IMG/VR virus record: IMGVR_UViG_3300026097_000011
Location: 1-64,000 of that record
Source of the DNA: a virus
Direction: 5' to 3' (one strand)
Length of the DNA stretch: 64,000 bases
The notes under the pieces were generated by a model. That model saw only the letters and a list, made by a program, of their open reading frames with translations, had not been told where the DNA came from and did no database searches. Numbering within the stretch: position 1 is the first letter of the stretch; each line of letters starts with the position of its first letter. Below are positions 1-64,000 of this stretch, one piece after another. A program made the translations under genes and the position numbers.

Positions 1-13
1 TGTCCGTTATGTA

Positions 14-226
14 TCATTTAACCCAATTCTTATGCATTTCACTTTCTCTGTGTACTCTTATCATATTAGTTTTTCCACATCTACACTGTGTTATTAGAAA
101 ATTTGTATTGTTTTCCATAGGTATATTATACAATTTATTTTCAAATTCACACTTATGAAAACGATACATAACAGTGTATAACCAAAATAGTGGGTTAGGT
201 ATGTTAATTGCCCATTTTTTCTTCAT
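14..226 (-). CDS. small cassette-like protein with a CxC/H zinc-type motif
   Basis: A 70-residue protein I do not recognise. The C-terminal third contains QCRCGKTNMIRVHRESEMH, in which two Cys and two or three His could bind a metal. It is the last visible gene of a minus-strand series of tiny genes separated by attC-like inverted repeats. The ATG at 226 follows the repeat at 244-298, and a partial copy of the next repeat begins after the stop (around 1-12). That placement suggests a gene cassette. The ORF itself is clear; the function is unknown. Confidence 0.6.
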   Translation of the reverse strand: MKKKWAINIPNPLFWLYTVMYRFHKCEFENKLYNIPMENNTNFLITQCRCGKTNMIRVHRESEMHKNWVK

Positions 227-243
227 ATCAAGTTTGTTTTTAT

Positions 244-298
244 ATTTAACATTTGTTTTTCAAAGTCCACTACTTCGGTTATATGTGAACCGTTAGCA
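244..298 (-). repeat. attC-like inverted repeat (cassette junction 4)
   Basis: Read on the minus strand it starts GCTAACGGTTCACATATAAC at the stop codon of the upstream gene and ends with GTTAAAT, which fits the integron R' consensus GTTRRRY. The core CGGTT-CACATAT-AACCG is a short hairpin. It is the shortest and least canonical of four such junctions. Confidence 0.45.
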
Positions 299-493
299 AG
301 CATACAACTGACCGTTAAGCATAAAACAAGGGTTTTCTCCCTTATTATATCTAACGTCAGGTGTTTTGTCAAACATTACCATATATCCAACAATCACCTT
401 GCTATCTAAATCACTCTTGATAATCTTGGTTACTTCTCCTTCTCCAAGAAATCCAGAGTCCTTAACTCTTTCACCTATCTTAAATCTTTTCAT
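293..493 (-). CDS. small cassette-like hypothetical protein
   Basis: A 66-residue protein of unknown function. The N-terminus (MKRFKIGERVKDSGFLGEG) and the following alternating hydrophobic strands look like a small beta-barrel of the SH3/KOW kind, as in proteins annotated only as hypothetical in cassette arrays. The stop codon (293-295) lies inside the first arm of an attC-like repeat, and another such repeat (515-576) ends about 20 bases upstream of the ATG, as expected for a single-gene cassette without its own promoter. Confidence 0.55.
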   Translation of the reverse strand: MKRFKIGERVKDSGFLGEGEVTKIIKSDLDSKVIVGYMVMFDKTPDVRYNKGENPCFMLNGQLYAC

Positions 494-514
494 ATTTTAA
501 AATTAAAGTACGCT

Positions 515-576
515 TGCTAACAACGGCTATATGTCCATATTCGTACCTCATACGGCACATAGCCAAAACGTTATAA
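515..576 (-). repeat. attC-like inverted repeat (cassette junction 3)
   Basis: On the minus strand: TTATAACGTTTTGGCTATGT at one end and ACATATAGCCGTTGTTAGCA at the other. The arms GGCTATGTG and CATATAGCC pair around a loop of roughly 20 bases. The outer boxes TATAAC and GTTAGCA approximate the R''/R' boxes of integron attC sites. It is the cleanest short copy in the array. Confidence 0.6.
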
Positions 577-586
577 ACAATAAAAA

Positions 587-823
587 TTAATGTTTAGGGT
601 GTTTTTTTATCTTAGCCCAATAACAAACTTTATTGTTTGCAACCGTGTGACCTCTTCTATCGCTACAAGGTGCATTTAATAACCATCTACCTCTATAAGA
701 TATATAACCTGTGTACTCGTTAAAATAGTCACACTCACTTCCATCTTTTAATAAACTTCTTACCAAAACTAAAACATTTACACATTCTTCTGGTTTTTCT
801 TTGGTTACGTCTATCCATTTCAT
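587..823 (-). CDS. DUF551-like small protein, cassette-borne
   Basis: The likely start is the ATG at 823 (MKWIDVTKEKPEECVNVLVL), because the seven residues upstream (from 844) lie inside an attC-like repeat. The pattern WIxVxxxKP near the N-terminus, then VLVLV, a central aromatic strand with GRW, and a late YWAKI resembles DUF551 proteins, short proteins of unknown role often found in phages and prophages. It sits between two attC-like repeats (836-966 and 515-576). The DUF551 assignment is by pattern only. Confidence 0.6.
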   Translation of the reverse strand: MKWIDVTKEKPEECVNVLVLVRSLLKDGSECDYFNEYTGYISYRGRWLLNAPCSDRRGHTVANNKVCYWAKIKKHPKH

Positions 824-835
824 AATTTTAAAAAT

Positions 836-966
836 ATATAACAACGTGTATAAACAAAAGCTATTTAAGTCTTTACCGTTGTTTTGTTAGTATTTATTTA
901 AGTTATTTTTAATCCAATATTTAATTCTTTTTTATACGCTTCAATTAATACACAATTCCGTTAGGC
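836..966 (-). repeat. attC-like inverted repeat (cassette junction 2)
   Basis: The upstream box in gene orientation is GCCTAAC (960-966 on the complement), which matches RYYYAAC exactly. The downstream box GTTATAT (836-842) approximates GTTRRRY. The arms pair imperfectly through GTGTATTAA and a TTTATACAC-like partner near 843-855, leaving a loop of roughly 90 bases. It occupies the entire gap between genes 973-1356 and 587-823. Confidence 0.5.
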
Positions 967-972
967 GTAATG

Positions 973-1356
973 CTACCCAAGTAGCCAATAAACAATAGCC
1001 TTTCTTCTTAAATTATCTTCTTCATCATATAAGTTTCCACCCATTACTGCTATCGAAAGTTTGTATTCTTTTTCTCGCACTTGTAAAATAGGATGTGACC
1101 AAACGCTATGTGAGTGAAGCATATTAGAAGTCCACTGTCCATTAGTGTTGTACTTAACATTAAAAATCCATTCAAATAATTTAGTCCAATACTTCATTAC
1201 CCCACAGTTACCCATTATGAACCCAAAAAATAGTGCGTATATAAACCACATCATAAAAAATGCTTCACTCGGTATTCCATCAATAAAAAGCATTGGTAAA
1301 AAGAATACAAACGAGTATCGCATATACAAGAAAGGCATTGTAATCAAACCACACAT
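973..1356 (-). CDS. small membrane protein, cassette-borne
   Basis: About 127 residues from the ATG at 1356, two bases after the GCCTAAC/GTTAGGC box of the upstream attC-like repeat. The frame stays open to an ATG at 1419, but those 21 residues would be encoded by the repeat itself, so the shorter start is preferred. Residues 15-75 are strongly hydrophobic (for example FFLPMLFIDGIPSEAFFMMW), giving two probable membrane helices. The C-terminal half is soluble with many His and Trp. Function unknown. Confidence 0.55.
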   Translation of the reverse strand: MCGLITMPFLYMRYSFVFFLPMLFIDGIPSEAFFMMWFIYALFFGFIMGNCGVMKYWTKLFEWIFNVKYNTNGQWTSNMLHSHSVWSHPILQVREKEYKLSIAVMGGNLYDEEDNLRRKAIVYWLLG

Positions 1357-1358
1357 AC

Positions 1359-1489
1359 GCCTAACAACAGCTATATGTAATGCCTCTTTTTTCTTTAATT
1401 TAGTTTCTGTATTATTCATTATTTTAGTCTTTTAAGTTAGTGTAGTAATTTATTCAAGGTCGGCACTACACATAGCCAAACTGTTATGA
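1359..1489 (-). repeat. attC-like inverted repeat (cassette junction 1)
   Basis: Long copy. Positions 1370-1384 (GCTATATGTAATGCC) pair with 1462-1477 (GGCACTACACATAGCC) around a loop of about 77 bases. In gene orientation it starts CATAACAGTTTGGCTATGTG and ends GCTGTTGTTAGGC; GTTAGGC matches the attC R' consensus. It separates the UV endonuclease gene from the first small cassette gene. Confidence 0.6.
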
Positions 1490-1515
1490 GTAATAAATTT
1501 TGATATATCTAATTT

Positions 1516-2421
1516 TTATAGGAAAAATTTACGATATTTAAATAGAGCTAGTTCCTTTGACTTTGCTTCAATTTCTATATCGAATATAGAACCAATATCA
1601 GGTATTTTACAGTATATATAATCAGAATGAGATCGCTCAATTACAGAATCATCCTCAAATAATTTACGACTATTACTAACGTGAGCAAGTGGACGAATAC
1701 CAGTTGGCCAAGTGGATGCAGCAAGCTCAGCTGCGTCGTCAGTAGATAAATCACCATCACAAAATAAATGGTGAAAGAAATCAAATGTGATAGGAATATC
1801 GATATGCTTGTATAAGCCATTGTATAAATCAACAACACTATATTGACTAGCTTTATCGTCGTTTTCTATAACTAATCTACGCTGAGTAGTATCAGCAAGT
1901 AATTTAAAATTGGTAACAAAACGTGCAAGTGTCGAATCTTTATCGCCATAGCTGCCGCCAACGTGTATATTGAGACTATACTTATGTGTGGCAGGTAGTC
2001 CCATAAGATCAAGTATGCGACTATGCTTATCAAGATCGTCAATAGAATTAAGGACTACTTTTTCAGTTGGCGAAGGCAATACACAATATTGACCTGGGTG
2101 AAAGCCTACACGCAAATCATTAGCTAATACATAGTCGCCAATTTGAGTGAGCAGGGATTGTATACTATCGAAATTTGGTAAATCCTCAAATCGATACTCA
2201 GACATCCAAGGAAATAAACTGCTTGAAAACCTAAAGACTCGGATGTCATGTTCGACATTCCATTCAAGAACTTTTAGTAAGTCTTGAAGATTAAGCTCGG
2301 CTAATTCGCCTGCATATTCAAGGCCTCGAGCTTTGAACGTTTTTTTGATCATGCCACGATTGGTAGTAATACCGAGTGGCTTAAGTGTTAGATTAATACA
2401 GCAATATCCTAAATTATTCAT
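1516..2421 (-). CDS. uvdE: UV-damage endonuclease (UvdE/UvsE family)
   Basis: 301 residues, the usual length of bacterial UvsE. These TIM-barrel, metal-dependent enzymes nick DNA immediately 5' of UV photoproducts and start excision repair. The sequence opens with NLGYCCINLTL and TTNRGM, and contains the family patterns FRFSSSLFPW (about residue 63), VGFHPGQYCVL (about 105), NIHVGGSYGDK (about 151), VIENDD (about 184) and TFDFFHHLFC (about 214), which hold the metal ligands. It could protect the packaged or replicating genome. The base composition seems slightly richer in GC than its neighbours, and an attC-like repeat follows it directly, so transfer is possible. Confidence 0.9.
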   Translation of the reverse strand: MNNLGYCCINLTLKPLGITTNRGMIKKTFKARGLEYAGELAELNLQDLLKVLEWNVEHDIRVFRFSSSLFPWMSEYRFEDLPNFDSIQSLLTQIGDYVLANDLRVGFHPGQYCVLPSPTEKVVLNSIDDLDKHSRILDLMGLPATHKYSLNIHVGGSYGDKDSTLARFVTNFKLLADTTQRRLVIENDDKASQYSVVDLYNGLYKHIDIPITFDFFHHLFCDGDLSTDDAAELAASTWPTGIRPLAHVSNSRKLFEDDSVIERSHSDYIYCKIPDIGSIFDIEIEAKSKELALFKYRKFFL

Positions 2422-2449
2422 ATTGTTATATTACTAAAAATATATAGAA

Positions 2450-2611
2450 TTATTCACTTTTGTTTCTTCTATTATATTTTTTTGTAGATCCATATGGACA
2501 GTGTTTACATTTATTATTACAACAAAATCCTCTTTTTAAATGGTATTTCTCAGTAAATACTTTGTACCCATCCTTATTGATATAATAATCTTCTCCTTTT
2601 ATTAATCCCAC
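2450..2611 (-). CDS. DUF5522-like short Cys-rich protein
   Basis: Small gene of about 53 codons ending TAA at 2450. The translated core contains YKVFTEKYHLKRGFCC followed by NNKCKHCPYG, which matches the DUF5522 pattern (VFTxxYHLxRGxCCxxxCxHCPYG): four or five Cys that probably bind zinc or an iron-sulfur centre. No ATG is present. GTG at 2609-2611 overlaps the stop of the upstream gene by ten bases and is my choice; an AAGGAGAAG sequence lies just downstream, so a shorter start at a rare codon is possible. Role unknown. Confidence 0.6.
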   Translation of the reverse strand: MGLIKGEDYYINKDGYKVFTEKYHLKRGFCCNNKCKHCPYGSTKKYNRRNKSE

Positions 2612-3174
2612 CAGTGTCTAATATTATGTTCAATGAATGCCCATAATAAACGATGGGCTTTTTCTTGTTTAAGTCTAGATTCTTTCATCAACTTTCTTTG
2701 TATTTCATCGATTTCAGCTATTCGTTCAGGAGTTTCAGTAAGTTCATAGTTTTGTTTAAGAAATGAGCTATCATCTCCTTTTCCAGTATCAATGAATTTA
2801 TGTTCTAACAGTTCAGCTCCATATAGTTCTACCATCTTAGCTTGATATTCACAGGAATAATCTTCGTCATATACCTTCTTCATCAATGCAATTGCAGTTC
2901 TTACTCTTGTAGCACTATGTTTTGATTCTACACACATAGCATTATCTGATTCCATTCGCTCTGCGATATCTTCTAATTTAGCTGAGAATATTTCAGTTGC
3001 ATATCTATAATCAAAATCATATCCTTTCCAAATCATTGGAACATACTTTCGCAATTGTTTAAATTGATGATTCTTTCTACGAAAAAAGTATTTAAAATTC
3101 CTCCATACTTTCGCAATTCCCTTAACTCTGATTTTATCGAGTATATTGGGATCCTTTATTCCTTTACTTATCAT
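2602..3174 (-). CDS. conserved phage protein of unknown function
   Basis: 190 residues, mostly helical and charged. There is a basic N-terminal segment (KVWRNFKYFFRRKNHQFKQL, residues about 23-42) and a C-terminus rich in Trp and His (LLWAFIEHNIRHWWD). I recall similar proteins as unnamed in large phages but cannot assign a fold. Its ATG overlaps the stop of the upstream gene (3174), so the two are translationally coupled in a minus-strand operon running from about 6.8 kb down to 2.4 kb. Confidence 0.65.
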   Translation of the reverse strand: MISKGIKDPNILDKIRVKGIAKVWRNFKYFFRRKNHQFKQLRKYVPMIWKGYDFDYRYATEIFSAKLEDIAERMESDNAMCVESKHSATRVRTAIALMKKVYDEDYSCEYQAKMVELYGAELLEHKFIDTGKGDDSSFLKQNYELTETPERIAEIDEIQRKLMKESRLKQEKAHRLLWAFIEHNIRHWWD

Positions 3175-3569
3175 TAGTCAAGTGTTGGCCAAACGAACTC
3201 ATAATGTCCATCTTTCATTTGATTTACTTTAATAGTTCGAATGATCTTTCCATTCTCTTTTCCATATTCAATCTCAGCTTGAACTCCAACTGATTGCTTA
3301 ACTAAGTTATCTGACATTTCAACTACCCATATTTCTTCACTCCAATCAATGAACGAGTAATCGATCTTTTTCCAAACTTCCCATGTACCAAGTAATTCCT
3401 TTTCGTACTTGCCATCATGTATAGATGCTTGTACAATTGGATGCGACATTGAAATTGGAGAAAGTGGAATGTGACCCATCTTAATAATTTCATAAGCTGC
3501 ATGATTTGCCATCTCAAAACTTTTTTCCTCTACACGAGTGTAAGGAATTGCTACATATATTCTTTTCAT
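3174..3569 (-). CDS. DUF1937 / nucleoside 2-deoxyribosyltransferase-like protein
   Basis: 131 residues. It starts MKRIYVAIPYTRVEEKSFEM, followed by GHIPLSPISMSHPI, a WxxWKKIDYSFID segment, a VVEMSDN strand and a SVGVQAEIEYG helix. This order of conserved blocks is typical of DUF1937/DUF4406 proteins, which share the nucleoside 2-deoxyribosyltransferase Rossmann-like fold. The final Glu (VQAEIEY) corresponds to the region of the catalytic Glu. A role in base exchange or nucleotide salvage is plausible but inferred. The start overlaps the upstream gene's stop as ATGA. Confidence 0.65.
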   Translation of the reverse strand: MKRIYVAIPYTRVEEKSFEMANHAAYEIIKMGHIPLSPISMSHPIVQASIHDGKYEKELLGTWEVWKKIDYSFIDWSEEIWVVEMSDNLVKQSVGVQAEIEYGKENGKIIRTIKVNQMKDGHYEFVWPTLD

Positions 3570-3793
3570 AACTTTGCACTTATTTGTTCGAATGCCAGTA
3601 CTGGATTCTCGGTTGCGAATCCATCGATACCACCATCCGGTTCTGTAAATAATTTACCAACATCATATTTAGCCCAAATAAATTGGCCAAATCTTAAGTC
3701 ATTTTCATTTCTTCCTTTACCATATTTAATATGCCATTTGACTAACTCATCCATTAGAAGATCACTAGTCAATTCTAAATTACTTGCTTCCAT
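3566..3793 (-). CDS. small hypothetical phage protein
   Basis: 75 residues starting MEASNLELTSDLLMDELVKW. The open frame extends 35 codons further upstream, but that part is antisense-like and covers the neighbouring gene, while the ATG at 3793 gives a 14-base overlap typical of this operon. The central part RNENDLRFGQFIWAKYDVGK followed by EPDGGIDGFATEN looks like a compact alpha/beta domain. I do not recognise the family. Confidence 0.55.
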   Translation of the reverse strand: MEASNLELTSDLLMDELVKWHIKYGKGRNENDLRFGQFIWAKYDVGKLFTEPDGGIDGFATENPVLAFEQISAKL

Positions 3794-4040
3794 GTTTTTG
3801 GTGTAATGCGTTAGTAAATGTTTCTTCTCCTCCTGTACTTGAATTTTTAAATACAATATGAGTAGTCCCAGGAGTTTCTCTAAATACCTTCTTAGCAAAT
3901 GCTTTAGGATAGTGAATGTTCACATATGATTTAATTGATTTTCCAGGGCAATATACTTCCGCTGTTATTGGCGAGTCTTTCTCTGCTAATTTATTCTTTC
4001 TGAATTCTGTTCCTACAAAGAACTTATCTTGTTTAGACAT
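3780..4040 (-). CDS. small hypothetical phage protein
   Basis: 86 residues, basic, starting MSKQDKFFVGTEFRKNKLAE. It contains a proline/glycine segment (YCPGKSIKSYVNIHYPKAFA) and ends in a low-complexity tail with STGGEETFT. No known domain was recognised. It is tightly packed between the epimerase gene (end 4041) and the next gene (overlap 14 bases), so it probably belongs to the same transcript. Confidence 0.55.
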   Translation of the reverse strand: MSKQDKFFVGTEFRKNKLAEKDSPITAEVYCPGKSIKSYVNIHYPKAFAKKVFRETPGTTHIVFKNSSTGGEETFTNALHQKHGSK

Positions 4041-4913
4041 TTATTTTATTTTATGTTTAATATATCTAGTTAATGAATGTTGAGGGTTCCAATCTAATTT
4101 TTCATTAGTATCTGTTTCTATCTCAACTGCGTTAATACGTTCTCCTCTTCTTTCAGGAATAAGTCGATATTTATGATCAAATAATTCAGCAACTTCCTTA
4201 ATTGTGTAAGTACGTCCTGATCTTAAGTGCCATTCTCCGTTTAATCCTTTTTCAACCGAGGCAATTACTCCTCTTACTATATCATCAATATGTGTAAAGT
4301 CCCTAGACTGAGTCCCTGGTGAAACTACTGTTAATTCTTCTCCATTATCATATTGTCTCTCGAATATTCCAACTACTGTTGCATAATCTCCTGATGTAAT
4401 TTGACCTGGACCGTACACATTAAAGAAATAGCAAATTTCATATTCTAAATTATACCACTCTTTGTAGTTTTTTATAAGTTCTACTCCTTTTGCTTTCATC
4501 CAAGCATATGGAGATAGATTCTCATCCTTACCATCGTTTCCGAATTTTGAACTTGATGCTGAATATATTAACTTAGCTCCCCATCGTCTGCACATTTCAA
4601 GAACTCTAGTCGTACCGTGTAAATTTGTTTTAAGTACATAATCGATGTCTTCAAAAGAAGATACTATTCTAGAGTATTCACCGAAATGAAATACTATATC
4701 GAACGTACCTTTATCCTTTTGGAAATACTTTTCAATATCCCAAGTGTCTGCATGGATTACGTCTATTCCCTTTGGAATATTATTGAAAGTTCCAGTGAAA
4801 AAATTATCTAGAATGGTAATCTTCGAATGAGGATATTTTTCAAGAATTTGTTTAATTAGATTTGATCCTACAAATCCGGCTCCACCTGTTACTAATATTT
4901 TCTTATTGTTCAT
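4041..4913 (-). CDS. NAD-dependent epimerase/dehydratase (UDP-glucose 4-epimerase-like)
   Basis: About 290 residues of the extended short-chain dehydrogenase family. The Rossmann NAD motif GGAGFVGS is at residues 10-17. The catalytic Ser region is IYSASSSKFG and the Tyr-x3-Lys pair is SPYAWMKAK. Substrate-side motifs FFNVYGPGQ and SRDFTHIDDIVRG follow, as in UDP-hexose epimerases. The start at 4913 (MNNKKILVTGG) is preferred because it places the nucleotide-binding strand at the N-terminus and overlaps the upstream gene by only 11 bases. It probably supplies a nucleotide sugar, perhaps for the glycan island at 41.5-49.9 kb, though it lies far from it. Confidence 0.85.
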   Translation of the reverse strand: MNNKKILVTGGAGFVGSNLIKQILEKYPHSKITILDNFFTGTFNNIPKGIDVIHADTWDIEKYFQKDKGTFDIVFHFGEYSRIVSSFEDIDYVLKTNLHGTTRVLEMCRRWGAKLIYSASSSKFGNDGKDENLSPYAWMKAKGVELIKNYKEWYNLEYEICYFFNVYGPGQITSGDYATVVGIFERQYDNGEELTVVSPGTQSRDFTHIDDIVRGVIASVEKGLNGEWHLRSGRTYTIKEVAELFDHKYRLIPERRGERINAVEIETDTNEKLDWNPQHSLTRYIKHKIK

Positions 4914-5205
4914 CTTCACCAGCACTTTCAGGTTCCCCAATTGTTATCCACATTCCTTCTGTAAAATCTGATGTATCTTCAACAACATCATCAAGAGCAA
5001 TTACTTGAATTTGTCCACCGGTGTTAGCAACCATTATAAGACTATCTTTAGGACCAAAATATCCTTCTATTTCTCCTTTGGCTTTAACTAGTATTCCTTC
5101 TCCGATTGGTATGATTGATTGTAATGCTTGGGCAAAAATTAACGTCCCAGCACTAAGTTCCTCTTGTGAATATTCTCGAGGTTCTTCGTTTGATAAATCT
5201 GTCAT
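4903..5205 (-). CDS. acidic hypothetical protein
   Basis: 100 residues, acidic at both ends (SNEEPREYSQEEL at the start, EPESAGEDEQ at the end). The middle has regular hydrophobic strands (GEGILVKAKGEIEGYFG, SLIMVANTGGQIQVIAL) that suggest a small beta-sandwich or barrel. No family recognised. Its stop overlaps the epimerase start, and the ATG at 5205 is the only reasonable one. Confidence 0.55.
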   Translation of the reverse strand: MTDLSNEEPREYSQEELSAGTLIFAQALQSIIPIGEGILVKAKGEIEGYFGPKDSLIMVANTGGQIQVIALDDVVEDTSDFTEGMWITIGEPESAGEDEQ

Positions 5206-5241
5206 TATAATTGAATTTAATAGTATTATACAGATTTATTT

Positions 5242-6801
5242 TTACTGGTTTAGGTAAAAGTCTAATTTTTTTTGCATTTTATCTAGTTTTGAACCAGATT
5301 GTTTACCGAGAAGTTGTTTTTTAGCCTTTTCATAATTAAGATCTAATAATGCTCTTTCTAATCGCTTTTTAGATTCTTCAGGGTTTGATATATTATGTGT
5401 TAATGACATAAGACCTCCTCTTATTCCGATTTCATATATTCTATCTATTTTACGCTTACTGTTAATTCCTTTATTATGTCTAAATTGTGATCTATCTTCT
5501 GGAACTAATTTATATAACGAGTCAATTAGAGTATTGGATTCAGCAATTTGATCTTGAGTAAGTTCTTCTTTTTCATTATCTTCTATTTCTTCTAGTTCCT
5601 TTTGCCTTTTAATAATATCTTCCACTTGATCTTCTATTTTATTAGGATCAAGAGTATCGAGCTTAGACCATTTCTTTTTGTCTTCGTCTGACATTCCATT
5701 TTTTCTAAGCTGTACTACTGACTTCATGTAATTATAATATAACTCACGCAACCTAGCAGTTAGACTAGAATCTCTCTTAAATGATACTTTAGTTGAGGCT
5801 TTTCCACTAGATATTTCCTCAATATCACTTACAAGTTCATCAGGTTCTTTATCTTCTATCATTTCATTATAAATATCTACTTCTAATTGAAGATCGGGAG
5901 TAATTTTAACCTGATCTCCATCTACATAGAAGGAATCGTCCTCTAATAAAATAGTAGATACATCATCTACTTCGATGTCACCTGCTGGAGGAGTCCAATA
6001 ATCTCCAGGGTCGTATGTTTCGTTAATAGTGGCATTTGTTGAATATACGATGTTGAATAGTGCTCCATCTTTATCATTTGATAATCCTAGCAGTTTACGA
6101 TCCTCGTCACTTATTACTCCTAATCCAAGATCAGTTGGAAATAATCCAATTCCATCCAAATAATCTATGTATGCATCAGGTATTTTATCTTGATTGGATG
6201 TCAACGTCATAGCTATATCTGTAATATAATCATCTATTATACCCTCATTATGTTCTACATTAGTTAAATTATCTCCGCCTTCATGAACATCAACATCAAC
6301 TAGTTTTAAAACAGTAGGCCTACCGGTGATCAATTTTAATACTTCTCCTAATAGATATGATTTTGCAGATTCATCACTAGACGTTGAGTCTTTTGATTCT
6401 AATATTAGCTCATGATTAAACAAACGTGTTCCTATTTCTCTAAGTGCACTACCTATATCTAGATGTTTCAGAGTAATCCAATGAAATGGAGTCTTATTAT
6501 GATTAAGAACTACACTCGGCCTACCAGGAGTTTTCATATTAAATACTCCTTTTAAACCATCTTCTCCTTTATAATCAATTTTTCTACCTGCAAATTTATT
6601 TCCACCTTTGTGAATAACTCGATATATAGTATCACCTATAAATACCATCTTTATTCCGGGTTTTATCTCTGCATATCCATTAATAGTAGTTACATAAAGG
6701 AACCGACCTTCTTTAGTTGGGCGTCCCTTGATCAATATAACGGATCCCCTCCCTATTGATTCATTGAGTTTTTCGGAATAAGGTAAAATGTACTTGTTCA
6801 T
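5242..6801 (-). CDS. large hypothetical protein with a capsid-targeting-like N-terminus
   Basis: 519 residues. The first residues MNKYILPYSEKLNE|SIGRG fit the tag seen on many proteins here, with LNE as a possible prohead-protease site. The N-terminal 120 residues are rich in short beta strands (GSVILIKGR, FLYVTTINGYAEIKPG). Residues about 270-330 are strongly acidic, and the rest is helical and charged. The gene is divergent from the next one, with an ATAAATAAAT-type element in the 50-base gap. It is likely a virion or internal head protein; the function is unknown. Confidence 0.6.
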   Translation of the reverse strand: MNKYILPYSEKLNESIGRGSVILIKGRPTKEGRFLYVTTINGYAEIKPGIKMVFIGDTIYRVIHKGGNKFAGRKIDYKGEDGLKGVFNMKTPGRPSVVLNHNKTPFHWITLKHLDIGSALREIGTRLFNHELILESKDSTSSDESAKSYLLGEVLKLITGRPTVLKLVDVDVHEGGDNLTNVEHNEGIIDDYITDIAMTLTSNQDKIPDAYIDYLDGIGLFPTDLGLGVISDEDRKLLGLSNDKDGALFNIVYSTNATINETYDPGDYWTPPAGDIEVDDVSTILLEDDSFYVDGDQVKITPDLQLEVDIYNEMIEDKEPDELVSDIEEISSGKASTKVSFKRDSSLTARLRELYYNYMKSVVQLRKNGMSDEDKKKWSKLDTLDPNKIEDQVEDIIKRQKELEEIEDNEKEELTQDQIAESNTLIDSLYKLVPEDRSQFRHNKGINSKRKIDRIYEIGIRGGLMSLTHNISNPEESKKRLERALLDLNYEKAKKQLLGKQSGSKLDKMQKKLDFYLNQ

Positions 6802-6851
6802 AAATTTATTTATTCTTCTAATAAATAAAACTATAAAAATTATACTAAACT

Positions 6852-8840
6852 ATGTCGTCTAAATTTAATGAACAAACAGGACTATATGAGCAGGTTAATG
6901 TAGATAACAATCAGCTTGATGTAAATTCAGAAACAAAAAATGAAGTAACTACCGCTGAAAAAGCTGCTATTGCTAATGGAAACACTGGTAAGCTGCATGC
7001 CTTTAAAATAAACCCTTCTAATTTAGATTCAATTAATCAACTTATATCAGGCCAAATTAAAGAATGGAAATCTGAAACTCCACTTATTGTTTTAGGAAAA
7101 GATGGAACTCTTGGAGGAGAAGCAATGTTAAATGGTAAACCTCTATATTTGATGTTTAGAATAGCTTCTAAAAAAGAAAGAGCATCTAGTGAATTACAAT
7201 TAGAATTGAGCGATAGAATATATTTACTATTGAATACTAGCCCAGTTGAATTATCTAGTATTTTAAAGAACGCTGATAATATGGATCATAGAGTTAATGT
7301 TGCAGCTAAAGGACCAAATGGTGTTGAAAACACAGTTGCAATTTGGAGTGAAAATGTTTCTAATGAGCCTACTCCGGATGATTCTACTAAAACTGAAAAT
7401 ACTAATAATGTTAACGTAGATATGGAAGCTCAAATTGAAAATCCAGGAACTGCTGCAGGAATTTCAGGAACAGTTGAAGATGGAATTAATGAACAAAATG
7501 CTACAATGCCTCCAACGTATGATCCTAGTAAACATAAAAATGATAAAATAGATCCTAGTCTTTTGTCAACTGAAAAAGGAGAAAAAGCACAGGCATCAAA
7601 TAGTATGACTAAGGGACTTAATAAAAACTTATTAGAAGTTAATAATGAATTGGGCAAAAATGCCAAGATTATAACTCGAAAGGATAAAACCAAAGTAATT
7701 AAATTAAACCTAACTAAGAAATATACTGGAATTGATGGAGTTGCTTATTTTTATAGTAATGGTAGAATGTATATAAAGGCAAGTGGAAAGTTATTTGCAA
7801 AGGGTTCGTATAAAGATGGGGGGAAAACAATATCAGTGGATGGAGGAAAAACTATTAAAAATGAAAGTATATATGGAAACCTAAAGACAATTGCTAAAGG
7901 AACTAAATCCACATCTAACACATCCTCTGCATTTAAAACTCAAGAAGAAGGAGACGCATTTAGAAAATGGGCAAATTCAACAGATGAATTAAAGAAAAAA
8001 TACGGAAAAGAATCTAAATTCGATTTAGATGCTAAGGGTAAATTCAATAACTCATATATTAATAATGCATTCAGTGCAGCTAAGGAAGATTATTTAGCAT
8101 ATATGAAAAATAAAAAGAACTTCAAATACAAAGAAGGTGATATAGTTTATTATAGAATTAATTCGGATGGAAAAGCTGAGATGGAGAAAGACATGTTATC
8201 TGGAGATGTTAAAGGAGCAGTTGATAAGCAAAAAAAGGAAATGGAAAAGGATAGAAAGACTACTCCAGTTGAAGATCAATATAACTCATCAGAAGCAATT
8301 GCAACTAGTTTTGATATGTACAGGCAAATAACAGAAGAAGGTCTAATTGATGAATTATCAAGTAAAGAAGTTGACGATCAAGCAGGATTAATTAAAGATA
8401 TGAAAGCCGGTAATCTTAAGAAAGGAAAAGTAATTAAACAAATCGATGACAATACTGTTAAGGTAATTAATACAAAATCTGAAAAAGAAGAAACTATTAA
8501 GCTATCAAATATTGTTCCAAAAGAAGATGCTAGAAATGCAGCTATTAAGATAAAAGCAAGTAGAGAAAAGGAAGAAAAAAAGAAAAAGGAAAAGAAAACA
8601 GATTTAGAAAAATCAGAAGAAGAATTAAACAAAGAAAAAGAAGAAAGCAAATCTATTAAACAAAAGCTTAAAGATAAAAGAAAAGAAAAAAGAAATCTTA
8701 AAAAGGCTAATCGTAAAGATAAGAGACAAAAGAGAAAAAAGAAAAAGATAGAAAAAGTTCAAAGTAAAATAGACGATGCAAGTGAATCGGTAGTTTATGA
8801 CTTTTCAGAATTTATGGAAAAAACAAATAAATTGAACTAA
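6852..8840 (+). CDS. large charged hypothetical protein with a Lys/Glu-rich C-terminus
   Basis: 662 residues. The N-terminal 190 residues form a folded-looking alpha/beta region, then a disordered Asn/Thr/Glu stretch. Residues about 280-350 are strand-rich (GIDGVAYFYSNGRMYIKASG). Residues about 570-640 are almost all Lys, Glu and Arg and should form a long charged helix. The extreme C-terminus, YDFSEFMEKTNKLN, repeats at the other end the YxxF(I/M)xE tag found at the N-terminus of many proteins here. The stop overlaps the next ATG by one base. It is probably a virion protein, possibly DNA-associated because of the basic tail. Confidence 0.6.
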   Translation: MSSKFNEQTGLYEQVNVDNNQLDVNSETKNEVTTAEKAAIANGNTGKLHAFKINPSNLDSINQLISGQIKEWKSETPLIVLGKDGTLGGEAMLNGKPLYLMFRIASKKERASSELQLELSDRIYLLLNTSPVELSSILKNADNMDHRVNVAAKGPNGVENTVAIWSENVSNEPTPDDSTKTENTNNVNVDMEAQIENPGTAAGISGTVEDGINEQNATMPPTYDPSKHKNDKIDPSLLSTEKGEKAQASNSMTKGLNKNLLEVNNELGKNAKIITRKDKTKVIKLNLTKKYTGIDGVAYFYSNGRMYIKASGKLFAKGSYKDGGKTISVDGGKTIKNESIYGNLKTIAKGTKSTSNTSSAFKTQEEGDAFRKWANSTDELKKKYGKESKFDLDAKGKFNNSYINNAFSAAKEDYLAYMKNKKNFKYKEGDIVYYRINSDGKAEMEKDMLSGDVKGAVDKQKKEMEKDRKTTPVEDQYNSSEAIATSFDMYRQITEEGLIDELSSKEVDDQAGLIKDMKAGNLKKGKVIKQIDDNTVKVINTKSEKEETIKLSNIVPKEDARNAAIKIKASREKEEKKKKEKKTDLEKSEEELNKEKEESKSIKQKLKDKRKEKRNLKKANRKDKRQKRKKKKIEKVQSKIDDASESVVYDFSEFMEKTNKLN

Positions 8841-9037
8841 TGCCACTTCCAGTATCAATAAAGGAATTTGTAAAAGATCCAGTTAAATCACTATTGTTTT
8901 TAACTATATGTGCTATTATGTATTTGTATGTAGATAATAAAATGATGTACACAGGTTTAATAGAAAAACAAGATGAAAGAATAATTCTACTTGAGGAAAA
9001 AGTAAATGATCTATATGATAAGTTAAGCAAGAAATGA
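8840..9037 (+). CDS. small single-pass membrane protein
   Basis: 65 residues. One hydrophobic segment at about 18-31 (SLLFLTICAIMYLYV) is followed by a heptad-patterned tail (ERIILLEEKVNDLYDKLSKK). Overlaps with both neighbours (TAATG on the left, ATGA on the right) show tight coupling. With the next gene it makes a pair of small membrane proteins with coiled coils, which could be holin- or spanin-like; nothing in the sequence proves it. Confidence 0.55.
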   Translation: MPLPVSIKEFVKDPVKSLLFLTICAIMYLYVDNKMMYTGLIEKQDERIILLEEKVNDLYDKLSKK

Positions 9038-9555
9038 AAAACAAACCTGTAGTAATAACGATCATTATAGTATTTTTAGGAATAATCGCATTAGATCAAT
9101 TTGGAAAATATTTACTTAATGAGGATATTAAAGAAAAGGATAAGAAGTATGAAGAGACTTTAAACCATGTTGATAGTACGATACATATAGTTGATAAGCA
9201 AATAAATAAACGCAAAATATTAGAAATTGAGCAAAAGAATTCTATTAAAAAAATTGATTCTCTAACAGACAAGCTTAATAATCAAACTCCAGAAGTTCAA
9301 TACATAACTGATGTTCAATACGTAACTGAAACTTTAGAAATTGCTCCTAAGTTAGAAAAACTAGAAATGGTGGAAATGTCTGAATTCAAAATGATAAAGC
9401 CTATTGCTAAACTAAAAGACTCAGTTATTTATAATTATATCGAAATAGATTCGATCACTTATATATATGATACGATTAACATGATATATGTTGACACTAT
9501 TCTAATAACTGATCCTAGGATAATAAAGAAAATTAAAAGAAAGTATTTAGATTAA
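9034..9555 (+). CDS. membrane-anchored coiled-coil protein
   Basis: 173 residues. An N-terminal signal-anchor (VVITIIIVFLGIIALDQFG, residues about 5-23) is followed by a long charged helix (residues 30-90) with coiled-coil spacing. A strand-rich C-terminal part contains repeated I-Y-I and TxDVQYVTET-like segments. The layout, one membrane helix and a long extracytoplasmic coil, resembles inner-membrane spanins, but the endolysin gene is 18 kb away. The 3' end overlaps the convergent NADAR gene by nine bases. Confidence 0.5.
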   Translation: MKNKPVVITIIIVFLGIIALDQFGKYLLNEDIKEKDKKYEETLNHVDSTIHIVDKQINKRKILEIEQKNSIKKIDSLTDKLNNQTPEVQYITDVQYVTETLEIAPKLEKLEMVEMSEFKMIKPIAKLKDSVIYNYIEIDSITYIYDTINMIYVDTILITDPRIIKKIKRKYLD

Positions 9556-10011
9556 TTCAGATCTAATTTCCATCCATATTTTACCTAGAATATTTTCACC
9601 TTCCCATGTATCATCATCTAATTTCTTAGCTCCCCAGAATAAACCAGATCCCCTTGGGCGTGATGTTACGTCTTCGTATATTGGTAAACCGTCCGTCTTT
9701 ACTAGTTGACTTACGAGTCCCCGATGTTGCTCACATTTCAACCTAACACACATTCGCATGTTTTCTATATCCAGGCGTCCCATTGGAGTGATATCCATTA
9801 ATGATTTGTATTTTTTAGCCTTCATCTTAGCACCCATTGGACTCTTTTCAGCCCTAATTGCTTCTTGGATTTCTTCATCTTTGAATCTAAGTGCTTGAAA
9901 TAAAGCTTCTGATGTTCTCCAAGTCTTTCCATTATATTCAATTGGATAAGGAGACATATTCCCTAACCAACCAAACGGTAATGCTACTTTTGTAAATGAT
10001 ATACTTTCCAT
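9547..10011 (-). CDS. NADAR-family protein (ADP-ribose/N-glycosidase type)
   Basis: 154 residues, the length of stand-alone NADAR (YbiA-like) domains. Diagnostic blocks are in order: GWLGNMSPYPIEYNGKTWRT with EALFQALRF (residues 15-43), KSPMGAKMKAKKY (about 56-68), GRLDIENMRMCVRLKCEQH (about 78-96), GSGLFWGAKK and WEGENILGKIWMEIR at the end. NADAR proteins cleave N-glycosidic bonds in ADP-ribose-type substrates; some remove ADP-ribose from guanine in DNA and act against DarT toxins. In a phage a counter-defence role is an inference. The gene stands alone on the minus strand between plus-strand genes. Confidence 0.85.
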   Translation of the reverse strand: MESISFTKVALPFGWLGNMSPYPIEYNGKTWRTSEALFQALRFKDEEIQEAIRAEKSPMGAKMKAKKYKSLMDITPMGRLDIENMRMCVRLKCEQHRGLVSQLVKTDGLPIYEDVTSRPRGSGLFWGAKKLDDDTWEGENILGKIWMEIRSELI

Positions 10012-10031
10012 AATTTAATAATACTCAAATT

Positions 10032-10047
10032 GAATAAATAATAAAAA
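10032..10047 (+). promoter_or_regulatory. late-promoter-like element
   Basis: GAATAAATAATAAAAA lies 10 bases before the ATG at 10058. It contains ATAAATA, close to the T4 late promoter TATAAATA, followed by the A-rich extension seen at several other gene starts in this window. Confidence 0.55.
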
Positions 10048-10057
10048 CGCTATATTG

Positions 10058-11188
10058 ATGAGAGCACTTAGCTTTAAAGATTTTTGTATCAATGAGGGAG
10101 CATCGGTAAACAAACGAAACGGTATGGTTACTTTAAACTGGAGTGATGATAGAAACGATGAATATGAATTTCTTAAGACTAATAATACAATGGAGGTCGC
10201 TAATATTAGAAAAACCGGAATAGGAAATTTTCCAATTTACTTTGGACTATCGGTAGACCAAGATAGATTATCGGAATTACAAAATAAAGCAGATGTTAAA
10301 ATGACATTAGACTGGTTAAAACAGTCTAAGATAGAAGGAGGATTAAAATCTATAGTTCAATTTGCTCAGCCTACTATTAGCTATATTAAAAAACAACATT
10401 CAATCGATTACGTGATCCCCATGGGATCCACAAAGGGATTATCTAAAGACCTAAGTGATGCAATTTCTGAATTAATCGGAAACGCAAATGTTGTTCCATT
10501 GGATAAGTATGAATTTGATAATATATCTCAGGCCATAGATTGGGAATATGTAGAATCATATGAAGATAATCCTAAAACTAAGTCAATATTGCCTCAATTA
10601 ATTGCGATAATCAGAGAAGAAATAGATACAACATCACCTGAGGTTCTAAATAGATTAAGAAAAGTAACAGATTGGCAAGAGCTTAAGGGACTACTACTAA
10701 GAAGTAATCCAAATAATAGATATTTTGATAAAGAAAATGAGATTGTTTGGAAAAATGATTCATTTAAAATACGAAGTAGTGGAGAATTATGGGCAGGATT
10801 AAGACAAGCTTTTAAAACTAAGTATCAAACTCCTAAGAGAAGTGGAGAATTTGGAAGTCCTGAATTTATGGATGCATTTAGAAAATGTGTTTTAAATAGT
10901 AAAACAATGCTACTTGTTGATGATAACACAAGATCTAAGAAAGATATATCAAATATAATAGATACATTATTAGAAGTAGGAAATAATATTTTAGCCGATA
11001 TACCAAATAGACCCACACTAGATCAATCAACATGGACAAAGAGAATAATATCATATGTACTTATTTTCGTACCAGACCACAAAGCAAAAATATCAAATAA
11101 GGTTAATTTATCTAAGGATGATGAAGTTAAATCAATTGAACCTTTTTACAATATTAATCAAGAAATAGAAGATTTCGAAGATAAATAA
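10058..11188 (+). CDS. tagged protein with phosphoribosyltransferase-like motif
   Basis: 376 residues from the ATG at 10058; a TTG one codon earlier is less likely. It begins MRALSFKDFCINE|GASV, one of the best capsid-targeting-like tags here. Later YVIPMGSTKGLSKDLSDAIS and MLLVDDNTRSKKDISN resemble the two conserved loops of phosphoribosyltransferases of the ComF type (the PRPP loop is usually VDDxxTTG), but the TTG part is changed to TRS. The similarity is weak and could be only fold-level. A late-promoter-like element precedes it. I infer an internal head protein that enters the host with the DNA. Confidence 0.55.
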   Translation: MRALSFKDFCINEGASVNKRNGMVTLNWSDDRNDEYEFLKTNNTMEVANIRKTGIGNFPIYFGLSVDQDRLSELQNKADVKMTLDWLKQSKIEGGLKSIVQFAQPTISYIKKQHSIDYVIPMGSTKGLSKDLSDAISELIGNANVVPLDKYEFDNISQAIDWEYVESYEDNPKTKSILPQLIAIIREEIDTTSPEVLNRLRKVTDWQELKGLLLRSNPNNRYFDKENEIVWKNDSFKIRSSGELWAGLRQAFKTKYQTPKRSGEFGSPEFMDAFRKCVLNSKTMLLVDDNTRSKKDISNIIDTLLEVGNNILADIPNRPTLDQSTWTKRIISYVLIFVPDHKAKISNKVNLSKDDEVKSIEPFYNINQEIEDFEDK

Positions 11189-11207
11189 TTAAAATAATTT
11201 ATATACA

Positions 11208-11945
11208 ATGGCAGAAAATAACAGAGTTTTAAACCATTCAGAATTCGCGGCTAAGTATAACCAACAATCTGAACAAGACATCGCTGCTAGCTACTCAGAA
11301 ATGGAATCAGCATCAGATAACTTTCAAGAAGGATTTGATGAAACATCATACGAAGACGGGCAAACTGGTCCAAAAAGACCTATAGCTCAAGGAAATCAGG
11401 AAACGCCCGACTCACCTGATTCAATGCCAACTCAACCTACTGAAGGAATGGCTGCACCTACTGAAGAAGAAGATCACATTACTCCAGAAGAAATAGAAAA
11501 TGATTTTGAATCAGAAGAAGATGAAGAAGATGATTTTGAAGATGATGGATCAGGAGATCCAGAATCTGGAAATCCAGAAGAAGGATCTGAAGACGAAGAG
11601 GATGACGAAGAAGACGAAGAGGATGACGAAGAAGAAACTAACGAGTCCGTAAAAGTTATTAAAAATCGTATAATTTTAGAATCATTTGATGATTTCGAAG
11701 CAAGAGGTCCTATTTCTATTCCTTCTAATGCACGTGAAGATATATACCAAGATGAACTTGAAGCAATTGAACTTGATTTCGAAGGAGATGAAGAAGACGA
11801 AGAATGTTTTGTAACATGTAAATCATGTGGATCTAAAAAAGAAATAGAAAGAGGATCATATCCAATGGGAGTTGCGAATCAAGAGGATCCAAACTCATGG
11901 TGGCAAGGAGCTAAAATGGGAATGATGTGTGAAAGCTGTAAATAA
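11208..11945 (+). CDS. very acidic protein with C-terminal zinc ribbon
   Basis: 245 residues. It starts MAENNRVLNHSEFAAKYNQQ, a variant of the local tag. Residues about 85-145 are mostly Glu and Asp. Then comes an internal tag-like segment (RIILESFDDFEARG, about 153-166). The C-terminus has a four-Cys zinc ribbon: CFVTCKSCG, with further Cys in MMCESCK at the very end. The acidic run could mimic DNA or bind basic proteins. It is followed two bases later by the next gene, so they are co-transcribed. No family recognised. Confidence 0.6.
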   Translation: MAENNRVLNHSEFAAKYNQQSEQDIAASYSEMESASDNFQEGFDETSYEDGQTGPKRPIAQGNQETPDSPDSMPTQPTEGMAAPTEEEDHITPEEIENDFESEEDEEDDFEDDGSGDPESGNPEEGSEDEEDDEEDEEDDEEETNESVKVIKNRIILESFDDFEARGPISIPSNAREDIYQDELEAIELDFEGDEEDEECFVTCKSCGSKKEIERGSYPMGVANQEDPNSWWQGAKMGMMCESCK

Positions 11946-11946
11946 T

Positions 11947-12306
11947 ATGAAAAATTATAAAAAACATAGGGTTATAGAATCATTTGGTGATTTCATGGGA
12001 GCAACTAAGGCTATACAAAAGGGAAACTCATCTCAACCTGCTCAGTTTGGAGCAAATCCAGACGTTGATGAAAATCAAGGTAAATTACCATTTGAATTTG
12101 AAAGACGTCCAGAAATAGGAGAAGAAGCCATTTTAAGTAAACTTACTTTAATGCTTGAGAAAATACAAGCAATTGCAGAAGCTGGATATAATAAATCAAG
12201 GAATGTAAATGGAGAAGTTAGTCCATACATTGAACGTGAAATTGAATTAGCATATAAGCATTTAAGAGAAGGTTATTTAAGATTAATGGACATGAAATCA
12301 CATTAA
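11947..12306 (+). CDS. small tagged hypothetical protein
   Basis: 119 residues from the ATG at 11947, one base after the upstream stop; an in-frame ATG at 11929 lies inside the upstream gene and is unlikely. It starts MKNYKKHRVIE|SFGDFMGATK, so a VIE cleavage site and a second SFGDFM motif are both present. The rest is helical (EIGEEAILSKLTLMLEKIQA, then HLREGYLRLMDM). The 3' end overlaps the convergent gene by nine bases. Confidence 0.55.
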   Translation: MKNYKKHRVIESFGDFMGATKAIQKGNSSQPAQFGANPDVDENQGKLPFEFERRPEIGEEAILSKLTLMLEKIQAIAEAGYNKSRNVNGEVSPYIEREIELAYKHLREGYLRLMDMKSH

Positions 12307-12510
12307 TTCATCACCTAGATTACTATCAAATAATCTATCATCCCAATTTAATAATACATCAGATAGCTCGTCATTAATCATGGCGAGCATTTCTATTTTA
12401 GAATAACCATTTGGTCCTTTTCCAGTTAAAATATTAGTTTCAATATTCCTTATCTTCTTTAGAATATCAGTCTCTAATCCTTTTTTAACTATTTCTAATT
12501 CTTTGTCCAT
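12298..12510 (-). CDS. small helical hypothetical protein
   Basis: 70 residues, acidic, predicted almost entirely helical (MDKELEIVKKGLETDILKKI, then YSKIEMLAMINDELSDVLLN). It has no recognised family. It is the last gene of a short minus-strand group (12298-13359). Confidence 0.5.
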   Translation of the reverse strand: MDKELEIVKKGLETDILKKIRNIETNILTGKGPNGYSKIEMLAMINDELSDVLLNWDDRLFDSNLGDELM

Positions 12511-12516
12511 AGTATT

Positions 12517-12768
12517 TTATACTTGATTTATCAATTCAGTTTTCTTTTTTCTACTCAATTGTTTTATGGCATATTCGCGTTTAAGTGCTTCTGATTTATT
12601 TGAAAGCTCTTCTATATAAAGTAAAGTGAGTGGACCTCGTCCCCTTGTATACTTAGCACCTTTACCACTTATATGAGTTTCTAATCTTTTTTGAATATCA
12701 GTTGTTATTCCTGTGTAATAGCTTTTGTCTCCGCACTCAAGGATGTAGACGTACCAGTTTTTTGACAT
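12517..12768 (-). CDS. GIY-YIG endonuclease domain protein (YhbQ/UPF0213-like)
   Basis: 83 residues from the ATG at 12768 (MSKNWYVYILECGDKSYYTG). YVYILEC and YYTGIT are the two halves of the GIY-YIG motif. Then come R at KRLETHISGKGAKYTRGRGP (catalytic Arg region), LTLLYIEELSNKSEALKREY (Glu) and a basic C-terminus KQLSRKKKTELI. That is the length and order of stand-alone YhbQ-like proteins, which act as structure-selective nucleases. With no extra DNA-binding domain it is unlikely to be a homing enzyme. Confidence 0.85.
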   Translation of the reverse strand: MSKNWYVYILECGDKSYYTGITTDIQKRLETHISGKGAKYTRGRGPLTLLYIEELSNKSEALKREYAIKQLSRKKKTELINQV

Positions 12769-12779
12769 ATTTCTATTTC

Positions 12780-13070
12780 TCAAGTTGGGTCATATGAATG
12801 ACTTGTTATTCCCTCAATTACAGGAACCCATACCTTTCTAGTATATGGAGTAGTTTCATCTATGATTTGACTAGTATATTTTGAGTTGTGTTTCTCTAAA
12901 TATTCCTTTCTATTATTAATCATACATGGAACATATATTTCCTTATATAGAGTCGCATATTTATTAGGAAGCATAATTCTCATTGTCTCCCATACATCAG
13001 CATCTGATTCAAATTCAGGTTTATCATTAACTTCTCATAGACCAGTTGATAATTTATACTTATGCAACAT
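12780..13070 (-). pseudogene. small gene interrupted by an in-frame TGA
   Basis: Starting from an ATG at 13070 that overlaps the upstream stop, the frame reads MLHKYKLSTGL, then TGA (13035-13037), then EVNDKPEFESDADVWETMRI and continues for some 70 further codons to 12780. The part after the stop contains VWETMRIMLPNKYATLYKEI and reads like a normal phage protein. Either a nonsense mutation has split the gene, or translation begins again at the ATG at 12983 (67 residues). TGA is used as a true stop at several ATGA overlaps in this genome, so general recoding is not the reason. Confidence 0.5.
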
Positions 13071-13359
13071 ATTCTAAATTATATTTAAGAGTAACATAAA
13101 ATGGAAGCAATTGTCTATTGACATCATCTGCTTTACCAACTGCTGCCTCTAAGTTATTATCTAAAACCGCTTTAACAAAACCACCAGGTTGAGTATTGAT
13201 TCCCCAGTTATTCATTACAATACTAGTACCTATATTAGTAATATGTTGTAATGCTTCAGGATCCGCCATTAATTGAATAGGAATGAGGTGATTATTTCTA
13301 ACCATATACTCACTAACTGCAATTTTAATTCTGCTTTCTTGTTGTTTATTGTATTCCAT
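13060..13359 (-). CDS. hypothetical phage protein
   Basis: 99 residues starting MEYNKQQESRIKIAVSEYMV. Mixed helical protein with a Pro/Gly loop in the middle (NNWGINTQPGGFVKAVLDNN). I do not recognise a family. A TATAAATA sequence sits three bases upstream of its ATG, and it heads the minus-strand group 12298-13359. Confidence 0.5.
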   Translation of the reverse strand: MEYNKQQESRIKIAVSEYMVRNNHLIPIQLMADPEALQHITNIGTSIVMNNWGINTQPGGFVKAVLDNNLEAAVGKADDVNRQLLPFYVTLKYNLEYVA

Positions 13360-13410
13360 ATTTATATAATACTAAATATTTCAAATAAATAAAATAAAAG
13401 ATATATTAAG

Positions 13411-13779
13411 ATGGGTTACATTAGATTAAAAAGATTAAATGAACATCATGATGATGATATGCCAGCTGAATTATTAAATATGACAATTGGTGAGATGTTA
13501 GACAAAGCTGAAGAGTTAGACACAAAGGGAGACGCAGAGTATGAGGTTATAGAGGATGCACTAAGAGCAATTGGGGATAAGATATTAGGAACCGGATACG
13601 AAACAGAAGTAGATTTTACTCCAGATGGAGTTGAGAATGCAGGAGATAACGAGGATGAAGATCATGATCCACTATCTCATCAAATAGAAACATATGATGA
13701 AATAGCTGGACAGCAAGACATGGGACAAGGCCAAGGTGCTCCAGATAATGGTATGAATATGGATAACTTCACATTTTAA
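13411..13779 (+). CDS. acidic tagged hypothetical protein
   Basis: 122 residues, very acidic. It begins MGYIRLKRLNE|HHDDDMPAE, where RLNE is a candidate prohead-protease site. A helical region (MLDKAEELDTKGDAEYEVIE) is followed by a disordered Gln/Gly/Asp-rich C-terminus. An ATAAATAAAATAAAA element lies about ten bases upstream. Its stop overlaps the next ATG (TAATG). It is the first of a run of five small genes with tag-like ends and is likely a virion-internal protein. Confidence 0.55.
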   Translation: MGYIRLKRLNEHHDDDMPAELLNMTIGEMLDKAEELDTKGDAEYEVIEDALRAIGDKILGTGYETEVDFTPDGVENAGDNEDEDHDPLSHQIETYDEIAGQQDMGQGQGAPDNGMNMDNFTF

Positions 13780-14066
13780 TGAGTGTTAAATCGTACATAT
13801 CGTTTTTAAAGGAAGATATAGGTGGTGCTATTACAATGAACAGAACACCCCCTAGTAAATTAAATGATCCTAAGCTTAATGTTCAACAACCTAGAACAAT
13901 TGACACAGGTAGAGGTGGATCAATTCCATTTCACTGGAATAATTCCCCAGGTACACAAGCAGGAGCTAGATATGGAGCAAATCCACGTGAAAAAAATCGT
14001 GTTATGACATATGAAGAATTCATGGAAGCTCAAAAAAAGAATTCACAGAAAGAAAATAACGAATAA
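13779..14066 (+). CDS. small protein with tag-like motifs at both ends
   Basis: 95 residues. The N-terminus MSVKSYISFLKE|DIGGA has the YxxFxxE pattern, and the C-terminus NRVMTYEEFMEAQKKN repeats it. The centre is rich in Pro, Asn, Gly and Arg and probably unstructured. It is co-transcribed with its neighbours (one-base overlap on the left and one base before the next ATG). If both ends were cut by the prohead protease, only the basic middle would remain. Confidence 0.55.
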   Translation: MSVKSYISFLKEDIGGAITMNRTPPSKLNDPKLNVQQPRTIDTGRGGSIPFHWNNSPGTQAGARYGANPREKNRVMTYEEFMEAQKKNSQKENNE

Positions 14067-14067
14067 T

Positions 14068-14361
14068 ATGGGACATATTGATAATTTTAAAAAATTTAGA
14101 AACAGGGAAGAGAAAGCTTTAACTGAACAGGGAGACTCTACTACTGTAATGAGCGTACCTGAAAAGTTTAAAGCAGATCAAGAAGCAATTAATCAAAAGA
14201 GAAATAACATTGCACAAAGAGAACAGGCAATTGCTAATGAAAAAGTTCAACTCAATAAGATGGTTAGCGAATTACAGGATAAAATATCGGCGGAAAATGC
14301 TGCTATTGCAAATGCGGCTAAAGCAACTGCACAGGCTCAGCCAACTCCACCAACAGTATAA
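14068..14361 (+). CDS. small coiled-coil protein
   Basis: 97 residues from the ATG at 14068; the open frame runs upstream into the previous gene but ATG 14068 directly follows its stop. It starts MGHIDNFKKFRNREEKALTE. Residues 40-80 are a long helix rich in Gln, Asn, Lys and Ala (NIAQREQAIANEKVQLNKMV), consistent with a coiled coil, and the end is Ala/Pro rich. The N-terminus fits the tag only loosely (ALTE|QGD). Confidence 0.5.
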   Translation: MGHIDNFKKFRNREEKALTEQGDSTTVMSVPEKFKADQEAINQKRNNIAQREQAIANEKVQLNKMVSELQDKISAENAAIANAAKATAQAQPTPPTV

Positions 14362-14813
14362 TGAGTAAAGATAAAAATGTAAAGTCATATAGCGATTTCA
14401 TTAATGAGACTGAACAAAAAGTAGTACATAATACTAATTTTACAGGAATGGTTCAAGGTGCAGTATCAAGCATTCACAGTCAAGTATTAGCCATTGCTAA
14501 AGCAATGGCGGATGAAAAAGAAGCTAGAAACCCTTATCGATATCAAGATGCTGATAAAACTGGAGGAGTTGAAGAAGTAGACATTACACGAGCTCTTAAT
14601 CTTATATTTCATAGTGATTGGAAAAAGCATTTAAAGGCTCATAATATCCAAGAATGGGCTAGATCTTGTATCGAAAGAGCAGGAAAACATGATGAGCGAG
14701 CAGATAAGAAGAATCAAAGAGCTCTTCGTACAAATGGAGGAGAACAGATTGACAACTATAAAGTTGACTTAGGGTCTCAAGGATTTAGTAGAGATCTTGG
14801 AGAAAATAAATAA
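14361..14813 (+). CDS. tagged hypothetical protein
   Basis: 150 residues. It starts MSKDKNVKSYSDFINE|TEQK, an almost perfect match to the KxYxxFIxE capsid-targeting pattern, so cleavage after residue 16 is predicted. The body is helical and basic (FHSDWKKHLKAHNIQEWARS, HDERADKKNQRALRTNGGEQ). It overlaps the upstream gene by one base and lies seven bases from the next. No family recognised; probably an internal head protein. Confidence 0.6.
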   Translation: MSKDKNVKSYSDFINETEQKVVHNTNFTGMVQGAVSSIHSQVLAIAKAMADEKEARNPYRYQDADKTGGVEEVDITRALNLIFHSDWKKHLKAHNIQEWARSCIERAGKHDERADKKNQRALRTNGGEQIDNYKVDLGSQGFSRDLGENK

Positions 14814-14819
14814 TTTAAC

Positions 14820-15554
14820 ATGACAGAAGCGGCATTAATAGCAGACATACAAGCGGAAATAACATTCTCAGGAATGCTTCCTTATTCGTTACCTGAAAAA
14901 GAATTAAAACGTATATTAGACATCGACGCAGCTTATTTCTATGATAATTGGAGACATGCTATAGAATCTAAATACTTATTACTTCCTAAGGAATTATTTA
15001 AAACAGATGAGTTTAAGAACGGTAGACAAATTCTTATGCCAGAATGTGTTCAATTTATGGTTGAATTAAAGGAGGCAAAGGGTGGATCTATATTTGCATC
15101 AATTGATAGGGATTTCTCAGAAGGTAAATTCATGGGATCAGAGATATTCCTTACTCCATTCATGGGAGAATCAATAATGTATAGAACAATCATGTTTTCA
15201 TTTCTAGACTTAACTAAGGGTATGATATTAGATACTATTGCATATGATTACAATAAGAATACTAAGCTGCTAGGAGTTGTCGGAAGGACCCCTAAAGTAG
15301 ATGCAGTTGCTAAGGTATTTAAGAAAATAGAAATAGATAAACTATATGATGATGAACTTTATCAAAGACATGTTCGTGCTCATGCTAAAGTTAGATTAGC
15401 TCATATGTTACAAACATTTAATTATCAGCTTCCAGGAGATATTACTATTAATTATCAAAATATGGTAACAACTGCCGAAAAAGAAATGGAAGAAGTTAAG
15501 GAAATGATAAAAGGAGAAAATACGACGGACTGGATGTTCCTAGTTCATCAATAA
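14820..15554 (+). CDS. conserved structural-type phage protein
   Basis: 244 residues, no tag. It begins MTEAALIADIQAEITFSGML and contains the distinctive stretches LDIDAAYFYDNWRHAIESKY, FMGSEIFLTPFMGES and RVHARAHAKVRLAHMLQTFN (last quoted approximately). I recall proteins of this type in large T4-like phages of Bacteroidota, annotated as structural or neck/tail proteins without experiment. Its place two genes before gp25 supports a virion structural role. Confidence 0.5.
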   Translation: MTEAALIADIQAEITFSGMLPYSLPEKELKRILDIDAAYFYDNWRHAIESKYLLLPKELFKTDEFKNGRQILMPECVQFMVELKEAKGGSIFASIDRDFSEGKFMGSEIFLTPFMGESIMYRTIMFSFLDLTKGMILDTIAYDYNKNTKLLGVVGRTPKVDAVAKVFKKIEIDKLYDDELYQRHVRAHAKVRLAHMLQTFNYQLPGDITINYQNMVTTAEKEMEEVKEMIKGENTTDWMFLVHQ

Positions 15555-15573
15555 ATAAATAAATAAATATAAA

Positions 15574-16026
15574 ATGAAAAAGTATATACGAACATATTCA
15601 TCCTTTATAAATGAGGCTCGTACTAAGCAATGGCTAGATGACGTGACAGATAAGAAAGGTAACATAAGAAAGGTTAGAATAGATGATACTATTAAAATTA
15701 GAGTCCTTGAGTTTATATATGAAGCAGGAAAAGAAGGAAGACGATACACTGAAATCGTTAAATTTATAGTTGAAAACATAAAGGGAATGGTATATGATTG
15801 GAGAATTCACAGGGGATATTGGGCAACTAACTTAACTGGTGCAATTGGATTTTGGGGAGGATCCGATACTGGACTACTCACTCAATATTGTGAAAAAAAT
15901 GAAAATGGAAAGTGGGTATTAGCAAATGATAAGCTAATAAACTACTTTATGAAAGTTGACTTTAGAGGAGTATTAGATGATGCAGAAAGAGATGCACTCG
16001 AAGAATTACTTTCAATTGATAAATAA
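15574..16026 (+). CDS. tagged protein with a possible winged-helix domain
   Basis: 150 residues. It opens with MKKYIRTYSSFINE|ARTK, one of the clearest capsid-targeting-like tags (compare T4 internal proteins). After the tag, residues 35-75 (LEFIYEAGKEGRRYTEIVKF) read like a winged helix-turn-helix, then a Trp/Gly-rich loop (GFWGGSDTGLLTQYC) and an acidic helical end. An ATAAATAAATAAATA run stands before the ATG. It could be a DNA-binding protein carried in the head. Confidence 0.6.
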   Translation: MKKYIRTYSSFINEARTKQWLDDVTDKKGNIRKVRIDDTIKIRVLEFIYEAGKEGRRYTEIVKFIVENIKGMVYDWRIHRGYWATNLTGAIGFWGGSDTGLLTQYCEKNENGKWVLANDKLINYFMKVDFRGVLDDAERDALEELLSIDK

Positions 16027-16032
16027 TATTAT

Positions 16033-16410
16033 ATGGCTAACATTAGAGATTTTTATATGAGAACACCTAGTGATCCTAAATACAGACCGGATCAAATAGA
16101 GGTGTATGATGAAATAGAAGCAAGTATAAATCAGGTTAAAATGACTCTTCTTACTAATAGAGGAGAAGTATTAGGAGAACCTAACTTTGGAATTGAATCT
16201 GAAAAATATTTATTTGAATTCGAGTTAGATCCGTTTCAATTAGCAGATGATGCTAATAATCAAATTTCAAAATATGTTGGTGAGTCTAGAAAAAGAAAAA
16301 TATCAGCAAAACCACAATACATAACAGACGAAAAAGACAGAAAGATTTATGTATTGTCCGTTAGTATTGATGGAAGAAGATCTCCATTTGCAGTATTATA
16401 TGATAGATAA
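16033..16410 (+). CDS. baseplate wedge protein, gp25-like
   Basis: 125 residues, close to T4 gp25 (132). The gp25/GPW family pattern is visible: NQVKMTLLTNRGEVLGEPNF followed by GIESEKYLFEFE, then DDANNQISKYV and a C-terminal strand-rich half ending in FAVLYDR. The fold resembles a small lysozyme without the catalytic site, and the protein forms part of the sheath-initiating wedge of contractile tails. It is the last gene of a plus-strand block, followed by a bidirectional terminator. Confidence 0.85.
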   Translation: MANIRDFYMRTPSDPKYRPDQIEVYDEIEASINQVKMTLLTNRGEVLGEPNFGIESEKYLFEFELDPFQLADDANNQISKYVGESRKRKISAKPQYITDEKDRKIYVLSVSIDGRRSPFAVLYDR

Positions 16411-16424
16411 AATCTATATAAAAG

Positions 16425-16453
16425 AAAAGCCAATCAATTACGATTGGCTTTTT
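16425..16453. terminator. bidirectional intrinsic terminator
   Basis: AAAAGCCAATC, loop AATTAC, GATTGGCTTTTT: a ten-pair stem with a T-run on each strand. It separates the convergent gp25 gene (plus) and portal gene (minus). Confidence 0.85.
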
Positions 16454-16469
16454 AGTTTATGTGAATTTA

Positions 16470-18191
16470 TTATAAGCTACCATCGGCTCCAGTCTCTCCA
16501 CCTTCTATAGTTTCTTGACCTCCGCCTTCTTCTTCTCCTTCAGTAGGCGGAGGAGCAGCTCCACCGCCTGCATCTATTGGAGCTGCTCCTTCTCCTCCAG
16601 GCATTTCAGTATTTGCTTCTCCTTCTGCTCTTTCGTCTTCTTCCATATCGAACCATTTCTTATTAGCTTCGATTTCGTCTTCTGACATTTTTAATTCTTT
16701 TCTAATTAAGTATTCAGTAGAGAAGTATGGTGTTCCATCATCTTTAAGAACTCCTTTCTTAGCAGTGAATGATGCAATACGTTTAGCTTCCAATTCATTC
16801 TCCTTCATCTCTTCGAATACATTATCGTTATGATAAGTTATTCCAATAGCGTTATTAAATTTGTAATCTTCCTTAAGTTCTGGAAAATCTAAACACATCT
16901 GTAAATACCAAGGTTTTACAATTAACTCAGAGAACGCTGAACGTAATCTTCTAATAAACTTTTGATAGCGAACTTCCTCTCTTGTAATACCTTCAGCATT
17001 CAAAGTAAATGCTCCCATTCCAGATTGACCTTCCCATCTTGAATATGGTATCTTAGAATCCATCTTTAATTTCTTAGTGAAATATCCAAGTAATTCAGAA
17101 TTTGATAAATTAGGTCCAGGAAACTGTAGGGCTTCAATTGAGATCGATTGATTTTGATCATTTACCGGCGTTACATAATTCTTATAAAACATAATATTTG
17201 GTTTACCATCAACTGTTAATTCTCCAGTATCACCATTAAAGAATACGTCCTCTTTTAATAAGTTCATAAATTCTTTAACATCTTCTTGTGCTTTTTGGAA
17301 TGATTTAGATCCAGTTGGAACCTTAGTTTGTAATCTAATTGGAGCATTCATAACGTGCCAAATTACTTTACTATGTTCTAATATTCTAAGCAAGTTAAAT
17401 GATCTTATTAATCTTTCAACGAAACTAATTCTTTTAGTTTTAAAATGATTTGCATATGATATGTAAATAATCTGAGAATCGGATAAAACTCTAGTTGATC
17501 CGTTAGATGGATCATATTGAGTCCACTGTAAATACATTTTACCCTTAGCATCTTTATTAAGCTGTGGCGCAATACTTGCTGGGTCTAATTCTTTAAATCC
17601 TATGATTTTCTTAGGCTTTTCTGGATTATCATAAATAATTTCAAAACTTAAATGTCCCTCAATTAAGAATTGATATGAATATTGCCAAGCTGCAATACCT
17701 TCACCGAATCCCCAGGTATTGTACATCTCTTCGAAGTTAGATTGATATTTTTTAATTATATCATCCTGGTAATTTAGTCTTTCAGTTTTATTAGAACCCT
17801 TAAACATGATTTTACCAGTAAGATCAGTTGCGTGGCAAAATCGATTTTCATCACTATATACAACCATATCATCTGCTATTGTATCAAGTATAAATTCAAT
17901 TTCTCCATTTGATGCAATATCACGTAATCTTTCTCTCTTAACTGTATAGTCTAATTGAAAAAACGCAATTGCTTTCGTTCTTAATTGTGATGTTGTATCT
18001 GCTAATGCCATTGAGAACTTTAAAAGCTCATTGTTTCCATTCGTAGTATCTCTAGAAGCCAATTGACTTTCGATAAATCCTATTGCTTTGGAATTCTTAA
18101 GCAGTAGATCATCAAATCTTGTACCAAACTTACTTAAGCCTGATAGTGCTCCACTTGTTGATCCTGTTCTATTATCCCCAAATCCTGCCAT
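16470..18191 (-). CDS. portal protein, gp20-like
   Basis: 573 residues. It forms the dodecameric ring at the DNA-entry vertex, on which head assembly starts. Blocks typical of T4 gp20-type portals are present: FILDTIADDMVVYSDENR, the ELDPASIAPQL strand, SKVIWHVMNAPIRLQTKVPT, IPYSRWEGQSGMG and EVRYQKFIRRLRSAFSEL. The C-terminal 60 residues are a low-complexity Gly/Glu/Pro tail (GGGAAPPPTEGEEEGGGQE), unlike T4. The gene lies one base from the unknown gene 18193-18855 and near gp4, a usual head/neck neighbourhood. Confidence 0.92.
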   Translation of the reverse strand: MAGFGDNRTGSTSGALSGLSKFGTRFDDLLLKNSKAIGFIESQLASRDTTNGNNELLKFSMALADTTSQLRTKAIAFFQLDYTVKRERLRDIASNGEIEFILDTIADDMVVYSDENRFCHATDLTGKIMFKGSNKTERLNYQDDIIKKYQSNFEEMYNTWGFGEGIAAWQYSYQFLIEGHLSFEIIYDNPEKPKKIIGFKELDPASIAPQLNKDAKGKMYLQWTQYDPSNGSTRVLSDSQIIYISYANHFKTKRISFVERLIRSFNLLRILEHSKVIWHVMNAPIRLQTKVPTGSKSFQKAQEDVKEFMNLLKEDVFFNGDTGELTVDGKPNIMFYKNYVTPVNDQNQSISIEALQFPGPNLSNSELLGYFTKKLKMDSKIPYSRWEGQSGMGAFTLNAEGITREEVRYQKFIRRLRSAFSELIVKPWYLQMCLDFPELKEDYKFNNAIGITYHNDNVFEEMKENELEAKRIASFTAKKGVLKDDGTPYFSTEYLIRKELKMSEDEIEANKKWFDMEEDERAEGEANTEMPGGEGAAPIDAGGGAAPPPTEGEEEGGGQETIEGGETGADGSL

Positions 18192-18192
18192 A

Positions 18193-18855
18193 TTAATATT
18201 TGTTTATTTGTTTATTTTCAAAGTGCCTAAATACAGTTGTCATGTCATACGCACCTGGTGCCATTGCTATTCCAGTAGAATCGATGTTTGCTTTAGGAAG
18301 TTCTCCTATTTTGTCCCAATCTAAAAGTTTAGCCGCTGTAATCTTATTTAATTTATATCCGCTTATTGCATATCCCAATTTAAAACCTGTTAGATCTTCT
18401 AACATTTTTGGAGTAATACTAAACATCGGTAAATTCATTGATTTTCTATCCCTAAATGTTGCTAATTCCATATCATCGTCCCATACTCCTAGTCTATCGA
18501 GATTTTGTTCTATTAAGTTAATGTGAGCCATTACAATAGCCGCTCTATAGTTAGGTGGAATAACTTTAAGATTTAAAAGAAGTGCAGTTTCTTTCCACTG
18601 AGGATGTGCAAATAGTAATCCCATTGGATTAATGTCAAAATACTGTCTATTTGTAATAAACGAGGACGGGTCTTCTTTCCATTCTTCTTCTGAATTAGGA
18701 ATCCAACCTCGATTAAAATTAGGAACTGGAATATTAAGCATGTAATAATGACCAGGCATAACATCAGATCTACTTATAGAAATACCATGTAGTGACATTA
18801 ATTGAGAGAAATTCCTTTCTCCATTATTTGTAACTATGTCCTCTAACTTCTTCAT
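18193..18855 (-). CDS. neck-region protein of unknown function
   Basis: 220 residues between the portal and the gp4 homologue, with no tag and no known domain that I can name. Notable stretches are MPGHYYMLNIPVPNFNRGWI, TNRQYFDINPMGLLFAHPQW and SITPKMLEDLTGFKLGYAIS. The Pro/Trp-rich first half and its position suggest a connector or neck component, by analogy with T4 gp13/gp14, but I see no direct similarity to these. Confidence 0.5.
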   Translation of the reverse strand: MKKLEDIVTNNGERNFSQLMSLHGISISRSDVMPGHYYMLNIPVPNFNRGWIPNSEEEWKEDPSSFITNRQYFDINPMGLLFAHPQWKETALLLNLKVIPPNYRAAIVMAHINLIEQNLDRLGVWDDDMELATFRDRKSMNLPMFSITPKMLEDLTGFKLGYAISGYKLNKITAAKLLDWDKIGELPKANIDSTGIAMAPGAYDMTTVFRHFENKQINKY

Positions 18856-18864
18856 CTATTTCTT

Positions 18865-19371
18865 TTACATCTTACCGAACAAAAAGTTCTCTGTTATTAT
18901 GCCAAATTTCATATTATGAGCTTTAGCATATGCTTTAGCTGCTTTGAATTTATCTGTATTAACAACATATGCTCTCGCATGAGATACAAAACTTCGTGTT
19001 TGTTTTTCAGTCATTCTTTTTGGAGTCTTAGGTGGAAGTATATACTTGTTAGGTTTAACTTCAATTAACCATTCACGCTCTACTCCATTAGCATTACGTG
19101 TTTTCATATATCCATCTACCCAATATGTTGCCTCTCGTTTATCTATTGAGTGCCAGTATTTAATTCCAATAGGCTCTGAAGCATATTCAATTACCATTGG
19201 ATTTTCGTCACAGAATTTAAAGAACTTGAATTCCCAGCCTGATCGATATATAATTTGAGTAAGATCTCCCTTATATTTTTGAGGATTTTTAGGCACAAAA
19301 TATCCTTGACGAATACGCTTGCCCGTTCTAGGTTTTAGGAAAGATTTTATGTTTTTATCCTTGTTGCTCAT
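18865..19371 (-). CDS. head completion nuclease, gp4-like
   Basis: 168 residues; T4 gp4 (also called gp50) is 150. The conserved core is clear: IYRSGWEFKFFKFCDENP, EYASEPIGIKYW, a YWVDGYM strand with the acidic residue, and EWLIEVKPNKY giving the ExK pair of a TnsA-like nuclease fold. The protein acts in head completion after packaging. The N-terminus is basic (KPRTGKRIRQGYFVPKNPQK). A GAATAAATAAG element sits between its ATG and the divergent gene at 19419. Confidence 0.85.
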   Translation of the reverse strand: MSNKDKNIKSFLKPRTGKRIRQGYFVPKNPQKYKGDLTQIIYRSGWEFKFFKFCDENPMVIEYASEPIGIKYWHSIDKREATYWVDGYMKTRNANGVEREWLIEVKPNKYILPPKTPKRMTEKQTRSFVSHARAYVVNTDKFKAAKAYAKAHNMKFGIITENFLFGKM

Positions 19372-19390
19372 ATATACTTATTTATTCAAA

Positions 19391-19406
19391 GATAAATAAA
19401 TTAAAG
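19391..19406 (+). promoter_or_regulatory. late-promoter-like element
   Basis: GATAAATAAATTAAAG, 12 bases upstream of the ATG at 19419; a variant of the ATAAATAATAAAAA element. Confidence 0.45.
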
Positions 19407-19418
19407 ATTTATATATTT

Positions 19419-19931
19419 ATGAAAACTCATATATTTAAATATAAGAATTGGAAGAAGATACATGAGAATACTTCAAATAATTCTATATATTCACATTTAA
19501 ACTCTATTAGAAAAGGTGATGAATATGAGTACACAGATGAATATCATGAGTCTATCACTATCGAAATAATATCGATGAATGATTATGTATTCAAGGAAAG
19601 CGCCGACAGTTCAATATATGATGAAATATATAGATTAGAGCTAGATGATATTTTGTTAGATGATAATTCGTCTGATGAATTTGACAATAATTACAAAGAA
19701 TTTCATGTTCGAAATAATACAATTGAAGGTAAATTCGACGCAGTGATATCTGTGGTAATTAATGATCATTTAAAATGGCAAATTCGCGACGCTGATTACG
19801 GAACAGAAATTGACGTATCATCTGGAAATGACGATTTTAACGATGATTATAATGGTACTATGATGGTTAGTGCAATCGAAGAATATCTAAAATTAGATTG
19901 GACTAATGGTTACATATATAGTATTGAATAA
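19419..19931 (+). CDS. acidic tagged hypothetical protein
   Basis: 170 residues, rich in Asp and Glu. It starts MKTHIFKYKNWKKIHE|NTSN; KxxxFKYxxWxxIHE fits the tag with W in place of F. The rest alternates short strands and acidic loops (DIDDILLDDNSSDEF-like, SSGNDDFNDDYNGTMMVSAI). It is a solitary plus-strand gene between two minus-strand operons, with its own late-promoter-like element and a terminator directly after the stop. Probably an internal head protein. Confidence 0.55.
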   Translation: MKTHIFKYKNWKKIHENTSNNSIYSHLNSIRKGDEYEYTDEYHESITIEIISMNDYVFKESADSSIYDEIYRLELDDILLDDNSSDEFDNNYKEFHVRNNTIEGKFDAVISVVINDHLKWQIRDADYGTEIDVSSGNDDFNDDYNGTMMVSAIEEYLKLDWTNGYIYSIE

Positions 19932-19932
19932 A

Positions 19933-19956
19933 AAAGCCCTCCGTTAGGAAGGCTTT
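19933..19956. terminator. intrinsic terminator between convergent genes
   Basis: AAAGCCCTCC, loop GTTA, GGAAGGCTTT: a ten-base stem with one mismatch, preceded by an A-run and followed by a short pyrimidine stretch, right after the stop of the plus-strand gene at 19931. Confidence 0.7.
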
Positions 19957-19986
19957 GGCTTATAGTACAGCGACCATAAGGGGGCG

Positions 19987-20181
19987 TTAGAATAAATCTG
20001 ACCAATTGGTTTTAGAATATTCTATAGCTTCAGGTAATGTAATATTTTGATTCTCCTGTTGAGCCACGAAAATACCGTATATTAATACTGCGGTTTGTTC
20101 GTCATTAAGCTCGGTTAATTCAGACATCAATATTTTAATACTTGATGTAATCTTATTAAGAGATTGTGGTTCCTTAGGCAT
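19987..20181 (-). CDS. small hypothetical protein
   Basis: 64 residues from the ATG at 20181, one base after the upstream stop (an ATG at 20208 lies inside the upstream gene). Helical (SLNKITSSIKILMSELTELN, then AVLIYGIFVAQQENQNI), ending in TNWSDLF. Coupled to the annexin-like gene. No family recognised. Confidence 0.5.
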   Translation of the reverse strand: MPKEPQSLNKITSSIKILMSELTELNDEQTAVLIYGIFVAQQENQNITLPEAIEYSKTNWSDLF

Positions 20182-20182
20182 A

Positions 20183-20776
20183 TTAATTACGGCTATATCC
20201 CCAGGCATCGAGTAATGTACCTCGCGTTACACCGCTAAATTCGTCTCTTATTCTTTCTTCTAGTGTTCCAAGATTTCTTCTATTAGAAGCAGCCCTTGCA
20301 TTAAATCGTTCAGCTATTTTAGCCATTAATTCTGGTTTATGTTGATGTCGGTTGGCAATCCTTAGGATTGTTTGTTCATCAGTACCATCAAGAGTTCCAC
20401 CCATAGCTCTAGCGATTTGAAATGCTTGTTCATCTGCATAATCACTAGTTATTCCAGACTGCTCATTTAGCTTAGTATCAATAAATGAGTCAGCTTCATG
20501 AGGTCCAAGTTTTCCTTTTTCTACTAACTTAACAATAAGAGCGGATATTGCAAGATGCTCTCCTTTTTTTCCTTCAGGGATCTCAACTTCATTTCTCTCA
20601 AATGATTTTTTAAGATCTTCAAATGCTTCTCTTGCACATTCTTCTACGTCTGCTTCAGATCCAACTAGATCAACTAAAGAGTCCAGTATTGTTTCGTCCA
20701 TGTCCATTTCAACTTCTGCGTTCTCATTAATGATACTTGCGTTGAATGATGCAAATGATGTATGTAATCTATTCAT
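20183..20776 (-). CDS. tagged protein with annexin-like repeat
   Basis: 197 residues. The N-terminus MNRLHTSFASFNASIINE|NAEV fits the tag, with INE as the predicted cut. The C-terminal 75 residues read like one annexin repeat: GTLDGTDEQTILRIANR, then LMAKIAERFNARAASN, NLGTLEERIRDEFSG and TRGTLLDAWGY, with GTDE and the Glu/Asp of the DEFSG helix in the places of the annexin type II calcium site. Before it are acidic helices (DVEECAREAFEDLKKSFERN). Annexin repeats bind phospholipid with calcium. A membrane-linked role at DNA entry is speculation. A perfect late-promoter-like element precedes the gene. Confidence 0.6.
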   Translation of the reverse strand: MNRLHTSFASFNASIINENAEVEMDMDETILDSLVDLVGSEADVEECAREAFEDLKKSFERNEVEIPEGKKGEHLAISALIVKLVEKGKLGPHEADSFIDTKLNEQSGITSDYADEQAFQIARAMGGTLDGTDEQTILRIANRHQHKPELMAKIAERFNARAASNRRNLGTLEERIRDEFSGVTRGTLLDAWGYSRN

Positions 20777-20787
20777 TGTGATTAAAC

Positions 20788-20803
20788 TTTTTATTATTTA
20801 TTC
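20788..20803 (-). promoter_or_regulatory. late-promoter-like element
   Basis: On the minus strand GAATAAATAATAAAAA, 11 bases before the ATG at 20776; identical to the element at 10032-10047 on the plus strand. Confidence 0.55.
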
Positions 20804-20806
20804 AAT

Positions 20807-21937
20807 TTACACAAATAATAAATCAAATGGAGATTCAGAAAAATTAGACAGTATGATCTCATTAAATTCGTCATATGTTTTTCTATCTCCCATCTTATCA
20901 TAGAAATTATATAAATTATTAATATCCTTGATACCGTTTACATCATTGCGATTATTTGGATATTGATCTCTTAATTGTTTAATTAATTTAGACCATAGGA
21001 ATACTGAATATCCGTCTTGTAATAACTTGAATGTTTCCTTCTTACCAGCAGAATCATTGTCGAAGAGTATACGACCATTCTTCTTTGACACTAATGTACC
21101 AAGTATATTCTTACCTTTGGTTACACCAGTGGTGGCTATTGAATTCTTAAGGAACATGGCATCAATCTGACCTTCTAATACGATAATAGGTTCGTTAAAA
21201 TTGATGTTAAGAATATTGAAGTAACTATTAACGATGTCAATTTTGGTTATAATTGCTTCATCAATTGCGTCAATTAATTTATTTTTTACAAACTGAGAGT
21301 AATTTTTAATATCGTATTTAGGTCCTGAATAATCATCATTGATTCTACGTATTGATAACCCTAGCACTCTGCCTGATCTTAAATCTAAATTGAATATGTA
21401 GATTTTATCCTGTCTACTATCGTAATAACACGATTTGTCAAATGCAGGAAGCTCTCGTATATTTCTACCTGTAACGTATTCTCCAATAGGAGAATCAAGC
21501 GGAGCATCTGAACATTTCTTTAAAAAGAATCGGACTGCTAATTCCTTAAAGTCAATTAGAACACTCTTAACTTTAGGATCCATTAAGAACATTATCAACT
21601 CGCCACGTTTAGTTCCATGCTGGATCTTACGATCAGGCTCTACATTAATCATGCTAGGAATTGGAAGCTGATGCTTCATTGCCCAATGAGAAACGAATTT
21701 TGGAAGCTTTGTAAATATTAAGCATCCATCATTGAAGCATTTGTATGTACCAGTTTTAAGGAATATATTACCCCTCTTTTTAGATACATCACTTTCTGAA
21801 TCTCCACAATATGGACATGCAAAATTAAGCTTGTCATCATCTTCATTTACTTGCTGCTTGAATCTATTTCCAGGAAATGATTGCTTTAATACATCGCTAA
21901 CAAACTCAGATATATTGTACGTTGTTTCAGTCTTCAT
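20807..21937 (-). CDS. DNA primase with zinc-binding and TOPRIM domains
   Basis: 376 residues from the ATG at 21937, one base from the polymerase stop; the frame stays open upstream through the polymerase's low-complexity end, which is not primase. Residues 29-55 hold the zinc motif (FACPYCGDSES, later KCFNDGC). The TOPRIM part is IIVLEGQIDAMFLKNSIATT (Glu) and GRILFDNDSAGKKETFKLL (DxD). It makes RNA primers for lagging-strand synthesis, probably with a gp41-type helicase encoded elsewhere. The last residues ESPFDLLFV resemble clamp-binding tails such as the T4 polymerase C-terminus. Confidence 0.88.
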   Translation of the reverse strand: MKTETTYNISEFVSDVLKQSFPGNRFKQQVNEDDDKLNFACPYCGDSESDVSKKRGNIFLKTGTYKCFNDGCLIFTKLPKFVSHWAMKHQLPIPSMINVEPDRKIQHGTKRGELIMFLMDPKVKSVLIDFKELAVRFFLKKCSDAPLDSPIGEYVTGRNIRELPAFDKSCYYDSRQDKIYIFNLDLRSGRVLGLSIRRINDDYSGPKYDIKNYSQFVKNKLIDAIDEAIITKIDIVNSYFNILNINFNEPIIVLEGQIDAMFLKNSIATTGVTKGKNILGTLVSKKNGRILFDNDSAGKKETFKLLQDGYSVFLWSKLIKQLRDQYPNNRNDVNGIKDINNLYNFYDKMGDRKTYDEFNEIILSNFSESPFDLLFV

Positions 21938-21938
21938 A

Positions 21939-23501
21939 TTATATGCTTTGTGCAGCTTTCTCCGCCTTCTCTCTTGCCTTTCTGTCTTTCTCTTCCTGTC
22001 TAGCCTTTGCCTTATCTTTCTTTTCTTCTGCCTTTCTCTCCTTCTCTTTCTCTTTTTCAGCATTAATTCTTGCGGTTTCTGCTAGTCCCTCTGGAGAGAA
22101 CGCTCCAATTCCAAGCTTCTTTGATATTCTATTAATAAACGGCTTTAGATTCTTATTGATGATGATCACCGTATTTAAACCATATTTAGTTATGATTTCT
22201 AGATATTCATCAAAGTCTTCCTCTGGGACATCTGCGTCCGGATCTTCTATTACACTCCAAAATTTCTCTGGAACTTCTTCGTGCTCTAGGGTAGCCTCAC
22301 ATATTACATGAAGTGGGTACTTCTGTTCATATGTCATCGGCTTTTTAGTTTTTGAGGTTTTAAATACTATAGATCTTTTTAAATTCTGATCAATTGTATT
22401 TATCCCAATTGCCTTTAGTATTCTATTAATCGGTTCAATTATCAAAACAAAAAACTGTTGATCATAATCTAATTCAGGAATAATTTCCGTTGGATATTGA
22501 CCTGGATTATATGCAAATAAATCTATTCCAAACTCATTTGGTTTACAATATAACATTTGATACTTACTTCCTTGTCTAATTCTAGGATATCTACCCTCTA
22601 ATTCGTTTTTAAGTATCAAGTGATTATGGTGCATAACTGCCTTTGGACCGTTTGCTGCTCCTTTTTTAAGAGTACATTTTTCTTCGCTCTGTACATATTT
22701 ATCATATTGACGAAGATTGAAACTTTGAGAATATTCATCAGGACGTAGAGTTAAAAATTCCTCTTTTACTTTTTCTATTTTTGGAATAAGATCCTTTTCT
22801 AAATCAAAATCAGTACCTGCCTTTAGTAAATATTCGATGAATTCTGTTTGATGCTCTCTTGCCCATATAGGATAAGACGCTTTTATAGGTTCAAGTCCTT
22901 TAATTAAAAGGTATCTCTCATCCATTGGATATAGTTCCTCTTTTGGATTTGGCTCATACGCTACTTTAAGTACATAATTCTTTTTCTTAATCCAAACTGC
23001 GTTTGTTGCAATAAGCTCCAGTTTAAATGTTTGGCGATTAACAGTGTTGAATCTCTCTGACCATTTTTCAAAAGCAGTGTCATAAAATTCTTTGATTCTG
23101 TGTTTATCTATTTCAATACATAATCTCATGAATTCGTCTTCTGTTAATTCTAACCCCTCTATTGATTTCAATGCTGGTTCAAAATTAACATACGTAGAAT
23201 CTGTATCTGTGTATACTGCGATTATTTCGTCTGGATCTATTTTGTTAATTTTACGATCAGCGTATCCTAGTTTTTCATGAAGCTCAGTATCATCATGCCA
23301 TCTATTTTTAAAATAGAAATCAATTGCTTTATTTGCGAACTTAATCATATCTTGCCCCTGGAGTGTAATAGATTGAGCGATATCTGGGTTGTAAAAATAA
23401 AACCATTTATTTCCAAATGCCCCGTAGATAGAATTAATAAGAATTTTAATCGCTCCTTGTCTCAGGCTCAATTGTTTGATTTTTTTCGCTTTATCTTCCA
23501 T
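21939..23501 (-). CDS. family B DNA polymerase, C-terminal half only
   Basis: 520 residues. It begins MEDKAKKIKQLSLRQGAIKI, then LINSIYGAFGNKW (motif B, KxxxNSxYG type) at about residue 20 and VYTDTDSTYVNF (motif C, catalytic Asp pair) at about 95, followed by the thumb region. Motif A (DxxSLYP) and the 3'-5' exonuclease are absent, and the gene directly upstream is divergent, so the N-terminal half must be encoded outside this window. The C-terminus is a Lys/Glu/Ala-rich tail. Splits of gene 43 near the fingers are known in some Aeromonas T4-like phages. It forms an operon with the primase. Confidence 0.88.
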   Translation of the reverse strand: MEDKAKKIKQLSLRQGAIKILINSIYGAFGNKWFYFYNPDIAQSITLQGQDMIKFANKAIDFYFKNRWHDDTELHEKLGYADRKINKIDPDEIIAVYTDTDSTYVNFEPALKSIEGLELTEDEFMRLCIEIDKHRIKEFYDTAFEKWSERFNTVNRQTFKLELIATNAVWIKKKNYVLKVAYEPNPKEELYPMDERYLLIKGLEPIKASYPIWAREHQTEFIEYLLKAGTDFDLEKDLIPKIEKVKEEFLTLRPDEYSQSFNLRQYDKYVQSEEKCTLKKGAANGPKAVMHHNHLILKNELEGRYPRIRQGSKYQMLYCKPNEFGIDLFAYNPGQYPTEIIPELDYDQQFFVLIIEPINRILKAIGINTIDQNLKRSIVFKTSKTKKPMTYEQKYPLHVICEATLEHEEVPEKFWSVIEDPDADVPEEDFDEYLEIITKYGLNTVIIINKNLKPFINRISKKLGIGAFSPEGLAETARINAEKEKEKERKAEEKKDKAKARQEEKDRKAREKAEKAAQSI

Positions 23502-23530
23502 ATTCTCAAGTTATATTCTGTTATATCTTA

Positions 23531-23546
23531 TATAAATAATTAAAAG
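23531..23546 (+). promoter_or_regulatory. late-promoter-like element
   Basis: TATAAATAATTAAAAG, containing a perfect TATAAATA, 11 bases before the ATG at 23558. Confidence 0.55.
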
Positions 23547-23557
23547 AAGGTTTTATT

Positions 23558-24175
23558 ATGGACGATCAAGTAGATGAACTATCAGGGGAACTTGCTATAT
23601 TTGAAGCATTTCCATATTTATCATCATTTCCATTCTCAGATTACACTATGCAACTGGATTCGCTAGATGATTATTCAACCACTGCGGATATTGACCCAAT
23701 AATAATTGAGGCAGCTAGTAACTTCGTAAAACCTGAATTCGTCAACTTTAACTATGTCGGTAAATATACTAAAGTTACGTTATCTTTTTATACATATGAT
23801 ATTGTTTTTATTTCAGAAAACGTAGATCATATTAAGAAATTAGACTCAGTTCGAGAAGCATTAGACCAGGGATTAGATTCAATGGATATAATTGATAAAA
23901 TTTTAATGATTAAAAAAGGTGAGAAGTTCTTAAGGAAAATAGGTGGAAGTTTAGTTGCAGGAAAGGCATTCAGTGCATTGCTAGATACAATACTAACTAC
24001 CAATGAAATAACAATTGAATCAAAGACGCTCAACAAAATTAAATCAATGTTTAAGACTGTAGATTATGAAAAATTCGACGAGAGAACAAAGAATTGTATT
24101 AGGTCGTATTTTGACATACATTTACATCACATAAAAATATTGCTAGGTATAGTAATTGCAACAAAAATTCACTAA
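23558..24175 (+). CDS. hypothetical protein with a tag-like start
   Basis: 205 residues. The N-terminus MDDQVDELSGELAIFE|AFPY ends in an (I)FE site but lacks the aromatic part of the tag, so it is a weak candidate. A strand-rich middle (YTKVTLSFYTYDIVFISENV) and helical C-terminal half follow. It has a TATAAATA element and is separated by 14 bases from the phoH-like gene. No family recognised. Confidence 0.5.
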   Translation: MDDQVDELSGELAIFEAFPYLSSFPFSDYTMQLDSLDDYSTTADIDPIIIEAASNFVKPEFVNFNYVGKYTKVTLSFYTYDIVFISENVDHIKKLDSVREALDQGLDSMDIIDKILMIKKGEKFLRKIGGSLVAGKAFSALLDTILTTNEITIESKTLNKIKSMFKTVDYEKFDERTKNCIRSYFDIHLHHIKILLGIVIATKIH

Positions 24176-24189
24176 AAAAACAATATGCA

Positions 24190-24960
24190 ATGGCAAGGAG
24201 AAAATACGGCGAGGATGATATCGAGGAAGAAATCGCACAGTGGGAATTAGATAGAAAAAATCAAATAACAAAAAGCATGCTAAAGGACAAAGGGATAAAC
24301 ATTAAATGTAGAGGTAAAAAACAAAAAGAGGTAATTAAACTAATTGACGATAAAGACATTAGTATTGTAATAGGGCCTCCTGGAACAGGAAAGACTTATT
24401 TAGCTTGTGCTAAAGCTCTTAAATTCGTAAAGGACAATCCTGGAACTTACAAAAAGATTACTCTTATTAAATCTGTAAATGTTCCAAAGGACGAAGAAAT
24501 TGGTTACTTAAAAGGAACCATGGAAGAGAAGATGGAAATGTATATGTACCCATTCATAAGTAACTTCGAAAAGATTATCGGTAAAGTAGAAACAACTGCA
24601 CTTAGAACGAATGGAGTTATAGATATCCTACCTATTAAGTTTGCACTTGGAGTTACATTAGACGATTCAATCATAATCATAGATGAAGCTCAACAGATAT
24701 CAAAGGATAACCTTAGAACTTTAATGACTAGAATTGGTCAAAATGCAAAAATTATATTCCTAGGAGATGTTAAGCAGAAGTCTGTTAACAAACAAAGAAA
24801 AAGCGCTCTGGAATTGCTAATTGAACACTTCGATGGTATTGAAGAAATGGGATGTGTAGAACTTACAGAAAATGATGTAGTTAGACATCCAATTATTAAG
24901 AAGATTATCAGAGTTTTTGAAAAAATAGAAAAGGCAGAAGATTTAAATGGCCAAGGATAA
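24190..24960 (+). CDS. PhoH-like ATPase
   Basis: 256 residues. A Walker A motif GPPGTGKT is at residues 62-69, a Walker B IIIIDEAQQ at about 162, and the FLGDVKQ sensor strand at about 196. The block TRIGQNAKIIFLGDVKQK is characteristic of PhoH. These cytosolic ATPases resemble superfamily 1 helicases and are thought to act on RNA; they are frequent auxiliary genes in phages. There is a basic, charged N-terminus of about 50 residues. It follows the hypothetical gene by 14 bases and is convergent with UvsW. Confidence 0.9.
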   Translation: MARRKYGEDDIEEEIAQWELDRKNQITKSMLKDKGINIKCRGKKQKEVIKLIDDKDISIVIGPPGTGKTYLACAKALKFVKDNPGTYKKITLIKSVNVPKDEEIGYLKGTMEEKMEMYMYPFISNFEKIIGKVETTALRTNGVIDILPIKFALGVTLDDSIIIIDEAQQISKDNLRTLMTRIGQNAKIIFLGDVKQKSVNKQRKSALELLIEHFDGIEEMGCVELTENDVVRHPIIKKIIRVFEKIEKAEDLNGQG

Positions 24961-24967
24961 TTATTGT

Positions 24968-25009
24968 AGAGTGGAGCTACTTAGTAAATTTTGATAGCTC
25001 TACTCTTTT
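24968..25009. terminator. terminator-like hairpin overlapping the uvsW 3' end
   Basis: AGAGTGGAGCTA pairs with TAGCTCTACTCT around a 15-base loop, with a following TTTT on the plus strand and an A/T-rich flank on the other. It lies after the phoH-like stop and covers the last codons of the helicase gene. Confidence 0.6.
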
Positions 25010-26692
25010 ACTTCCAAGTATTTCAAACTCCTGGCTCTTATAGATATCTAGTCTTATATCTGAGTGTTTTACTGAATATCCTTTTAAGTCGTCAATAATA
25101 TCCCAAATCACAACAACATTTTTTCCAATAAGGAATCTCATTCCACGACCAACTGCCTGTCTAATTGTGATTTCAGCCTTGGTTGATTCTACGAATACAA
25201 TATGATGAACGTTCTTAAGGTCAATACCTGTTGCAAATGTTCCATATGAAGCGACGATGATAACGTCATCTTGCGCTTCCATCATATCTTTAAACACTTC
25301 ACGATCTGAGTTCTCAACTCCACCATCAATATAGAATGTATTTTCATTCCATTCTTTAAGTTTTTCTTGTATTCTTAATCCATATTCATTCTTAACATCA
25401 GAAAATAGGACAAGCGTATTCTTTCCAAACTTACTAATAAGAGTACTTATGAATTTCAGCCTTTCTTCACTATCAAATATTATTTGCTTTTCTATTTCAA
25501 GCATTCTTTTACCAAACTCCTCAGGCTTCCTGAATTGATCCTTTACTTTTTTACGTAGTTCCTTATCAGTTTGTATTTTAAGATACTCAGCGACTGTCGG
25601 ATCAATCCTGTCGTATTCTAAATATACCTGCTTTATTTTAATTTCAGGTGAATAGTCATTATCGATTAGGAACTTAGCACTTAAGGTCATAACCAATGGA
25701 CCAGTTCTTTCTTGCATTGTAAAGAAATCTGAAAATTCTAGATCAATTTTCATTGTTCCGGATAAGCCTAGTTTATATTCCCAGTTTCTACAAGATTCTA
25801 ATATATCTCCAATTGAATTACCTCTTGCTTTATGTGCCTCATCAACTCCTACTACTGAAAACTCTGAACATATATCCATTAACCTAGAATTAGATAACTT
25901 TCTTTTGATATTCATAATATCAGACTGACGCTTTTCCTCTTCTCCTTTCTTGATTCTCTTCATAATTAGATTCTCAAGTTTATTCTCTAGACACTTAGGA
26001 ACAAGATTAAGCATACTTTGATAAGTAGTTATCATCATATCACATTCTTCAAATTTATCAGGATCAAATTCTCCCTTCTTACCACCAACTGTGTGGATAT
26101 TCCATTCAACTAGTCCATTTGAAAAATTTCTGAACGCTTTAGCAGTTTGATTAACTAGTCCAACATTAGGGACTATTAGAAGTGCTTTCTTATCTTTATT
26201 TACGATTCCCTTATGTTTTAAATAAGAAAAATACGTATAAAAGATAGAAGTTTTCCCACTGGATGTTGCGAGCTCTTCACAGCAAAACTTATACTTAAGT
26301 GCTCTAAACGCTCCCTCATATTGATAATCCCTCGGGTAAAACGGCTCACCCTTATCAGTAGTGATTCCGTCATATAGTGAATTGACAAATTCTTCATAAT
26401 CGTGTCTGTTTAATTCTAGATCTAAATGAGACTTGATTCCTTCTATTTTAGTAGGAATATTATAGATCTTTGTGAACTCTGAAACTTCTCTCCAGAGTCC
26501 AATTGGAATTGTAAATTCCTTGGTCATGAAATGGTCACAGCCGTCCCATGTACCGTTTTCAACGGATGCATTAAAAGCTGCCGCCTTAGACTTCTTTTTA
26601 AAGAAACTATAGATATAATCTCTCTCAGAAGAAAGGTCATAATACGTGAGCTTTAAGTGTTTATGGTCATCGGTTATACCGAACTTTAACAT
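24977..26692 (-). CDS. uvsW: UvsW-like superfamily 2 DNA helicase
   Basis: 571 residues; T4 UvsW is 587. Motif I ATSSGKTSIFYTY is at about residue 140, motif II VVGVDEAHKARG near 285, motif III LGLSGTM near 310, and motifs V and VI are FATGIDLKNVHHIVF and IRQAVGRGMRF. The N-terminal 100 residues fit the UvsW DNA-binding domain (YYDLSSERDYIYSFFKKKSK). UvsW unwinds R-loops and branched DNA and controls the switch from origin to recombination-dependent replication. The next gene lies one base away and may be a UvsY partner. Confidence 0.88.
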   Translation of the reverse strand: MLKFGITDDHKHLKLTYYDLSSERDYIYSFFKKKSKAAAFNASVENGTWDGCDHFMTKEFTIPIGLWREVSEFTKIYNIPTKIEGIKSHLDLELNRHDYEEFVNSLYDGITTDKGEPFYPRDYQYEGAFRALKYKFCCEELATSSGKTSIFYTYFSYLKHKGIVNKDKKALLIVPNVGLVNQTAKAFRNFSNGLVEWNIHTVGGKKGEFDPDKFEECDMMITTYQSMLNLVPKCLENKLENLIMKRIKKGEEEKRQSDIMNIKRKLSNSRLMDICSEFSVVGVDEAHKARGNSIGDILESCRNWEYKLGLSGTMKIDLEFSDFFTMQERTGPLVMTLSAKFLIDNDYSPEIKIKQVYLEYDRIDPTVAEYLKIQTDKELRKKVKDQFRKPEEFGKRMLEIEKQIIFDSEERLKFISTLISKFGKNTLVLFSDVKNEYGLRIQEKLKEWNENTFYIDGGVENSDREVFKDMMEAQDDVIIVASYGTFATGIDLKNVHHIVFVESTKAEITIRQAVGRGMRFLIGKNVVVIWDIIDDLKGYSVKHSDIRLDIYKSQEFEILGSKRVELSKFTK

Positions 26693-27178
26693 TTACATAC
26701 CTAATGTTTTTTCTATCTCAACTCTTGTTTTAATTCCAAACAAGACGTTGTCGACAGTTTTAATGGAATCTACGAAAAATGTAATTTGATTTTCTATAGT
26801 ATCTACCATTTCTTTAACATTGGCAGTTTTACCGTCTATGATTACATTCTTTTCATTATATTGATACCTATGGTGAACCTGAGTAGATAACTCTTCCATT
26901 ATTGAGCTTCTAGCATTTCTATATGCCTTTTTAACAGAAGATAGATTTTCTATGAGAATGTGGCTGTCTTCTAATAATCGTTGTCTCATTGATAACATTT
27001 TAACCTGTACTTCTTTTAATCCAGTCATTCCGGTTCTCATAAGATCAATACATTCTCGTATTTCCGCAGAAATAGTGCCACGAGTTTTACTATATTTAGC
27101 ACACAATTCCTCCAAATGGTCTTTCGGCTTTGGAGGAGTGTCATTTATAAATTCATCTAAGTTATCGTATTCTTCCAT
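26693..27178 (-). CDS. possible UvsY-like recombination mediator
   Basis: 161 residues, largely helical with coiled-coil spacing (DLMRTGMTGLKEVQVKMLSM, LLEDSHILIENLSSVKKAYR). The C-terminal part, RYQYNEKNVIIDGKTANVKE then a helix with FFVDSIKTVDNVLFGIKTRV, resembles the order of elements in T4 UvsY, and UvsY lies beside uvsW in T4. UvsY helps load the UvsX recombinase on single-stranded DNA. No convincing residue-level match can be made by eye, so this rests mainly on position and shape. Confidence 0.4.
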   Translation of the reverse strand: MEEYDNLDEFINDTPPKPKDHLEELCAKYSKTRGTISAEIRECIDLMRTGMTGLKEVQVKMLSMRQRLLEDSHILIENLSSVKKAYRNARSSIMEELSTQVHHRYQYNEKNVIIDGKTANVKEMVDTIENQITFFVDSIKTVDNVLFGIKTRVEIEKTLGM

Positions 27179-27209
27179 GTAGTATTTTACTCGTAAATTG
27201 AATACGGTT

Positions 27210-28178
27210 TTATAGATTCTTTAGCATCTCAACTAACTCTGGCTGAGGAAAGCAATCGAATTTGTCGCGACGCACTGTCGTGTGAGACCATACTCCTTTT
27301 TCTTTTCCATAATATACATCATGATTAAATTCGAATGCATCCTTTGGAGAAACTCCGTTTTTAAGTAGTTTTGGAATACCTGCAAAAATATCAATTGACG
27401 GATATGTTTTTGCAACGTGCTTAAGTAGTAATCTTAAACTTTCTATCTGAGCATCTGTATATTTGTGCCAATATCTATGTCCTCTAAATTCGTATCCTAG
27501 ATCGCAAACCATATCAACTGGAACTTCAACGTCTACATAGTTATAATACTTATTGCCTCGTTTTTCAGCATATCCAAAGTTGTTAATTTCAACACCTGAT
27601 GAATATTTAGAAGTATTAAAATCTCCTACTTTTCCAAGGTGCCATCCGATGTAATTATTAGGGAAACATTCTACGACTTGACCATCATACTTATCATCCC
27701 CGTATTTTCCTCTTCTGATTGAAACTCCACCAATACAATATTGAGTACATACTCTTCCTCTCTTATCTCTATTCCAAGAATTAATTGTATTATAAGGATT
27801 ATTCCAACCTGCAGTATGATGTATAAAAAATATTTCGGGTTCCAATTTTCCGTAATCTCTAACATATTCATCAGAATCAAGATATGCTCTGTCTATAACT
27901 AATCCATCCTCTGTTGTATAGCTCCCATGGTATGCTAATTTATTATCAGTGTCGTTTGAATCGTCGAATCCTGTTCTATCAGTATCTACTTCGATTCCAC
28001 CTTCTGCTAATACATCCATTGTAGCGGGACCTGCAATTCCATCTGGAGTTAACTTATTTTCCCTTTGAAATTTAATTACAACTGCTTCCGTATATGGTCC
28101 AAAATGTCCATCTGCTGTTATTCCAAGTAATAGCTGAAGTTCTCTTACTGCATTTCCCTTGTCTCCCTTTTTTAACAT
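27210..28178 (-). CDS. endolysin: peptidoglycan-binding domain plus N-acetylmuramoyl-L-alanine amidase
   Basis: 322 residues. Residues 2-58 are a PG_binding_1 domain (KGDKGNAVRELQLLLGITAD, GPYTEAVVIKFQ, DGIAGPATMDVL). Residues about 110-300 are an Amidase_2/PGRP-type domain with the zinc ligands in FFIHHTAGW and a late His (EFNHDVYYG region), plus YCIGGVSIRRGKYG and GWHLGKVGDFN. It cuts the bond between MurNAc and the stem peptide at lysis. No signal peptide is visible, so it should need a holin. No holin gene is adjacent. Confidence 0.88.
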   Translation of the reverse strand: MLKKGDKGNAVRELQLLLGITADGHFGPYTEAVVIKFQRENKLTPDGIAGPATMDVLAEGGIEVDTDRTGFDDSNDTDNKLAYHGSYTTEDGLVIDRAYLDSDEYVRDYGKLEPEIFFIHHTAGWNNPYNTINSWNRDKRGRVCTQYCIGGVSIRRGKYGDDKYDGQVVECFPNNYIGWHLGKVGDFNTSKYSSGVEINNFGYAEKRGNKYYNYVDVEVPVDMVCDLGYEFRGHRYWHKYTDAQIESLRLLLKHVAKTYPSIDIFAGIPKLLKNGVSPKDAFEFNHDVYYGKEKGVWSHTTVRRDKFDCFPQPELVEMLKNL

Positions 28179-28197
28179 AATTTATTATGATTATTTT

Positions 28198-28674
28198 TTA
28201 ACTTATAAATTTATAGTATTTACTATCAATTGAATAAAAATCTTCGATGTCCATATCTTCAATATCATTTGATGTTAATAGATTACCTCCCATATCTACT
28301 TGATCTCCTTCTACATATAGAGAAGGAACATTGGTTCCATATTCTCCAATTACTATTCTAAGAATATCAAATCTTTTTTCAAGTTCTAGAACTCTCTTAT
28401 TAAGGTCAGTTCCTTCTCCGAATATGAATACACTTGGATATTTAACATGGTCTCCGTCTGATTTCAATAGGTGAAATTCTTGCTCTATATACTTTTCATC
28501 ATATAGGTCTCTTTCAATACATTCAGATCTAGAATCTTCATCCTTGAAATCAATTATTATAAATGGTAGCTTAGCTTGAATAGTATTTCGAACATCTGGC
28601 CATGAGTAGTGTTTTTCTAAACTTTTCTTCTCAAGGTCGGTATATTCTTCGTATAAACGGATATATTTACGCAT
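28198..28674 (-). CDS. hypothetical protein with a weak tag-like start
   Basis: 158 residues. It starts MRKYIRLYEE|YTDLEKKS; the aromatic spacing is near the tag but shorter. The rest alternates strands and helices (LPFIIIDFKDEDSRSECIER, YPSVFIFGEGTDLNKRVLEL) and ends in an acidic segment. Family unknown. A TAAATAAATAAAC element lies upstream, shared with the divergent kinase gene. Confidence 0.5.
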   Translation of the reverse strand: MRKYIRLYEEYTDLEKKSLEKHYSWPDVRNTIQAKLPFIIIDFKDEDSRSECIERDLYDEKYIEQEFHLLKSDGDHVKYPSVFIFGEGTDLNKRVLELEKRFDILRIVIGEYGTNVPSLYVEGDQVDMGGNLLTSNDIEDMDIEDFYSIDSKYYKFIS

Positions 28675-28718
28675 GTAGATTCCTTTTTGTTTATTTATTT
28701 AATTAAAAACCATACAAT

Positions 28719-29309
28719 ATGATAGTTTTAGTAGAAGGCCCAAGAGGAGCGGGAAAATCCCACTTGATCGACAATTTCTTCGCTCAGAATAAGGACAATA
28801 GATTCATTTATTATAAATGGGGATTTGCTGGATGGGTTGAGGCTCTTGGAATCAAGGAAAATAGAGAAGCAACTCACTATTTTAGTTTGGCAAACATTCT
28901 AACAATATTGGAAATGGGTAATACTCTATTCAAAGACAAAGTATTAGTGCTGGATCGATCTATATTTTCAGCATATGTATGGGCAGCATATAGAAACAGG
29001 CTTCCTAGGTTTGAATTAATAATGGAGCTTAAAAAAATACTATCGAGTACAATATATCATTCATGTAATACAGTATTCATTAATAGAGATGAAAGAGTAT
29101 CAGAATTTAACAGAGGAAAAAAGGATATTTTTGATAAGTATGAAAATTACAGATTAGAAAAGCAGGAATTTGATGAATTATTTAGAATATTCAATAAAGA
29201 AATAAACAAATGGGATCGTGGAAATAACTCAATACTATTTAATAATAAATTTGATATTAAAAGCCAGATTGAATTCAATAAATTATTGAATAGTTTTGTT
29301 GATAAATAA
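28719..29309 (+). CDS. P-loop nucleotide kinase (deoxynucleotide/thymidylate kinase-like)
   Basis: 196 residues. The Walker A motif GPRGAGKS is at residues 7-14 and the DRS motif at VLVLDRSIFSAYVWAAYRN, as in thymidylate and deoxynucleoside kinases. A lid-type basic region (NRDERVSEFNRGKKDIFDKY) follows, then the C-terminal helices. It likely phosphorylates a nucleotide, perhaps dTMP, which would fit with the phage's own thymidylate synthase at 55-56 kb. The exact substrate cannot be read from the sequence. Confidence 0.75.
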   Translation: MIVLVEGPRGAGKSHLIDNFFAQNKDNRFIYYKWGFAGWVEALGIKENREATHYFSLANILTILEMGNTLFKDKVLVLDRSIFSAYVWAAYRNRLPRFELIMELKKILSSTIYHSCNTVFINRDERVSEFNRGKKDIFDKYENYRLEKQEFDELFRIFNKEINKWDRGNNSILFNNKFDIKSQIEFNKLLNSFVDK

Positions 29310-29315
29310 TAAAAA
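29301..29315 (+). promoter_or_regulatory. late-promoter-like element
   Basis: GATAAATAATAAAAA, overlapping the stop codon of the kinase gene and ending 10 bases before the GTG start at 29326. Confidence 0.55.
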
Positions 29316-29325
29316 ATTCATTGCC

Positions 29326-29868
29326 GTGAGAAATCGAGTAAATAAATTTAGAGAGTTCGAAAAAATTAACGAACAAGAAGAAGTAAAAGCGAAATCAGCA
29401 CCTTTAAAGGGATATAGTGCAGATGTATTAGTTGAGAGAATTGGTGAACTAATGGAAATAATGCCTGATAGAGTTAAATTTGGAGTTCCATCTGATAAAA
29501 ACGGATATTCTTTAACGTATCGAGATGCAAACGGAGCAATCCAAAAAATCAACGACCTCGAACACTATTACTCAAGCAAGGGAGAACAAGTTAAGTTTTA
29601 CTGCTGGACTATTAGTTATGCAGGTAGCTGGGATGCTACTAAAAGCCTAAGAAGAAAAATTGATAAATTTGGCGGATTTGGAAACGAAACTAACATGAAC
29701 CTTAAAAAGGTTAAAGAATATTTTGCTAAAAATTCTGAGGATGTTGATAACGTAAGAAGTTTTTCAATCTCAATTGATGCAAAGTCAGTGCGAAAAGAAT
29801 CAGCTGAAGTTGAAGATGTTGCAGCATCAGAAAATCCACAGCCTTCTAAAACTGAGGGTGAAGTTTAA
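29326..29868 (+). CDS. tagged hypothetical protein (GTG start)
   Basis: 181 codons including the stop, starting at GTG. Read this way the protein begins MRNRVNKFREFEKINE|QEEV, which fits the tag with INE as the cut site, and the late-promoter-like element is correctly spaced; a TTG at 29296 would place the promoter inside the gene. The body has PDRVKFGVPSDKNGYSLTYR and a Trp/Tyr-rich strand (VKFYCWTISYAGSWDATKSL), then an acidic disordered tail (SAEVEDVAASENPQPSKTEG). Family unknown. Confidence 0.55.
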   Translation: MRNRVNKFREFEKINEQEEVKAKSAPLKGYSADVLVERIGELMEIMPDRVKFGVPSDKNGYSLTYRDANGAIQKINDLEHYYSSKGEQVKFYCWTISYAGSWDATKSLRRKIDKFGGFGNETNMNLKKVKEYFAKNSEDVDNVRSFSISIDAKSVRKESAEVEDVAASENPQPSKTEGEV

Positions 29869-29870
29869 GG

Positions 29871-29885
29871 TATAAATAATCAACA
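29871..29885 (+). promoter_or_regulatory. late-promoter-like element
   Basis: TATAAATAATCAACA, with a perfect TATAAATA, 14 bases before the ATG at 29900. Confidence 0.5.
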
Positions 29886-29899
29886 ATACATTTATAAAC

Positions 29900-31714
29900 A
29901 TGGCAGGGATTAATAACTTAAGAAAGGTACGAGATAAAAGGGGAGATGATTTTTTAAATAATCTACTTAATAATTTTGTTGTAATTAACGAAAATATAGA
30001 TGGTACGTTCTTTGGAGTTAAGAAAGATAAAGAGTCAGGAAAATTTAGATATTTTAAGAAATCAGGTGAAATCACATATGTTGATAGAATGCTGATGAAA
30101 TTCTACAATCCAGCAATTGCTTATTTCGAAACATTATCAGATGATAAGAAATCAAGAATTCCATCTAATTTTTATTTTGGATTTGAATTTATAACATCAA
30201 GAGATAAAAAATCTTCTAATTTTAATAGAAAGCCTAAAAATAATTTAGTACTTTCATATATTCACAGATTAGGAGAAGACAATAAGCCAGAAGAAACATT
30301 ACAAACAAAAGATGACTTAGACAGATGGGCATATTATTTAGAAGTAGAAGCTCCTCCTATTATATTTGAAGGTAAATTAGATGATGATCAAAAGCGAGAA
30401 ATTTTAGAATTTGTTTATGCTAATGATTCAGATCTTCAAGAAAAATTCAAAACTACATCGTTTACTAAATACATTATTTCTATATTAAACTCTGACGAAA
30501 GAGATTCTTTAACTAGAAAGGGATTCAATGGAGATATTGAAAGTATAATATTTAGATTCTATGACGAAAACGACGAGGATGCAAAAGAAGATGCATTTCT
30601 AGCAAAAATAGTAGATCCACTATTTAGTATTAAATCTACTAAATCAGATAAGACAGAAAATAAATCGAATGATTATATTTGGTTGATTGTAATAGATCTG
30701 ATGAATAGGATAGAGATGTATTCAGAAGACGAATTAAGATCTATGTGTGAAGATGAAGAAGACTATGACGCTAAATACCTAAGCTTAGTTAATTCAATAT
30801 ATAAAGATTTTATCAAAGAATACTCTAAAAAATACGATGGACTTCAATTAGACATTCCAGAGTATTTAAATAGACCAGAATTTGAGGTTGAATTTGATTT
30901 AATTAACGATGATGAAGTAGTTAGACTAATTAAGAACAATGAGACGTTTAAAGAAATATACAGAATATTAGTAAACTTCTTTAGAAAACCTAGAAAGAAA
31001 TCATCTTCTAATTTCTTTACTCCAGAATTGTTAAATCAGCTCAATATTCAGATTACCAAAATCAAGAGAGTAATAATGGGTGATGTTCTATATGAAGGAC
31101 TATTTCCGTCATTTGGAGAATTCATGGGAGATTCACTTTTTGTAGGTGAACGTGAAGATTTTGAAACTAAAAGTAAATCCAAAGTTAAAACAGAAAAAGT
31201 AAATGTACTAATTGGTAATTTTCAACCAGTACACAATGGACACCTAAAAGCAGCAGAAAAACTCAAGGAGAAGAATGGATTACCTTGTGTTTTTATTTCA
31301 GTTATAAAAAAGAACAGAAGATATCCATTTTCAGAAAGATCGGTTCGTATAATGCTTAAAAAGGTACAACAGAATAATATTGAATTAATTAGAGATATTC
31401 AAATAGTGGGATCTGGGTCTATTAGAAAAATACTAGCAGAATTAAGACCTGAATATAGTCCAATCTTATGGGGATCGACTTCTAATAAAATAAAGGACTA
31501 TGTATTACAATTAGACCATGTTAAGAAAAAAGATATTCCACTTAGACTAGATGATGAATTTAAATTAATTGAAGTTCCAAGCTATCAGAAATCATCAGAT
31601 GTAATAGATGCTATTGAAAGCGGGGAATTTAATTCATTTAAAACAATGGTTCCTAATTCAATAGGATCAGAATTTTTTAACTTACAAAAGGAGCTAGAAT
31701 TTTACGAAAGGTAG
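29900..31714 (+). CDS. degenerate ligase-like domain fused to an HxGH nucleotidyltransferase
   Basis: 604 residues in two parts. The N-terminal 250 residues follow the order of RNA/DNA ligase nucleotidyltransferase motifs: VINENIDGTFFGVKKD (motif I position, but Asn where the catalytic Lys is expected), FYFGFEFI (motif IIIa), ESIIFRFYD (motif IV) and AFLAKIVDP (motif V). Residues 434-604 are a nucleotidyltransferase with GNFQPVHNGHLKAAEKL (HxGH) and KSSDVIDAIESGEF, as in NMN adenylyltransferases. The stretch FPSFGEFMGDSLF between them looks like the local tag. It may link NAD synthesis or nucleotidyl transfer with nucleic acid ends; the N-terminal part may bind but not catalyse. This reading is by eye. 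Confidence 0.6.
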   Translation: MAGINNLRKVRDKRGDDFLNNLLNNFVVINENIDGTFFGVKKDKESGKFRYFKKSGEITYVDRMLMKFYNPAIAYFETLSDDKKSRIPSNFYFGFEFITSRDKKSSNFNRKPKNNLVLSYIHRLGEDNKPEETLQTKDDLDRWAYYLEVEAPPIIFEGKLDDDQKREILEFVYANDSDLQEKFKTTSFTKYIISILNSDERDSLTRKGFNGDIESIIFRFYDENDEDAKEDAFLAKIVDPLFSIKSTKSDKTENKSNDYIWLIVIDLMNRIEMYSEDELRSMCEDEEDYDAKYLSLVNSIYKDFIKEYSKKYDGLQLDIPEYLNRPEFEVEFDLINDDEVVRLIKNNETFKEIYRILVNFFRKPRKKSSSNFFTPELLNQLNIQITKIKRVIMGDVLYEGLFPSFGEFMGDSLFVGEREDFETKSKSKVKTEKVNVLIGNFQPVHNGHLKAAEKLKEKNGLPCVFISVIKKNRRYPFSERSVRIMLKKVQQNNIELIRDIQIVGSGSIRKILAELRPEYSPILWGSTSNKIKDYVLQLDHVKKKDIPLRLDDEFKLIEVPSYQKSSDVIDAIESGEFNSFKTMVPNSIGSEFFNLQKELEFYER

Positions 31715-31804
31715 GATTGCTAGTGGAAGGCGTACTTAAATCCTTTCATTTTATGAAACTATTGTGTTAGTTTCTAATATAATAAAAAGAAATAATTATA
31801 TTGC

Positions 31805-33493
31805 ATGAGATTCAAAGAATTAACTCAAGAAAACAAGGATTTTATTAAACGGACTTATTTAGACACTAGTATTAGTTGGGAAGATAGAATGACAATATTA
31901 TCAGAATACACTGGTAAATCTTCAAGAACAGTTCAAAAATGGGTTGCTAAGCTAAATATAAAATTAGGAACAGCTAATACTCCAGCTGAATCGCCAGAAT
32001 TTAAAAAGGCTAAAAATAGAAAATTCAATCAAAGCAAAAAGAGGTTCATTATCACATGGGCACAAAACAACACCCCCGTTCATCCAATATTTTTAAAGAA
32101 TATCGAAGCATATGCAAAGTATATCAAAGCAGATATTCACGTTATAGCAGGAAGATACAAAAATCCAACTTCAGTATTTACGGACAGAGAATATGACAGA
32201 TGGCACGAACCAGTTTTGAAGTACTTAGATGCAGCAAGACATGATGTACATAAATATCTTTCTATTATGTCAGATGTTAAAGTGCAACCAACCGCAGTTA
32301 ATCCTATGACTGGAATGCAAGGAATGTCAGGAATTAATTCATGTATATTTGGATCTCCTAAACTTCAACTGGAAATGATTCCAGTTTTAGAAGGATGTAA
32401 ACCAAAAATGATGATGACTACTGGAGCGTGTACTAAAGCAAATTACACAGATTCTAAATCAGGTAAGAAAGGAGAATTTCACCATACGTTAGGATTTGTA
32501 GTTGTTGAGATTAAAGACGATGATACATTTTTTACAAGACAAGTAAGCGCAGATGAAGATGGAAACTTTATAGACTTATACTATGATATATGGTTTGACG
32601 GAGAAGAACAAGATATTGATTTTTCAAATGAACCGTTTCCAGCAATAGCAAAAATAGAGTGGATAAAATCCAATTTTGGAGAAGATCCTACTGAATGGGT
32701 TGGAGAAACTGACATTGCAAGAATAGATAAAGTTGATGCTTGTGTATTAGGAGATTTACACTTTGGCAACGAGGATAAAGAAGTAATAGAGGGATCCAAG
32801 AAACTTATGAGTGAATTGAGACCAAGTCACGTCATACTACATGATGTATTTGACGGATCTTCTATTAATCATCATGAATCAAAAGATCCATTTGCTCAAT
32901 ATAGAAAAGAAGTAAGAGGAACTAACGACTTGAAAAAAGAAGTTGATTATATGCTAGATCAATTAGCAATGTTTGAAGAATATGATAATGTTGTGGTTGT
33001 TAGAAGTAACCATGATGACTTTTTAGATAGATGGCTGAAGAATGAAGATTGGAAAAAGATGCCAACTGCTAAGAATTCTATGGAGTATATGAAATATAGT
33101 CAAATACTCCTTAAGCAATATGCAAAAGCACCTCAAGTAAAGGGGGTTATTCCTGAATTAATCAATGATGTTTATCCTGAGTTCATTACATTAGGAAGAA
33201 GTGATAGTTATATAGTCAATGGATGGGAACTAGCATGTCACGGAGATGTAGGATCAGGTGGATCAAGAGGGTCACTACAACAATTCAGAAAACTAAATAC
33301 GAAAATTATAACTGGTCACTCTCATACACCGGGTAGAAAGGACGGAGCATTAGCAGTTGGAACTTCTACTATTATGCGAATGGGTTACAATATAGGGCCA
33401 AGTAATTGGTTACAATCTCATGTTATTATCCATAAAAACGGAAAAGCTCAACATGTACACTTTATAGATGGAGAATATACAACATTTAAATAA
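31805..33493 (+). CDS. T5 A1-like metallophosphatase with N-terminal HTH
   Basis: 562 residues. Residues 20-55 form a helix-turn-helix (ILSEYTGKSSRTVQKWVAKL). The middle contains KKRFIITWAQNNTPVHPIFL and IAGRYKNPTSVF, which I recall from phage T5 A1 protein and relatives. The C-terminal part is a calcineurin-like phosphoesterase: GDLHFGN, HDVFDGSS, RSNHDDFLDR, ACHGDVGSGG and ITGHSHTPG hold the two-metal site. T5 A1 is a nuclease needed for host DNA degradation and the second step of DNA transfer. Family membership is from memory; the metallophosphatase domain is certain. Confidence 0.75.
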   Translation: MRFKELTQENKDFIKRTYLDTSISWEDRMTILSEYTGKSSRTVQKWVAKLNIKLGTANTPAESPEFKKAKNRKFNQSKKRFIITWAQNNTPVHPIFLKNIEAYAKYIKADIHVIAGRYKNPTSVFTDREYDRWHEPVLKYLDAARHDVHKYLSIMSDVKVQPTAVNPMTGMQGMSGINSCIFGSPKLQLEMIPVLEGCKPKMMMTTGACTKANYTDSKSGKKGEFHHTLGFVVVEIKDDDTFFTRQVSADEDGNFIDLYYDIWFDGEEQDIDFSNEPFPAIAKIEWIKSNFGEDPTEWVGETDIARIDKVDACVLGDLHFGNEDKEVIEGSKKLMSELRPSHVILHDVFDGSSINHHESKDPFAQYRKEVRGTNDLKKEVDYMLDQLAMFEEYDNVVVVRSNHDDFLDRWLKNEDWKKMPTAKNSMEYMKYSQILLKQYAKAPQVKGVIPELINDVYPEFITLGRSDSYIVNGWELACHGDVGSGGSRGSLQQFRKLNTKIITGHSHTPGRKDGALAVGTSTIMRMGYNIGPSNWLQSHVIIHKNGKAQHVHFIDGEYTTFK

Positions 33494-33961
33494 TTAGTCT
33501 ATTTTTCCAAATGTATGATTACCTATTACCACCGTTTTGGTCCATTTTTTAGTCCAATATGGTGGTTTTATTTTATTATGTGCATAATATAATGTAGCAC
33601 CCTTAGTTATATCACTGATTTCTTTCTTAGCAATAGATAGGGCATTATCCCACTTATCATGAGACTTATATTTTTTAATTATTGAATTTATTTTATCCTT
33701 ATTGAAATCTGATTTTCTTGATACTCCACTAGTTGCACTGTTCCACATTGAAAATTGCTTAGGTCTAAGAGCCTCACCTGCTGGTGAAGTTCCTTTCTTG
33801 GAAGCTCTATTATCTAGTACGTTTTTAATAGCTTTCATCCCGCTACCTAATTCTCCCCCTGCTTCTCCAATTAAAGTTGCTGCTACTACTTCTGCATCGT
33901 CAACATTTGAGATGTATGAACTTTCAATAAGGGACCAATCATTATAATTCAATATAGACAT
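33494..33961 (-). CDS. tagged cell wall hydrolase, SleB/CwlJ-like
   Basis: 155 residues. The N-terminus MSILNYNDWSLIE|SSYI fits the tag with W for F and LIE as the cut. The rest is a Hydrolase_2 (SleB) domain: VVAATLIGEAGGELGSGMKA with the catalytic Glu, NVLDNRASKKG, FSMWNSAT, and late ITKGATLYYAHN and VIGNHTFG. Such lytic enzymes cut the glycan strand. A tagged, capsid-located hydrolase could help at cell entry. It has its own minus-strand late-promoter-like element, back to back with that of 34023. Confidence 0.8.
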   Translation of the reverse strand: MSILNYNDWSLIESSYISNVDDAEVVAATLIGEAGGELGSGMKAIKNVLDNRASKKGTSPAGEALRPKQFSMWNSATSGVSRKSDFNKDKINSIIKKYKSHDKWDNALSIAKKEISDITKGATLYYAHNKIKPPYWTKKWTKTVVIGNHTFGKID

Positions 33962-33974
33962 ATTATTAATTGTA

Positions 33975-33989
33975 TTTTTATTATTTATT
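33975..33989 (-). promoter_or_regulatory. late-promoter-like element
   Basis: On the minus strand AATAAATAATAAAAA, 13 bases before the ATG at 33961. It forms a divergent pair with the element at 33996-34010. Confidence 0.55.
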
Positions 33990-33995
33990 TGTTTT

Positions 33996-34010
33996 GATAA
34001 ATAATAAAAA
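33996..34010 (+). promoter_or_regulatory. late-promoter-like element
   Basis: GATAAATAATAAAAA, 12 bases before the ATG at 34023; identical to copies at 29301 and 35276. Confidence 0.55.
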
Positions 34011-34022
34011 GTTTAATTTCAA

Positions 34023-34226
34023 ATGGCCGATACTAAACACAAAGATGCAAGTTGGAAAAACATAAAAGATTGGGCAAAAGGAAAATCTCGATTAGAAGTC
34101 GGAGTAGTTCAACATCCAGATGAAGATCCAAAAACCTCTATTATAGATTATATGAGAAAGAATAAAACTAAAAGAAAGGAATTACATATTTTGCCATTTG
34201 GACAATACGAAAAAATGGGTAAATAA
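34023..34226 (+). CDS. small basic hypothetical protein
   Basis: 67 residues, basic (HKDASWKNIKDWAKGKSRLE at the start, RKNKTKRKELHILPFGQYEK near the end). No family recognised. Its stop overlaps the start of the M15-type peptidase gene by one base, so they share a transcript from the late-promoter-like element upstream. Confidence 0.5.
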   Translation: MADTKHKDASWKNIKDWAKGKSRLEVGVVQHPDEDPKTSIIDYMRKNKTKRKELHILPFGQYEKMGK

Positions 34227-34978
34227 TGAGCGGGCATATTACTACATATAAAGAATGGAGAAAGATTCAAGAATCAATAGTAGATGCTGAAACCGCAGTT
34301 AAAATTGCAAAGAATCATGGTCTTAAGCTTAAGCCATATAGTGCGAATAATCCAAAGCCTAAAAAGCATTTAGATAAATTTCCAAAGGGAGCTCCTGAGT
34401 TAGTATCAGCTGTTTCAACATATGGAAGTGCTAAATTCGATTCAGACTTGATTGATATTGTTGATAAAATTCAAGATGAGACTAAAATCAAACTTAATAT
34501 TACAGGAGGAGATGATTGGTATCATAGAAAATACAAAAGTAGGCATAGTTCAGGAAAGGCAATTGACTTTGTCATTGATGGACCTGCTACAAACGACAGA
34601 CAAACTAAGATCGAAAAGGCTGTTGTTAATATTATGAAGTCTGGGGAATATCCAAACTTAGGAATGATTAATGAATATAAAAATCCATCAGGTCACGCGA
34701 CAGCTGGACATTTTCATTTATCAACAGGGAAAACTACAGAATATTCTTACTTTTATTTTGTAAAGGACGCCGATGGCAATAGATTAACTGGAAAGGGAAG
34801 TGCATTTGATAATAAGATCAAAGAGATGGGTGGAGAAACTAAAGTATACCAGGGAAAAGATTTACCAGAAGTAACTGTGACAGCAAAAGGAAAAAAGGAA
34901 GCAGTAAAATTAGAACCTAAACCAATTGAACCAATTGAAACTGAGGCTAATGATATACCGCAAATGAAAACTTTTTAA
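34226..34978 (+). CDS. tagged M15-type peptidase-like protein
   Basis: 250 residues. It starts MSGHITTYKEWRKIQE|SIVD; TYxxWxxIQE fits the tag, with IQE as the cut. Residues 95-175 carry the M15 (D-Ala-D-Ala carboxypeptidase/VanY-like) pattern: YKSRHSSGKAIDFVID (SxHxxGxAxD, zinc His and Asp) and GHATAGHFHLSTG (HxH, third ligand). Such enzymes cut peptidoglycan cross-links or stem peptides. The C-terminal 60 residues are Lys/Pro/Glu-rich and disordered. It probably travels in the virion and acts on the cell wall at entry. Confidence 0.7.
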   Translation: MSGHITTYKEWRKIQESIVDAETAVKIAKNHGLKLKPYSANNPKPKKHLDKFPKGAPELVSAVSTYGSAKFDSDLIDIVDKIQDETKIKLNITGGDDWYHRKYKSRHSSGKAIDFVIDGPATNDRQTKIEKAVVNIMKSGEYPNLGMINEYKNPSGHATAGHFHLSTGKTTEYSYFYFVKDADGNRLTGKGSAFDNKIKEMGGETKVYQGKDLPEVTVTAKGKKEAVKLEPKPIEPIETEANDIPQMKTF

Positions 34979-34980
34979 TT

Positions 34981-35250
34981 ATGAAAGATAAGAAAATAGA
35001 AGAAGATATGTTAGCACCAGCTGACTCACCAGCATTTACTCAATCACCTATTCACCAGGTTCCAGCAACAGCTTCTCCTGGTGATAATATGGATACGTTT
35101 TCTCTAACTGGTCCTGGAAAATCTAAAACTACAGGTAAATCTGATAGTAAAAAAGATAATAAGAAACATCCTAAAAAGGAAGCTGCATCTTTTCCCTCTA
35201 ATAAAGTATTAACCTTTGAGGATTTCATGAATCAAAGAAGCACTAAGTAA
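34981..35250 (+). CDS. small disordered protein with C-terminal tag-like motif
   Basis: 89 residues, rich in Pro, Ser, Thr and Lys (SPIHQVPATASPGDNM, TTGKSDSKKDNKKHPKKE), so largely disordered. It ends NKVLTFEDFMNQRSTK, the C-terminal version of the tag also seen in genes 6852-8840 and 13779-14066. It follows the M15-type gene by two bases. Unknown function; perhaps a small internal or scaffold-associated protein. Confidence 0.5.
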   Translation: MKDKKIEEDMLAPADSPAFTQSPIHQVPATASPGDNMDTFSLTGPGKSKTTGKSDSKKDNKKHPKKEAASFPSNKVLTFEDFMNQRSTK

Positions 35251-35275
35251 CGGAGGGCAATCATCTTTCTTTTCT

Positions 35276-35290
35276 GATAAATAATAAAAA
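35276..35290 (+). promoter_or_regulatory. late-promoter-like element
   Basis: GATAAATAATAAAAA, 12 bases before the ATG at 35303, heading the baseplate/hub gene block (35303-41350). Confidence 0.6.
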
Positions 35291-35302
35291 GATTGATTAT
35301 AT

Positions 35303-37294
35303 ATGGGAATTATACAAAACATAGGAGATGCATTTACTGACGCATTAGGTAATGGATTACTTAAAAATGAAGTTGGAAATGAATATGATGTTTTAAAAGG
35401 TCAATATATTTCATCAGAAGACGAAGAGCCACAGGCACACGTTGATAAAAAAGGTGGAGTTCCTGGAACATACTCAATATTTAACCCATTTAGAATATTT
35501 AGATATAGTGGATTTGGAATGAATGACCAAGAGTATTCACGTGATATGCATTTTGATTCTAAAGCTGTACCAGATTCTCCCGGTTTATTTGCTGGATTAT
35601 TAAAAGCACCTAATGAATTTGCAGAAGATGCGCCCGATGCACTTACAGCAAGTCAAAAGGTATTACAATCATTTAATGAGGCTAAGAAGTCAATGGAAAA
35701 TCCAACTGCTTCAGATATTATTAGATGGTCACATAAAGGAAAATCAAACAGTCCTGTTCCATATTCACCTCAAGATTTTATATGGTGTAAATACTATGGA
35801 AAGGTTCCTAATAACAGAATGGTTACTTTAAGAAGATATCCAATACCAATTGAAGATGATATTAGAATACATGATGATAAAGCACCACTTGTTCCAATAG
35901 CACAAGCAGTTACATGGTATGGAGCAGATATAGATAATGATTTAAACACTATACTAAATATATCATGGGGATTAAATTGGACAGATAGAAATTCTAAAGT
36001 TCAAGATATTGCAGGTAATGAAATAACAGTTGAACAAATCGCAGAAGCAGCTGGATTATCCACATCTGAAAATCAAAAGATAATTGATATATTAAAAGCT
36101 CAAGTATTTTCAGGAAGTGGCACTCAAGATATCTTAAAATTATCTGGATACGATAGTGAAATTCAACAATATATTAAAGATGCCTATGGATCAGAGGGTC
36201 CATATTGGAATAGAATATTAGGTCCAGTTAATGTAATTGATAAGACATTAATTAGAGATAGAGGGTTTAAAGATACTACACAGAATCCTATTACTATGAA
36301 TTTTGAGTATTCTCTTAGGTCACATGGTGGAATTAATCCTAAGATTGCATTTTTAGATTTACTAACAAATATTTTAAGTTTAACATATAATACTGCTCCT
36401 TTCTGGGGTGGAGGTGCTAGATATTTCCAAACAACTGGTGTAACTACTCCTAATTTTGGAATGGAAAATTCCATGTTAGATGGAGATGTAGCAGGAGGAT
36501 TAACGCAAGGAGCTGAACAATTAGCAGCATTAGCACAAAAGAATATTAATAGCTTAGTTGATTTTGCAAAAGAGATAGCAGGAGGAAAATATAATTCAGC
36601 AGATGGAACACCCGATGGAGAAGCAATTCAAGAAGCAAGACGAGAATTAGATAGAAAATTTAAAACTGCAGCTGATCCAATATCTAAAATGTTAGCACCT
36701 AGGTTAGGAAAGTTAATGAGAAAACCTTTAATATACAGAGCAATATTAGATGGTAGAGCAGTTGGTGAATGGCATCTTACTGTTGGAAACCCGATGAATC
36801 CAATAGCAATGATTGGAAATCTATGTTTAGATAATGTAGAAATGAAACTTGGAGATAAGTTAGGAATTGACGATTTTCCAACAGAGTTTTCATTCAAAGT
36901 TACGTTAAAACACGGAAGACCTAGAGCAAAACAAGATATAGAATCAATGTTTAACTTAGGTAAAGGTAGAATGGGATTCGATCAATTAGCTCCTCCAAGT
37001 TCAGCAAGAAATTCATATGGAGAAACTAATACTAGAAGACAAAATGCTTTATATGAAGGAATAGATCCAGAAAACGCAGCTGCAGGTGGAACAGTTTCAA
37101 CAGGAGCAAGTGTTGAAGATATTAACCTTAACGAATCTAAAGCGTCTATTCCATTTGATGTAACAGGAGGAGCTGGTAATTTAGATAAAATAGTAAGAAG
37201 ATACTCAAGACAGGTAGGTAACCTATATGGATCTTTTTACGAATCGAGTCCAGTATTAACTGACTATTTTAAACAATTAAAAACTCAAGACTAA
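35303..37294 (+). CDS. large tail/baseplate structural protein
   Basis: 663 residues, no tag. First of five closely spaced genes with gp53-, hub- and spike-like members, so a baseplate or tail role is very likely. Noted stretches: FNPFRIFRYSGFGMNDQEYS, KYYGKVPNNRMVTLRRYPIP, NFEYSLRSHGGINPKIAFLD, and near residue 490 GEWHLTVGNPMNPIAMIGNL, which resembles strands of beta-rich tail proteins. I cannot match it to a particular T4 protein. The last 80 residues are helical and charged. Confidence 0.65.
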   Translation: MGIIQNIGDAFTDALGNGLLKNEVGNEYDVLKGQYISSEDEEPQAHVDKKGGVPGTYSIFNPFRIFRYSGFGMNDQEYSRDMHFDSKAVPDSPGLFAGLLKAPNEFAEDAPDALTASQKVLQSFNEAKKSMENPTASDIIRWSHKGKSNSPVPYSPQDFIWCKYYGKVPNNRMVTLRRYPIPIEDDIRIHDDKAPLVPIAQAVTWYGADIDNDLNTILNISWGLNWTDRNSKVQDIAGNEITVEQIAEAAGLSTSENQKIIDILKAQVFSGSGTQDILKLSGYDSEIQQYIKDAYGSEGPYWNRILGPVNVIDKTLIRDRGFKDTTQNPITMNFEYSLRSHGGINPKIAFLDLLTNILSLTYNTAPFWGGGARYFQTTGVTTPNFGMENSMLDGDVAGGLTQGAEQLAALAQKNINSLVDFAKEIAGGKYNSADGTPDGEAIQEARRELDRKFKTAADPISKMLAPRLGKLMRKPLIYRAILDGRAVGEWHLTVGNPMNPIAMIGNLCLDNVEMKLGDKLGIDDFPTEFSFKVTLKHGRPRAKQDIESMFNLGKGRMGFDQLAPPSSARNSYGETNTRRQNALYEGIDPENAAAGGTVSTGASVEDINLNESKASIPFDVTGGAGNLDKIVRRYSRQVGNLYGSFYESSPVLTDYFKQLKTQD

Positions 37295-37296
37295 TT

Positions 37297-37905
37297 ATGT
37301 TAATCAGTAGAATTTTATCAAGAAAAAGAATTATAACTAAATTTACCCAACAGGTAACTGATTTAATTTATAGCACATTCTCATTTCCAGATGAAACTGA
37401 TGGTGCTGGTGTGGTTGCAGTTGGTGAATATGAAAACATGAGACCTGATCTAATGGCAGATAGATTATATGGAGATCAAAGTAAATGGGATGCTATTTTG
37501 AAATATAATGGTATATCAAATCCTTTTTCAATTCAAACTGGAGATTTATTATACGCTGTACCATTTTCAGCATTAGAATCAGTATATGTTTCTCCTAGTG
37601 TAATTCAAGAAAGAGAACAAAAGCAAGAATCTGGTTCAAGAGCTCAACCTGCTAGCAAAAAAGATAAGAATAGGGTTAGAAACTTAGAACGAAAAAATGC
37701 TAGAAATGCAGATGGAGTAAACGTAGGAGAAAATGGAGAACTTCCACCTAATTTATCTAAGGTTGGAGACAAAAGTGTTAAAGTAAAAGATGGTAGACTA
37801 ATATTTGGAGAAGATGTTACTACTGTGAATAAAGAAAACTGTCCAGTTCCAATTTCTAGATCTAGATTACAAGCAGCATTACTTAAAGATAAATTATTTT
37901 TATAA
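37297..37905 (+). CDS. baseplate wedge protein, gp53/LysM-like
   Basis: 202 residues; T4 gp53 is 196. Residues about 45-85 have the gp53-type pattern: MRPDLMADRLYGDQSKWDAI then LKYNGISNPFSIQTGDLLYA, which is also LysM-like. T4 gp53 holds adjacent baseplate wedges together. The C-terminal half is basic and disordered (KKDKNRVRNLERKNARNADG) and ends with a VPISRSRLQAALLKD segment. It lies between the large structural gene and the hub-like gene with gaps of two or three bases. Confidence 0.7.
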   Translation: MLISRILSRKRIITKFTQQVTDLIYSTFSFPDETDGAGVVAVGEYENMRPDLMADRLYGDQSKWDAILKYNGISNPFSIQTGDLLYAVPFSALESVYVSPSVIQEREQKQESGSRAQPASKKDKNRVRNLERKNARNADGVNVGENGELPPNLSKVGDKSVKVKDGRLIFGEDVTTVNKENCPVPISRSRLQAALLKDKLFL

Positions 37906-37908
37906 TAT

Positions 37909-39399
37909 ATGGCAAAGAAAGATTTAATAAAGGTAATAACGGATCCAAAGGTTCCACTTAAAGAGCTATGGTCAACAGACACAGGTAGTGTATCTGTTGA
38001 GAACCCATTTATTATACCAGGTAAAGGAACTAGAACAGCTGCTATGAGCGTTGGATCAGATGTACCATTTGTTAAGATTAATTCTATTCCCATTACTGAA
38101 ATTGATTTATTAATAATAGATGAAACTGGAATAGTACCTAAAATTAAGATTATATTTATGGATGGATCAGGTGCATTGACTGGAGCCAATTATCCTAAGA
38201 ATGATCCGATTTTAAGCCTCTATATTAAGTCTCAAAATAGTAAATTTAAACCAATTAGATGTGACTTTTTAATTACTAATATTAAAACTAATCAGGACCC
38301 AGTATTAAATGCCGAAAATATTGACATAGGCGCAAACTTTATTATGACAGGCGAATTATACATACCTAAAATATATAAAAACGTATCCAAGAGCTATAGA
38401 AATATGAACTCAAAAGATACGCTTAAGAAGATTGCATCAGAAACTGATTTAGGATTTGCATGTAACGAGTTTATAACAAATGACAAGATGACGTGGTTAA
38501 ACACTAATAGTAGCAGTTTAAATTTTATAGATCATGTATCAAAACATTCTTATTTAGATGATGATACATTCTTTACGTCATTCATAGATAAATTTTATCA
38601 CTTGAATTTTATTAATGTTGCTGAACAATTGAATCTGGCAAATGAACATAATATGACATATGATAATACTGTGGATTCATCAGAGTTAGACATATCAGAA
38701 AAAGTGGCAAGTGAAATAGATAATGATAAATTATCTGAAATGCTAAGTGTTGCAGGTTTAACAAATAAAGATGAATACAGAGGGAAGCCTGAGTACATTA
38801 TAAATTATTATTTAATGGGAAATACTGGAAGTATATTAAAGAACAAAGGATATAAAAAGAAAGTATACTACTATGATCCTTCACTAGAAGACGAAAATAG
38901 ATTTACTAGTTTTTTTGTAAATCCTATTGAAATCAAAGGATATACTGGAGAAAACAAAGGATTAGAACCTGATGATGAATCTTTAAGAGAATCAATTATT
39001 AAAAAATGGATGAATATTGATTATGGAAATGCTCATCCTGAATGGAATGCATCGGCACTTATCAATGATCATAACAACAGCGAGCTTAACAAAGTAAAAC
39101 TTAAAGTTGAGACTGCTGGTATTAATTTTCAAGTTAATAGAGGTGCTTCAATTCCTGTGATGATGTATTTTCCACCAACTACATATTTAGAAAAAGACAT
39201 ACAAAGAGCAGATGGAAGCGCTAAGACACAAACTCCTATTAATATACAGGACTCGGTACCAGACGGGATTATATCTGGAAAATACTATGTAAGTGGCGTT
39301 AGATATATCTATGATAGATTAAATGACTCATTTCCATTTAAAACTGAATTTCAATTAGCTAGGGTTAATTGGTTAGGTGAAAATAATATAGTTCAATAA
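37909..39399 (+). CDS. baseplate hub protein (gp27/gpD-like)
   Basis: 496 residues. After an N-terminal beta-rich domain (VPFVKINSIPITEIDLLIID) comes the pattern MNSKDTLKKIASETDLGFAC, then MTWLNTNSSSLNFIDHVSKH and TFFTSFIDKFYHLNFINVAE, characteristic of gp27/gpD-type hub proteins, in which a small domain is inserted in the barrel. The protein should form the trimeric hub joining tail tube and central spike. Its partner spike is encoded two genes later. Its stop overlaps the next ATG by one base. Confidence 0.65.
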   Translation: MAKKDLIKVITDPKVPLKELWSTDTGSVSVENPFIIPGKGTRTAAMSVGSDVPFVKINSIPITEIDLLIIDETGIVPKIKIIFMDGSGALTGANYPKNDPILSLYIKSQNSKFKPIRCDFLITNIKTNQDPVLNAENIDIGANFIMTGELYIPKIYKNVSKSYRNMNSKDTLKKIASETDLGFACNEFITNDKMTWLNTNSSSLNFIDHVSKHSYLDDDTFFTSFIDKFYHLNFINVAEQLNLANEHNMTYDNTVDSSELDISEKVASEIDNDKLSEMLSVAGLTNKDEYRGKPEYIINYYLMGNTGSILKNKGYKKKVYYYDPSLEDENRFTSFFVNPIEIKGYTGENKGLEPDDESLRESIIKKWMNIDYGNAHPEWNASALINDHNNSELNKVKLKVETAGINFQVNRGASIPVMMYFPPTTYLEKDIQRADGSAKTQTPINIQDSVPDGIISGKYYVSGVRYIYDRLNDSFPFKTEFQLARVNWLGENNIVQ

Positions 39400-40532
39400 T
39401 GCCACATAATTTTACAGGGTTAAACCTCAAGCATGATAATTTTAGAAAAGGAATATATACGGATCCATATGATGAACCTACATATTTAACATTTGCGATA
39501 GATTTTAAATTTGAAGAAATACCTGTTCCTAATCCTACATCAGAAATAGGACTATCTAATAGTCCTTTATTTAATACAGGCGGACATTCAAGTGCTATTA
39601 ATTTCTTGATAAGTAGAGGATTTGATCCACAAGCAGATGGATTAGCAACATTTAGAGAAATATTAAGATACTTGACATATAAAGCACCTTGGTATTTCCA
39701 ATCAATTGGAGGACTAAGTGAAATGTATTCTCAAAATACAGATCAAAGTAAAGGATTTAAAACAAAGGATGTTGAGTTAAATATTAAAACATTAGAAGCA
39801 GTTGATTTACGCATCCATGAGTTAGCTGGATTATATAGAAATGCTATATTTGATAATAAATTCAGAAGAGAAAGAGTTCCAGATAACTTAAGGTGGTTTT
39901 CGATGGATGTGTATATTGCTGAATTTAGAAATTTAAGATATAGACTTCCAGGTATTTCACAAAATGTTGCTAATTCACTTGGTATAAATACTGGAGCAAT
40001 TGGTAATGTAGTAGGTGGTGGAAATTCATTTTCAAATGTAATGGAGCAATATGGATATGTTAAATTTGAATGCAGACAATGTGAATTTGACTTCTCAGAT
40101 ACACTACCTGTTGGAAGATCAATTGATATTGGAGGAAATGGAAGAAGGGCGGAGGAGAACGAATTCAAAATTAAAATAGGTTGGGTAAATGAAGAAGCTA
40201 AATTTGGAGATGGTAGTAAAATATATGATGATCCAATTAAAACTGACATTAAAAATCCATGGGGAAGTAGAAACGTCGGAGCAGGGGTTCAAAATGCAGG
40301 GAATTTCCTAAGTGGTCTACCTGTGATTGGTGAATCAATATCAAATGCTGGACAAAAAGCAATGAATGGACTTGCACAAATTGGAGGATTAATTAATCCT
40401 GCATTAGAAGCAGCAAGTAATTTCGTAGATAACCCAGTTGTAGACTTAGACGATTTATATAGAACAGGATATGAATCAAACGGAGATGAAAAGCCTAAGT
40501 GGAATAAACCAAATAGTGGAAACATTTACTAA
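39399..40532 (+). CDS. tail/baseplate protein of unknown type
   Basis: 377 residues between the hub-like and spike-like genes. Stretches include EPTYLTFAIDFKFEEIPVPN, FREILRYLTYKAPWYFQSIG and NLRWFSMDVYIAEFRNLRYR. After a Gly/Asn-rich loop comes YVKFECRQCEFDFSDTLPVG. The strands around DVYIAEFRNLRY resemble tail-tube or tube-initiator proteins of large phages, but I cannot identify it by eye. The C-terminal 100 residues are Gly/Ala/Asn-rich. Confidence 0.5.
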   Translation: MPHNFTGLNLKHDNFRKGIYTDPYDEPTYLTFAIDFKFEEIPVPNPTSEIGLSNSPLFNTGGHSSAINFLISRGFDPQADGLATFREILRYLTYKAPWYFQSIGGLSEMYSQNTDQSKGFKTKDVELNIKTLEAVDLRIHELAGLYRNAIFDNKFRRERVPDNLRWFSMDVYIAEFRNLRYRLPGISQNVANSLGINTGAIGNVVGGGNSFSNVMEQYGYVKFECRQCEFDFSDTLPVGRSIDIGGNGRRAEENEFKIKIGWVNEEAKFGDGSKIYDDPIKTDIKNPWGSRNVGAGVQNAGNFLSGLPVIGESISNAGQKAMNGLAQIGGLINPALEAASNFVDNPVVDLDDLYRTGYESNGDEKPKWNKPNSGNIY

Positions 40533-40552
40533 CAAAAACAGTATAAATTAAT

Positions 40553-41350
40553 ATGAGAGACAATACTGGAGAAACAAACAAGCGCGAAGAAGACTATTTA
40601 GATAAAGCATATCTAGGAATAGTTGAAGACCCAAATGATCCTAATAAAGAAGGTCGATGTAAGATTAGAGTGTTCGGATTACACGAAAAAGAAATAGAAA
40701 CAGAGGATTTACCATGGGCATATCCTAAACAAAAGTCAGCGTACTTTGGACAAGATGGACAGGGTGGATCTATTTCAATTCCAAAGAAAGATTCAGTAGT
40801 AGCAGTTATGTTTAATAATGGAAATCTATATTCTCCAGAATATTACACAATCCAGGAACTTGCAACTGATGTTAGAGAAGAACTAGCAAAAGAAGGAGAA
40901 TATTTAGGAACTCACATTGTCCTATTTGATGGAGACGAGGAACTTAAAATATGGTTCACAGTTGACAAGGGAATAACAATGCAACTTAAAGATTCTAGAA
41001 TTAATATCGGTCAAGATAGAGCAATAACAGTTGAACACGCAGATAGCTCTTCTTCTATAGAATTACGTGGAGGAGAAATTAATATAAACTCTAACAGTAC
41101 GATTAATTTAACATCAGGAAGTGAGATTGAAGCTGCGTCTAATGATGTATGGATCAATGGTAATTTTGTAACAGTAGGACATGGACCCGTTAAACAACCA
41201 GCTGTACTTGGAGATAATTTATTCTTATGCTTAACTCAATTAGCATCCGTAATAGATGCCAAGTATTATCCGACACCGGGTGTTGCTACTGGAATAGTTA
41301 ATGCTTATAAGTCTTTAGCATTATCTCAGACTGTAGAAATTTCAATGTAA
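40553..41350 (+). CDS. central spike protein with gp5-type OB fold, no lysozyme domain
   Basis: 265 residues. Residues 17-105 fit the gp5/VgrG OB domain: KAYLGIVEDPNDPNKEGRCK, IRVFGLHEK, LPWAYPK and a strand with SVVAVMFNNGN. A repeat-rich beta region follows (ITMQLKDSRINIGQDRAITV, IELRGGEININSNSTINLTS), as in the triple-stranded beta helix of spikes. T4 gp5 carries a lysozyme between these parts; here it is missing. The C-terminal 60 residues are helical. It ends the baseplate operon. Confidence 0.75.
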   Translation: MRDNTGETNKREEDYLDKAYLGIVEDPNDPNKEGRCKIRVFGLHEKEIETEDLPWAYPKQKSAYFGQDGQGGSISIPKKDSVVAVMFNNGNLYSPEYYTIQELATDVREELAKEGEYLGTHIVLFDGDEELKIWFTVDKGITMQLKDSRINIGQDRAITVEHADSSSSIELRGGEININSNSTINLTSGSEIEAASNDVWINGNFVTVGHGPVKQPAVLGDNLFLCLTQLASVIDAKYYPTPGVATGIVNAYKSLALSQTVEISM

Positions 41351-41368
41351 ATTGAGTGTAATATAATC

Positions 41369-41576
41369 ATGGAAGATTATATTTGGAAGATATTACATGT
41401 GCCAACTGGATTATTTTATTGTTCACGTAAAGGAAGATTGCCATAAAGCTAATATTAATAAAGCTCAAGTTGAAGCACACAATCTTGAAACATTTCCTGC
41501 ATCATTTGCGTTTAGTAGAGCAGTAACTAGTGATTTTAAGATTGTAAAATATAAGCTTATTTCTTGTACAGATTAG
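41369..41576 (+). pseudogene. frameshifted small gene
   Basis: From the ATG at 41369 the frame gives MEDYIWKILHVPTGLFYCSR, then stops after KGRLP. The +1 frame takes over and reads EDCHKANINKAQVEAHNLET, continues through FPASFAFSRAVTSDFKIVKY and stops at 41576. The joined product of about 67 residues starts like short phage proteins with a WKIxHxPTG opening. The break is close to AAAGGAAG, so it may be a real indel, a programmed frameshift or a sequencing error. It overlaps the convergent gene by 20 bases. Confidence 0.45.
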
Positions 41577-42171
41577 CTACATTCTCATATCTAACCATTT
41601 TATTTAGCATTGAATTTGGAGTAACGGATATCATATTATATCCAGTGGTTTTTAAATTACGAAAGTTATCAAACATTTTAATAAAGCGAGGATGATACCA
41701 ACCCCTGTCATGTTTATTCATTGCATTATGTTCCAATGTTTTCCAAAAATGACTTGGATAAGACCATTTTAGATTTATACCAGCCATGTAGAATACATAA
41801 TCACTCAATTTTCCAGGAAGAATCTGAGATCCTAGAATTCCTAATCCAGTTGATACTGAATCTGGAAATTGTCTTCTACTTTTTCTAGTATATTTTCGTA
41901 ACCAATGTGGAGTAGTTACTCCTTCTTTATTAATCCAATCACTTGAATAACATATACTATTAGCTACTAATTTGTTTTTATGAACATGATTTTCTTCTAA
42001 TTCTGTTAAAATATCTATATCGTGAAAGAAGTAATACGTTGGGTAGTGTTTTAACCATATTCTATTAACTCCAAATGTTTGAATTTTTGGATCAAGTCTA
42101 GAAAAATCAATATCGTTTATTGAAACTCCATTTCCAAGTACCAATATCTTTTTCTTAGTCATCAATTCCAT
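41557..42171 (-). CDS. GT42-like glycosyltransferase (sialyltransferase-type)
   Basis: 204 residues. ILVLGNGVSINDIDFSRLDP at the N-terminus, a GVNRIW segment and PTYYFFHDID, then a Ser/Thr-Gly segment SVSTGLGILGSQ, YVFYMAGINL, and a late SVTPNSMLNKM follow the order of features in GT42 sialyltransferases (Campylobacter Cst-II: GNGPSL, N, SG, GID, CPNS). The fit is by eye. An alternative start at 42162 overlaps the upstream small gene. It lies at the end of the sialic-acid-type island and would use CMP-activated sugar made by NeuA. Confidence 0.5.
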   Translation of the reverse strand: MELMTKKKILVLGNGVSINDIDFSRLDPKIQTFGVNRIWLKHYPTYYFFHDIDILTELEENHVHKNKLVANSICYSSDWINKEGVTTPHWLRKYTRKSRRQFPDSVSTGLGILGSQILPGKLSDYVFYMAGINLKWSYPSHFWKTLEHNAMNKHDRGWYHPRFIKMFDNFRNLKTTGYNMISVTPNSMLNKMVRYENVANLYKK

Positions 42172-42292
42172 AGTTTTTTAAAACTATATCACTTGCTTCG
42201 TTTCTATATGGACTAATTATCATGAATTTATATGAGCAATACTTTTTATTCTTAGTTAACTCATCACAATTTAAACACTTATTTTTTGTCAT
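42155..42292 (-). CDS. 45-residue Cys-containing small protein
   Basis: Short gene from the ATG at 42292 to TAA at 42155. It starts MTKNKCLNCDELTKNKKYCS, giving a CxxC and a third Cys, and continues with YKFMIISPYRNEASDIVLKN. The stop overlaps the start of the next gene, as is usual within this island. A zinc-ribbon fragment is possible. No family recognised. Confidence 0.5.
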   Translation of the reverse strand: MTKNKCLNCDELTKNKKYCSYKFMIISPYRNEASDIVLKNYGIDD

Positions 42293-42311
42293 CTATAAAC
42301 AACTATTTAAG

Positions 42312-42611
42312 TTATTTATCCAAAAGAATATTTGCATTTTGAGCGAGATCATCAATAAAGAGGTCGAATATTGGTTTTCCAAATTTAAGTTCGTGATATT
42401 TTACTCCCCATCTTTTAAACTGACTAATTGTTACTTCTCTCCAGTCTACACCAGATCCAGTTCCACGTGCAGTCCAATATACAATAGTATCTCCTCTATC
42501 ATAATATGAATTAGCTTTTTTAATTGCTTCTGGTATTGGACGAGCCTTATCGTATTCTAACGTATTTGGCGAAGTACAAATAGTGTGATCAATGTCTATG
42601 TATATTATCAT
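42312..42611 (-). CDS. small HAD-type phosphatase
   Basis: 99 residues. The HAD motif I DIDHTICTS has the catalytic Asp pair at residues 6 and 8. Motif II is VYWTARGTGSG and the final acidic motif LFIDDLAQNA. GVDWREVTISQFKRWGVKYH and ELKFGKP are typical of the short HAD proteins found in polysaccharide gene clusters. It may remove a phosphate from a sugar phosphate, for example the 9-phosphate of a NeuB product, but this is inference. Its ATG overlaps the upstream TGA. Confidence 0.75.
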   Translation of the reverse strand: MIIYIDIDHTICTSPNTLEYDKARPIPEAIKKANSYYDRGDTIVYWTARGTGSGVDWREVTISQFKRWGVKYHELKFGKPIFDLFIDDLAQNANILLDK

Positions 42612-42910
42612 TCGAAATTAATGTTGTTTTCTTTTTTATATTTATCCCATGATTCAGCGTCCATTAGATCAGGAAATCTTCCTCCTTTATTACAAGATCG
42701 TTTAACATAGAATTTTCCAGGAAGTTCACATCCGCAATTTACACAATATCCATACTTAACACAATCATCCTTGCATTTTTCAGCTCTATACATTACCTGT
42801 TCACTTTCATGAACTGGAATAATATTAAGCCTGTCGCCTAACATTTTAATATTTCCTTCTATAAATTGCTGAATGGCATTTATTGTAATCTTAGGTTTTG
42901 GTTTTTTCAT
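42608..42910 (-). CDS. Cys-rich protein of the glycan island
   Basis: 100 residues. The centre has CKDDCVKYGYCVNCGCELPG, followed by FYVKRSCNKGGRFPDLMD: six Cys, probably two metal sites. The start overlaps the NeuB gene's end as ATGA. I recall similar short proteins next to surface-sugar genes in phages but know no function. Confidence 0.55.
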   Translation of the reverse strand: MKKPKPKITINAIQQFIEGNIKMLGDRLNIIPVHESEQVMYRAEKCKDDCVKYGYCVNCGCELPGKFYVKRSCNKGGRFPDLMDAESWDKYKKENNINFE

Positions 42911-43761
42911 TTTCCTCTTAAAGATTTGCGTTTTTCTAATTCTGATCCCATCACTTCGCGTGGAGAATTTCCTCCCATTGCTTTTTCAATATCTCTGATT
43001 CCTTTCACAAGCTTCATAAGGCCACTCGGTTCCACTGACGAGCTTTGATCACTTCCCCAATTAGTTCTATCAAGAGTAATATGTCGTTCAACCCATGTTG
43101 CCCCAAGTGTCACGGCCGCCATTGTAGTTATAAGTCCATATTCATGTCCTGAATATCCAATCGATGTATCGTGGCCATATTTATTCTTAAGCCAAGTTAT
43201 ATACTCTAATCTCAATTCATCAACGTTAGACGGATAGCTTGAATTAGTATGCATAACGACATCAGGAGTTATTGCATTCATACATCTAGTAATTTCCTCT
43301 TCGGTACTCATTCCCGTACTAATTATTATATGATCAAAACTATCTCTAGCATATGAACATAAATCAATATCAGTAATTAAAGCAGAAGGAATTTTAGTAA
43401 TTTGGGGTTCTATTTCGCGCATGAATTCAACGGATTGTTTATCCCAAATTGATGCAAATAATCCTATTGATTTAGAAAAACAATAGTCTGCTAATTCTTT
43501 CCATTCTTCTTTGTTAAACTCAATATCATGTTTGTATTGAATATAAGTAGTTGGTTCAGTTCTCCATGGAACAATCTTTTTCAGATGTTTTTGCTGTTCT
43601 GGAACACAATGTTCAGGAGATCTCTTTTGAAATTTAACCCAATCACATCCAGCTACGACTGCCACATCAATTAGTTGCTTTGCTTGATTTAAAAAATTAG
43701 ACTTATCTGTTCCATAAGCATAATTCAGGCCCACCTCAGCCACAATTTTAGTTTTTTCCAT
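42907..43761 (-). CDS. neuB: N-acetylneuraminate synthase-like enzyme (NeuB) without SAF domain
   Basis: 284 residues. NeuB condenses phosphoenolpyruvate with ManNAc or a related sugar to make a nonulosonic acid. Typical blocks: IVAEVGLNYAYG, CDWVKFQKRSPEH, KSIGLFASIWDK, IPSALITD, HIIISTGMSTEEEI, HTNSSYPS, SIGYSGHEYG and WVERHITLDRTNWGSDQSSS with VEPSGL. Usual NeuB proteins have about 340 residues and end in an antifreeze-like (SAF) domain; this one stops after the TIM barrel. The product could be sialic, legionaminic or pseudaminic acid. NeuA is in the same island. Confidence 0.88.
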   Translation of the reverse strand: MEKTKIVAEVGLNYAYGTDKSNFLNQAKQLIDVAVVAGCDWVKFQKRSPEHCVPEQQKHLKKIVPWRTEPTTYIQYKHDIEFNKEEWKELADYCFSKSIGLFASIWDKQSVEFMREIEPQITKIPSALITDIDLCSYARDSFDHIIISTGMSTEEEITRCMNAITPDVVMHTNSSYPSNVDELRLEYITWLKNKYGHDTSIGYSGHEYGLITTMAAVTLGATWVERHITLDRTNWGSDQSSSVEPSGLMKLVKGIRDIEKAMGGNSPREVMGSELEKRKSLRGK

Positions 43762-44000
43762 AGTTCTTCTTTATATTTTTAATAACTTTATCAATATCAT
43801 CTATAATATCACTTTCCCCATATCACAATGACATTATATCCTAGATCCTCTAAGTTAGAAACCCTAGGTTTATCATTATCCCATATTTCCGACGCAGTTA
43901 ATAGCAAATTAAAATTAAATTCATCAGTTGATTCATACATTTTAGGATTCGCGTGCCAATAATTACCAAATATTTCAATAATTATCTCTGTGTTCTCCAT
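43748..44000 (-). pseudogene. frameshifted remnant of a Vsr/PD-(D/E)XK-like endonuclease
   Basis: The ATG at 44000 gives 63 residues: IIIEIFGNYWHANPKMY, then TASEIWDNDKPRVSNLEDLG and YNVIVIWGK, stop at 43809. Typical relatives read EFNGDYWHCNP and end VIWExD. Removing one G from the GGGG run in the IWGK codons restores IWESDIIDDIDKVIKNIKKN and a stop at 43748, overlapping the NeuB start. So a one-base insertion is likely, and the N-terminal half of the usual family is also absent. It overlaps the upstream glycosyltransferase gene by 19 bases. Confidence 0.5.
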
Positions 44001-44824
44001 TTTTTATAAGGTATATTAAACTGATTTGGTACTGTTACTAATTTAACAGAAGGAGTTCCAGGAAATATAATTTTCTCAAAACTAAATTCATCAGTTGATT
44101 CGTTTACTGATTTTATATTACTAATTAATTGTTTGGTTTTACCTCGATTGAATATACTCCTAGTTGTTGATTCATATTTTAACAGCAAATTCTTTCTCAC
44201 TGTTTCCATATGGTGCATTTTAATTTCAGAATGAGTGAATTGATAAAAGCTAGTTTTAGGACCAGTATTTGATATTCCTCTAGTTGGGTCACATCTTGAA
44301 AAGAATCTCTTATCCATTTTACAAGTTGGATTTATTCTACATATAAATGGAACAGTGCTTCCATCCATTCCTCTATGTCTAGTTGGAATATTTACATAAT
44401 TAATAAATTTAACTGAGGTTGCCGTTAGATTTTTATCTTTGATTATTTTCTTTGCCTTTACGAATTCCTCAGTTATGTAGAATTCATCTACGTCCATGCA
44501 TAGAAAGTGAGTACATTTTTCTCTAAGGCACATGTCCAATCCGGCTTGTCGTTTCTTACGTTCATAACTCTTTGCAGTTACGATAGAATTGTTAGAAGTA
44601 TCTCTAAGCGGAGTGAACGCGGAAAAGAGTGAGAGCCGATCAATGAGACCGGCTCGCTCTAGTTTTTTCAATTCAGCCAAGTCTTCACTTGGTAATTTTT
44701 TACCAAACCATGATTGTTCTTGATATATTACATGAAGAAAATCTACATGCTTTCGAATCTGCTTGATTGAATGCTCAAGTAATTCAATTCCGTCAAATAC
44801 GATATATGATACTCCTAATTTCAT
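43982..44824 (-). CDS. glycosyltransferase (GT2/GT92-like)
   Basis: 280 residues. It starts MKLGVSYIVFDGIELLEHSI, as in enzymes with a GT-A fold, and FLCMDVDEFYITEEFV carries the DxD-type metal motif (about residue 112). RRHG-like and YNVPTRHRG-type segments (INYVNIPTRHRGMDGSTVPF) follow, then HSEIKMHHMETVRKN. Such proteins transfer sugars or are linked to capsular glycans. The start overlaps the upstream TGA (ATGA). The acceptor cannot be told. Confidence 0.7.
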   Translation of the reverse strand: MKLGVSYIVFDGIELLEHSIKQIRKHVDFLHVIYQEQSWFGKKLPSEDLAELKKLERAGLIDRLSLFSAFTPLRDTSNNSIVTAKSYERKKRQAGLDMCLREKCTHFLCMDVDEFYITEEFVKAKKIIKDKNLTATSVKFINYVNIPTRHRGMDGSTVPFICRINPTCKMDKRFFSRCDPTRGISNTGPKTSFYQFTHSEIKMHHMETVRKNLLLKYESTTRSIFNRGKTKQLISNIKSVNESTDEFSFEKIIFPGTPSVKLVTVPNQFNIPYKKWRTQR

Positions 44825-45570
44825 TTAAATGGGCTTGTTTTTAATAGCTTCGCTAAGTTTATATTAAAATCGGTATTAATATCCGATACGATTTCATTGA
44901 AGCTTTCTCGAGTTGGTACTCTTGCTACATTGAATGTTCTGTTAATTGATGCGTAATAATCTCTGAATTTAAATCCATTTCCGATTACGTTCTTAGATAG
45001 CTCAATCCAAACTGACGGTACTTTATATGCATCAGCAATCACTAACCCATGTAAGCTACTTGACATTATCGTTTCACATTCAAGAATTTGATCAACAAAA
45101 TTCTCTACACTTTTATCCTTCACGTTTATAACTTTAATATTTGGATTGTGTCTACAGTAATTAATAAATTCTGTGTCTTTATCTACATAGTGAGGAACTA
45201 CTCCGATTTTATATTTCTTCTCAATATTCGGCGAGTATACTTTAGGTAATAATAAACCTGGATCTCCGTATATTTCTGGACATGATATCTTATTCTTTAA
45301 AAGCAGATCTCTTGTTAGTGGTCCTCGAACAGCAAGGATCTTTGGATTCTTATGTCTGAGGTTTAGGTTTCCAGAAATTGAACCTGATCCCCACACTATC
45401 GTATTAGAATCAGCCCTTCCAATAATTGATCCAGTTGATAAGTATTTAGCATGTTTTGAATTTGCATCAATCCATTCATAGTCAACTTTAAAAAGATTGT
45501 CTAATAAATATGGAGTAATTAAATCTCCAACGTTTATGATTTTATTAAACCAATATGTTTTATATTTCAT
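44821..45570 (-). CDS. polysaccharide pyruvyl transferase family protein (copy 1)
   Basis: 249 residues from the ATG at 45570 (MKYKTYWFNKIINVGDLITP); the longer frame is upstream coding sequence. NVGDLITPYLL at the start, VWGSGSISGNLN, AVRGPLTRDLLLKNKISCPE, YGDPGLLLPK, and ETIMSSSLHGLVIADAYKVP are hallmarks of the family. These enzymes add pyruvate ketals, or in some cases act as glycosyltransferases. It shares layout and several blocks with 46114-46929, so the two are paralogues. It overlaps the methyltransferase gene by 11 bases. Confidence 0.8.
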   Translation of the reverse strand: MKYKTYWFNKIINVGDLITPYLLDNLFKVDYEWIDANSKHAKYLSTGSIIGRADSNTIVWGSGSISGNLNLRHKNPKILAVRGPLTRDLLLKNKISCPEIYGDPGLLLPKVYSPNIEKKYKIGVVPHYVDKDTEFINYCRHNPNIKVINVKDKSVENFVDQILECETIMSSSLHGLVIADAYKVPSVWIELSKNVIGNGFKFRDYYASINRTFNVARVPTRESFNEIVSDINTDFNINLAKLLKTSPFK

Positions 45571-46111
45571 TCTTACTAAATTTGTATATATGTTGATGAA
45601 TTTTGTATTCGTTTCCATTCGGCGTAATATACGTTTTCTTCCATGGAATACACTTCTCAAGTTTCATATCTGCATCACTAAATAATTTGATGAATTCATG
45701 ATTTGTGTATGAATTCATCCATCCATGTAGATCTCTATTTTCTGGATATTCATTAAGTGTGGAGTACGATACCACTATGTTAGCACATCTATTTGAGATG
45801 TATTTAATTTTGGCTGGAAGATTCGTGATGTATTCCAATACTCCACTAAATATCGCATAATCATAATCCCCAAAGTCAACCATCTTAGGGGCATTTAAAT
45901 CGTATTGAATATACTCAATATCTCCCTTGTTTACAAAATCGGTTATTGTACATTTATTAGAATCAGGCAAATAATTTGAAACAGGATTAATTCCAGCCCC
46001 AAATTCAATGACTGTTTTATTTGGCTCAATTAGAGATGCTAGCAACTCAGTACGTGGATTCCAAGTTTCATTATAACTCTCTATATTTGACCATCTATCC
46101 ATGTCTGACAT
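45560..46111 (-). CDS. SAM-dependent methyltransferase
   Basis: About 183 residues from the ATG at 46111 (MSDMDRWSNIESYNETWNPR), two bases after the upstream stop; an ATG at 46135 lies inside the upstream gene. The SAM-binding loop is VIEFGAGINPVSNYLP, then CTITDFVNKGD and YDLNAPK, and YAIFSGVLEYI (motif IV-V region). It probably methylates a sugar, given its place between two pyruvyl-transferase-like genes. Confidence 0.75.
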   Translation of the reverse strand: MSDMDRWSNIESYNETWNPRTELLASLIEPNKTVIEFGAGINPVSNYLPDSNKCTITDFVNKGDIEYIQYDLNAPKMVDFGDYDYAIFSGVLEYITNLPAKIKYISNRCANIVVSYSTLNEYPENRDLHGWMNSYTNHEFIKLFSDADMKLEKCIPWKKTYITPNGNEYKIHQHIYKFSKNEI

Positions 46112-46113
46112 AA

Positions 46114-46929
46114 TTATTGTTTTTTGAGTGGACATGATCTAACTAATAAATCTAGATCTATTTGAGACATGTCGTGGATGAATGTTGAATCAATCATAGT
46201 TGATATCGTCAGATCAGGACTATATTTAATTGGGTTGTATTTTGGTATAGTTGATTCCATAATAAGTGGATCAAATGTTCTATGTACCTCAGGATCAAGT
46301 GATGCTAGAAAATCATAAAACTTAATATCATCGCCATTTATTCGATCTGAATATTTTAACCATCTAGTTGGAACTCCGTACGCAGCAGATGTTATGATTC
46401 CATGTAACGATGTAGATACAGTGCGTTCACATTCAAGAATATCATCAACTACTTTTTCAATATTGTTAGTTCTAAGGTCAATGATCTTTACTCCTTCCTT
46501 TCCGTCATATATCTTCTTCATCTCAAGGTATTCACTAACATGAGGAATTATTCCAAGAATATATTTCTTAGCTTTATTAGGAAAATAATATCTTGGTAAT
46601 AATAAACCAGGATCTCCGTATACCCTTGGACATTCAAATCCCATGCGTAATAATTGATCTCGTGAGAATGGTCCACGAACTGCATGATATTCTTTTGCTC
46701 TTGTAAAATCAGATTGATCAATGTTTCTTATACCGGATCCCCATACATCAGTATTTGGAGATGATAGTCTCATTATACTCCCAACTGATATTAATATATC
46801 TTTGTCCTTTTTGATGTTACATGGATTAGGATGTTTGATTCCAAACATTTTATCAAATAACCATGGTGGAATTTCATCCCCAAAATTATGTTCACGTCCT
46901 CTCCACCACCATAAATTAAAATTCTTCAT
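46114..46929 (-). CDS. polysaccharide pyruvyl transferase family protein (copy 2)
   Basis: 271 residues. It starts MKNFNLWWWRGREHNFGDEI. The FGDEIPPWLFD, VWGSGIRNID, AVRGPFSRDQLLRMGFECPR, YGDPGLLLPRYY and ERTVSTSLHGIITSAAYGVP blocks match those of copy 1 in order and spacing. The Trp-rich first residues are also common in this family. One of the two may act as a transferase on sialic-acid-containing glycan. The start overlaps the GT8-like gene stop by one base. Confidence 0.8.
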   Translation of the reverse strand: MKNFNLWWWRGREHNFGDEIPPWLFDKMFGIKHPNPCNIKKDKDILISVGSIMRLSSPNTDVWGSGIRNIDQSDFTRAKEYHAVRGPFSRDQLLRMGFECPRVYGDPGLLLPRYYFPNKAKKYILGIIPHVSEYLEMKKIYDGKEGVKIIDLRTNNIEKVVDDILECERTVSTSLHGIITSAAYGVPTRWLKYSDRINGDDIKFYDFLASLDPEVHRTFDPLIMESTIPKYNPIKYSPDLTISTMIDSTFIHDMSQIDLDLLVRSCPLKKQ

Positions 46930-48626
46930 TACTTAATTGTTTTTTTGAAATTGATCCACTTGTTTAAATAGTAAGTAGTAACAGGGCCGGTTAATAGTTT
47001 CTCTGCCCATGGTTTACCTTTCCCATAATGGATAATAATTGGTTCTACACTTGGAATAGACCTTTGTCTATAAAAGTGATAATCGTTATATCGTTTGTCT
47101 AAATACATTAGTGGAATTTCATCGAATATTGACAGTACTAATGAGAATAGTGAATCGTCTCCCTTTCTAGGGACTCCATTTTTCATACTGTGTGAAAACA
47201 CTCTATGTACTTTATCTGAGAACTTAGTTTCATGACAATATTTATTGTTGAATACTAGTACTCCAGTATTTATGGATTGTGCATTAAGCCCTTTGTTTGT
47301 AATTTTAAATAGCTTCTTAAGCTGGGGTAATTGTTTGATGTTAACTAGAAACTTTTTAACGGTTGCTCCTCTATCAACACCTGCGATTCCAGTAACGTCT
47401 TGAAGCCATGTCATATTTAAAGGTAGATTGCAATATGTATCTGAATCTACTCCAATTGAATGTGAATATCCAAGATTGTATAAAACAGCTGGACAATCGA
47501 ATATCCAGAAGCACTCAGATGGATAAGGATATCCTGTCGGAATTTTATACTTCTCAGACAGATCCATTTCTATTAATTTTATATTATGCTTATGCAAGGT
47601 ATCTAAACTTTCTTGAGTAGCATCTTTACAAAAGATATAAAAATCTAAATTATCTTCTTTTGAATTTGCTCGATATGATTCAAAGCAAGTAATGGCATAT
47701 TTTATATATGCGTTATTTAATGTTGTAAATACTGCTACTCTATCGGATAATTTTGTATTTCTGATATTGTCCTTTCCAAATTCAGCAACTAAATCAATTC
47801 TCTTTGCTCCTTTTGGTAAAACTGGAGCTTTTATCCTAGATGTGCGAATCTTAGATGGAGTTTTCATCTTATTTAAGCGAGTCATATGTTGATTTAAGTA
47901 TATTTGAACTCTCGAATACTTAGCATCAGACAATATTGATATAGGAATGTGTATTGCTGAAATTGCCTTTGAATATCTTACAAAATTGCTGTATCTATTA
48001 TTTGGAAAGGCAGATGACTCAACTAAAACATTGCCACTTAACTTATTCACATTAAATCTAGTTGAAACATGATCAGTTAGATACTTATCAGTGCCATTTA
48101 GCACATTTGCAATTAAATCGCCATATAAGTCATCAAATATTTCATCACTTATGTTACATTCAGGAACATACATTAGTGTTGCAGTTAAACCCGTTCCTGG
48201 ATTTGGAAACGATTCAGATGTCGATGATAATGAGACTGCGTCGTCAGTAATTATATCAGATAACTGAGATAATACAATAACTTTATTCGACATATAGATA
48301 TTTCCTCTTGATTTGATCTTAAATGCATATATTTTAAGATAGTCGTAAATGTCTTCGTAATATTTGCGCCTTTCAACCTTTGCTTTTAATTCAGATATCT
48401 CAGAATCTGGAATTACTGCGATTTGAATATCATCATATATCAAATTAAGCATATTTGTATTATGTGCACTTAGTGGATTCGATTCTAATGTTAAAATAAC
48501 AATTGTACCATCAAACCAGTCGTTTTTCTCAATGAACGTTGCCAATGCTACTCGAACATAGTGAAATATCTTATTGTTGCATTCGCTTATTAAGCAAATA
48601 TTATCTATGTCAGTTAAGTTATTCAT
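46929..48626 (-). CDS. glycosyltransferase with two GT8-like domains
   Basis: 565 residues. The C-terminal half (from about residue 290) is a GT8-type domain: RVAVFTTLNNAYIKYAITCF, then SIGVDSDTYCNLPL (DxD), TGIAGVDRG, NTGVLVFNNKYC and IIHYGKGKPW. The N-terminal half starts NICLISECNNKIFHYVRVAL and repeats the fold (YLKIYAFKI, NIYMSNKVIVLSQL) without a DxD, so it appears inactive. GT8 enzymes are retaining transferases using UDP-sugars. Confidence 0.75.
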   Translation of the reverse strand: MNNLTDIDNICLISECNNKIFHYVRVALATFIEKNDWFDGTIVILTLESNPLSAHNTNMLNLIYDDIQIAVIPDSEISELKAKVERRKYYEDIYDYLKIYAFKIKSRGNIYMSNKVIVLSQLSDIITDDAVSLSSTSESFPNPGTGLTATLMYVPECNISDEIFDDLYGDLIANVLNGTDKYLTDHVSTRFNVNKLSGNVLVESSAFPNNRYSNFVRYSKAISAIHIPISILSDAKYSRVQIYLNQHMTRLNKMKTPSKIRTSRIKAPVLPKGAKRIDLVAEFGKDNIRNTKLSDRVAVFTTLNNAYIKYAITCFESYRANSKEDNLDFYIFCKDATQESLDTLHKHNIKLIEMDLSEKYKIPTGYPYPSECFWIFDCPAVLYNLGYSHSIGVDSDTYCNLPLNMTWLQDVTGIAGVDRGATVKKFLVNIKQLPQLKKLFKITNKGLNAQSINTGVLVFNNKYCHETKFSDKVHRVFSHSMKNGVPRKGDDSLFSLVLSIFDEIPLMYLDKRYNDYHFYRQRSIPSVEPIIIHYGKGKPWAEKLLTGPVTTYYLNKWINFKKTIK

Positions 48627-49248
48627 CTAATTTGTCTAAATCTTGTTGAGTATCAACATCAATTATATTATTTTGAATCTCCATGAACATCGTATCTCGA
48701 TGATAGAGATTATCGTTTAATTTATTTAATACAGAAGGTCTAAATATAGATATGAAATGACTGATCTCAAAACATTTAGGATAATCTTGTCTTCTATATA
48801 AGTCATGATAGAATAATTGTGATCCTTTATTATTGTCTTCCTCTTTCATCATTAGAAATGGTGAAGTATCTAATTCCTTTTTACACAGCATTGAATGAGC
48901 GTTGTTGTCCCATACAAACTTACGTGCCTTCATAACATCTTCCCATGTTCTTTCAGGATACGTTAGATATAGCATCACAACGTCTGCATATTCTCCAATA
49001 TTTGTTTCTTTAACGAAATATTGCATTACCTCTTTAATTGAAGTTTCATCAGTTGATATTTCATTAGGTCTAATTACAACATTAAAGTTATATGATTCAG
49101 CCATTGTAGCTATTTCCATATCATCAGTTATTACATATACTAAATCTGCCATATCAATTGGAATAATATCCGCAGTATATTTAAATAGTTTTCTATTTTT
49201 AAATGGGAGACCCTTAGATCCCTTTCTAGCCGGTATTGCTATTATCAT
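48619..49248 (-). CDS. neuA: CMP-sialic acid synthetase-like cytidylyltransferase (NeuA)
   Basis: 209 residues. [20 protein letters not shown] is the N-terminal signature of CMP-sugar synthetases. LVYVITDDMEIATMAESYNF and VIRPNEISTDETSIKEVMQY follow, then MLYLTYPERTWEDVMKAR and the C-terminal IIDVDTQQDLDKL. The enzyme activates a nonulosonic acid with CTP for transfer. It is short (bacterial NeuA is about 220 or more), as in phage and minimal versions. The gene overlaps both neighbours by a few bases. Confidence 0.85.
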   Translation of the reverse strand: MIIAIPARKGSKGLPFKNRKLFKYTADIIPIDMADLVYVITDDMEIATMAESYNFNVVIRPNEISTDETSIKEVMQYFVKETNIGEYADVVMLYLTYPERTWEDVMKARKFVWDNNAHSMLCKKELDTSPFLMMKEEDNNKGSQLFYHDLYRRQDYPKCFEISHFISIFRPSVLNKLNDNLYHRDTMFMEIQNNIIDVDTQQDLDKLDE

Positions 49249-49859
49249 AGTTCCTTAAATTTTTCTATACTAATGTGCGGTACAACGTTAATTTTACTTT
49301 CCTTACTTAGATTATATAATTCTACTCCTCTTTGATCTAGTGCATTTTTCAAATGCTCATATCCCCATAATAAATCTGGAAGATATCTCATTCTAGCTAG
49401 TGAATGAGCACCGTCCTTGGGTGAATAGAAATGTCCATCTGTAAAATCTACACCTATTATTCCTATCTTTTTTGCTCCTAGTTTATATGCTACATTAATC
49501 GCAGTATATGGAGAGTTTAAGAAGTGATCCACCTTCGAGGGATCATCTAAATGAGAAGATCCTTTTGCTCCTAAATCAAAATGAATTATTCTAGGGTGCC
49601 TCCATCCACCGACACATGTAAGTAAGTATTTATAGTCAGTTTCATTTATCCACTTTTTTCTCTTATCATTAAATCTATTTGGATGATCAGTTACTAAATT
49701 GTAATTAGGTTTAAATAGAGAAGGTACATCATTCACTCCAATAGTTATAAAATCTTTATAATGTGGTTCAAATTCTTTAAGTGACATCCCACATCCACAT
49801 ACTACTATTTTTTCACCCTCGTGAATATTATGAAAGTCTATAAATTTCTTTGGCAACAT
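49245..49859 (-). CDS. GT42/MAF-like Rossmann protein
   Basis: 204 residues. It opens with a Rossmann strand [20 protein letters not shown], then [40 protein letters not shown] and a [17 protein letters not shown] loop, in an order close to that of the gene 41557-42171. Similar proteins are MAF/sialyltransferase-like proteins that handle nonulosonic acid sugars. First gene of the glycan island, starting divergently from the J-domain gene. Confidence 0.5.
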
Positions 49860-49927
49860 ATGTCGATTATTTTAAAACCATTGATATAATATTATATACA
49901 ATATTAAATAACTATAGTTTAACTATT

Positions 49928-50887
49928 TTGAAAGATTATTATAAAATATTAGGAGTAGATGAAAAATCAACCTCGGATGATATAAAAAAGGCGTATAGAA
50001 AGCTATCAAAACAATATCATCCAGATGTTAATCTAACACCCGGAGCAGATGAAAAATTTAAGGAAGTAGCAAGTGCATATGAAACCTTAGGTGATGTCAA
50101 AAAAAGAGAACTATACGATATATCTAGAAAGCCAAAAAGTACATTTGGAAGAAGGGGAACTTCATTTGAAGATTGGGCTAATGAATTTGGAACAGGTGAT
50201 TCTGGATTTGGAAGAGGATCATCGCGTGGTGGATTTGGAAGAGCACATGCTCGTAAAAATCCTACTACGACACATCTTCATGTAAATAAAACAATCGAAG
50301 TAAATTTAAAGGACTTAATACTAGGAACACAAGTAGAGGTTAAATATGATAGATACGTAATTGATGGAAATTTTCTTAAGAATAAGGAAGATAAAATTTT
50401 AAATATTCACTTAGATCTTAAAAAAAAGTATTTACCTATAACTAAAGTTGGGGATAATTATATAATCAATATTAAACTTGAAAAATTAGGAAGCGAAGAT
50501 ATACATCGAAGAACAAATATATGGGGAGATCTTGAAAACATAATATTATATGGTGATTTTATACTTGAAGTTAAAGTTAAAATACCAGAAGATGTCAATA
50601 TAGAAGATAATAATATAATTCAATTTATTGATATTCCTCTATATAAAACCCTATTTCCAGAAGAAAAGATTAGAATATCTACTATTTTAGATAAATCATA
50701 TGACGCTGAAATATCTACACCTAAAAAATTAAATGATCTTAAATTTAACATCAAAGATCAAGGAATTAAAGGTAAAGCTGGAACAATAGGTAATTATACA
50801 ATTAGATTTAACATTATTCCACCGGATCTATCCAAGATCAATAAATCCACATTAAATACCATAAAAGAATCCTTTACACAAGAGTAG
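49928..50887 (+). CDS. J-domain co-chaperone (DnaJ/CbpA-like, no zinc finger)
   Basis: 319 residues when started at TTG 49928, which gives [20 protein letters not shown], the standard J-domain opening; the longer frame would overlap the divergent gene. The HPD motif is in [12 protein letters not shown] Gly/Phe-rich linker ([20 protein letters not shown]) and two substrate-binding beta domains follow ([20 protein letters not shown]). The CxxCxGxG zinc finger is absent. It lies 60 bases before the protease-scaffold and capsid genes and may recruit host DnaK for capsid folding. Confidence 0.85.
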
Positions 50888-50921
50888 AGTAAAGAATTTA
50901 ATTTTTTTCTATTAAGTCTGT

Positions 50922-50936
50922 TATAAATAATAAAAA
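50922..50936 (+). promoter_or_regulatory. late-promoter-like element upstream of the capsid operon
   Basis: TATAAATAATAAAAA, perfect TATAAATA plus A-run, 14 bases before the ATG at 50951. It should drive the protease-scaffold and major capsid genes. Confidence 0.7.
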
Positions 50937-50950
50937 ATTGCAGACGAATA

Positions 50951-52918
50951 ATGAACTTATCAAGCAATAGTCAATTAGACGATTTTGTACTTATAGTAGA
51001 AAACGTTGGAAAGGACTTAACAATGAAAAAGGCTTCTAATGATTATATATTAGAGGGTGTTTGTGCGGTATTTGGCGCAAAGAACAATAATAACCGAGTT
51101 TACGAGAAAGATGAGTACCTTCCGCATTTAAGTTATTTACAAGATAAGATCGATAAGGGTCAGCTGGTTGGAGATTTAGATCACCCACCACATTTTGATG
51201 TAACTCTTAAAAGTGCATCTCACATTATCGAGTCGTTAGATTATGACGGTGGAGATAAAGTAAACATTAAACTAAGAATTTTAAATAATACTCCAAACGG
51301 AAAGATCGCAAGAGCTTTATTAGACGGAGGAGTTAATCTATCAATTTCATCTAGAGCAGCAGGACAAGTTCTTGAATCTAGTAAAGTTAAACTTCACAGA
51401 ATCTTTACTTACGATTTAGTAGGAGAGCCTGGTTTTACTGAAGCTATTTTAAAGAAAACCCTTAATGAATCTCTTAAAAATGATTTCCAAATGATTACAG
51501 AAAGCTATGATCATTTGAAAGAAGAATCATTTGTTGAAAAAGAGCATTTAGTTAATATTTCAGAAAATTTAAACTTTAGTGATAATATTAAAGTCTATAA
51601 AATAAATAAACCTATAGAATCTATGTTTGAGAGCTCTATATCAAAAGAAGAAAAAAATAATAACACAATGGCCGACACTAAAGATTTTGTAACTAAGGAG
51701 AGTATGAATAGATACTCTGAAGTAGTTAAGGAAAATTTCGAAAGCTTAAGAGCTGAATTAAAAAATCAAAAAGCTATAATGGAATCTGCTGGAAACGGTG
51801 AAGGACATGATCTAAATAGCTTATTTAGTTTTGTTAGTTATATTGCAGAACACTTAGAAGGAGTTATTAATTACTCTGATTATCTTTCTGAAATGGTTAA
51901 CAAAAATGTTGCATACACAGAGCATGTTGCAGAAACTACTAACCATGCAATTGAATATTCTAGTTATATTGGAGAGAAATTAAATACTTCAATTGGACAT
52001 AACGATTATATTGCAGAAAAATTAAATCAAACGATTAATTACGCTGAATATATCAAGGAAAGCTTAAACGGTTCAATTAATTATCAAAATTATTTAGCAG
52101 AGGAATTAGATAGAGGTATTCAATATACTGAGTATGTAGCAGAAGGAGCTAATAATGGGATTCAATTCTCAGAATATCTTTCTAAATCTATTAACGAAAA
52201 CAGAGAATATGCTCAATATATAGCAGAAAAAACTACTCAAGGGATTGGTTATACTGAATACGTTGCAGAACAAATGAATGCAGGAGTTTCAGCACCAGGT
52301 AAAAGAAGCCTGTTAGATAACGTAGAACGATTAACTGAATCAAAATCTATTGATAACTTAGTAGATAGTGTAGATGCAGTTATCGCAGAAGTTAGTTCTA
52401 ACTCAGCTAAAGCTGTACTAGAAAACAGACATCCTTTCTTAAAGGTTCTTTCAGAATCTCACAGAGAAAACTTCTACAAATTAGAATCTAATCAGAAACA
52501 AGCAATTGTTGAAGCATTAGGAGCTACTATTTGGTTCAATGAAGCTGATGTTTTAGGAATCATGGATTCAGTTGTTAATGAATCAACAAAAGACTTACAC
52601 ATTCTTGAGAAATTTATGCCAGATTCAGTTAAACCAGTTTGGAATAAAATGAATGAGAGTGAAAAATCAAGAATTTTCGCAAAATCTCAATTATATAACC
52701 TAAAGACACCTTATCAAGTTAAATCGTTTTTCGATGAACAAGACTTTAGAAGAATAAATGAAAGAGTTGCTATTGAGGCACAAAATATTAAAGAAATGCA
52801 AAAGCTTAACGAAAGCCAAAGTACAGAAGGTATGATATCCGTTGAAAGGGTAGTTGAGTCAAGCAGAGGTTATTCCTCAAATTACCTAGCTAATCTGCAA
52901 AGAAGAGCTAACAACTAA
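50951..52918 (+). CDS. prohead protease (gp21-like) fused to repeat scaffold
   Basis: 655 residues. It starts MNLSSNSQLDDFVLIVE|NVGK, a tag-like start with an IVE site. Residues about 30-165 are a gp21/S77-type prohead protease: GVCAVFGAKNNNNRVYEKDE, GDLDHPPHFDVTLKSASHII (His region), DGGVNLSISSRAAGQV (Ser) and a FTYDLVGEPGF strand. Residues about 240-655 look like the scaffold: a coil, then ten 14-residue repeats of the type IxYxxYVAExxNxx (51866-52285) and a helical C-terminus. In T4 the two are separate proteins, gp21 and gp22. The protease should cut the scaffold, the capsid protein and tagged internal proteins. Confidence 0.85.
   Translation: MNLSSNSQLDDFVLIVENVGKDLTMKKASNDYILEGVCAVFGAKNNNNRVYEKDEYLPHLSYLQDKIDKGQLVGDLDHPPHFDVTLKSASHIIESLDYDGGDKVNIKLRILNNTPNGKIARALLDGGVNLSISSRAAGQVLESSKVKLHRIFTYDLVGEPGFTEAILKKTLNESLKNDFQMITESYDHLKEESFVEKEHLVNISENLNFSDNIKVYKINKPIESMFESSISKEEKNNNTMADTKDFVTKESMNRYSEVVKENFESLRAELKNQKAIMESAGNGEGHDLNSLFSFVSYIAEHLEGVINYSDYLSEMVNKNVAYTEHVAETTNHAIEYSSYIGEKLNTSIGHNDYIAEKLNQTINYAEYIKESLNGSINYQNYLAEELDRGIQYTEYVAEGANNGIQFSEYLSKSINENREYAQYIAEKTTQGIGYTEYVAEQMNAGVSAPGKRSLLDNVERLTESKSIDNLVDSVDAVIAEVSSNSAKAVLENRHPFLKVLSESHRENFYKLESNQKQAIVEALGATIWFNEADVLGIMDSVVNESTKDLHILEKFMPDSVKPVWNKMNESEKSRIFAKSQLYNLKTPYQVKSFFDEQDFRRINERVAIEAQNIKEMQKLNESQSTEGMISVERVVESSRGYSSNYLANLQRRANN
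51668..52918 (+). CDS. possible nested scaffold protein (in-frame internal start)
   Basis: Residue 240 of the fusion is an ATG in a purine/A-rich context (AAAAAAATAATAACACAATG) that looks like the gene starts elsewhere here. Starting there gives a 416-residue free scaffold beginning MADTKDFVTKESMNRYSEVV. This would parallel the nested Nu3 scaffold within the lambda C protease gene. The internal start is predicted from sequence context only. Confidence 0.45.
   Translation: MADTKDFVTKESMNRYSEVVKENFESLRAELKNQKAIMESAGNGEGHDLNSLFSFVSYIAEHLEGVINYSDYLSEMVNKNVAYTEHVAETTNHAIEYSSYIGEKLNTSIGHNDYIAEKLNQTINYAEYIKESLNGSINYQNYLAEELDRGIQYTEYVAEGANNGIQFSEYLSKSINENREYAQYIAEKTTQGIGYTEYVAEQMNAGVSAPGKRSLLDNVERLTESKSIDNLVDSVDAVIAEVSSNSAKAVLENRHPFLKVLSESHRENFYKLESNQKQAIVEALGATIWFNEADVLGIMDSVVNESTKDLHILEKFMPDSVKPVWNKMNESEKSRIFAKSQLYNLKTPYQVKSFFDEQDFRRINERVAIEAQNIKEMQKLNESQSTEGMISVERVVESSRGYSSNYLANLQRRANN
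51866..52285 (+). repeat. ten 42-base (14-residue) tandem repeats in the scaffold region
   Basis: Ten units, each 42 bases, coding IxYxxY(V/I/L)AExxNxx, for example INYAEYIKESLNGS, IQYTEYVAEGANNG and IGYTEYVAEQMNAG. The DNA has diverged between units while the protein period is exact. Eight of ten carry a hydrophobic-(A/G/S/K)-E triplet that matches the gp21-type cleavage rule approximately. Confidence 0.8.
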
Positions 52919-52936
52919 AAAAAAACCATATTAAAA

Positions 52937-54592
52937 ATGGCTAAGACTAAAATTTTCAGACGTTCAAACGATCAATCGTTGAACAACACGTGGAAACCAA
53001 TTTTGGAATCTCACGGAGCTGATATGGAATCTACACCATGGCTAGCGGAATACGCTCACAACCACGCAATATTTGATAATAGTGCACCGTTATTTGAGCA
53101 AGCTGGACCAGGACAATTCCTTCAAACTCCAGGAGCTTTACCAGGAATGGGACAAGCAATCGCACCAACTCCAGGGCAAACGCCTTTCACAGCTGGTGGA
53201 GCAAAAAACTCTTACGGAGATTCAGGATCTGGGGATAAATTCCCTTCATTACTTCCTGTAGCAATTCAAGTAGCAGCAAAAACTATCGGTTTCGACCTAG
53301 TTCCAGTTGTTCCTATGGATTCTCCAGTAGGTTTCTTACCTTACCTTGATTACCTTTACACAGGTGGTAGAACCGAAGATACAGCTTTCGAGCCGTACAT
53401 GGTTAAACTTCAAGGAATTACTGCAGCTTCTTTAGTTGGAGGAACTTTAACACCAGGACAATTACTAGTTACTTCAGGTCCTTCTGTTAGAACTTATGAA
53501 TTCATTGGATTCTCAAGAGTAGACGGTCACTTGATCGTAAAAGTTAAAACTGACTCAGACGCAATTTCGGTTGCTGGTGATTTAGAAGGAGACACGATTA
53601 ATACAATCGGTACTTCAATTACTGTACCACCTACAATCGCTACTGGAGCAGTACAATTAGTATCTGCATTAGAGAACCACATCTCAGGATTTACTTCGGT
53701 AAGTGATGATGATTATGCATCAACTGCATTCTCTGGTCCTTACTTTACTGAGAACAATGGAGAAATCCCTGGTTCAATGAAAAGAGAAGAAGGAGAGCAA
53801 TCAAGATTCAGACAAATGGGTCTAAGAATGTTCACAAAATTCATCGAAGCTGAAACTGATCAAGTTGCGATCTCTGCATCTGTAGAGCAAATCCAAGATT
53901 TGAACAGAGTTTGGAACTACGACGTAATCTCTATGTTAGAGAACGTTGCAGTTAATGATTTAGCTCAGTCTATTAACAAAAGACTTGTTGATAGAGTATT
54001 CCAAATGGCAGATGCTCACAACGTTGAGGTTAATGCTGTGGAAGGAGCTGGAATCACATCTCTAGACTTGTTAGCAGGTACTGGTGGATTTGAAAACGTT
54101 TCTACTCTTCAAAGAAGATTAGTTACTAAAATTCTTGAATTGTCTAACTTAATTTACCACAGAGGTAGATTCGGTGCAGGTACATTCATGGTAACTAACG
54201 GTAGAGTTGCATCTGCATTAGCTGATGTTGCTGGTTACTCAATTGCTCAAGTTCCTACGGATATGAGTGGAGTTGCTGGAAACCTTTACCCAGCTGGAAA
54301 AGTATACGGAGTACAAGTATACGTTGATCCTAACTTATCGTTCGGAGATACTAGAATTGTAATCGGTAGAAAAGGAGCTGATGAAGAGCCAGGAGTTAAA
54401 TTCATGCCTTACATCATGGCAGAGTCTTTACAGACTATTGCTGAAGGAACATTCTCTCCAAAGATCGGAATGAAATCTCGTTACGCGATCACTGAAGCAG
54501 GATGGCACCCAGAAACACAATATATCAACATGGAGGTTAGTGGAGATATGGCAGTGTTAACTGGAGGAGTTGCACCTTCAAACACTCTTTAA
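52937..54592 (+). CDS. major capsid protein, gp23-like
   Basis: 551 residues; T4 gp23 is 521. The start resembles gp23: LNNTWKPILESHG (T4 has a NKWKPLLEGEG-type start) and an IFDN segment. LFE|QAGPG at residue 54 is a likely prohead-protease site, giving a mature protein of about 497 residues. Later blocks FPSLLPVAIQVAAKTIGFDL, VVPMDSPVGFLPYLDYLYT, EQSRFRQMGLRMFTKFIEAE and FMPYIMAESLQTIAEGTFSP with KSRYAI follow the gp23 order of the HK97 fold. Codon use is richer in C-ending codons than in neighbours, as for a strongly expressed gene. A terminator follows. Confidence 0.92.
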   Translation: MAKTKIFRRSNDQSLNNTWKPILESHGADMESTPWLAEYAHNHAIFDNSAPLFEQAGPGQFLQTPGALPGMGQAIAPTPGQTPFTAGGAKNSYGDSGSGDKFPSLLPVAIQVAAKTIGFDLVPVVPMDSPVGFLPYLDYLYTGGRTEDTAFEPYMVKLQGITAASLVGGTLTPGQLLVTSGPSVRTYEFIGFSRVDGHLIVKVKTDSDAISVAGDLEGDTINTIGTSITVPPTIATGAVQLVSALENHISGFTSVSDDDYASTAFSGPYFTENNGEIPGSMKREEGEQSRFRQMGLRMFTKFIEAETDQVAISASVEQIQDLNRVWNYDVISMLENVAVNDLAQSINKRLVDRVFQMADAHNVEVNAVEGAGITSLDLLAGTGGFENVSTLQRRLVTKILELSNLIYHRGRFGAGTFMVTNGRVASALADVAGYSIAQVPTDMSGVAGNLYPAGKVYGVQVYVDPNLSFGDTRIVIGRKGADEEPGVKFMPYIMAESLQTIAEGTFSPKIGMKSRYAITEAGWHPETQYINMEVSGDMAVLTGGVAPSNTL

Positions 54593-54615
54593 TCGATAGA
54601 TTAACTAGATATAAG

Positions 54616-54645
54616 AAAAGGAAGACTACGGTCTTCCTTTTTTTT
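54616..54645 (+). terminator. strong intrinsic terminator after the capsid gene
   Basis: AAAAGGAAGAC, loop TACG, GTCTTCCTTTTTTTT. A perfect stem with an 8-T run, 23 bases after the major capsid stop. Confidence 0.9.
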
Positions 54646-54677
54646 GTTATAAACTTTGGGATATTAGATATTGTCGT

Positions 54678-54692
54678 TATAAATAATAAAAA
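54678..54692 (+). promoter_or_regulatory. late-promoter-like element
   Basis: TATAAATAATAAAAA, identical to that upstream of the capsid operon, 11 bases before the ATG at 54704. Confidence 0.65.
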
Positions 54693-54703
54693 GACCATAT
54701 CAT

Positions 54704-55174
54704 ATGAAGAGAGTAAAACTAGGAAAATATCAGTATTTTCTTAGAGTAGCAGTTATTATCTTAGCAGCTATTTTTCCATTTATATGTTTATTGTCTTATG
54801 GGTATTTACCTTCTATTTCAAGCTACTGGAATACTGATCTACAACCTCTTTTTATTATTGCAAATGCCGCGACTTCATATTATCTATATTCTATAAAGGA
54901 TTGGAAGATGTCAGCGTTGATGCTACTATTGCTCACGTCATTCTCGTTAACACTATTTCCGATTGTACATAATATATTAGCAATAGTGTTTTTTATTGTT
55001 AATGTATACCCGTTAACCAAAACAAATCATTTTAAATGGTGTATTGCTTTATACCTTACGTCGTTGATTGTTTTACCATGGAGCATGACATTTGCAGAGA
55101 TTATTGCAATAGAAGTTTTATGCTTATATCATCTATTAGTTCTAATTAAAGCTAATCGCCTACAGCACCACTAG
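54704..55174 (+). CDS. multi-pass membrane protein
   Basis: 156 residues with four or five hydrophobic segments (about 13-33, 45-62, 68-84, 86-101 and 110-148), for example VAVIILAAIFPFICLLSYGY. No signal for a known transporter. It has its own late-promoter-like element and a preceding terminator, so it is expressed separately from the capsid gene. It might be a holin or superinfection-exclusion type protein; the sequence does not decide. The stop overlaps the thymidylate synthase stop on the other strand. Confidence 0.6.
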   Translation: MKRVKLGKYQYFLRVAVIILAAIFPFICLLSYGYLPSISSYWNTDLQPLFIIANAATSYYLYSIKDWKMSALMLLLLTSFSLTLFPIVHNILAIVFFIVNVYPLTKTNHFKWCIALYLTSLIVLPWSMTFAEIIAIEVLCLYHLLVLIKANRLQHH

Positions 55175-56226
55175 ACTGCCATGTGAACACTTTTCCAATT
55201 AGGATAAGATTCATATCCTTCAATTTTAAAGTTGTCTAGTGTGTACGAGAATATATTCTCAGCCTTTTCTAATATTAACTTAGGAGCTTTATATTTAAAG
55301 GGTGCACGAGTTAATTGCTCTTTAACTAAATCGATATGATTTTCATATATATGCACATTAGTAAGATCTCCTATTAGTTTACCAGGGACCATATTTGCTT
55401 GATCAGCGAACATATGTAATAAGAATGCGTAACTTGCAATATTAAATGGAAGTCCTAAGAAAGTATCTACGGATCGTTGGTGCCATTTTAAAGATAATCT
55501 CCTAGTTGGAACTCCATTTGCCCTCATATCATCATATACGTTTTCAAGTCCGGCTTCTAACATTTCAAGTTCAACGTTATTATCTTTACACCATTGATAT
55601 CTTTCTTGCATTGTTAATTCCTCAGTATATAGTTCAAATGCCCAGTGACAAGGAGGAAGGCACATTTTAGTAATGTCGGCAATATTCCATGCAGATACCA
55701 TCATTCTACGATCATCTGGACTATTAATCAATTTGTCCATTACTTGTGAAATCTGATTAATATGGTGAGTATTAGGTTCTCCATATTCTACATGCTCCCG
55801 TGAATAATTTGGAAGCTCCCAATTCACCCATTGCTTTCCATATATTGGACCCATTTCAAATATTCCTTGTTGTAGAACAGGATCATCTTGACGCTCCTTT
55901 AATTCTTCAATTGTATATGGATCCTTAATTCCTGCTTTTTCTGCAGCCTTTAGATAATAATCATACCAATTACCATCCCATACTTTAATATCTCTTTTCC
56001 AAAGATCTCTAATGTCAGTAGATCCAGTAAGGAACCATAGTAGTTCACCAATAATTCCTTTAGTATACATCTTCTTCGTTGTAATTAAAGGGAATCCTTG
56101 ATTCATATCAAGTTCTAGTGTGTGATTGAATATTGAAACAGTGTCGATTCCAGTTCTATTTTCTTTTACAGTTCCTTTGTCTAGAATACGCTGTAGTAGT
56201 TTGTGATATTCGTGAGTTGCTTGCAT
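55171..56226 (-). CDS. thyA: thymidylate synthase (ThyA) with insertions
   Basis: 351 residues; bacterial ThyA is about 264. Enzyme blocks are intact: ENRTGIDTVSIFNHTLELDM, FPLITTKKMYTKGIIGELLW, the catalytic Cys in MCLPPCHWAFELY (Cys193), LSLKWHQRSVDTFLGLPFNI and GDLTNVHIYENHIDLVKEQL. Extra segments lie around residues 90-122 and 205-240 (YQWCKDNNVELEMLEAGLEN). It converts dUMP to dTMP with methylenetetrahydrofolate for phage DNA synthesis. Inserts of this type occur in other phage ThyA proteins. Confidence 0.92.
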   Translation of the reverse strand: MQATHEYHKLLQRILDKGTVKENRTGIDTVSIFNHTLELDMNQGFPLITTKKMYTKGIIGELLWFLTGSTDIRDLWKRDIKVWDGNWYDYYLKAAEKAGIKDPYTIEELKERQDDPVLQQGIFEMGPIYGKQWVNWELPNYSREHVEYGEPNTHHINQISQVMDKLINSPDDRRMMVSAWNIADITKMCLPPCHWAFELYTEELTMQERYQWCKDNNVELEMLEAGLENVYDDMRANGVPTRRLSLKWHQRSVDTFLGLPFNIASYAFLLHMFADQANMVPGKLIGDLTNVHIYENHIDLVKEQLTRAPFKYKAPKLILEKAENIFSYTLDNFKIEGYESYPNWKSVHMAV

Positions 56227-56227
56227 A

Positions 56228-56476
56228 TTAAAACTGTTTGTTATTTATTATACCAAGAATCAACCCATTGGTTTTTTTTCGAACATCCTCTGGAATGTCC
56301 TCGATATTATAACATTCAAATTCAATATGTTTATTCTCTCCTGAAGCAAACAGCACGTGGTATTCCTCAAATAACTCTGGCATCTCCAATTTTGTGTTAG
56401 CGAATATTGCTGCCCTTTGATCAATTGGAGTCCCTTTGTTTAGTCTTATTACGAATATTGGTTTAGGCTTCTTCAT
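56228..56476 (-). CDS. small hypothetical protein
   Basis: 82 residues. PKPIFVIRLNKGTPIDQRAA, then LEEYHVLFASGENKHIEFEC-like strands (EEYHVLFASGENKHIEFECY). A small alpha/beta protein with no recognised family. The start overlaps the upstream gene by 14 bases, and the thymidylate synthase gene follows. Confidence 0.5.
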   Translation of the reverse strand: MKKPKPIFVIRLNKGTPIDQRAAIFANTKLEMPELFEEYHVLFASGENKHIEFECYNIEDIPEDVRKKTNGLILGIINNKQF

Positions 56477-57329
56477 TTATTTCTTCTTTGTCAAAATCGG
56501 TGTAGTAGTTTTTAGAACACCATTGCATACATTCAACTAATCCTGGATCGATATCCTCTAGAAATAGTGCATATGCTTTTGCAAAAGGTAGATCCTTTGA
56601 CCAAGCTAAATTCTCAAGTTCACATGGAGTATTACATGCATCATAGTAGCCATGTCCACCGATTGCTAATGTGTGACATATTCCATGCATATATTCTCTA
56701 TGATTAGATTTAAGAGTTCTTAACCAATCACGTCCTCTTCTTTCTTCGTCATCTTCGAAATATCTTCCGTCCCACTCCCATCGATCTTTAATGTCTCGAT
56801 ATAAACGCTGAACAATTTGGCTTAATACTTCTTTAATAACTTGAGCTGAATCACGTCGACCGCTCAAGTTAATCGGGTTAGAGTAATTAGAATGTCGATA
56901 TCTAGGATTCCATTTAGTCTTTGATTCTGAATCAATCATCCATAGATGATCAATGTATATTTGCAACCCAAGATCGTGTTTCATATTAGCATATGCTCCT
57001 CTCATGAATTTATCCTTATGTTCTTGAGTTTTACCTTTAACTGCTCTTCCAGTTCCATTTGCCCAATCTATAAAATCTTGATGAGATAGGTTCGCACTAT
57101 TAAAATGACCTTGTTGATTTTGATTTACCCAGTATGAATCCATATCAGATGCAATTCCCTTCATATGTTTTGGAAAAATCTTTGATTTTTTACGTTCATT
57201 CCAACTTTTGATAACGCTATCCTTATTCATAGGATTAACATGCTCCACTGATTCTATTATTTCAGGAATTGTTCTTTCCTCAACTGGCTTGTCAATTACT
57301 TTTACTTTGCGTCTTCCAAATATTCCCAT
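56463..57329 (-). CDS. hypothetical protein, His/Trp-rich
   Basis: 288 residues. It starts MGIFGRRKVKVIDKPVEERT. The middle has GLQIYIDHLWMIDSESKTKW, and a C-terminal part with REYMHGICHTLAIGGHGYYD and CNTPCELENLA. The His and Cys could bind metal, but I know no such family. It lies between topoisomerase and nucleotide genes, so a DNA-metabolism role is possible. Confidence 0.5.
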   Translation of the reverse strand: MGIFGRRKVKVIDKPVEERTIPEIIESVEHVNPMNKDSVIKSWNERKKSKIFPKHMKGIASDMDSYWVNQNQQGHFNSANLSHQDFIDWANGTGRAVKGKTQEHKDKFMRGAYANMKHDLGLQIYIDHLWMIDSESKTKWNPRYRHSNYSNPINLSGRRDSAQVIKEVLSQIVQRLYRDIKDRWEWDGRYFEDDEERRGRDWLRTLKSNHREYMHGICHTLAIGGHGYYDACNTPCELENLAWSKDLPFAKAYALFLEDIDPGLVECMQWCSKNYYTDFDKEEINEEA

Positions 57330-57346
57330 GATAAGATTTTTAATTC

Positions 57347-58714
57347 TTATCTAATATACTCTTTCTTTAGAACTTTTTTAAGATCATTTAAATCATCAAG
57401 GTACATATCAGCAGGCTTTGTCTTCTTCATAGTTGTTAAATCTTTCTTTTTCTCAGATTCCTGAAGTAATAATTCTTCATATTTTTCTTTAGTCAAGGTA
57501 TGAATTGCCATAGATAATAAGTATGAATACGATCCATCTACTTCGTCAAAATCAGCAGTTTGCAGCCATAATACAATTTGTTTCTTTGGAACATTATTGA
57601 TTTTTAGTTTTCCATCTATAATAGCTTTAATAAATGCTGCTTTATTTGAAAGTATTAATAGCTCTCTTTCTAACTTATCAATGATGAATTCTTTTCGTTT
57701 AGTATAAAACTTCATTCTAAACGCTACGAAGTATTTTACAATATCAGATGCAGATTCAAAAATCTTTAATTTACCATGTTCATCAAGAACAGTTAAATTC
57801 TCAGTTTGTTTTTCCTCCATCTTTAAGAATCTAGTCAGTCTGTCCCCAGTCCCTAATCCACTTAACTGGGATCTGCTCATTTTAAGAGTGTAGTTAATAT
57901 CTGATTTACAGTTATTATCATAGCTCGCTAGTCTCTTTTCATCTTCTAGCTTATTCAAATAGTTATCAAACTTTTCATAAGTAACAGATGGTGGAAGTTC
58001 AGTGATCTCAATTGTTGTTGTATTCTTAACATCATATCTGCCTTTAAACAACCATGAATTCTTGTTATTCGGATTTGGAACAACTTCGCCTGTAAATCCA
58101 TTTACCCATGGTGTAGGCTCTTTAAACTTCTTTCCGTTTAATTCACTAAGACAACAGTCAATTAATTCAATTGGATTCCTATTTAGGATGTTAGTAGCAA
58201 ACCCTACAGCTATTCCTGATGATCCGTTTAGTAAAACAGTAGGAATTATTGGAAGAAAGTATTCAGGTTCTATTTGGGACCCCTCTTCATATCTAGGTGA
58301 TAACAATTCAAAGTCTTTATAGATTAATCTAAAATTTTCATGAAGTTTAGTAGATACATATCTAGGTGCACCTGCTTCTGGAGATCTTAAAGAACCGAAT
58401 TGTCCTATCTCTTGAAGAAGTGGCATTGAATTCTTAAACTTCTGTGCCATTCCAATAATAGCTGAATTTAGAGATGAATCACCGTGGTGGTAATGTGCAT
58501 CTGCTGCAATTCGTCCAGTTAACTGAAAAACTTTATATGCTTTTTCAGATCCATTCTTCCATACTTTATTGGCAATGAAAACAACTTTACGTTGAGTTGG
58601 CTTTAGTCCATCAATAACAGATGGAATTGCTCTATTTTCAATTACGTAAGTTGCATACTCTCGATAATCATTATCTAAGTATTCAGTTATTGTTGATTGT
58701 GTGTTATTGTTCAT
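57347..58714 (-). CDS. type II DNA topoisomerase, medium subunit (gp52-like, DNA cleavage)
   Basis: 455 residues; T4 gp52 is 442. The catalytic Tyr is Y119 in PEAGAPRYVSTKLHENF. Upstream there is AIPSVIDGLKPTQRKVVFIA and AHYHHGDSSLNSAIIGMAQK, both in the winged-helix cleavage domain. The tower follows with YEEGSQIEPEYFLPIIPTVL and NGSSGIAVGFATNI. It acts with the ATPase subunit at 59908-61776 to relax DNA and support replication. It overlaps the upstream small gene by four bases. Confidence 0.92.
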   Translation of the reverse strand: MNNNTQSTITEYLDNDYREYATYVIENRAIPSVIDGLKPTQRKVVFIANKVWKNGSEKAYKVFQLTGRIAADAHYHHGDSSLNSAIIGMAQKFKNSMPLLQEIGQFGSLRSPEAGAPRYVSTKLHENFRLIYKDFELLSPRYEEGSQIEPEYFLPIIPTVLLNGSSGIAVGFATNILNRNPIELIDCCLSELNGKKFKEPTPWVNGFTGEVVPNPNNKNSWLFKGRYDVKNTTTIEITELPPSVTYEKFDNYLNKLEDEKRLASYDNNCKSDINYTLKMSRSQLSGLGTGDRLTRFLKMEEKQTENLTVLDEHGKLKIFESASDIVKYFVAFRMKFYTKRKEFIIDKLERELLILSNKAAFIKAIIDGKLKINNVPKKQIVLWLQTADFDEVDGSYSYLLSMAIHTLTKEKYEELLLQESEKKKDLTTMKKTKPADMYLDDLNDLKKVLKKEYIR

Positions 58715-58986
58715 AATGAGAATATAATATTTTTCATGTCTCTTCTTTTTGCTATAACTCTTAATAGCATGTCACTTATTCTATTTTTACAAAATGATAG
58801 ATGATCCCATTTAGTTGAATTAGATATCATTGATGATATATCTTCAATCTCATGTCTATTTTCTACTAACTCTTCTTCAGTAAATTCTGTAATCGTACGT
58901 TTTAATGACCGGTCTAATGATCTTATCCCAGAAAAAAATGGATTAAGTTCTTTAGATAGTCCCTTTGTTTGTGCTATATGATTCAT
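58711..58986 (-). CDS. small hypothetical protein
   Basis: 91 residues, helical and basic (GIRSLDRSLKRTITEFTEEE, SFCKNRISDMLLRVIAKRRD). It lies between the SLOG-like gene and the topoisomerase gene with four-base overlaps on both sides, so it is translated as part of that operon. Unknown function. Confidence 0.5.
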   Translation of the reverse strand: MNHIAQTKGLSKELNPFFSGIRSLDRSLKRTITEFTEEELVENRHEIEDISSMISNSTKWDHLSFCKNRISDMLLRVIAKRRDMKNIIFSL

Positions 58987-59378
58987 ATTCCGTTTATACT
59001 GTCCCTGTTAGTAGAAGACTTTGGCGTATATTTTACCACTTTTACTTGTAAACCTTTCTTTTTTGCTATATTTATCATATGCATGGTTCCTCTTGATTGT
59101 CCATCCCAAAATGCAACTAATGCATCTGCGTATTCTGCCATTTCAGTATTACGTTTAAATCCTGCTCCTTTTCCAAATTTATCCCAATCTGCAGGAAATC
59201 TTTTTACTTTGTATTCTCGTAATTCTGCGTAATCTTCTCCTAGTTTATCTGCTCCGACTGCAGTTCCACTAACTATTTCAATATCTAGGTTGTTACATTT
59301 AGATAGAAACATATCCATTTTTCCTATCATTTTATAAAACTGACTATAGCTTCTTCCACCTGCAATAATTACTTTCAT
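58983..59378 (-). CDS. SLOG-fold protein (DUF2493/YspA-like)
   Basis: 131 residues from the ATG at 59378 (MKVIIAGGRSYSQFYKMIGK); a start at 59390 is possible, and the rest of the longer frame overlaps the upstream gene. IIAGGRSY and IVSGTAVGADKLGEDYAE are the nucleotide-binding loops of the SLOG superfamily, with PADWDKFGKGAGFKRNTEMA and ALVAFWDGQSRGTMHMI completing the DUF2493 pattern. Relatives bind or sense nucleotide-derived ligands. The role in a phage is unknown. Confidence 0.75.
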   Translation of the reverse strand: MKVIIAGGRSYSQFYKMIGKMDMFLSKCNNLDIEIVSGTAVGADKLGEDYAELREYKVKRFPADWDKFGKGAGFKRNTEMAEYADALVAFWDGQSRGTMHMINIAKKKGLQVKVVKYTPKSSTNRDSINGI

Positions 59379-59379
59379 G

Positions 59380-59622
59380 CTACTTGCCATAATAATCTTT
59401 CTGGCTTTCCATGTTATCATCATCTCTGAAGTCTCCACTATTTGAAACAGGTTCATCAATAAATTTTCTAATTTCATCTTGATCCATTCCATTTGGAAAG
59501 CAGATATACTTAAACTTATCAGGATGCATATTTGCAATATTATCCTTATCTGATTGATTTAAAATAATAACAATCGGTTCAGACTCAGCGTCATGAATTT
59601 TATTTCCTATTTTTACTTTCAT
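59380..59622 (-). CDS. small hypothetical protein
   Basis: 80 residues. The first half is strand-rich (VKIGNKIHDAESEPIVIILN), the second acidic and disordered (SNSGDFRDDDNMESQKDYYG). No recognised family. In the operon between the topoisomerase subunits. Confidence 0.5.
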   Translation of the reverse strand: MKVKIGNKIHDAESEPIVIILNQSDKDNIANMHPDKFKYICFPNGMDQDEIRKFIDEPVSNSGDFRDDDNMESQKDYYGK

Positions 59623-59632
59623 ATTAGAATGT

Positions 59633-59896
59633 TTATTTACTAATTTTTAATTCGTTATTAAGGATATCATATACGTATTGCTGTTGATGTTCGCTTAATT
59701 CACTAAATACTTGTTGAAATTCGCATTCTTCATCTCCGTCTGCATACCAAATGTTTAATCTAATACGATCTTCGCTTTCGCCAAATATTTCAATTGAGTT
59801 ATATTCTTCATCAGATGGAGGTATCTTAAAATTAAATACTAACTCATTTGATCCGTCTGAATGATCTTTTACAGCTTTTACAATTTCCTTTTCCAT
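59633..59896 (-). CDS. small acidic hypothetical protein
   Basis: 87 residues. Strands KIPPSDEEYNSIEIFGESED and RIRLNIWYADGDEECEFQQV, then a helix QQQYVYDILNNELKI. No recognised family. It follows the topoisomerase ATPase gene by eleven bases. Confidence 0.5.
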   Translation of the reverse strand: MEKEIVKAVKDHSDGSNELVFNFKIPPSDEEYNSIEIFGESEDRIRLNIWYADGDEECEFQQVFSELSEHQQQYVYDILNNELKISK

Positions 59897-59907
59897 TATA
59901 TTTAATT

Positions 59908-61776
59908 TTAATTTAGCAATCTTTCTTTTCTAGGCTGTGAGTCTTTTCCAAACCATGCTTCTAGTGAATCTTTTGAATGCTTATCAAATTTAATCTGAAC
60001 AGTTTTTGGATTCTTAATAATCTCTTCATATTCATCATCCTCAAGTGCAGCTAAACCTTTTTTATACTCAATATTCCACGTTGAAGGATTGGTTGTTTTT
60101 TTATTCATCCAATGTTCAAACTCTTCATTCGTATAAAACGTATTCATTTGCTTTCTCTTTTTTGCAACTACTAATGGAGTCATTACTTTATGGATTATTC
60201 CCATTTCAAATAATTCTGGCCAATATTTAGCAAAAAAGTTCATAAGTTGTGCCGCAATAGAATTTCCATCCGGATCTGCATCTGTGTAAATGTATACTTT
60301 ACCATATCTTAAATCTTTAGGATCTTCTCCTAGTTTAAGTCCAATAGATCCCATTAATCCTTTTGCTTCTTCGTTTTTAATGACCTTTGTATTAGGAAGT
60401 TCATGAACATTCATGAATTTACCCTTTAATGGGAAAGCTCCCATTTCTTGAGTGTTTCTAAATTTACGAACAGCTGATAGTGCTGACATTCCCTCATATA
60501 TTCCAAGAATACATTTAGATCTATCACCTTTTTTCTGAGCATCTATTAATTTCTCAACTCTACCCTTTGCAAGTGACTTATTTAGCTTTCTAAGCTCAGC
60601 TCTTTCTTCTGCAAGTTGTTTCTTCTCAACCCAATCAAGTACAGATTGAATTATTTCAGATTTGAATATCTGTTTTGCAATTTTCTCAGTAACTTCGTGT
60701 TCGGTTTTGAATTTTCTTTGTTCAGTAATTAATTTCTCCTTTGTTTGAGAACTAAATGCTGGATTTACAACCATACCGTCGATGAATACATAAAGGTGGT
60801 TACGAATATCATTCGGTTTTACATCAACTTTATGTTTCTTTGATATCATTTCACGTAAGTGTGAAATTAATTGATTTGTAATATAGTCTACGTGAGTTCC
60901 ACCTTCTTTAGTATGAACCGAGTTTACGAAACTAACATTTGTAAAGCCATCAGTTGATTTTGCAAATCCAATTCTCCAATCATTTGATTCCTCGTAAAAA
61001 TATTCATTTTTTCCAACGTATAATTTAATATAGTCTTCAAATTTTCTGAATTTTATCTCACTTTTTGTGGTTTTACCATCTTTGATAGTTGTAATCTTAA
61101 CTTTAAGTCTAGGATTACATGCGGCTGCATCTAAACATCTCTTATACAGAATTTTATAACTATTCCAATCAATTACTTTCATTTGGAATCTATCAAGATC
61201 TGTAGTATATGATATTTCAGTAAATCCACGAGAAGCTTTGCTAACTTTCGGCTTAGATCGTTTACTCATATTATTAGTAAACGTTTGCTCGTACTTATTA
61301 GTACCATCGCATGTTTTAAGAACGAATTTATTACTAAATATATTTGTTAACGTTGCACCAACTCCGTTTGTCCCAGCTGTATCTCTATTTTTACTATCAT
61401 CAAAGCTACTTCCTGCTTTTAGATTTGAAAATATCATTTCAGGAATCCATTCTTTATGAACTGCATGTTTCTTAACAGGTATTCCACCATTATCCCATAC
61501 TGTGATTTCTCCAGAATCAAGATCAAACGTAACCCTAATCTCGTTTAAGCTTTTTGTTTTTCTATGCTCATCGACTGAATTAGATAATATCTCATCGAAT
61601 ATTTTAAGAAATGCTGGATTGTATGTTACGGATTCATACTCAATTTCGTCTCCATCAAAGAGATGATGATGTCCTGTATGTGGTTCAGTAGATCCAACAT
61701 ACATATACGGACGATGCAGAACATGCTCACGATCTGTAAGCTTCTGATACTTTTGTTCTATTTTAGATTTAGCCAT
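59908..61776 (-). CDS. type II DNA topoisomerase, large ATPase subunit (gp39/gp60-like)
   Basis: 622 residues. N-terminal GHKL ATPase: ILSNSVDEHRKTKSLNEIRV (Glu and Asn), DNGGIPV, GTNGVGATLTNIFSNKF (ATP lid). The transducer follows (FVNSVHTKEGGTHVDYI). The TOPRIM region is LGIYEGMSALSAVRKFRNTQ and YIYTDADPDGNSIAAQLMNF. In T4 this subunit is split into gp39 and gp60; here it is one gene. It forms the heterotetramer with the gp52-like subunit. Confidence 0.92.
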   Translation of the reverse strand: MAKSKIEQKYQKLTDREHVLHRPYMYVGSTEPHTGHHHLFDGDEIEYESVTYNPAFLKIFDEILSNSVDEHRKTKSLNEIRVTFDLDSGEITVWDNGGIPVKKHAVHKEWIPEMIFSNLKAGSSFDDSKNRDTAGTNGVGATLTNIFSNKFVLKTCDGTNKYEQTFTNNMSKRSKPKVSKASRGFTEISYTTDLDRFQMKVIDWNSYKILYKRCLDAAACNPRLKVKITTIKDGKTTKSEIKFRKFEDYIKLYVGKNEYFYEESNDWRIGFAKSTDGFTNVSFVNSVHTKEGGTHVDYITNQLISHLREMISKKHKVDVKPNDIRNHLYVFIDGMVVNPAFSSQTKEKLITEQRKFKTEHEVTEKIAKQIFKSEIIQSVLDWVEKKQLAEERAELRKLNKSLAKGRVEKLIDAQKKGDRSKCILGIYEGMSALSAVRKFRNTQEMGAFPLKGKFMNVHELPNTKVIKNEEAKGLMGSIGLKLGEDPKDLRYGKVYIYTDADPDGNSIAAQLMNFFAKYWPELFEMGIIHKVMTPLVVAKKRKQMNTFYTNEEFEHWMNKKTTNPSTWNIEYKKGLAALEDDEYEEIIKNPKTVQIKFDKHSKDSLEAWFGKDSQPRKERLLN

Positions 61777-61807
61777 ATTTAATTATACACTATTTTTAAT
61801 AAAAGTT

Positions 61808-62215
61808 TTACCAGTCCATTACACATTCCTTAGTAAACTCATCCATGAGGAACTCTTTAAACTCAGCGATTCCATCATGAGAAAACTTTCCAAATTTTCC
61901 TTTTTCATGTTTTGGAAGATTTTCCTTTGTCACGGTTCCATACTTTTCAACCCAATCTTCCATTTTGTTTACCATATCAACTAGATCTACATGTTGGTAT
62001 TTTTTAACTTCAAAGAATACGTCTTCGTAGTCAAATTCAAATTTTTCAATATCTAAAACATAATTATCAATTTTACCCAACTTAGAATCTACAAATAATT
62101 TCCATCTAGTTTCTAAGTCAACTGATACATCGGCACAATATGCTTCTACATCATTTCGTAAATCTTCTGTCTCCACATTATATGCAGTTATTCGTTCTCT
62201 TAGTTCTTGTTCCAT
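61808..62215 (-). CDS. acidic hypothetical protein
   Basis: 135 residues, acidic and mostly helical (MEQELRERITAYNVETEDLR, EKFEFDYEDVFFEVKKYQHV-like) with a Lys-rich loop (PKHEKGKFGKFSHDG) near the C-terminus. No recognised family. It lies between the topoisomerase gene and a 222-base structured non-coding region. Confidence 0.5.
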   Translation of the reverse strand: MEQELRERITAYNVETEDLRNDVEAYCADVSVDLETRWKLFVDSKLGKIDNYVLDIEKFEFDYEDVFFEVKKYQHVDLVDMVNKMEDWVEKYGTVTKENLPKHEKGKFGKFSHDGIAEFKEFLMDEFTKECVMDW

Positions 62216-62437
62216 AGCGTTATTATTAAAAAGAAGCTATCTACTATATCCGAAATCAATGTGCCGGCAACATCGACCCCCGTTTTCTATATCTGCTTAT
62301 GATCTATTGATCAACTTGATTAGGTGTACCTAACATCGATATAGTAGAAATTCCCCATCGTACATATCTCTCACACGGATTCGTGCCCTGAGTATCGGTA
62401 GTCTGCGAAGGAACTTTCGCTTCTAATATGTTTTTAT
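62216..62437 (-). ncRNA. structured non-coding region, candidate RNA
   Basis: 222 bases between two minus-strand genes without a credible ORF and less A/T-rich than its surroundings. It contains several stems: CTACTATATCCGA (around 62241-62253) with TCGATATAGTAG (around 62336-62347) enclosing the smaller hairpins TGATC-TATT-GATCA and TTAGG-TGTA-CCTAA; CTCACACG-GATT-CGTG (around 62370); and GCGAA-GGAACT-TTCGC (around 62405). It is probably transcribed with the helicase gene on the minus strand, but the strand is not certain. No tRNA cloverleaf or known riboswitch was recognised. Confidence 0.45.
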
Positions 62438-64000
62438 TTACCTATTTAAATGTTTAATTTTCAATGCGTCCCTAAAATATTGAGGAACTCTTTTTTGTAA
62501 TACTTGATCAAAGCATGCGTCTAATACATAAGTTTCAGCCCAGTCGTCTTCACTTCTAACAGATCTTCCATATGCTTGCATTATTTCTATTAATGTTTTC
62601 CAGTTATACCAATCAGGCTTAGTTTCTAGTCTTCTCTTAGTTTTACTACTTTGAAGATTTGGAAATGGTACCTTTAATATAACTTGAAATCTAGATAAAT
62701 CATCCTTTAAATCTATTCCGTTCATCATTGACGGGGAAACTAAAACCGTCTCAAATTCAGATTTAATATGATGATCTAGGGATTTCTCTCTAGTTGATGA
62801 ATCGTGTATTAATAATCTATCATCTTTAATGTTTCTTCTAATCCAATCACTGAATTGATAGTTACCAGTATGAATTATTCCCTTATGATCTTTATTCTTC
62901 TCTAGAATCTTTTTCATAACTGGAATAGCAGTCTTGAACGTTTCTTTCTTATCATAATATGACATTTTTCCAAATTTCACATATATGATTGGTCTATTTT
63001 TAGGTTTAAATGGACATGGCAATTCTAAATATGAATATTCATCGTCATCTAGTCCCATTAAAAATTCCATCATTGAGGGATCTAATATAGTTCCTGACAT
63101 CATAATAACATGATCATACTTATTAAAGAACATTTCTTTCATATACGCATTTCCCCAAATAGGTTCAACTAATATTCTAGTTTTTCCATTCTGATCTAAA
63201 TCTTTTTCAAATACCCAATTTGTTGTATAGTTTTCTTCATCGTTGATAAATCTATTGTATTTACACATTGCTTTATCACAGTGATCTGCTCTACTAACAA
63301 GCTCAGCTCTTTTTTTCTTAGCTCTAGTTTCCTTTGCATCCTCAATTAAATTAGTCATGTGACTAACTAATCGTGGAATAATTACTTTAGATACATATGC
63401 CGATAATTGAGTAGGACTAGTTATTCCATCTAGGTCTCCTGCCATCCATGGTTCCCATATTCCTAGCTTCTCAAGACTTCTCTCAGAAAACATAGATGAT
63501 ACAAAATCACAGAATGCTTCTTCAAAAAAATGAGCTTCATCTATTATTAGAACATTAGCTGATCTTTCTGCTAATTTATCAGGAGCATACATTGCATATG
63601 CCGTAAGTAAATGATAATTTGTGAGTCCAATTCGTTCGCGTTGAAATTGAGACGATGCTATTGTATGAGGACAGGTTCCGCATTTTTTACCCTTTACTTT
63701 GTTGAGAGTTTTAGATTCTCCACATTGCATCATATTAGTTCTACACCAATAACTATTGCTTCCCTTTAAGGATGCCATGAAATCAAAATCTCTAGTATAT
63801 TGATCTTGGAGTAATTTAGTATTTGTAATAATATCGAATTTGGAATCAACGTTGACTTCTTTAGAGTACCAATCGGCGATCATCACAGCCGCATATGATT
63901 TACCAACTCCAGTAGGAGCATCTATCATCATAAATTTTTTATCGTTATCAACTGATTCCTTTACGAAATCTAGAATCTCATTTTGTTGTGGTCGAGGATC
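62438..64000 (-). CDS. DinG/Rad3-like superfamily 2 helicase (cut by the window edge)
   Basis: About 520 residues are visible; the N-terminus continues beyond 64000, where RPQQNEILDFV looks like the Q-motif region. Walker A is DAPTGVGKSYAAVM. A Cys cluster, WCRTNMMQCGES and KCGTCPH, may hold an iron-sulfur centre, as in XPD and DinG. LIIDEAHFFEE is motif II, MMSGTILDPSM motif III, and EIMQAYGRSVRSEDDWAET motif VI. A DNA helicase for repair or recombination of phage DNA is likely. Confidence 0.85.
   Translation of the reverse strand, partial: DPRPQQNEILDFVKESVDNDKKFMMIDAPTGVGKSYAAVMIADWYSKEVNVDSKFDIITNTKLLQDQYTRDFDFMASLKGSNSYWCRTNMMQCGESKTLNKVKGKKCGTCPHTIASSQFQRERIGLTNYHLLTAYAMYAPDKLAERSANVLIIDEAHFFEEAFCDFVSSMFSERSLEKLGIWEPWMAGDLDGITSPTQLSAYVSKVIIPRLVSHMTNLIEDAKETRAKKKRAELVSRADHCDKAMCKYNRFINDEENYTTNWVFEKDLDQNGKTRILVEPIWGNAYMKEMFFNKYDHVIMMSGTILDPSMMEFLMGLDDDEYSYLELPCPFKPKNRPIIYVKFGKMSYYDKKETFKTAIPVMKKILEKNKDHKGIIHTGNYQFSDWIRRNIKDDRLLIHDSSTREKSLDHHIKSEFETVLVSPSMMNGIDLKDDLSRFQVILKVPFPNLQSSKTKRRLETKPDWYNWKTLIEIMQAYGRSVRSEDDWAETYVLDACFDQVLQKRVPQYFRDALKIKHLNR

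Follow-up and report, generated by a model that had tools for sequence, protein, structure and literature searches.

In textbook integrons, the folding strand of the recombination site is the non-coding strand. Clusters of integron-type gene cassettes without an integrase (CALINs) have been described in virulent phages (Polaribacter phage P12002L, Tetrasphaera phage TJE1, and Pseudoalteromonas phage PH101; Qi et al., 2023, PMC9892861). The same paper reports that, of six attC sites taken from virulent phages, IntI1 recombined five, P12002L_attC2 among them (bottom strand only), and that P12002L_attC1 failed. According to the account in PMC9668308, an additional, IntI-specific domain defines IntI. 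For Bacteroidetes, published surveys list almost no complete integrons, and the IntegronFinder 2.0 description adds only Salinibacter ruber.

The stretch of DNA analysed here (“the window”, 64,000 nucleotides) corresponds to bases 1-64000 of a virus record of 138,587 bases, and a run of small genes and attC-like sites lies at the left end of that record. An earlier note had interpreted this run as an array of integron-like cassettes carried by a phage, and had called this an unusual way to acquire genes. The array stands as the best reading, supported by covariance-model matches, by recurrence of the sites, and by their orientation; arrays of this kind have already been published for phages (Qi et al., 2023, PMC9892861). 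We consider it likely that the contig carries, at its left end, integron-type gene cassettes clustered without an integrase (CALIN-like), gained and exchanged in trans via a host recombinase. Like the published phage CALINs, the locus has attC-like sites between small genes and no integrase, and P12002L carries the same site family. It differs from them in that its contig, of 138.6 kb, has huge phages as relatives, in that we document a flip of the sites relative to Flavobacteriales arrays, and in being known here from sequence. The array has four sites and no integrase nearby, in agreement with the rule for CALINs in the description of IntegronFinder 2, which asks for at least two sites without a nearby integrase. 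The remark that no integrase is visible held for the whole contig, where neither a TIGR02249 match nor the Flavobacteriales recombinase discussed below was found; the contig ends within the array, and an integrase may lie beyond its edge.

Genes and sites at the left end of the contig

Read along the minus strand, the order is a UvdE gene, site E, a 127-aa gene, site D, a 78-aa gene, site C, a 66-aa gene, site B, a 51-aa gene, and CATAACGGACA at the contig edge. The four complete attC-like sites (1489-1359, 966-836, 576-515, and 298-166, within 1.3 kb) share one anatomy: a YAAC core, a spacer, an arm of 9-17 nt, a loop, a pairing arm, a short spacer, and a GTTR core. All four are imperfect inverted repeats with the cores and paired inner arms that characterize attC and CALIN sites, and at each of them one ORF ends at the 5' end and the next starts at the 3' end, leaving a single gene between sites in a uniform direction (4/4). 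This agrees with the earlier description of four small minus-strand genes (973-1356, 587-823, 293-493, and 14-169) separated by imperfect inverted repeats, with gene starts just after the repeats and gene ends running into them. The genes are co-directional from 6801 down to 14.

Site E (1359-1489, minus strand, 131 nt) runs from TCATAAC to GTTAGGC and scores 64.0 bits (E 3.4e-12) with R1, the covariance model described below. Cassette gene 1 (973-1356, minus strand, 127 aa) begins with an ATG 2 nt after GTTAGGC and stops 6 nt before GCCTAAC. It had been listed as an ORF at 1419-973, for which the start at 1356, 2 nt past GTTAGGC, is more likely. The N-terminal half of its product is hydrophobic, and we found neither a PHROG match nor a relative in phages or viral contigs. 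Site D (836-966, minus strand, 131 nt; GCCTAAC to GTTATAT) is the strongest of the four (75.7 bits, E 5.6e-15). The positions given earlier for the core motifs of these two sites, GCCTAAC at 1359-1365 and GTTAGGC at 960-966, are correct.

Cassette gene 2 (587-823, minus strand, 78 aa) has a weak match to phrog_1261 (E 0.033) and no relative in phages or in 296 Flavobacteriales genomes (E≤1e-4). It is followed by the shortest site, C (515-576, minus strand, 62 nt; arms GGCTATGTG/CATATAGCC; 35.5 bits, E 2.1e-5), which has a near twin in viral contig L104. Cassette gene 3 (293-493, minus strand, 66 aa) has its stop codon in the 5' core of site B. It matches neither Pfam nor PHROGs, and no relative was found in phages or the 296 Flavobacteriales genomes (E≤1e-4). 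Site B (166-298, minus strand, 133 nt; 55.7 bits, E 3.1e-10; 39.0 with a simple scanner) has TGCTAAC as its 5' core and GTTATGT as its 3' core. The GTTAAAT that had been proposed as a site end does occur at 244 (ATTTAAC at 244-250, GTTAAAT on the minus strand), but it lies in the loop of this site. Cassette gene 4 (14-169, minus strand, 51 aa) starts inside the 3' core of site B (ATG at 169) and has a weak match to phrog_15191 (E 0.0017), no Pfam match, and no relative among phages. A probable fifth attC-like site (1-11, minus strand) is cut by the contig end. Only CATAACGGACA is present, placed after the stop of gene 4 as with the other sites, and this remnant, too short for R1, is not matched by it. 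Rfam gave no match in the window.

Directly before site E, the gene at 1516-2421 (minus strand; PF03851, E 7.6e-55) encodes a UvdE-type UV endonuclease, whose viral relatives are up to 74% identical. Of the 80 viral loci that were kept, 21 (L009-L029) contain such relatives, at 54-74% identity, and show no gene synteny with this contig; the gene is perhaps a mobile phage repair gene. It is a phage gene and possibly the first cassette of the array; its role as a cassette remains a guess, because no attC-like sites were found near its relatives in viruses.

The genes of the record, by comparison with PHROGs, include a portal, a major head protein, a head maturation protease, a DNA polymerase, helicases, and a topoisomerase II, a set that gives it the appearance of a phage. 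Among annotated phages, the helicase matches best to 735-kb uncultured phage genomes (40% identity) and UvdE to a 642-kb uncultured phage (49% identity). These nearest relatives, uncultured huge phages of 642-735 kb (LR756501-LR756503), suggest that the record probably represents one piece of a huge-phage genome. The earlier label “T4-like” is loose, given the best match of the helicase. Partial synteny with several viral contigs (L089-L094) extends over window positions 3566-16000, a block that leaves the UvdE gene and the array outside, and an NAD-dependent epimerase/dehydratase gene at 4041-4913 is kept in L090-L094. Shine-Dalgarno-like motifs precede just two of 54 window ORFs of at least 150 aa. 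Such scarcity is expected for Bacteroidota, which most likely include the host of this phage.

The site family in phages and Flavobacteriales

We built R1 from 19 complete sites of phages and viral contigs, none of them from the window, and excluded the P12002L relative of site D from training. These sites (training set A3; set A2 held 21) were picked by eye among matches of the simple scanner, which is too loose alone and was used only for this purpose. Over 142,587 bases including the whole contig, R1 gave four matches at E≤10, and these are the four window sites (E 5.6e-15 to 2.1e-5). The earlier note had proposed scoring the repeats with an attC covariance model, and R1, a model of this analysis trained without the window sites, matches all four. 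AT-rich phage DNA is rich in hairpins, and the scanner scores other places in the contig too, as would be expected of chance inverted repeats; the restriction of R1 to the four sites, with a next best score of 9.7 bits in window positions 1-6000 with filters off, makes chance an extremely improbable origin.

The sensitivity of R1 varies between searches. L006 and L133 went unmatched once, though matches were obtained for L135, which comes from the phage of L006, and for the record of L133; another search recovered a single site of P12002L, in a different position, and missed one of the four window sites. In other viruses, 17 loci with a relationship to the contig or its UvdE gene gave no R1 match (E≤0.1), and strict two-arm pattern scans gave no matches. 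A one-arm pattern yielded nine bacterial matches, among which only that in Mesonia oceanica was judged attC-like, from sequence context.

Related sites occur in other phages. By Blast of positions 1-2500, the region of site D (818-962) shares 71.6% identity with positions 39101-39244 of Polaribacter phage P12002L, with shorter matches to Cellulophaga phage phi17:1 and Tenacibaculum phage JQ. Similar hairpins lie between genes in all three genomes, and these three isolates carry sites of the ~131-nt family. A pattern for the left half of the site matched 23 viral contigs, of which 14 match R1 (13 directly and L133 by way of its record), some being copies of each other. One viral contig (L104:9500-14256, IMGVR_UViG_3300032212_000067) has about ten small genes between complete sites or 5' half-sites that directly precede the start codon. 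A gene there is duplicated together with the half-site upstream of it, at 12040-12303 and 13776-14039. Half-sites consisting of the 5' half only are also found in phages P12002L and JQ, and as matches of ~195 nt in bacterial arrays.

The secondary structure of the sites is conserved in relatives, as in attC and CALIN sites, part of the sites compared having been picked for complementary arms. Throughout the training set the AAC/GTT cores do not vary, and they lie at a long distance from the main stem; loops of ~70 nt are retained.

Among bacteria, 196 Flavobacteriales genomes were searched and 62 have R1 matches (E≤0.001); since only 17 candidates were scored per genome, the counts per genome are lower bounds. 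None of six genomes of phyla other than Bacteroidota was matched. Ten bacterial array stretches hold 82 matches. In 78 bacterial matches aligned to R1, 91.1% of cells are paired, vs 74.2% after shuffling, in an alignment that is fitted to the model and so favours pairing; the covariation score in the same fitted alignment is 0.450 vs 0.136 shuffled, and wobble pairs are kept at two positions (68/78 and 77/78). The repeats thus recur elsewhere, in phage isolates, viral contigs, and Flavobacteriales genomes. The search of Bacteroidota chromosomes suggested by the earlier note, which had asked after the cassettes themselves, succeeded for the attC-like sites and failed for cassette proteins 2 and 3, and in the lack of Flavobacteriales relatives of these genes no cassette common to phage and bacteria is demonstrated.

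Site direction in phages and bacteria

The sites are asymmetric, and each therefore has a direction. In the bacterial arrays (66 sites, compared alongside 32 viral sites), the strand opposite to the site holds 48 ORF ends and 47 ORF starts, vs 15 and 4 on the same strand. We had considered that bacterial genes might lie on the site's own strand, and rejected this, as the 15/66 ends and 2/66 starts obtained in that test are near random rates and the opposite strand fits. This set comprises 66 of 82 rows, after dropping 14 of ~195 nt that resemble half-sites, one that was cut off, and one opposite-strand duplicate. An independent bacterial set of 46 sites gave genes on the opposite strand in 39, on the same strand in three, and undecided in four (39/42 decided). 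It was drawn from 58 rows, without seven of L186 (a repeat of L165), one of ~195 nt, and four near or at locus ends or beside the recombinase. The phage-type direction in this set (3/46; L189 and L200) possibly marks cassettes of phage origin.

Viral sites have the reverse arrangement. In 34 sites from 14 loci (L006, L127, and L134 excluded as repeats, and half-site rows excluded), genes are on the site's strand in 31, on the opposite strand in one, and undecided in two (31/32 decided), and all four window sites have the gene on the site's strand. The difference between viral and bacterial orientation is strong (Fisher 2.7e-16), with a certainty that is overstated because neighbouring sites of an array depend on each other; the contrast is seen over 14 viral and 12 bacterial loci. 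With loops replaced, folding is better for the strand of the site than for the complementary strand in 24/24 bacterial, 23/23 viral, and 4/4 window sites. Taken together with the gene strand, this places the folding strand on the non-coding strand in bacteria and on the coding strand in phages. The attC hallmark of folding on the bottom (non-coding) strand is accordingly found in the Flavobacteriales arrays and in none of the four window sites, folding energy being a proxy for the recombination strand. Given this reversal with respect to the bacterial arrays, the phage sites are putative members of the canonical attC class.

With the flip, it is the transcript that carries the stable fold, and this keeps a second explanation alive: the phage sites could descend from attC and now act, without recombining, as intergenic RNA hairpins, that is as weak terminators or as processing or stability elements in mRNA. 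The better-folding strand is the coding one in phages, so the mRNA folds, and G-U pairs are conserved; the sites are also packed tightly between stop and start codons, and Qi et al. (PMC9892861) mention the view that weak terminators are present in attC sites. The invariant cores far from the main stem and the ~70-nt loops, however, go beyond the needs of a terminator, and the same site family makes up recombinase-linked arrays in bacteria. We regard the RNA-hairpin explanation as rather unlikely.

Direction also bears on a chimeric assembly, in which the first 1.5 kb would come from another replicon and be wrongly joined to the phage. The array occupies the extreme end of the contig, the junction was not found in any sister contig, and UvdE loses its similarity to viral relatives at the DNA level near 1514. 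Against this, all four sites have the phage-type orientation (p 2.6e-5 at the bacterial rate of 3/42, if sites are independent), which makes a piece of host chromosome unlikely; the recurrence of such sites in complete isolate genomes argues against that join as well. The site grammar continues across the junction, with the UvdE stop 26 nt before site E, and the genes are co-directional on both sides of it. The possibility of a chimera, which the earlier note had raised against its own reading, is therefore improbable with respect to a host chromosome, and a join to the array of another phage is possible.

The recombinase beside the bacterial arrays and the proposed exchange of cassettes

A tyrosine recombinase of ~380 aa adjoins the array in Mesonia oceanica (G001) and in a second genome (G097). 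Relatives of this recombinase occur in 53 of 196 Flavobacteriales genomes (E≤1e-50), together with sites in 36 (Fisher 1.3e-10). Attention to the neighbourhood of the gene revealed 58 attC-like sites in 14 of 20 loci fetched; all 58 point at the recombinase and 53 are on its 3' side. Four of the six loci without sites have <1.4 kb of sequence on that side. We rejected the idea that the genes of the arrays point at the recombinase: the sites do, and the genes run away from it in its own direction. Inside one bacterial array, two identical genes for a 200-aa tyrosine recombinase-like protein (L159:2103-2705 and 6328-6930), unlike the recombinase at the array end, are perhaps a repeated mobile element.

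The ~380-aa protein scores above the cut-off of NF040815 (XerA type; 235 vs 220), with 4a8e and 5hxy as its best structure matches, and below that of TIGR02249 (190.5 and 206.6 bits vs 265). Residues 177-245 of IntI4 (2a3v) face only residues 278-303 of the recombinase, and the TIGR02249 match breaks after position 177, which indicates that the IntI-specific domain is missing. A search of 296 Flavobacteriales genomes with TIGR02249 (E≤1e-60) gave no matches and carries little weight, the controls being likewise silent. The ~380-aa recombinase was not found in 12 virus records (this contig and 11 others) in a search that detected the Mesonia control.

The Flavobacteriales arrays resemble sedentary chromosomal integrons in being tandem arrays with one gene per attC-like site and a tyrosine recombinase beside them, and differ in that this recombinase lacks the IntI additional domain and falls below the TIGR02249 cut-off; no attI was identified. 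The orientation of the genes, which lead away from the recombinase and share its direction, recalls the reverse-intI integrons of Spirochaetota as PMC9668308 presents them, although the recombinase family and the phylum are different. In contrast to XerA-like recombinases (NF040815; PDB 4a8e, 5hxy), which it otherwise matches, the Flavobacteriales enzyme has an extra N-terminus of ~100 residues and a cassette array as its neighbourhood. We found no earlier report of this system or of the flip in the open-licence literature, and as far as these searches show, the Flavobacteriales system and the consistent difference between phages and bacteria are new.

Under the cassette reading, which we prefer, the unit would be one small gene and one attC-like hairpin site of a ~131-nt family that Flavobacteriales chromosomes also carry. 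The phage, most likely infecting Bacteroidota, would acquire and swap such units in trans: a single strand of the site would fold and be recombined by a recombinase of the host, not one encoded by the phage, and the candidate enzyme is the ~380-aa Xer-type tyrosine recombinase that adjoins many bacterial arrays. By analogy with the virulent-phage attC sites recombined by IntI1, one of them from P12002L, the window sites may recombine. Counting against this reading are that the folding strand is the coding strand, that the bacterial recombinase has no IntI domain and scores under the TIGR02249 cut-off, that cassette proteins 2 and 3 lack relatives in the Flavobacteriales genomes searched, that the array is at a contig end, and that P12002L_attC1 failed with IntI1.

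We propose tentatively, as plausible though short of probable, that an integron-like system, so far unrecognised, may be widespread in Flavobacteriales, combining ~131-nt attC-like sites with a Xer-type recombinase devoid of the IntI domain, and that their phages carry mirror-image cassettes with the same sites flipped. If the proposal is true, the host recombinase would trade phage cassettes among phages in trans, and a phage cassette captured by a host array would land opposite to the host cassettes, so that the gene pools would be kept apart. The flip provides a simple, testable rule by which the choice of strand would keep or break gene flow between phage and host. If the arrays are functional, about one third of the sampled Flavobacteriales would share a gene-exchange currency with their phages, and current tools would overlook it, the recombinase being no canonical IntI. 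The same type of hairpin in Flavobacteriales arrays and in other phages suggests that phages share the gene-swapping currency of bacteria.

Follow-up and report, generated by a model that had tools for sequence, protein, structure and literature searches.

Many proteins encoded by the phage record IMGVR_UViG_3300026097_000011 start with a short leader in which two aromatic residues, three positions apart, are followed by an aliphatic-x-Glu end. With a probability of about 0.72, we read these tags as capsid-targeting propeptides of the T4 type, which likely copy a repeat of the phage's own scaffold and would dock on the prohead core and be cut, the cargo being kept in the head. This sequence-based reading draws on the N-terminal excess of the motif in the record and in six relatives, on models trained on those relatives, on the fit to the T4 capsid-targeting sequence (CTS), on the presence of an S77 protease, gp23 and portal, and on an upstream box bias, the conservation of the tags and a tag-patterned array in the scaffold.

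Excess of the tag at protein N-termini

The record was analysed as 138.6 kb with 155 genes (82 in the window, that is, the 64,000-nucleotide stretch forming its positions 1 to 64,000, and 72 in the remainder). The tag was defined as [YF]..[FYWH].{0,3}[ILVM].E, starting within the first 20 residues. Twelve of the 82 window genes match, where the remaining parts of the proteins predict 1.16 and 1,000 shuffles of the N-termini give 1.03 (maximum 5). This expression was derived from the examples of the first-pass annotation, which makes the remainder of the record a fairer test; there, 6/72 genes match (expected 0.74–0.94; maximum of 1,000 shuffles, 5). Over the whole record the figures are 18/155 (expected 1.8–2.0), and 8/155 for the strict-spacing motif (expected 0.4–0.5). 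Each of the six relatives carries 11–36 matching genes, chance matches included, in line with the original claim of an unusually large tagged set.

PSSMs for four spacings (no-gap, gap-1, gap-2 and gap-3), trained on the six relatives only, were scanned over this record. Ranks 1–4 of the no-gap model and ranks 1–5 of the gap-2 model were all N-terminal sites, the last of these being the rejected 49245- (see below); the gap-1 and gap-3 models were noisier, with 3/5 and 1/5 of their top sites N-terminal. A preset-free motif search over N-termini, the check first suggested, gave log10 P of -14.7 in G005, -25.8 in LR756500 and -25.7 in LR756502, far past the level of shuffled N-termini of G005 and phage PAU (-6.0 to -8.3), but was not significant in this record alone (best -5.8). 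The N-termini of PTm1 and MaF61 showed no tag excess. The tag also occurs in a second, longer form, [FY]K.W..[LI]NE; a second motif, [YF]..FM, was not enriched in this record (7 versus 5.2 in shuffles).

That the pattern reflects chance, composition or regex bias is hardly credible. In its favour are the shortness of the motif, the three chance hits among the 12 of the window and the lack of significance of the preset-free search in this record taken singly; against this, composition-keeping shuffles give 1–2 matches versus 12 and 18, as the first-pass annotation had expected of a real signal, the three genomes named above are strongly significant, and PTm1 and MaF61 are without excess. Chance is refuted for the tagged set, while single members may be chance.

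Several matches were discarded. In the window, 41397 (59 aa, a doubtful gene), 49245- (two relatives without the tag) and 57347- (motif common to tagged and untagged gp52-like topoisomerases) were ascribed to chance. Also judged false were the UvsX-like matches, an MSFNKYFIPEP N-terminus, ClpP in G003 and G005, where the match is presumably the native ClpP N-terminus, and RNR in G002, two relatives of which are untagged. The gp52-like, UvsX-like and MSFNKYFIPEP matches were dropped before the PSSM, box, conservation, pI/length and 126-protein analyses; ClpP and RNR are still among the 126 tagged proteins scanned, which are the 128 of the six relatives minus two crossing slice borders.

Tagged genes, upstream box and conservation

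Nine window genes were accepted as tagged and two are possible; 85311-, 86066-, 103874 and 131020 were accepted outside the window, and 11929 (window), 65018 and 85002- (outside) are doubtful. The tagged set is thus real, although the initial count of at least twelve and perhaps fifteen was somewhat high. All eight N-termini quoted in its support are present in the sequence at their positions, and seven stand as tagged; the eighth, 5242-, is uncertain for want of a second aromatic. In the lines below, box denotes the ATAAATA word.

10058..11188, plus strand: tagged protein of no known family, 376 aa; tag residues 1-13, end INE; gap-1 model rank 2; box 24 nt upstream
13779..14066, plus strand: tagged protein, 95 aa; tag residues 1-12, end LKE
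14361..14813, plus strand: tagged protein, 150 aa; tag residues 1-16, end INE; no-gap model rank 3
15574..16026, plus strand: tagged protein, 150 aa; tag residues 1-14, end INE; no-gap model rank 4; box 11 nt upstream
19419..19931, plus strand: tagged protein, 170 aa; tag residues 1-16, end IHE; gap-2 model rank 1; box 27 nt upstream
20183..20776, minus strand: tagged protein, 197 aa; tag residues 1-18, end INE; box 25 nt upstream
29299..29868, plus strand: tagged protein; tag end FREFEKINE; gap-2 model rank 2
33494..33961, minus strand: tagged cell-wall hydrolase, SleB type (Pfam Hydrolase_2 1.3e-7); tag residues 1-13, end LIE; box 27 nt upstream
34226..34978, plus strand: tagged protein; tag residues 1-16, end IQE; gap-2 model rank 3
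5242..6801, minus strand: possible tag PYSEKLNE without second aromatic, 519 aa; no-gap model rank 9; box 12 nt upstream
28198..28674, minus strand: possible tag LYEEYTDLE; gap-1 model rank 4

The 10058 protein has neither a Pfam nor a PHROG match. N-termini similar to that of 14361 are tagged in G001, G002, G008 and G009; 15574 has a tagged relative in G008, and a related-locus search with it returned none. The 20183- protein fails the regular expression, its G009 relative passes and its G002 relative nearly does, the tag-like N-termini there having other spacing; its former annexin label is not supported, as Pfam gave no annexin match at E 0.1 and a PDB sequence search at E 1 came back empty. 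Gene 29299 is called from TTG and may actually start closer to the tag; a tagged N-terminus of similar kind occurs in G008 at 55195. The nearest relative of 33494-, L225, is tagged with other spacing, and the hydrolase itself bears out the early mention of cell-wall enzymes in the set. The 34226 protein is possibly an M15 peptidase, judging from a weak Pfam match (Peptidase_M15_4 0.047, below cut-off); a PDB sequence search found none, and the related-locus search gave two relatives, L223 and L224, both tagged. Relatives of 28198- keep the aromatics, not the cleavage residues.

Across seven genomes, the ATAAATA box precedes 41/50 tagged unit-leading genes versus 176/529 others (p 3.5e-11), and it may represent a late promoter. 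In this record alone it is not enriched at tagged genes (4/9 versus 18/49 other leading genes), and it is absent within 90 nt of portal and gp23. In the four genomes examined for it, the word as in T4, TATAAATA, showed no enrichment at tagged genes; the word enriched there was ATAAATAA.

In 94 ortholog pairs, conservation of the tag is similar to that of the protein body (2.69 and 2.42) and drops in the 12 residues behind the tag (1.72; p 4.6e-7 against the tag). The Glu and the aliphatic residue two positions before it are retained, and the residues behind are variable. Tagged sets vary widely between relatives, 58/166 cross-genome pairs having an untagged partner; the 85311 family is tagged in 7/7 genomes. 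Its alignment covers 5 of 8 loci found, and the model of one HExxH protein of the family is of low confidence (pLDDT 63); a fold search with it reached no PDB entry at E ≤ 0.001.

Mature pI and length hardly set tagged proteins apart from others, and PADLOC found three families only, matched by at most three members. A G003 cargo, L116:7120-7671:-, was considered as the anti-CBASS protein Acb1 and rejected, both its Acb1 (25.0 bits) and 2_5_RNA_ligase2 (25.3 bits) matches lying below the cut-off of 27; on its sequence it is classed as a 2H phosphoesterase-like protein.

A tag-patterned scaffold fused to the prohead protease

The head genes of the window include the following.

50951..52918, plus strand: prohead protease (S77 type, front part) plus scaffold-like part; Pfam Peptidase_S77 2.4e-10, phrog_207 2.6e-31
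51830..52291, plus strand: array of 14-residue units Y..Y[LIV][AG]E, the tag's pattern (residues 294-447)
52937..54592, plus strand: major capsid protein, gp23-like; conserved [ILV].E sites E24 and E54
16470..18191, minus strand: T4-like portal (gp20); Pfam Portal_T4 1.1e-64

The protease first noticed at 50951 is supported by these matches, that to Pfam Peptidase_S77 scoring 40.7 bits (cut-off 27); H78 and S133/S134, which we take to be catalytic, are invariant in 37 sequences. In the gp23-like protein, E24 is found in 57/57 and E54 in 56/57 distinct sequences.

That a scaffold with a tag-patterned repeat is fused to the protease is a new observation, missed earlier. The fusion is kept in 78/80 gp23 loci, some of them cut by contig ends, and no protein but the scaffold has at least three strict motifs in 7/7 genomes (9–10 copies in the scaffold). 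LR756500 (462 kb) has 3 array copies and LR756502 (642 kb) has 11 (400 kb searched), array and mass tagging occurring together in both; LR756504 has the array, with no significant tag excess in the 100 kb searched. Since the array carriers are interrelated, this co-occurrence does not represent many independent events. As a tag predictor the scaffold-repeat PSSM was rejected as weak, with 2 of its top 10 (expected 0.7) and 13 of its top 50 sites (expected 3.7) in the first 20 residues; tags prefer F/W and N where the repeats have Y and A. The long helix of the array is only suggestive, as the scaffold model has a pLDDT of 59, with the array mostly below 50.

Comparison with known systems and possible meaning

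In T4, the first 10 residues of the CTS suffice, residues 4 and 7 serving targeting and 8 and 10 processing, and gp21 cleaves after [LI]xE (PMC9026906). The tags are likewise N-terminal leaders of 10–20 residues with aromatics at 4 and 7, an aliphatic at 8 and Glu at 10, as in IPI-III and Alt (with gp21 and gp22), the no-gap tag having the same spacing; 5242- departs from the aromatic pair, and the [LI]xE site, for which the genome encodes a gp21-like protease, is doubtful for 28198-. The likeness to T4 first proposed is thus supported, and S77 protease, T4-type portal and gp23 are shared. Unlike T4, with its handful of tagged proteins (three internal proteins), these genomes have 11–36 regex matches each, a second, longer tag type, the protease–scaffold fusion and tag-patterned scaffold repeats; repeats of this kind were not seen in T4 gp22, and T4 has its tags without such an array. 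Sphingomonas phage PAU has 21 proteins with a common N-terminus, MKT[LI]..L[YF]E, at least two of which (gp142 and gp154) carry the annotation 'internal capsid protein', but its tag sequence differs and its protease and scaffold are separate genes; its scaffold shows at best a weak likeness to its tag (rank 35/267; protease, rank 14). In SPN3US/phiKZ-type phages, proteins of the inner head and those ejected lose N-terminal propeptides to the prohead protease (PMC5694885); these propeptides are mostly >100 residues long, unlike the tags. The first 30 residues of phage P1 DarB direct a reporter into heads (PMC9024508); that study reports neither a consensus among the Dar proteins nor a separate scaffold. 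PTm1 has the same fusion (annotated prohead core scaffolding protein and protease), with different repeat units and no tag excess.

On this basis, a late-expressed protein would start with a leader of 10–20 residues that holds two aromatics, three positions from each other, and closes with [I/L/V]xE. Its aromatic face would dock onto the scaffold core assembling in the prohead, probably by mimicking the 14-residue unit Y..Y[LIV]xE; the protease, as the front part of the scaffold polypeptide, would cut after the Glu, remove the tag and shred the scaffold. The freed cargo would stay in the head and exit with the DNA.

Capsid-targeting propeptides might also be carried mostly by core, head and tail structural parts rather than injected effectors, which we regard as unlikely, if a serious contender. 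Portal, tape-measure, baseplate-hub and tail-lysozyme PHROGs are matched by some tagged proteins (among the 25 of 71 families listed), many others have no known family, and the constancy of the 85311 tag might be expected of a structural part. Yet several complete tagged enzymes have no obvious structural role (the enzymes comprise three NUDIX, two deoxyribonucleotidases, a nucleotidyltransferase, the 2H phosphoesterase-like protein and peptidoglycan enzymes), LR756500 adds leucine-rich-repeat proteins (32 of 43 listed N-termini scanned, chosen by eye), and the tagged sets differ widely among relatives. An address elsewhere, in the tail, the baseplate or a compartment of the infected cell, with an incidental [IL]xE end, is considerably less probable. 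Some tagged enzymes degrade cell wall, and such enzymes usually sit at the tail tip, but the Glu and its aliphatic partner are conserved ahead of variable residues, the two aromatics are spaced as in the mapped CTS, and the scaffold has the same pattern.

Returning to T4-type targeting, we tentatively suggest, at slightly less than even odds, a general cargo code of megaphages, with the tag imitating a single scaffold repeat at the molecular level. Phages of ~140–640 kb would in this way carry one to three dozen different proteins preloaded, among them enzymes directed at nucleotides and RNA. If so, any gene gaining about 12 codons would enter the prohead core, be freed by the protease half of the scaffold and travel with the DNA, and the NUDIX, deoxyribonucleotidase and Acb1-related 2H phosphoesterase cargo could blunt host defence before phage genes are read. 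A T4 speciality of three internal proteins would become a readable address code, borne in certain large uncultivated phages by ~1/10 of the genes (a figure from regex counts that include chance hits), and virion cargo could therefore be listed from sequence. The scaffold's own repeat interface would then be a testable answer to the question of what the T4-type targeting peptide binds.

The tag in the record and its relatives

The source record is a 138,587-bp IMG/VR virus with 32% G+C, the window being its first 64 kb, and its head genes there comprise a T4-type portal, an S77 prohead protease and a gp23-like capsid protein. Within the phage collection the last matches uncultured huge phages and Lak phages best, followed by Tenacibaculum PTm1 and Sphingomonas PAU; the 15–35 kb stretch of the window has no DNA-level match among phage records. 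Genes were called with a custom script, so that start positions are approximate. A NeuB-family protein (window 42907-43761, minus strand) sits among minus-strand genes that, as read from their sequences, resemble sugar or surface-polysaccharide genes.

The first-pass annotation had proposed that many unrelated genes share an N-terminal pattern, and the counts bear this out: the regular expression [YF]..[FYWH].{0,3}[ILVM].E, counted within the first 20 residues, matched 12 of 82 genes in the window (about 1 expected) and 6 of 72 in the part of the record that the annotation had not covered (0.7–0.9 expected). By 20-residue bins from the protein start, matches numbered 19, 1, 0, 0, 1 and 2, and models built on relatives alone placed N-termini of this record at top ranks. 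Matches in the gp52-like, UvsX-like, ClpP and RNR genes and in genes 41397 and 49245 (minus strand) were set aside as chance, their number agreeing with expectation.

Six relatives were picked via gp23 and their whole records retrieved; 17/230, 25/208, 29/292, 36/298, 11/162 and 21/165 of their genes were positive, against 1.7–5.8 expected in each. Two tag types recurred, [ILV]K.[FY]..[FWY][ILV]NE (83 examples) and [IL]L[ND][FY]K.W..[LI]NE (20 examples). Among control phages, T4 gave 9/255 (3.7–4.5 expected), including two proteins beginning MKTYQEFIAE, which we take to be IPII and IPIII, and KVP40 gave 10/373 (4.8–7.4 expected); there was no excess in S-PM2 (3/204), PAU (3/288), PTm1 (5/298), MaF61 (2/182) or 220 kb of Lak-A2 (3/206). 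A 54-aa T4 ORF (NC_000866 18966-19130, minus strand) also has a CTS-like N-terminus, MKTFKEFIKED. PAU (NC_019521) has a different tag, MKT[LI]..L[YF]E, at the N-terminus of 21 proteins; their genes lie mostly at 88586-120537 and, within the stretches viewed, include both that are annotated 'internal capsid protein'.

Among further records, LR756500 (462 kb) had 33/658 matches (12.7–12.9 expected), or 26 with strict spacing (3.4–3.8 expected), and with no preset motif I..Y..F emerged in 34 proteins versus 2.5. Of its 32 proteins starting M[KE][YFH][IVL]..Y..[FYH], 31 sort into 20 body families, one of which has 12 members, with one 50-aa protein left out. Strict-spacing tags numbered 19/512 in 400 of the 642 kb of LR756502 (2.2–3.4 expected) and 7/132 in 100 kb of LR745206 (0.6–1.3 expected); 100 kb of LR756504 showed no excess (2/165 versus 0.9–1.2).

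The tagged proteins, a putative cargo, and conservation of the tag

Cell-wall enzymes had been named among the tagged proteins, and the SleB hydrolase of the window is indeed one; an untagged amidase at 27210-28178 is distinct from it and from the tagged M15-like protein. Among 126 proteins of the six relatives that the regular expression marks as tagged, Pfam (E 0.001) recognized PG_binding (4), NUDIX (3), VanY (2), phage lysozyme (2), CHAP (1), HAD (1), nucleotidyltransferase (1) and one 2H phosphoesterase, with an Acb1 score slightly below the cut-off. Two Clp protease matches were judged to be native N-termini and one RNR match a false tag. The 25 of 71 PHROG families listed add two matches to 5'-3' deoxyribonucleotidase, together with hits to structural families, for example three to portal and two each to tape measure and baseplate hub. 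The 32 tagged LR756500 proteins include six with leucine-rich repeats, one DUF2201 metallopeptidase and one PNK3P.

The tag is conserved in a family with an HExxH motif invariant in 12 sequences, 11 of them tagged:

Record 85311-86066 (locus L003, 3312-4067), minus strand: tagged protein with invariant HExxH; tagged in 7/7 genomes, untagged in locus L222

With the untagged row left out, mean BLOSUM scores in this family were 3.2 for the tag, 0.7 for the following 26 columns and 2.4–2.8 for the body. Across 94 ortholog pairs (108 both-tagged pairs minus 14 with body identity outside 15–75%) the means were 2.69, 1.72 for the next residues and 2.42, respectively; tag spacing was unequal in 18 of the 94, and in another 58 pairs one partner was untagged. 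The closest relative of the SleB hydrolase is tagged with other spacing, and nine more distant frames showed no tag within 25 residues ahead of the match, a stretch beyond which the N-termini of long frames lie. For the 2H phosphoesterase-like protein, N-termini of relatives were covered in 5 of 21 records: before the domain, LR756502, LR745206 and LR756504 have MIKKYLEFMKE, MKLKKYKQFIKE and MNFYSNFDDFLLE, and the proteins of LR756508 and Maribacter phage Molly_5 start near the domain.

One family (window 28198-28674, minus strand; relatives G002 38630-39121 and G009 60177-60668) keeps both tag aromatics without the [IL]xE end, which perhaps reflects targeting without cleavage. A tag-like [YF]..FM lacking the cleavage E lies at most 20 residues from the C-terminus of window ORFs 6852-8840, 13779-14066 and 34981-35250; the record as a whole shows no excess of this motif.

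The scaffold array and a possible route into the head

The protease ORF continues into a scaffold-like part, and a match to this fusion occurs at 78 of 80 gp23 loci, some clipped by contig ends. Fusions of at least 600 residues contain 7–12 loose-motif matches, mostly in an array of 14-residue spacing. Within each of the seven genomes no protein but the fusion, which has 9–10 copies, contains three or more strict tag motifs, and in T4, PAU, PTm1, S-PM2, KVP40, MaF61 and the Lak part no protein does. The arrays of LR756500, LR756502, LR745206 and LR756504 hold 3, 11, 11 and 12 strict copies, and LR745206 also encodes a free-standing 83-aa protein built of 14-residue scaffold-type units (joined-script 80496-80747, locus L302; record near 460477-460653). 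In tag and array unit alike, aromatics occupy i and i+3, residue i+4 is aliphatic and residue i+6 is E; these are the positions to which T4 genetics, in a passage of PMC9026906, assigns targeting and processing. The two are not identical, and the repeat profile finds tags weakly. Judged from its sequence, every array unit is a potential cleavage site, which would fit a scaffold that gets shredded.

An upstream box, ATAAATA, peaks 25–29 nt before start codons. It precedes the protease-scaffold and was absent upstream of six checked genes, presumably replication-type or GroEL-like, and within 90 nt upstream of portal or gp23, the latter starting 18 nt after the protease. Among unit-leading genes of the seven genomes it accompanies 41/50 tagged versus 176/529 others; in this record alone the figures are 4/9 and 18/49.

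According to passages of PMC3012670 and PMC12373910, the T4 leader packages internal proteins, IPI-III inhibit GmrSD restriction enzymes, and T-even phages have been mined for the CTS, with at least ten IPs reported (PMC12373910). Most likely, the tagged proteins would be expressed late, dock by the aromatic face of the tag onto the scaffold array, be built into the core and lose the tag after [IL]xE, the cargo then staying in the head and ejecting with the DNA. Docking, cleavage and delivery are extrapolated from T4; what is established is the sequence facts alone. The T4 CTS has long been known, and literature searches of open-licence PMC papers listed none describing mass tagging in these huge phages or a likeness between tag and scaffold. 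Mass tagging would thus be a novel form of the known T4-style CTS, and the bolder mechanism proposed for it is testable.

Follow-up and report, generated by a model that had tools for sequence, protein, structure and literature searches.

Phage lambda (C/Nu3) and the herpesviruses (UL26/UL26.5) make an in-frame protease-scaffold precursor together with a separate scaffold that begins at an internal start, and we know of no 14-residue targeting repeats described in either. In the T4 prohead, about 580 copies of gp22 are present against about 55 copies of gp21 (PMC9958956). The N-terminal tag of T4 IPIII combines two functions: residues 4 and 7 (Y and F) are needed for targeting and residues 8 and 10 (I and E) for processing, and when Asp replaces the Glu at 10, targeting is retained while processing is blocked (PMC9026906). 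The way in which proteins come to lie within the core of the T4 prohead is still called "mysterious", and the structure of that core is described as unresolved (PMC9958956).

The window analysed here is a stretch of 64,000 nucleotides taken from a virus record of 138,587 bases, and it holds a gene in which a T4-type protease is followed in the same frame by a scaffold candidate containing a tandem targeting-type motif (Table 1). A search of open-access papers found no published account, for huge phages, of such a fusion, of its repeats or of the tags described below. Our main reading, to which we assign a probability of roughly 0.6, is that the gene encodes a self-processing prohead core of the T4 type, in which the scaffold would consist of the targeting motif in tandem and cargo proteins would dock by means of a single copy of it. 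Tag and scaffold would then be the same helix, which would give a concrete answer to the question of how the core is loaded. Comparisons of sequences support the fusion, the internal start, the pattern of the units, the enrichment of tags and the conserved candidate sites that are described below.

Table 1. Features of the fused gene and related reading frames, in window coordinates.
Feature	Position	Strand	Basis or remark
Protease-scaffold fusion gene	50951..52918	+	single open frame, 655 aa
gp21-like prohead protease domain (predicted), aa 13-173	50987..51469	+	sequence families, T4 gp21 fold
[IV]-x-E site IVE, aa 15-17	50993..51001	+	E17 in 63/64 homologues
LNE before S, aa 171-174, candidate self-cleavage site at protease/linker border	51461..51472	+	E173 in 65/65
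A-rich stretch, -18 to -9 of internal start	51650..51659	+	base composition across homologues
Nested scaffold reading frame (predicted) from internal ATG (Met240), 416 aa	51668..52918	+	Met in 65/65 non-redundant homologues
Eleven 14-residue units, aa 293-446	51827..52288	+	consensus x-Y-S-E-Y-[LIV]-A-E-x-L-[ND]-K-x-I
Unit starts	51827, 51869, 51911, 51953, 51995, 52037, 52079, 52121, 52163, 52205, 52247	+	exact 14-residue spacing
LTE before S, aa 461-464, candidate cleavage site just past repeats	52331..52342	+	E463 in 64/65
C-terminal helical scaffold domain (predicted), aa 465-655	52343..52915	+	pLDDT about 75-83 over aa 490-610
gp23-like major capsid protein	52937..54592	+	PF07068 5.8e-35; directly downstream of fusion gene
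Capsid propeptide candidate site, LFE before Q	53090-53098	+	alignment of 54 capsid proteins
ORF with N-terminal targeting-type motif, MSVKSYISFLKE before D	13779..14066	+	motif search
ORF with N-terminal targeting-type motif, MSKDKNVKSYSDFINE before T	14361..14813	+	motif search
ORF with N-terminal targeting-type motif, MKKYIRTYSSFINE before A	15574..16026	+	motif search

Judged by sequence and by predicted structure, the N-terminal part of the frame is a T4 gp21-like (S77/S80) prohead protease. It matches PF03420 (2.4e-10, 40.7 bits against a cut-off of 27) and PF20034 (35.8 bits against 23.4), both above the curated cut-offs, as well as phrog_207 (2.6e-31), and hhalign gives 97% against T4 gp21. 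The AlphaFold model finds T4 gp21 (PDB ID: 5jbl) as its best fold match with an E-value of 1.4e-9, and herpesvirus proteases as weak matches only (0.04 or worse). His78 (51182-51184) and Ser133 (51347-51349) are invariant and align with His85 and Ser140 of T4 gp21, which we take to be the T4 catalytic residues. Protease fold and catalytic residues are thus shared with T4, whereas the lambda protease belongs to another family than this gp21/S77-type enzyme and the herpesvirus UL26 protease has just a distant fold in common with it. The fusion frame runs uninterrupted through about 90 related loci and is therefore no assembly artefact; a first-pass annotation had proposed that a gp21-like protease is fused in frame to a scaffold-type region, and the family and fold matches, together with the conserved open frame, bear this out.

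The region behind the protease is a helical scaffold candidate. It sits between the protease and the major capsid gene, as gp22 does in T4, so that the order of protease, scaffold and capsid gene is the same, and the gene just upstream of the fusion in a 735 kb relative encodes a gp20-like portal, giving the local gene order of T4 there. A DnaJ gene (49850-50887) takes this upstream place in the window and in relatives close to it. Sequence similarity to gp22 was not detected: the window protein has no phrog_237 match at an E-value of 1, where T4 gp22 itself matches at 1.6e-92, hhalign against gp22 gives a probability of at most 2%, and a sequence search of the PDB found no solved relative. 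We therefore call the region a scaffold on the grounds of where it lies, of its helicity and of its nested start. Beside the head genes, on the minus strand, lies a cluster (45560-49859) that includes genes for a glycosyltransferase, a cytidylyltransferase and a polysaccharide pyruvyl transferase, which suggests modification of surface sugars.

The nested frame would begin at Met240, the sole methionine column conserved in at least 90% of the alignment, within a linker of variable length and composition. Of the ten bases from -18 to -9, on average 6.89 are A at this codon compared to 3.67 at 709 other in-frame methionine codons (p 7e-35, an overstated value because the homologues are not independent of one another), and the corresponding means are 7.21 at capsid-gene starts and 6.46 at protease starts. 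No Shine-Dalgarno-like motif was found in any of the three sets of starts (internal, capsid and protease), and starts lacking one are normal in Bacteroidetes (PMC6847099). The ATG at 51668, which the first-pass annotation had put forward as a separate scaffold start, is very probably a true one, its use in cells being judged from conservation and context. In its in-frame fusion and predicted internal scaffold start the locus is of the lambda C/Nu3 type and differs from T4, where protease and scaffold do not share one frame. Since T4 uses gp22 in excess over gp21, a separate scaffold start makes quantitative sense, and it would explain how scaffold can be supplied in excess despite the fusion. 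It is highly improbable that Met240 is no start and that protease and scaffold are always made 1:1 and separated solely by proteolysis at E173: the invariance of E173 would agree with such an arrangement, but not the start-like context and singular conservation of Met240, and a 1:1 ratio is far from the roughly 10:1 of T4 (PMC9958956).

The repeat block had been described in the first-pass annotation as ten exact 14-residue repeats at 51866-52285 with the literal pattern IxYxxYVAExxNxx. The period stands, but the units number eleven and are degenerate, with a mean pairwise identity of 34% for protein and 54% for DNA, and the literal pattern (I.Y..YVAE..N..) has to be dropped, as it occurs only twice in the block; a YVAE/YIAE-type site in most units was rightly noted, [ILV]xE being present in ten of the eleven. 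Tandem Repeats Finder reported nothing in the repeat region, and the block holds no exact DNA repeats. A unit profile built solely from the units of distant huge phages nevertheless identifies eight consecutive in-phase units in the window protein, compared to never more than one in 2000 shuffles, so the repeat is not due to chance. Among 65 non-redundant homologues the unit spacing is 14 nearly everywhere, with occasional 21-residue steps that correspond to one extra heptad, and the consensus over 581 and 194 units has an aromatic residue at position 2 (100%) and at position 5 (98-100%, His counted), followed by [ILV] at position 6, Ala in most units at position 7, and Glu at position 8 (82-94%). 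The same profile also matches near residues 58-66 of the protease, which we treated as chance, and a Pfam PSCyt2 match to the repeats lies under the cut-off and was considered spurious. Nor does the number of units serve as a ruler of genome size, as the clade of the window mostly has 11, and consecutive units number about 12 in the 634 kb phage, about 11 in the 636 kb phage and about 13 in the 735 kb phage.

The four functional positions of the T4 capsid targeting sequence recur in the scaffold unit, Y-x-x-Y-[ILV]-x-E, at the same spacing, although the units are internal in the protein and the T4 sequence is N-terminal on cargo. Alternatively, the repeats could be a mere coiled-coil rod or spacer of the core; they would then resemble the T4 tag through a chance convergence on the form of an amphipathic helix, and Glu8 would be no more than a surface charge. 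Structure prediction, proposed with the first-pass annotation as a check on this region, agrees with helicity, two AlphaFold runs giving long helices, but at low confidence (pLDDT 30-45). The hydrophobicity of the units peaks strongly at 3.5 residues per turn, as in an amphipathic helix (amplitude 1.4 versus 0.72 and 0.14), and both the rare seven-residue insertions that leave 21-residue gaps and the 462 kb phage, which has Glu at position 8 in only half its units and tolerates N, V or S, would suit a rod. However, Tyr5 and Glu8 are among the most conserved positions despite facing the polar side of the helix, and Glu is rarely exchanged for Asp at position 8 (662 Glu, 10 Asp), unlike at position 4 (378 Glu, 125 Asp; p 2e-38, a value overstated because the units are not independent of one another). 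Together with the independent enrichment of the four-residue pattern at N termini in the same genomes, this makes a plain rod or spacer rather unlikely in our view.

The strict preference for Glu at position 8 is what would be expected of a P1 residue, and three further near-invariant Glu columns with a hydrophobic P3 lie outside the units, namely E17, E173 and E463. The site at E17 is comparable in place to the LIE-9 site of T4 gp21 (PMC9026906). At E173 the pattern is [VLI][NS]E before S, with a hydrophobic P3 in 63 and Ser at P1' in 61 of the 65 homologues, and at E463 it is L[ND]E before S, with Leu at P3 in 57 and Ser or Gly at P1' in 56. A similar site closes the N-terminal extension of the capsid protein, where [LIVM][FN]E is kept across the 54 proteins, the 462 kb phage excepted, for which the alignment is ambiguous. 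We rejected the WLAE of the capsid protein as a processing site since a whole subclade reads WLVD there, whereas [LIV][FN]E is kept. The [LI]xE signature of these candidate sites is again that of processing in T4.

Cutting of the units themselves is less certain. They could be primarily protease substrates, the scaffold being chopped into 14-residue peptides that diffuse out, an idea that is compatible with our main reading and that, taken as the primary role of the units, we hold to be possible but not probable. The [ILV]xE in nearly all units and the Glu-specific position 8 are in keeping with it, as is the degradation of T4 gp22 to small peptides by gp21 (PMC9958956), but the units usually have N or K at P1', the conserved sites outside them (E173 and E463) look better, the aromatic residues at 2 and 5 are conserved and would not be needed by a bare [LI]xE site, and Glu is not kept in every unit. 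Of the first-pass proposal that the scaffold is chopped at repeat length, the part supported is the presence of cleavage-type [ILV]xE motifs in most units, with a Glu-specific position 8; the P1' residues and the 462 kb phage make the cutting into 14-mers itself less certain. The N-terminal tags discussed below favour N at P2 and A, S or G at P1', and the units A at P2 and N or K at P1', so that P1' is A, G or S in 16% of the units compared to 49% of the tags. Going by these preferences, the tags, the capsid site, E173 and E463 would be good substrates, and the repeat sites would be cleavable, possibly more slowly; cutting within every repeat is plausible, with less certainty than at E173 and E463.

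In T4, IPII and IPIII (ipII, ipIII) both start MKTYQEFIAE and carry the N-terminal Y-x-x-F-I-x-E tag. We searched for [YF]..[YFW][ILVM].E within the first 20 residues of ORFs of at least 100 aa, taking the first ATG as the gene start, and found it enriched in all eight repeat-bearing genomes examined. The record of the window has 5 such ORFs compared to 0.6 expected, the 735 kb phage 53 compared to 6.5 (p 4e-37), 400 kb of the 636 kb phage 21 compared to 3.7, 400 kb of the 462 kb phage 20 compared to 3.4, and four other relatives 8, 8, 13 and 7 where 0.8-1.4 are expected. Control motifs (reversed, or with D, K or Q in place of E) occur near expectation, with the exception of D in the 462 kb phage (5 versus 1.7, p 0.02). 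No such enrichment was found in 121Q and Lak, two large phages without the repeats, and T4 and P-SSM7 have few ORFs with the motif. Many more proteins carry the tag motif here than in T4, about 7 to 58 per genome. A match in the topoisomerase of the window (57347-58714) was treated as chance. The first-pass annotation had missed the match to the T4 targeting sequence, the dozens of tagged proteins and the conserved sites flanking the repeat block.

Typical starts are MIKTFDEFINE before S and MDKYNNFINE before A in the 735 kb phage and MKYIKEYEEFILE before A in the 462 kb phage; MKKYIRTYSSFINEA is a further example, and a phage related to that of the window (G001) has MEPVKSYSEFVNE before G in an ORF similar to the one at 14361. 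With ORFs of at least 50 aa included, the 735 kb phage has 58, about 9 of which are expected by chance, and over both length cut-offs the number per repeat-bearing genome runs from 5 to 58. The 58 fall into 41 families, so the set is not one expanded paralogue. Some have a recognisable enzyme domain right after the motif, and most have no recognised domain. For the largest phages known, most of whose genes are unannotated, the search thus predicts which proteins may be internal to the head and possibly injected, and the 735 kb genome alone has as many as 58 such candidates. In two relatives, G001 and G002, the motif directly precedes the fold of a NUDIX hydrolase (L162 10051-10542; L164 3515-3985), and these enzymes are candidates for being carried in the head. 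Several adjacent ORFs of the 462 kb phage (L244 13382-17720) have near-identical MKYI.EYEEFLLE starts and different bodies, as if the tag had spread as a module. In T4 itself, a 54-aa ORF (L174 18966-19130) has the targeting-type start MKTFKEFIKEDMV.

That some of the carriers are enzymes, such as the NUDIX hydrolases and a radical SAM protein, could mean that the N-terminal motif is an address for another destination, for instance a replication compartment or the membrane, and has nothing to do with the head. We consider this improbable, as the residues and their spacing match the experimentally defined T4 tag, the tags share an [ILV]-N-E signature with the conserved propeptide site of the capsid protein, and the tag co-occurs with the repeat scaffold in 8 of 8 genomes compared to none of the 2 large phages that lack the repeat.

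Our main reading of a tandem-motif scaffold with docked cargo leads to the following scheme, in which the self-association, the docking of cargo by way of the common motif and every cleavage event are inferred. The first start would give a small amount of protease-scaffold fusion and Met240 the bulk of the scaffold alone, and a few fusion molecules would carry the protease into a core built mainly of the nested product. The eleven helical units would form a rod, and rods would self-associate into the prohead core, with units packing through the helix face that bears Y2, [ILV]6, L10 and I14; the single N-terminal copy on a cargo protein would pack against, or replace, one scaffold unit. Once the shell is complete, the protease would release itself at E173, trim the capsid protein at [LIV][FN]E, strip the N-terminal tags, freeing the cargo at [ILV]-x-E, and dismantle the scaffold by cutting after E463 and, probably, after a number of the Glu residues in the repeats, and the fragments would leave before DNA is packaged.

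About 80 IMG/VR loci hold the fused gene at 42-91% identity, and 15 loci like that of the 735 kb phage have it in a remoter form. It is also present in huge-phage genomes of 462, 634, 636 and 735 kb and in Lak (541 kb), and to our knowledge none of the largest known phages has been cultured. A study of huge phages placed the 634-735 kb genomes and Lak in the Mahaphage clade, with Bacteroidetes hosts (PMC7162821). The clade of the window resembles the moraphages, a group that infects Flavobacteriia and has genes for DnaJ/DnaK (PMC12619734), and is perhaps also like the bS21 phages of lakes (PMC9723584). Lak shares the fused gene, a homologous protease, the aligned methionine and E173 site and an alignable C-terminal region, but an acidic linker takes the place of the repeats, which are absent, and its N termini show no enrichment of the motif. 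Escherichia phage 121Q has a T4-like order in which the gp22 start lies in frame, 690 nt after the gp21 start, but there the two genes are split by stops, the scaffold is of family phrog_10922, and neither repeats nor tag enrichment are seen. More generally, it may be that huge Bacteroidota phages build their scaffold as a polymer of the targeting motif, a docking lattice for dozens of unrelated proteins that attach by a cleavable N-terminal helix, and that the T4 tag is the single-copy form of a scaffold-assembly unit; we put the odds of this at even. The scaffolds of these phages differ from the T4 core in consisting of 11-13 copies of the tag motif and having no detectable similarity to gp22, and T4, with a tag but without a repeat-built scaffold, is a counterpoint to the model.

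Other occurrences of the units were seen in the 735 kb phage. In a second repeat-bearing protein, of 207 aa (L148 4760-5383; LR756501 619760-620383), three 14-residue units of the scaffold type come after a Gly/Ser stretch that is collagen-like, and a 76-aa ORF (L153 1346-1576) that starts MSAYDEYLREEMNKTRAYSEYVASY has two such units at its extreme N terminus and is possibly a minimal scaffold-like or adaptor protein. Scaffolds of the 735 kb type (L093, residues 388-429 of the folded segment) contain an extra small beta-strand domain between the repeats and the C-terminal domain.
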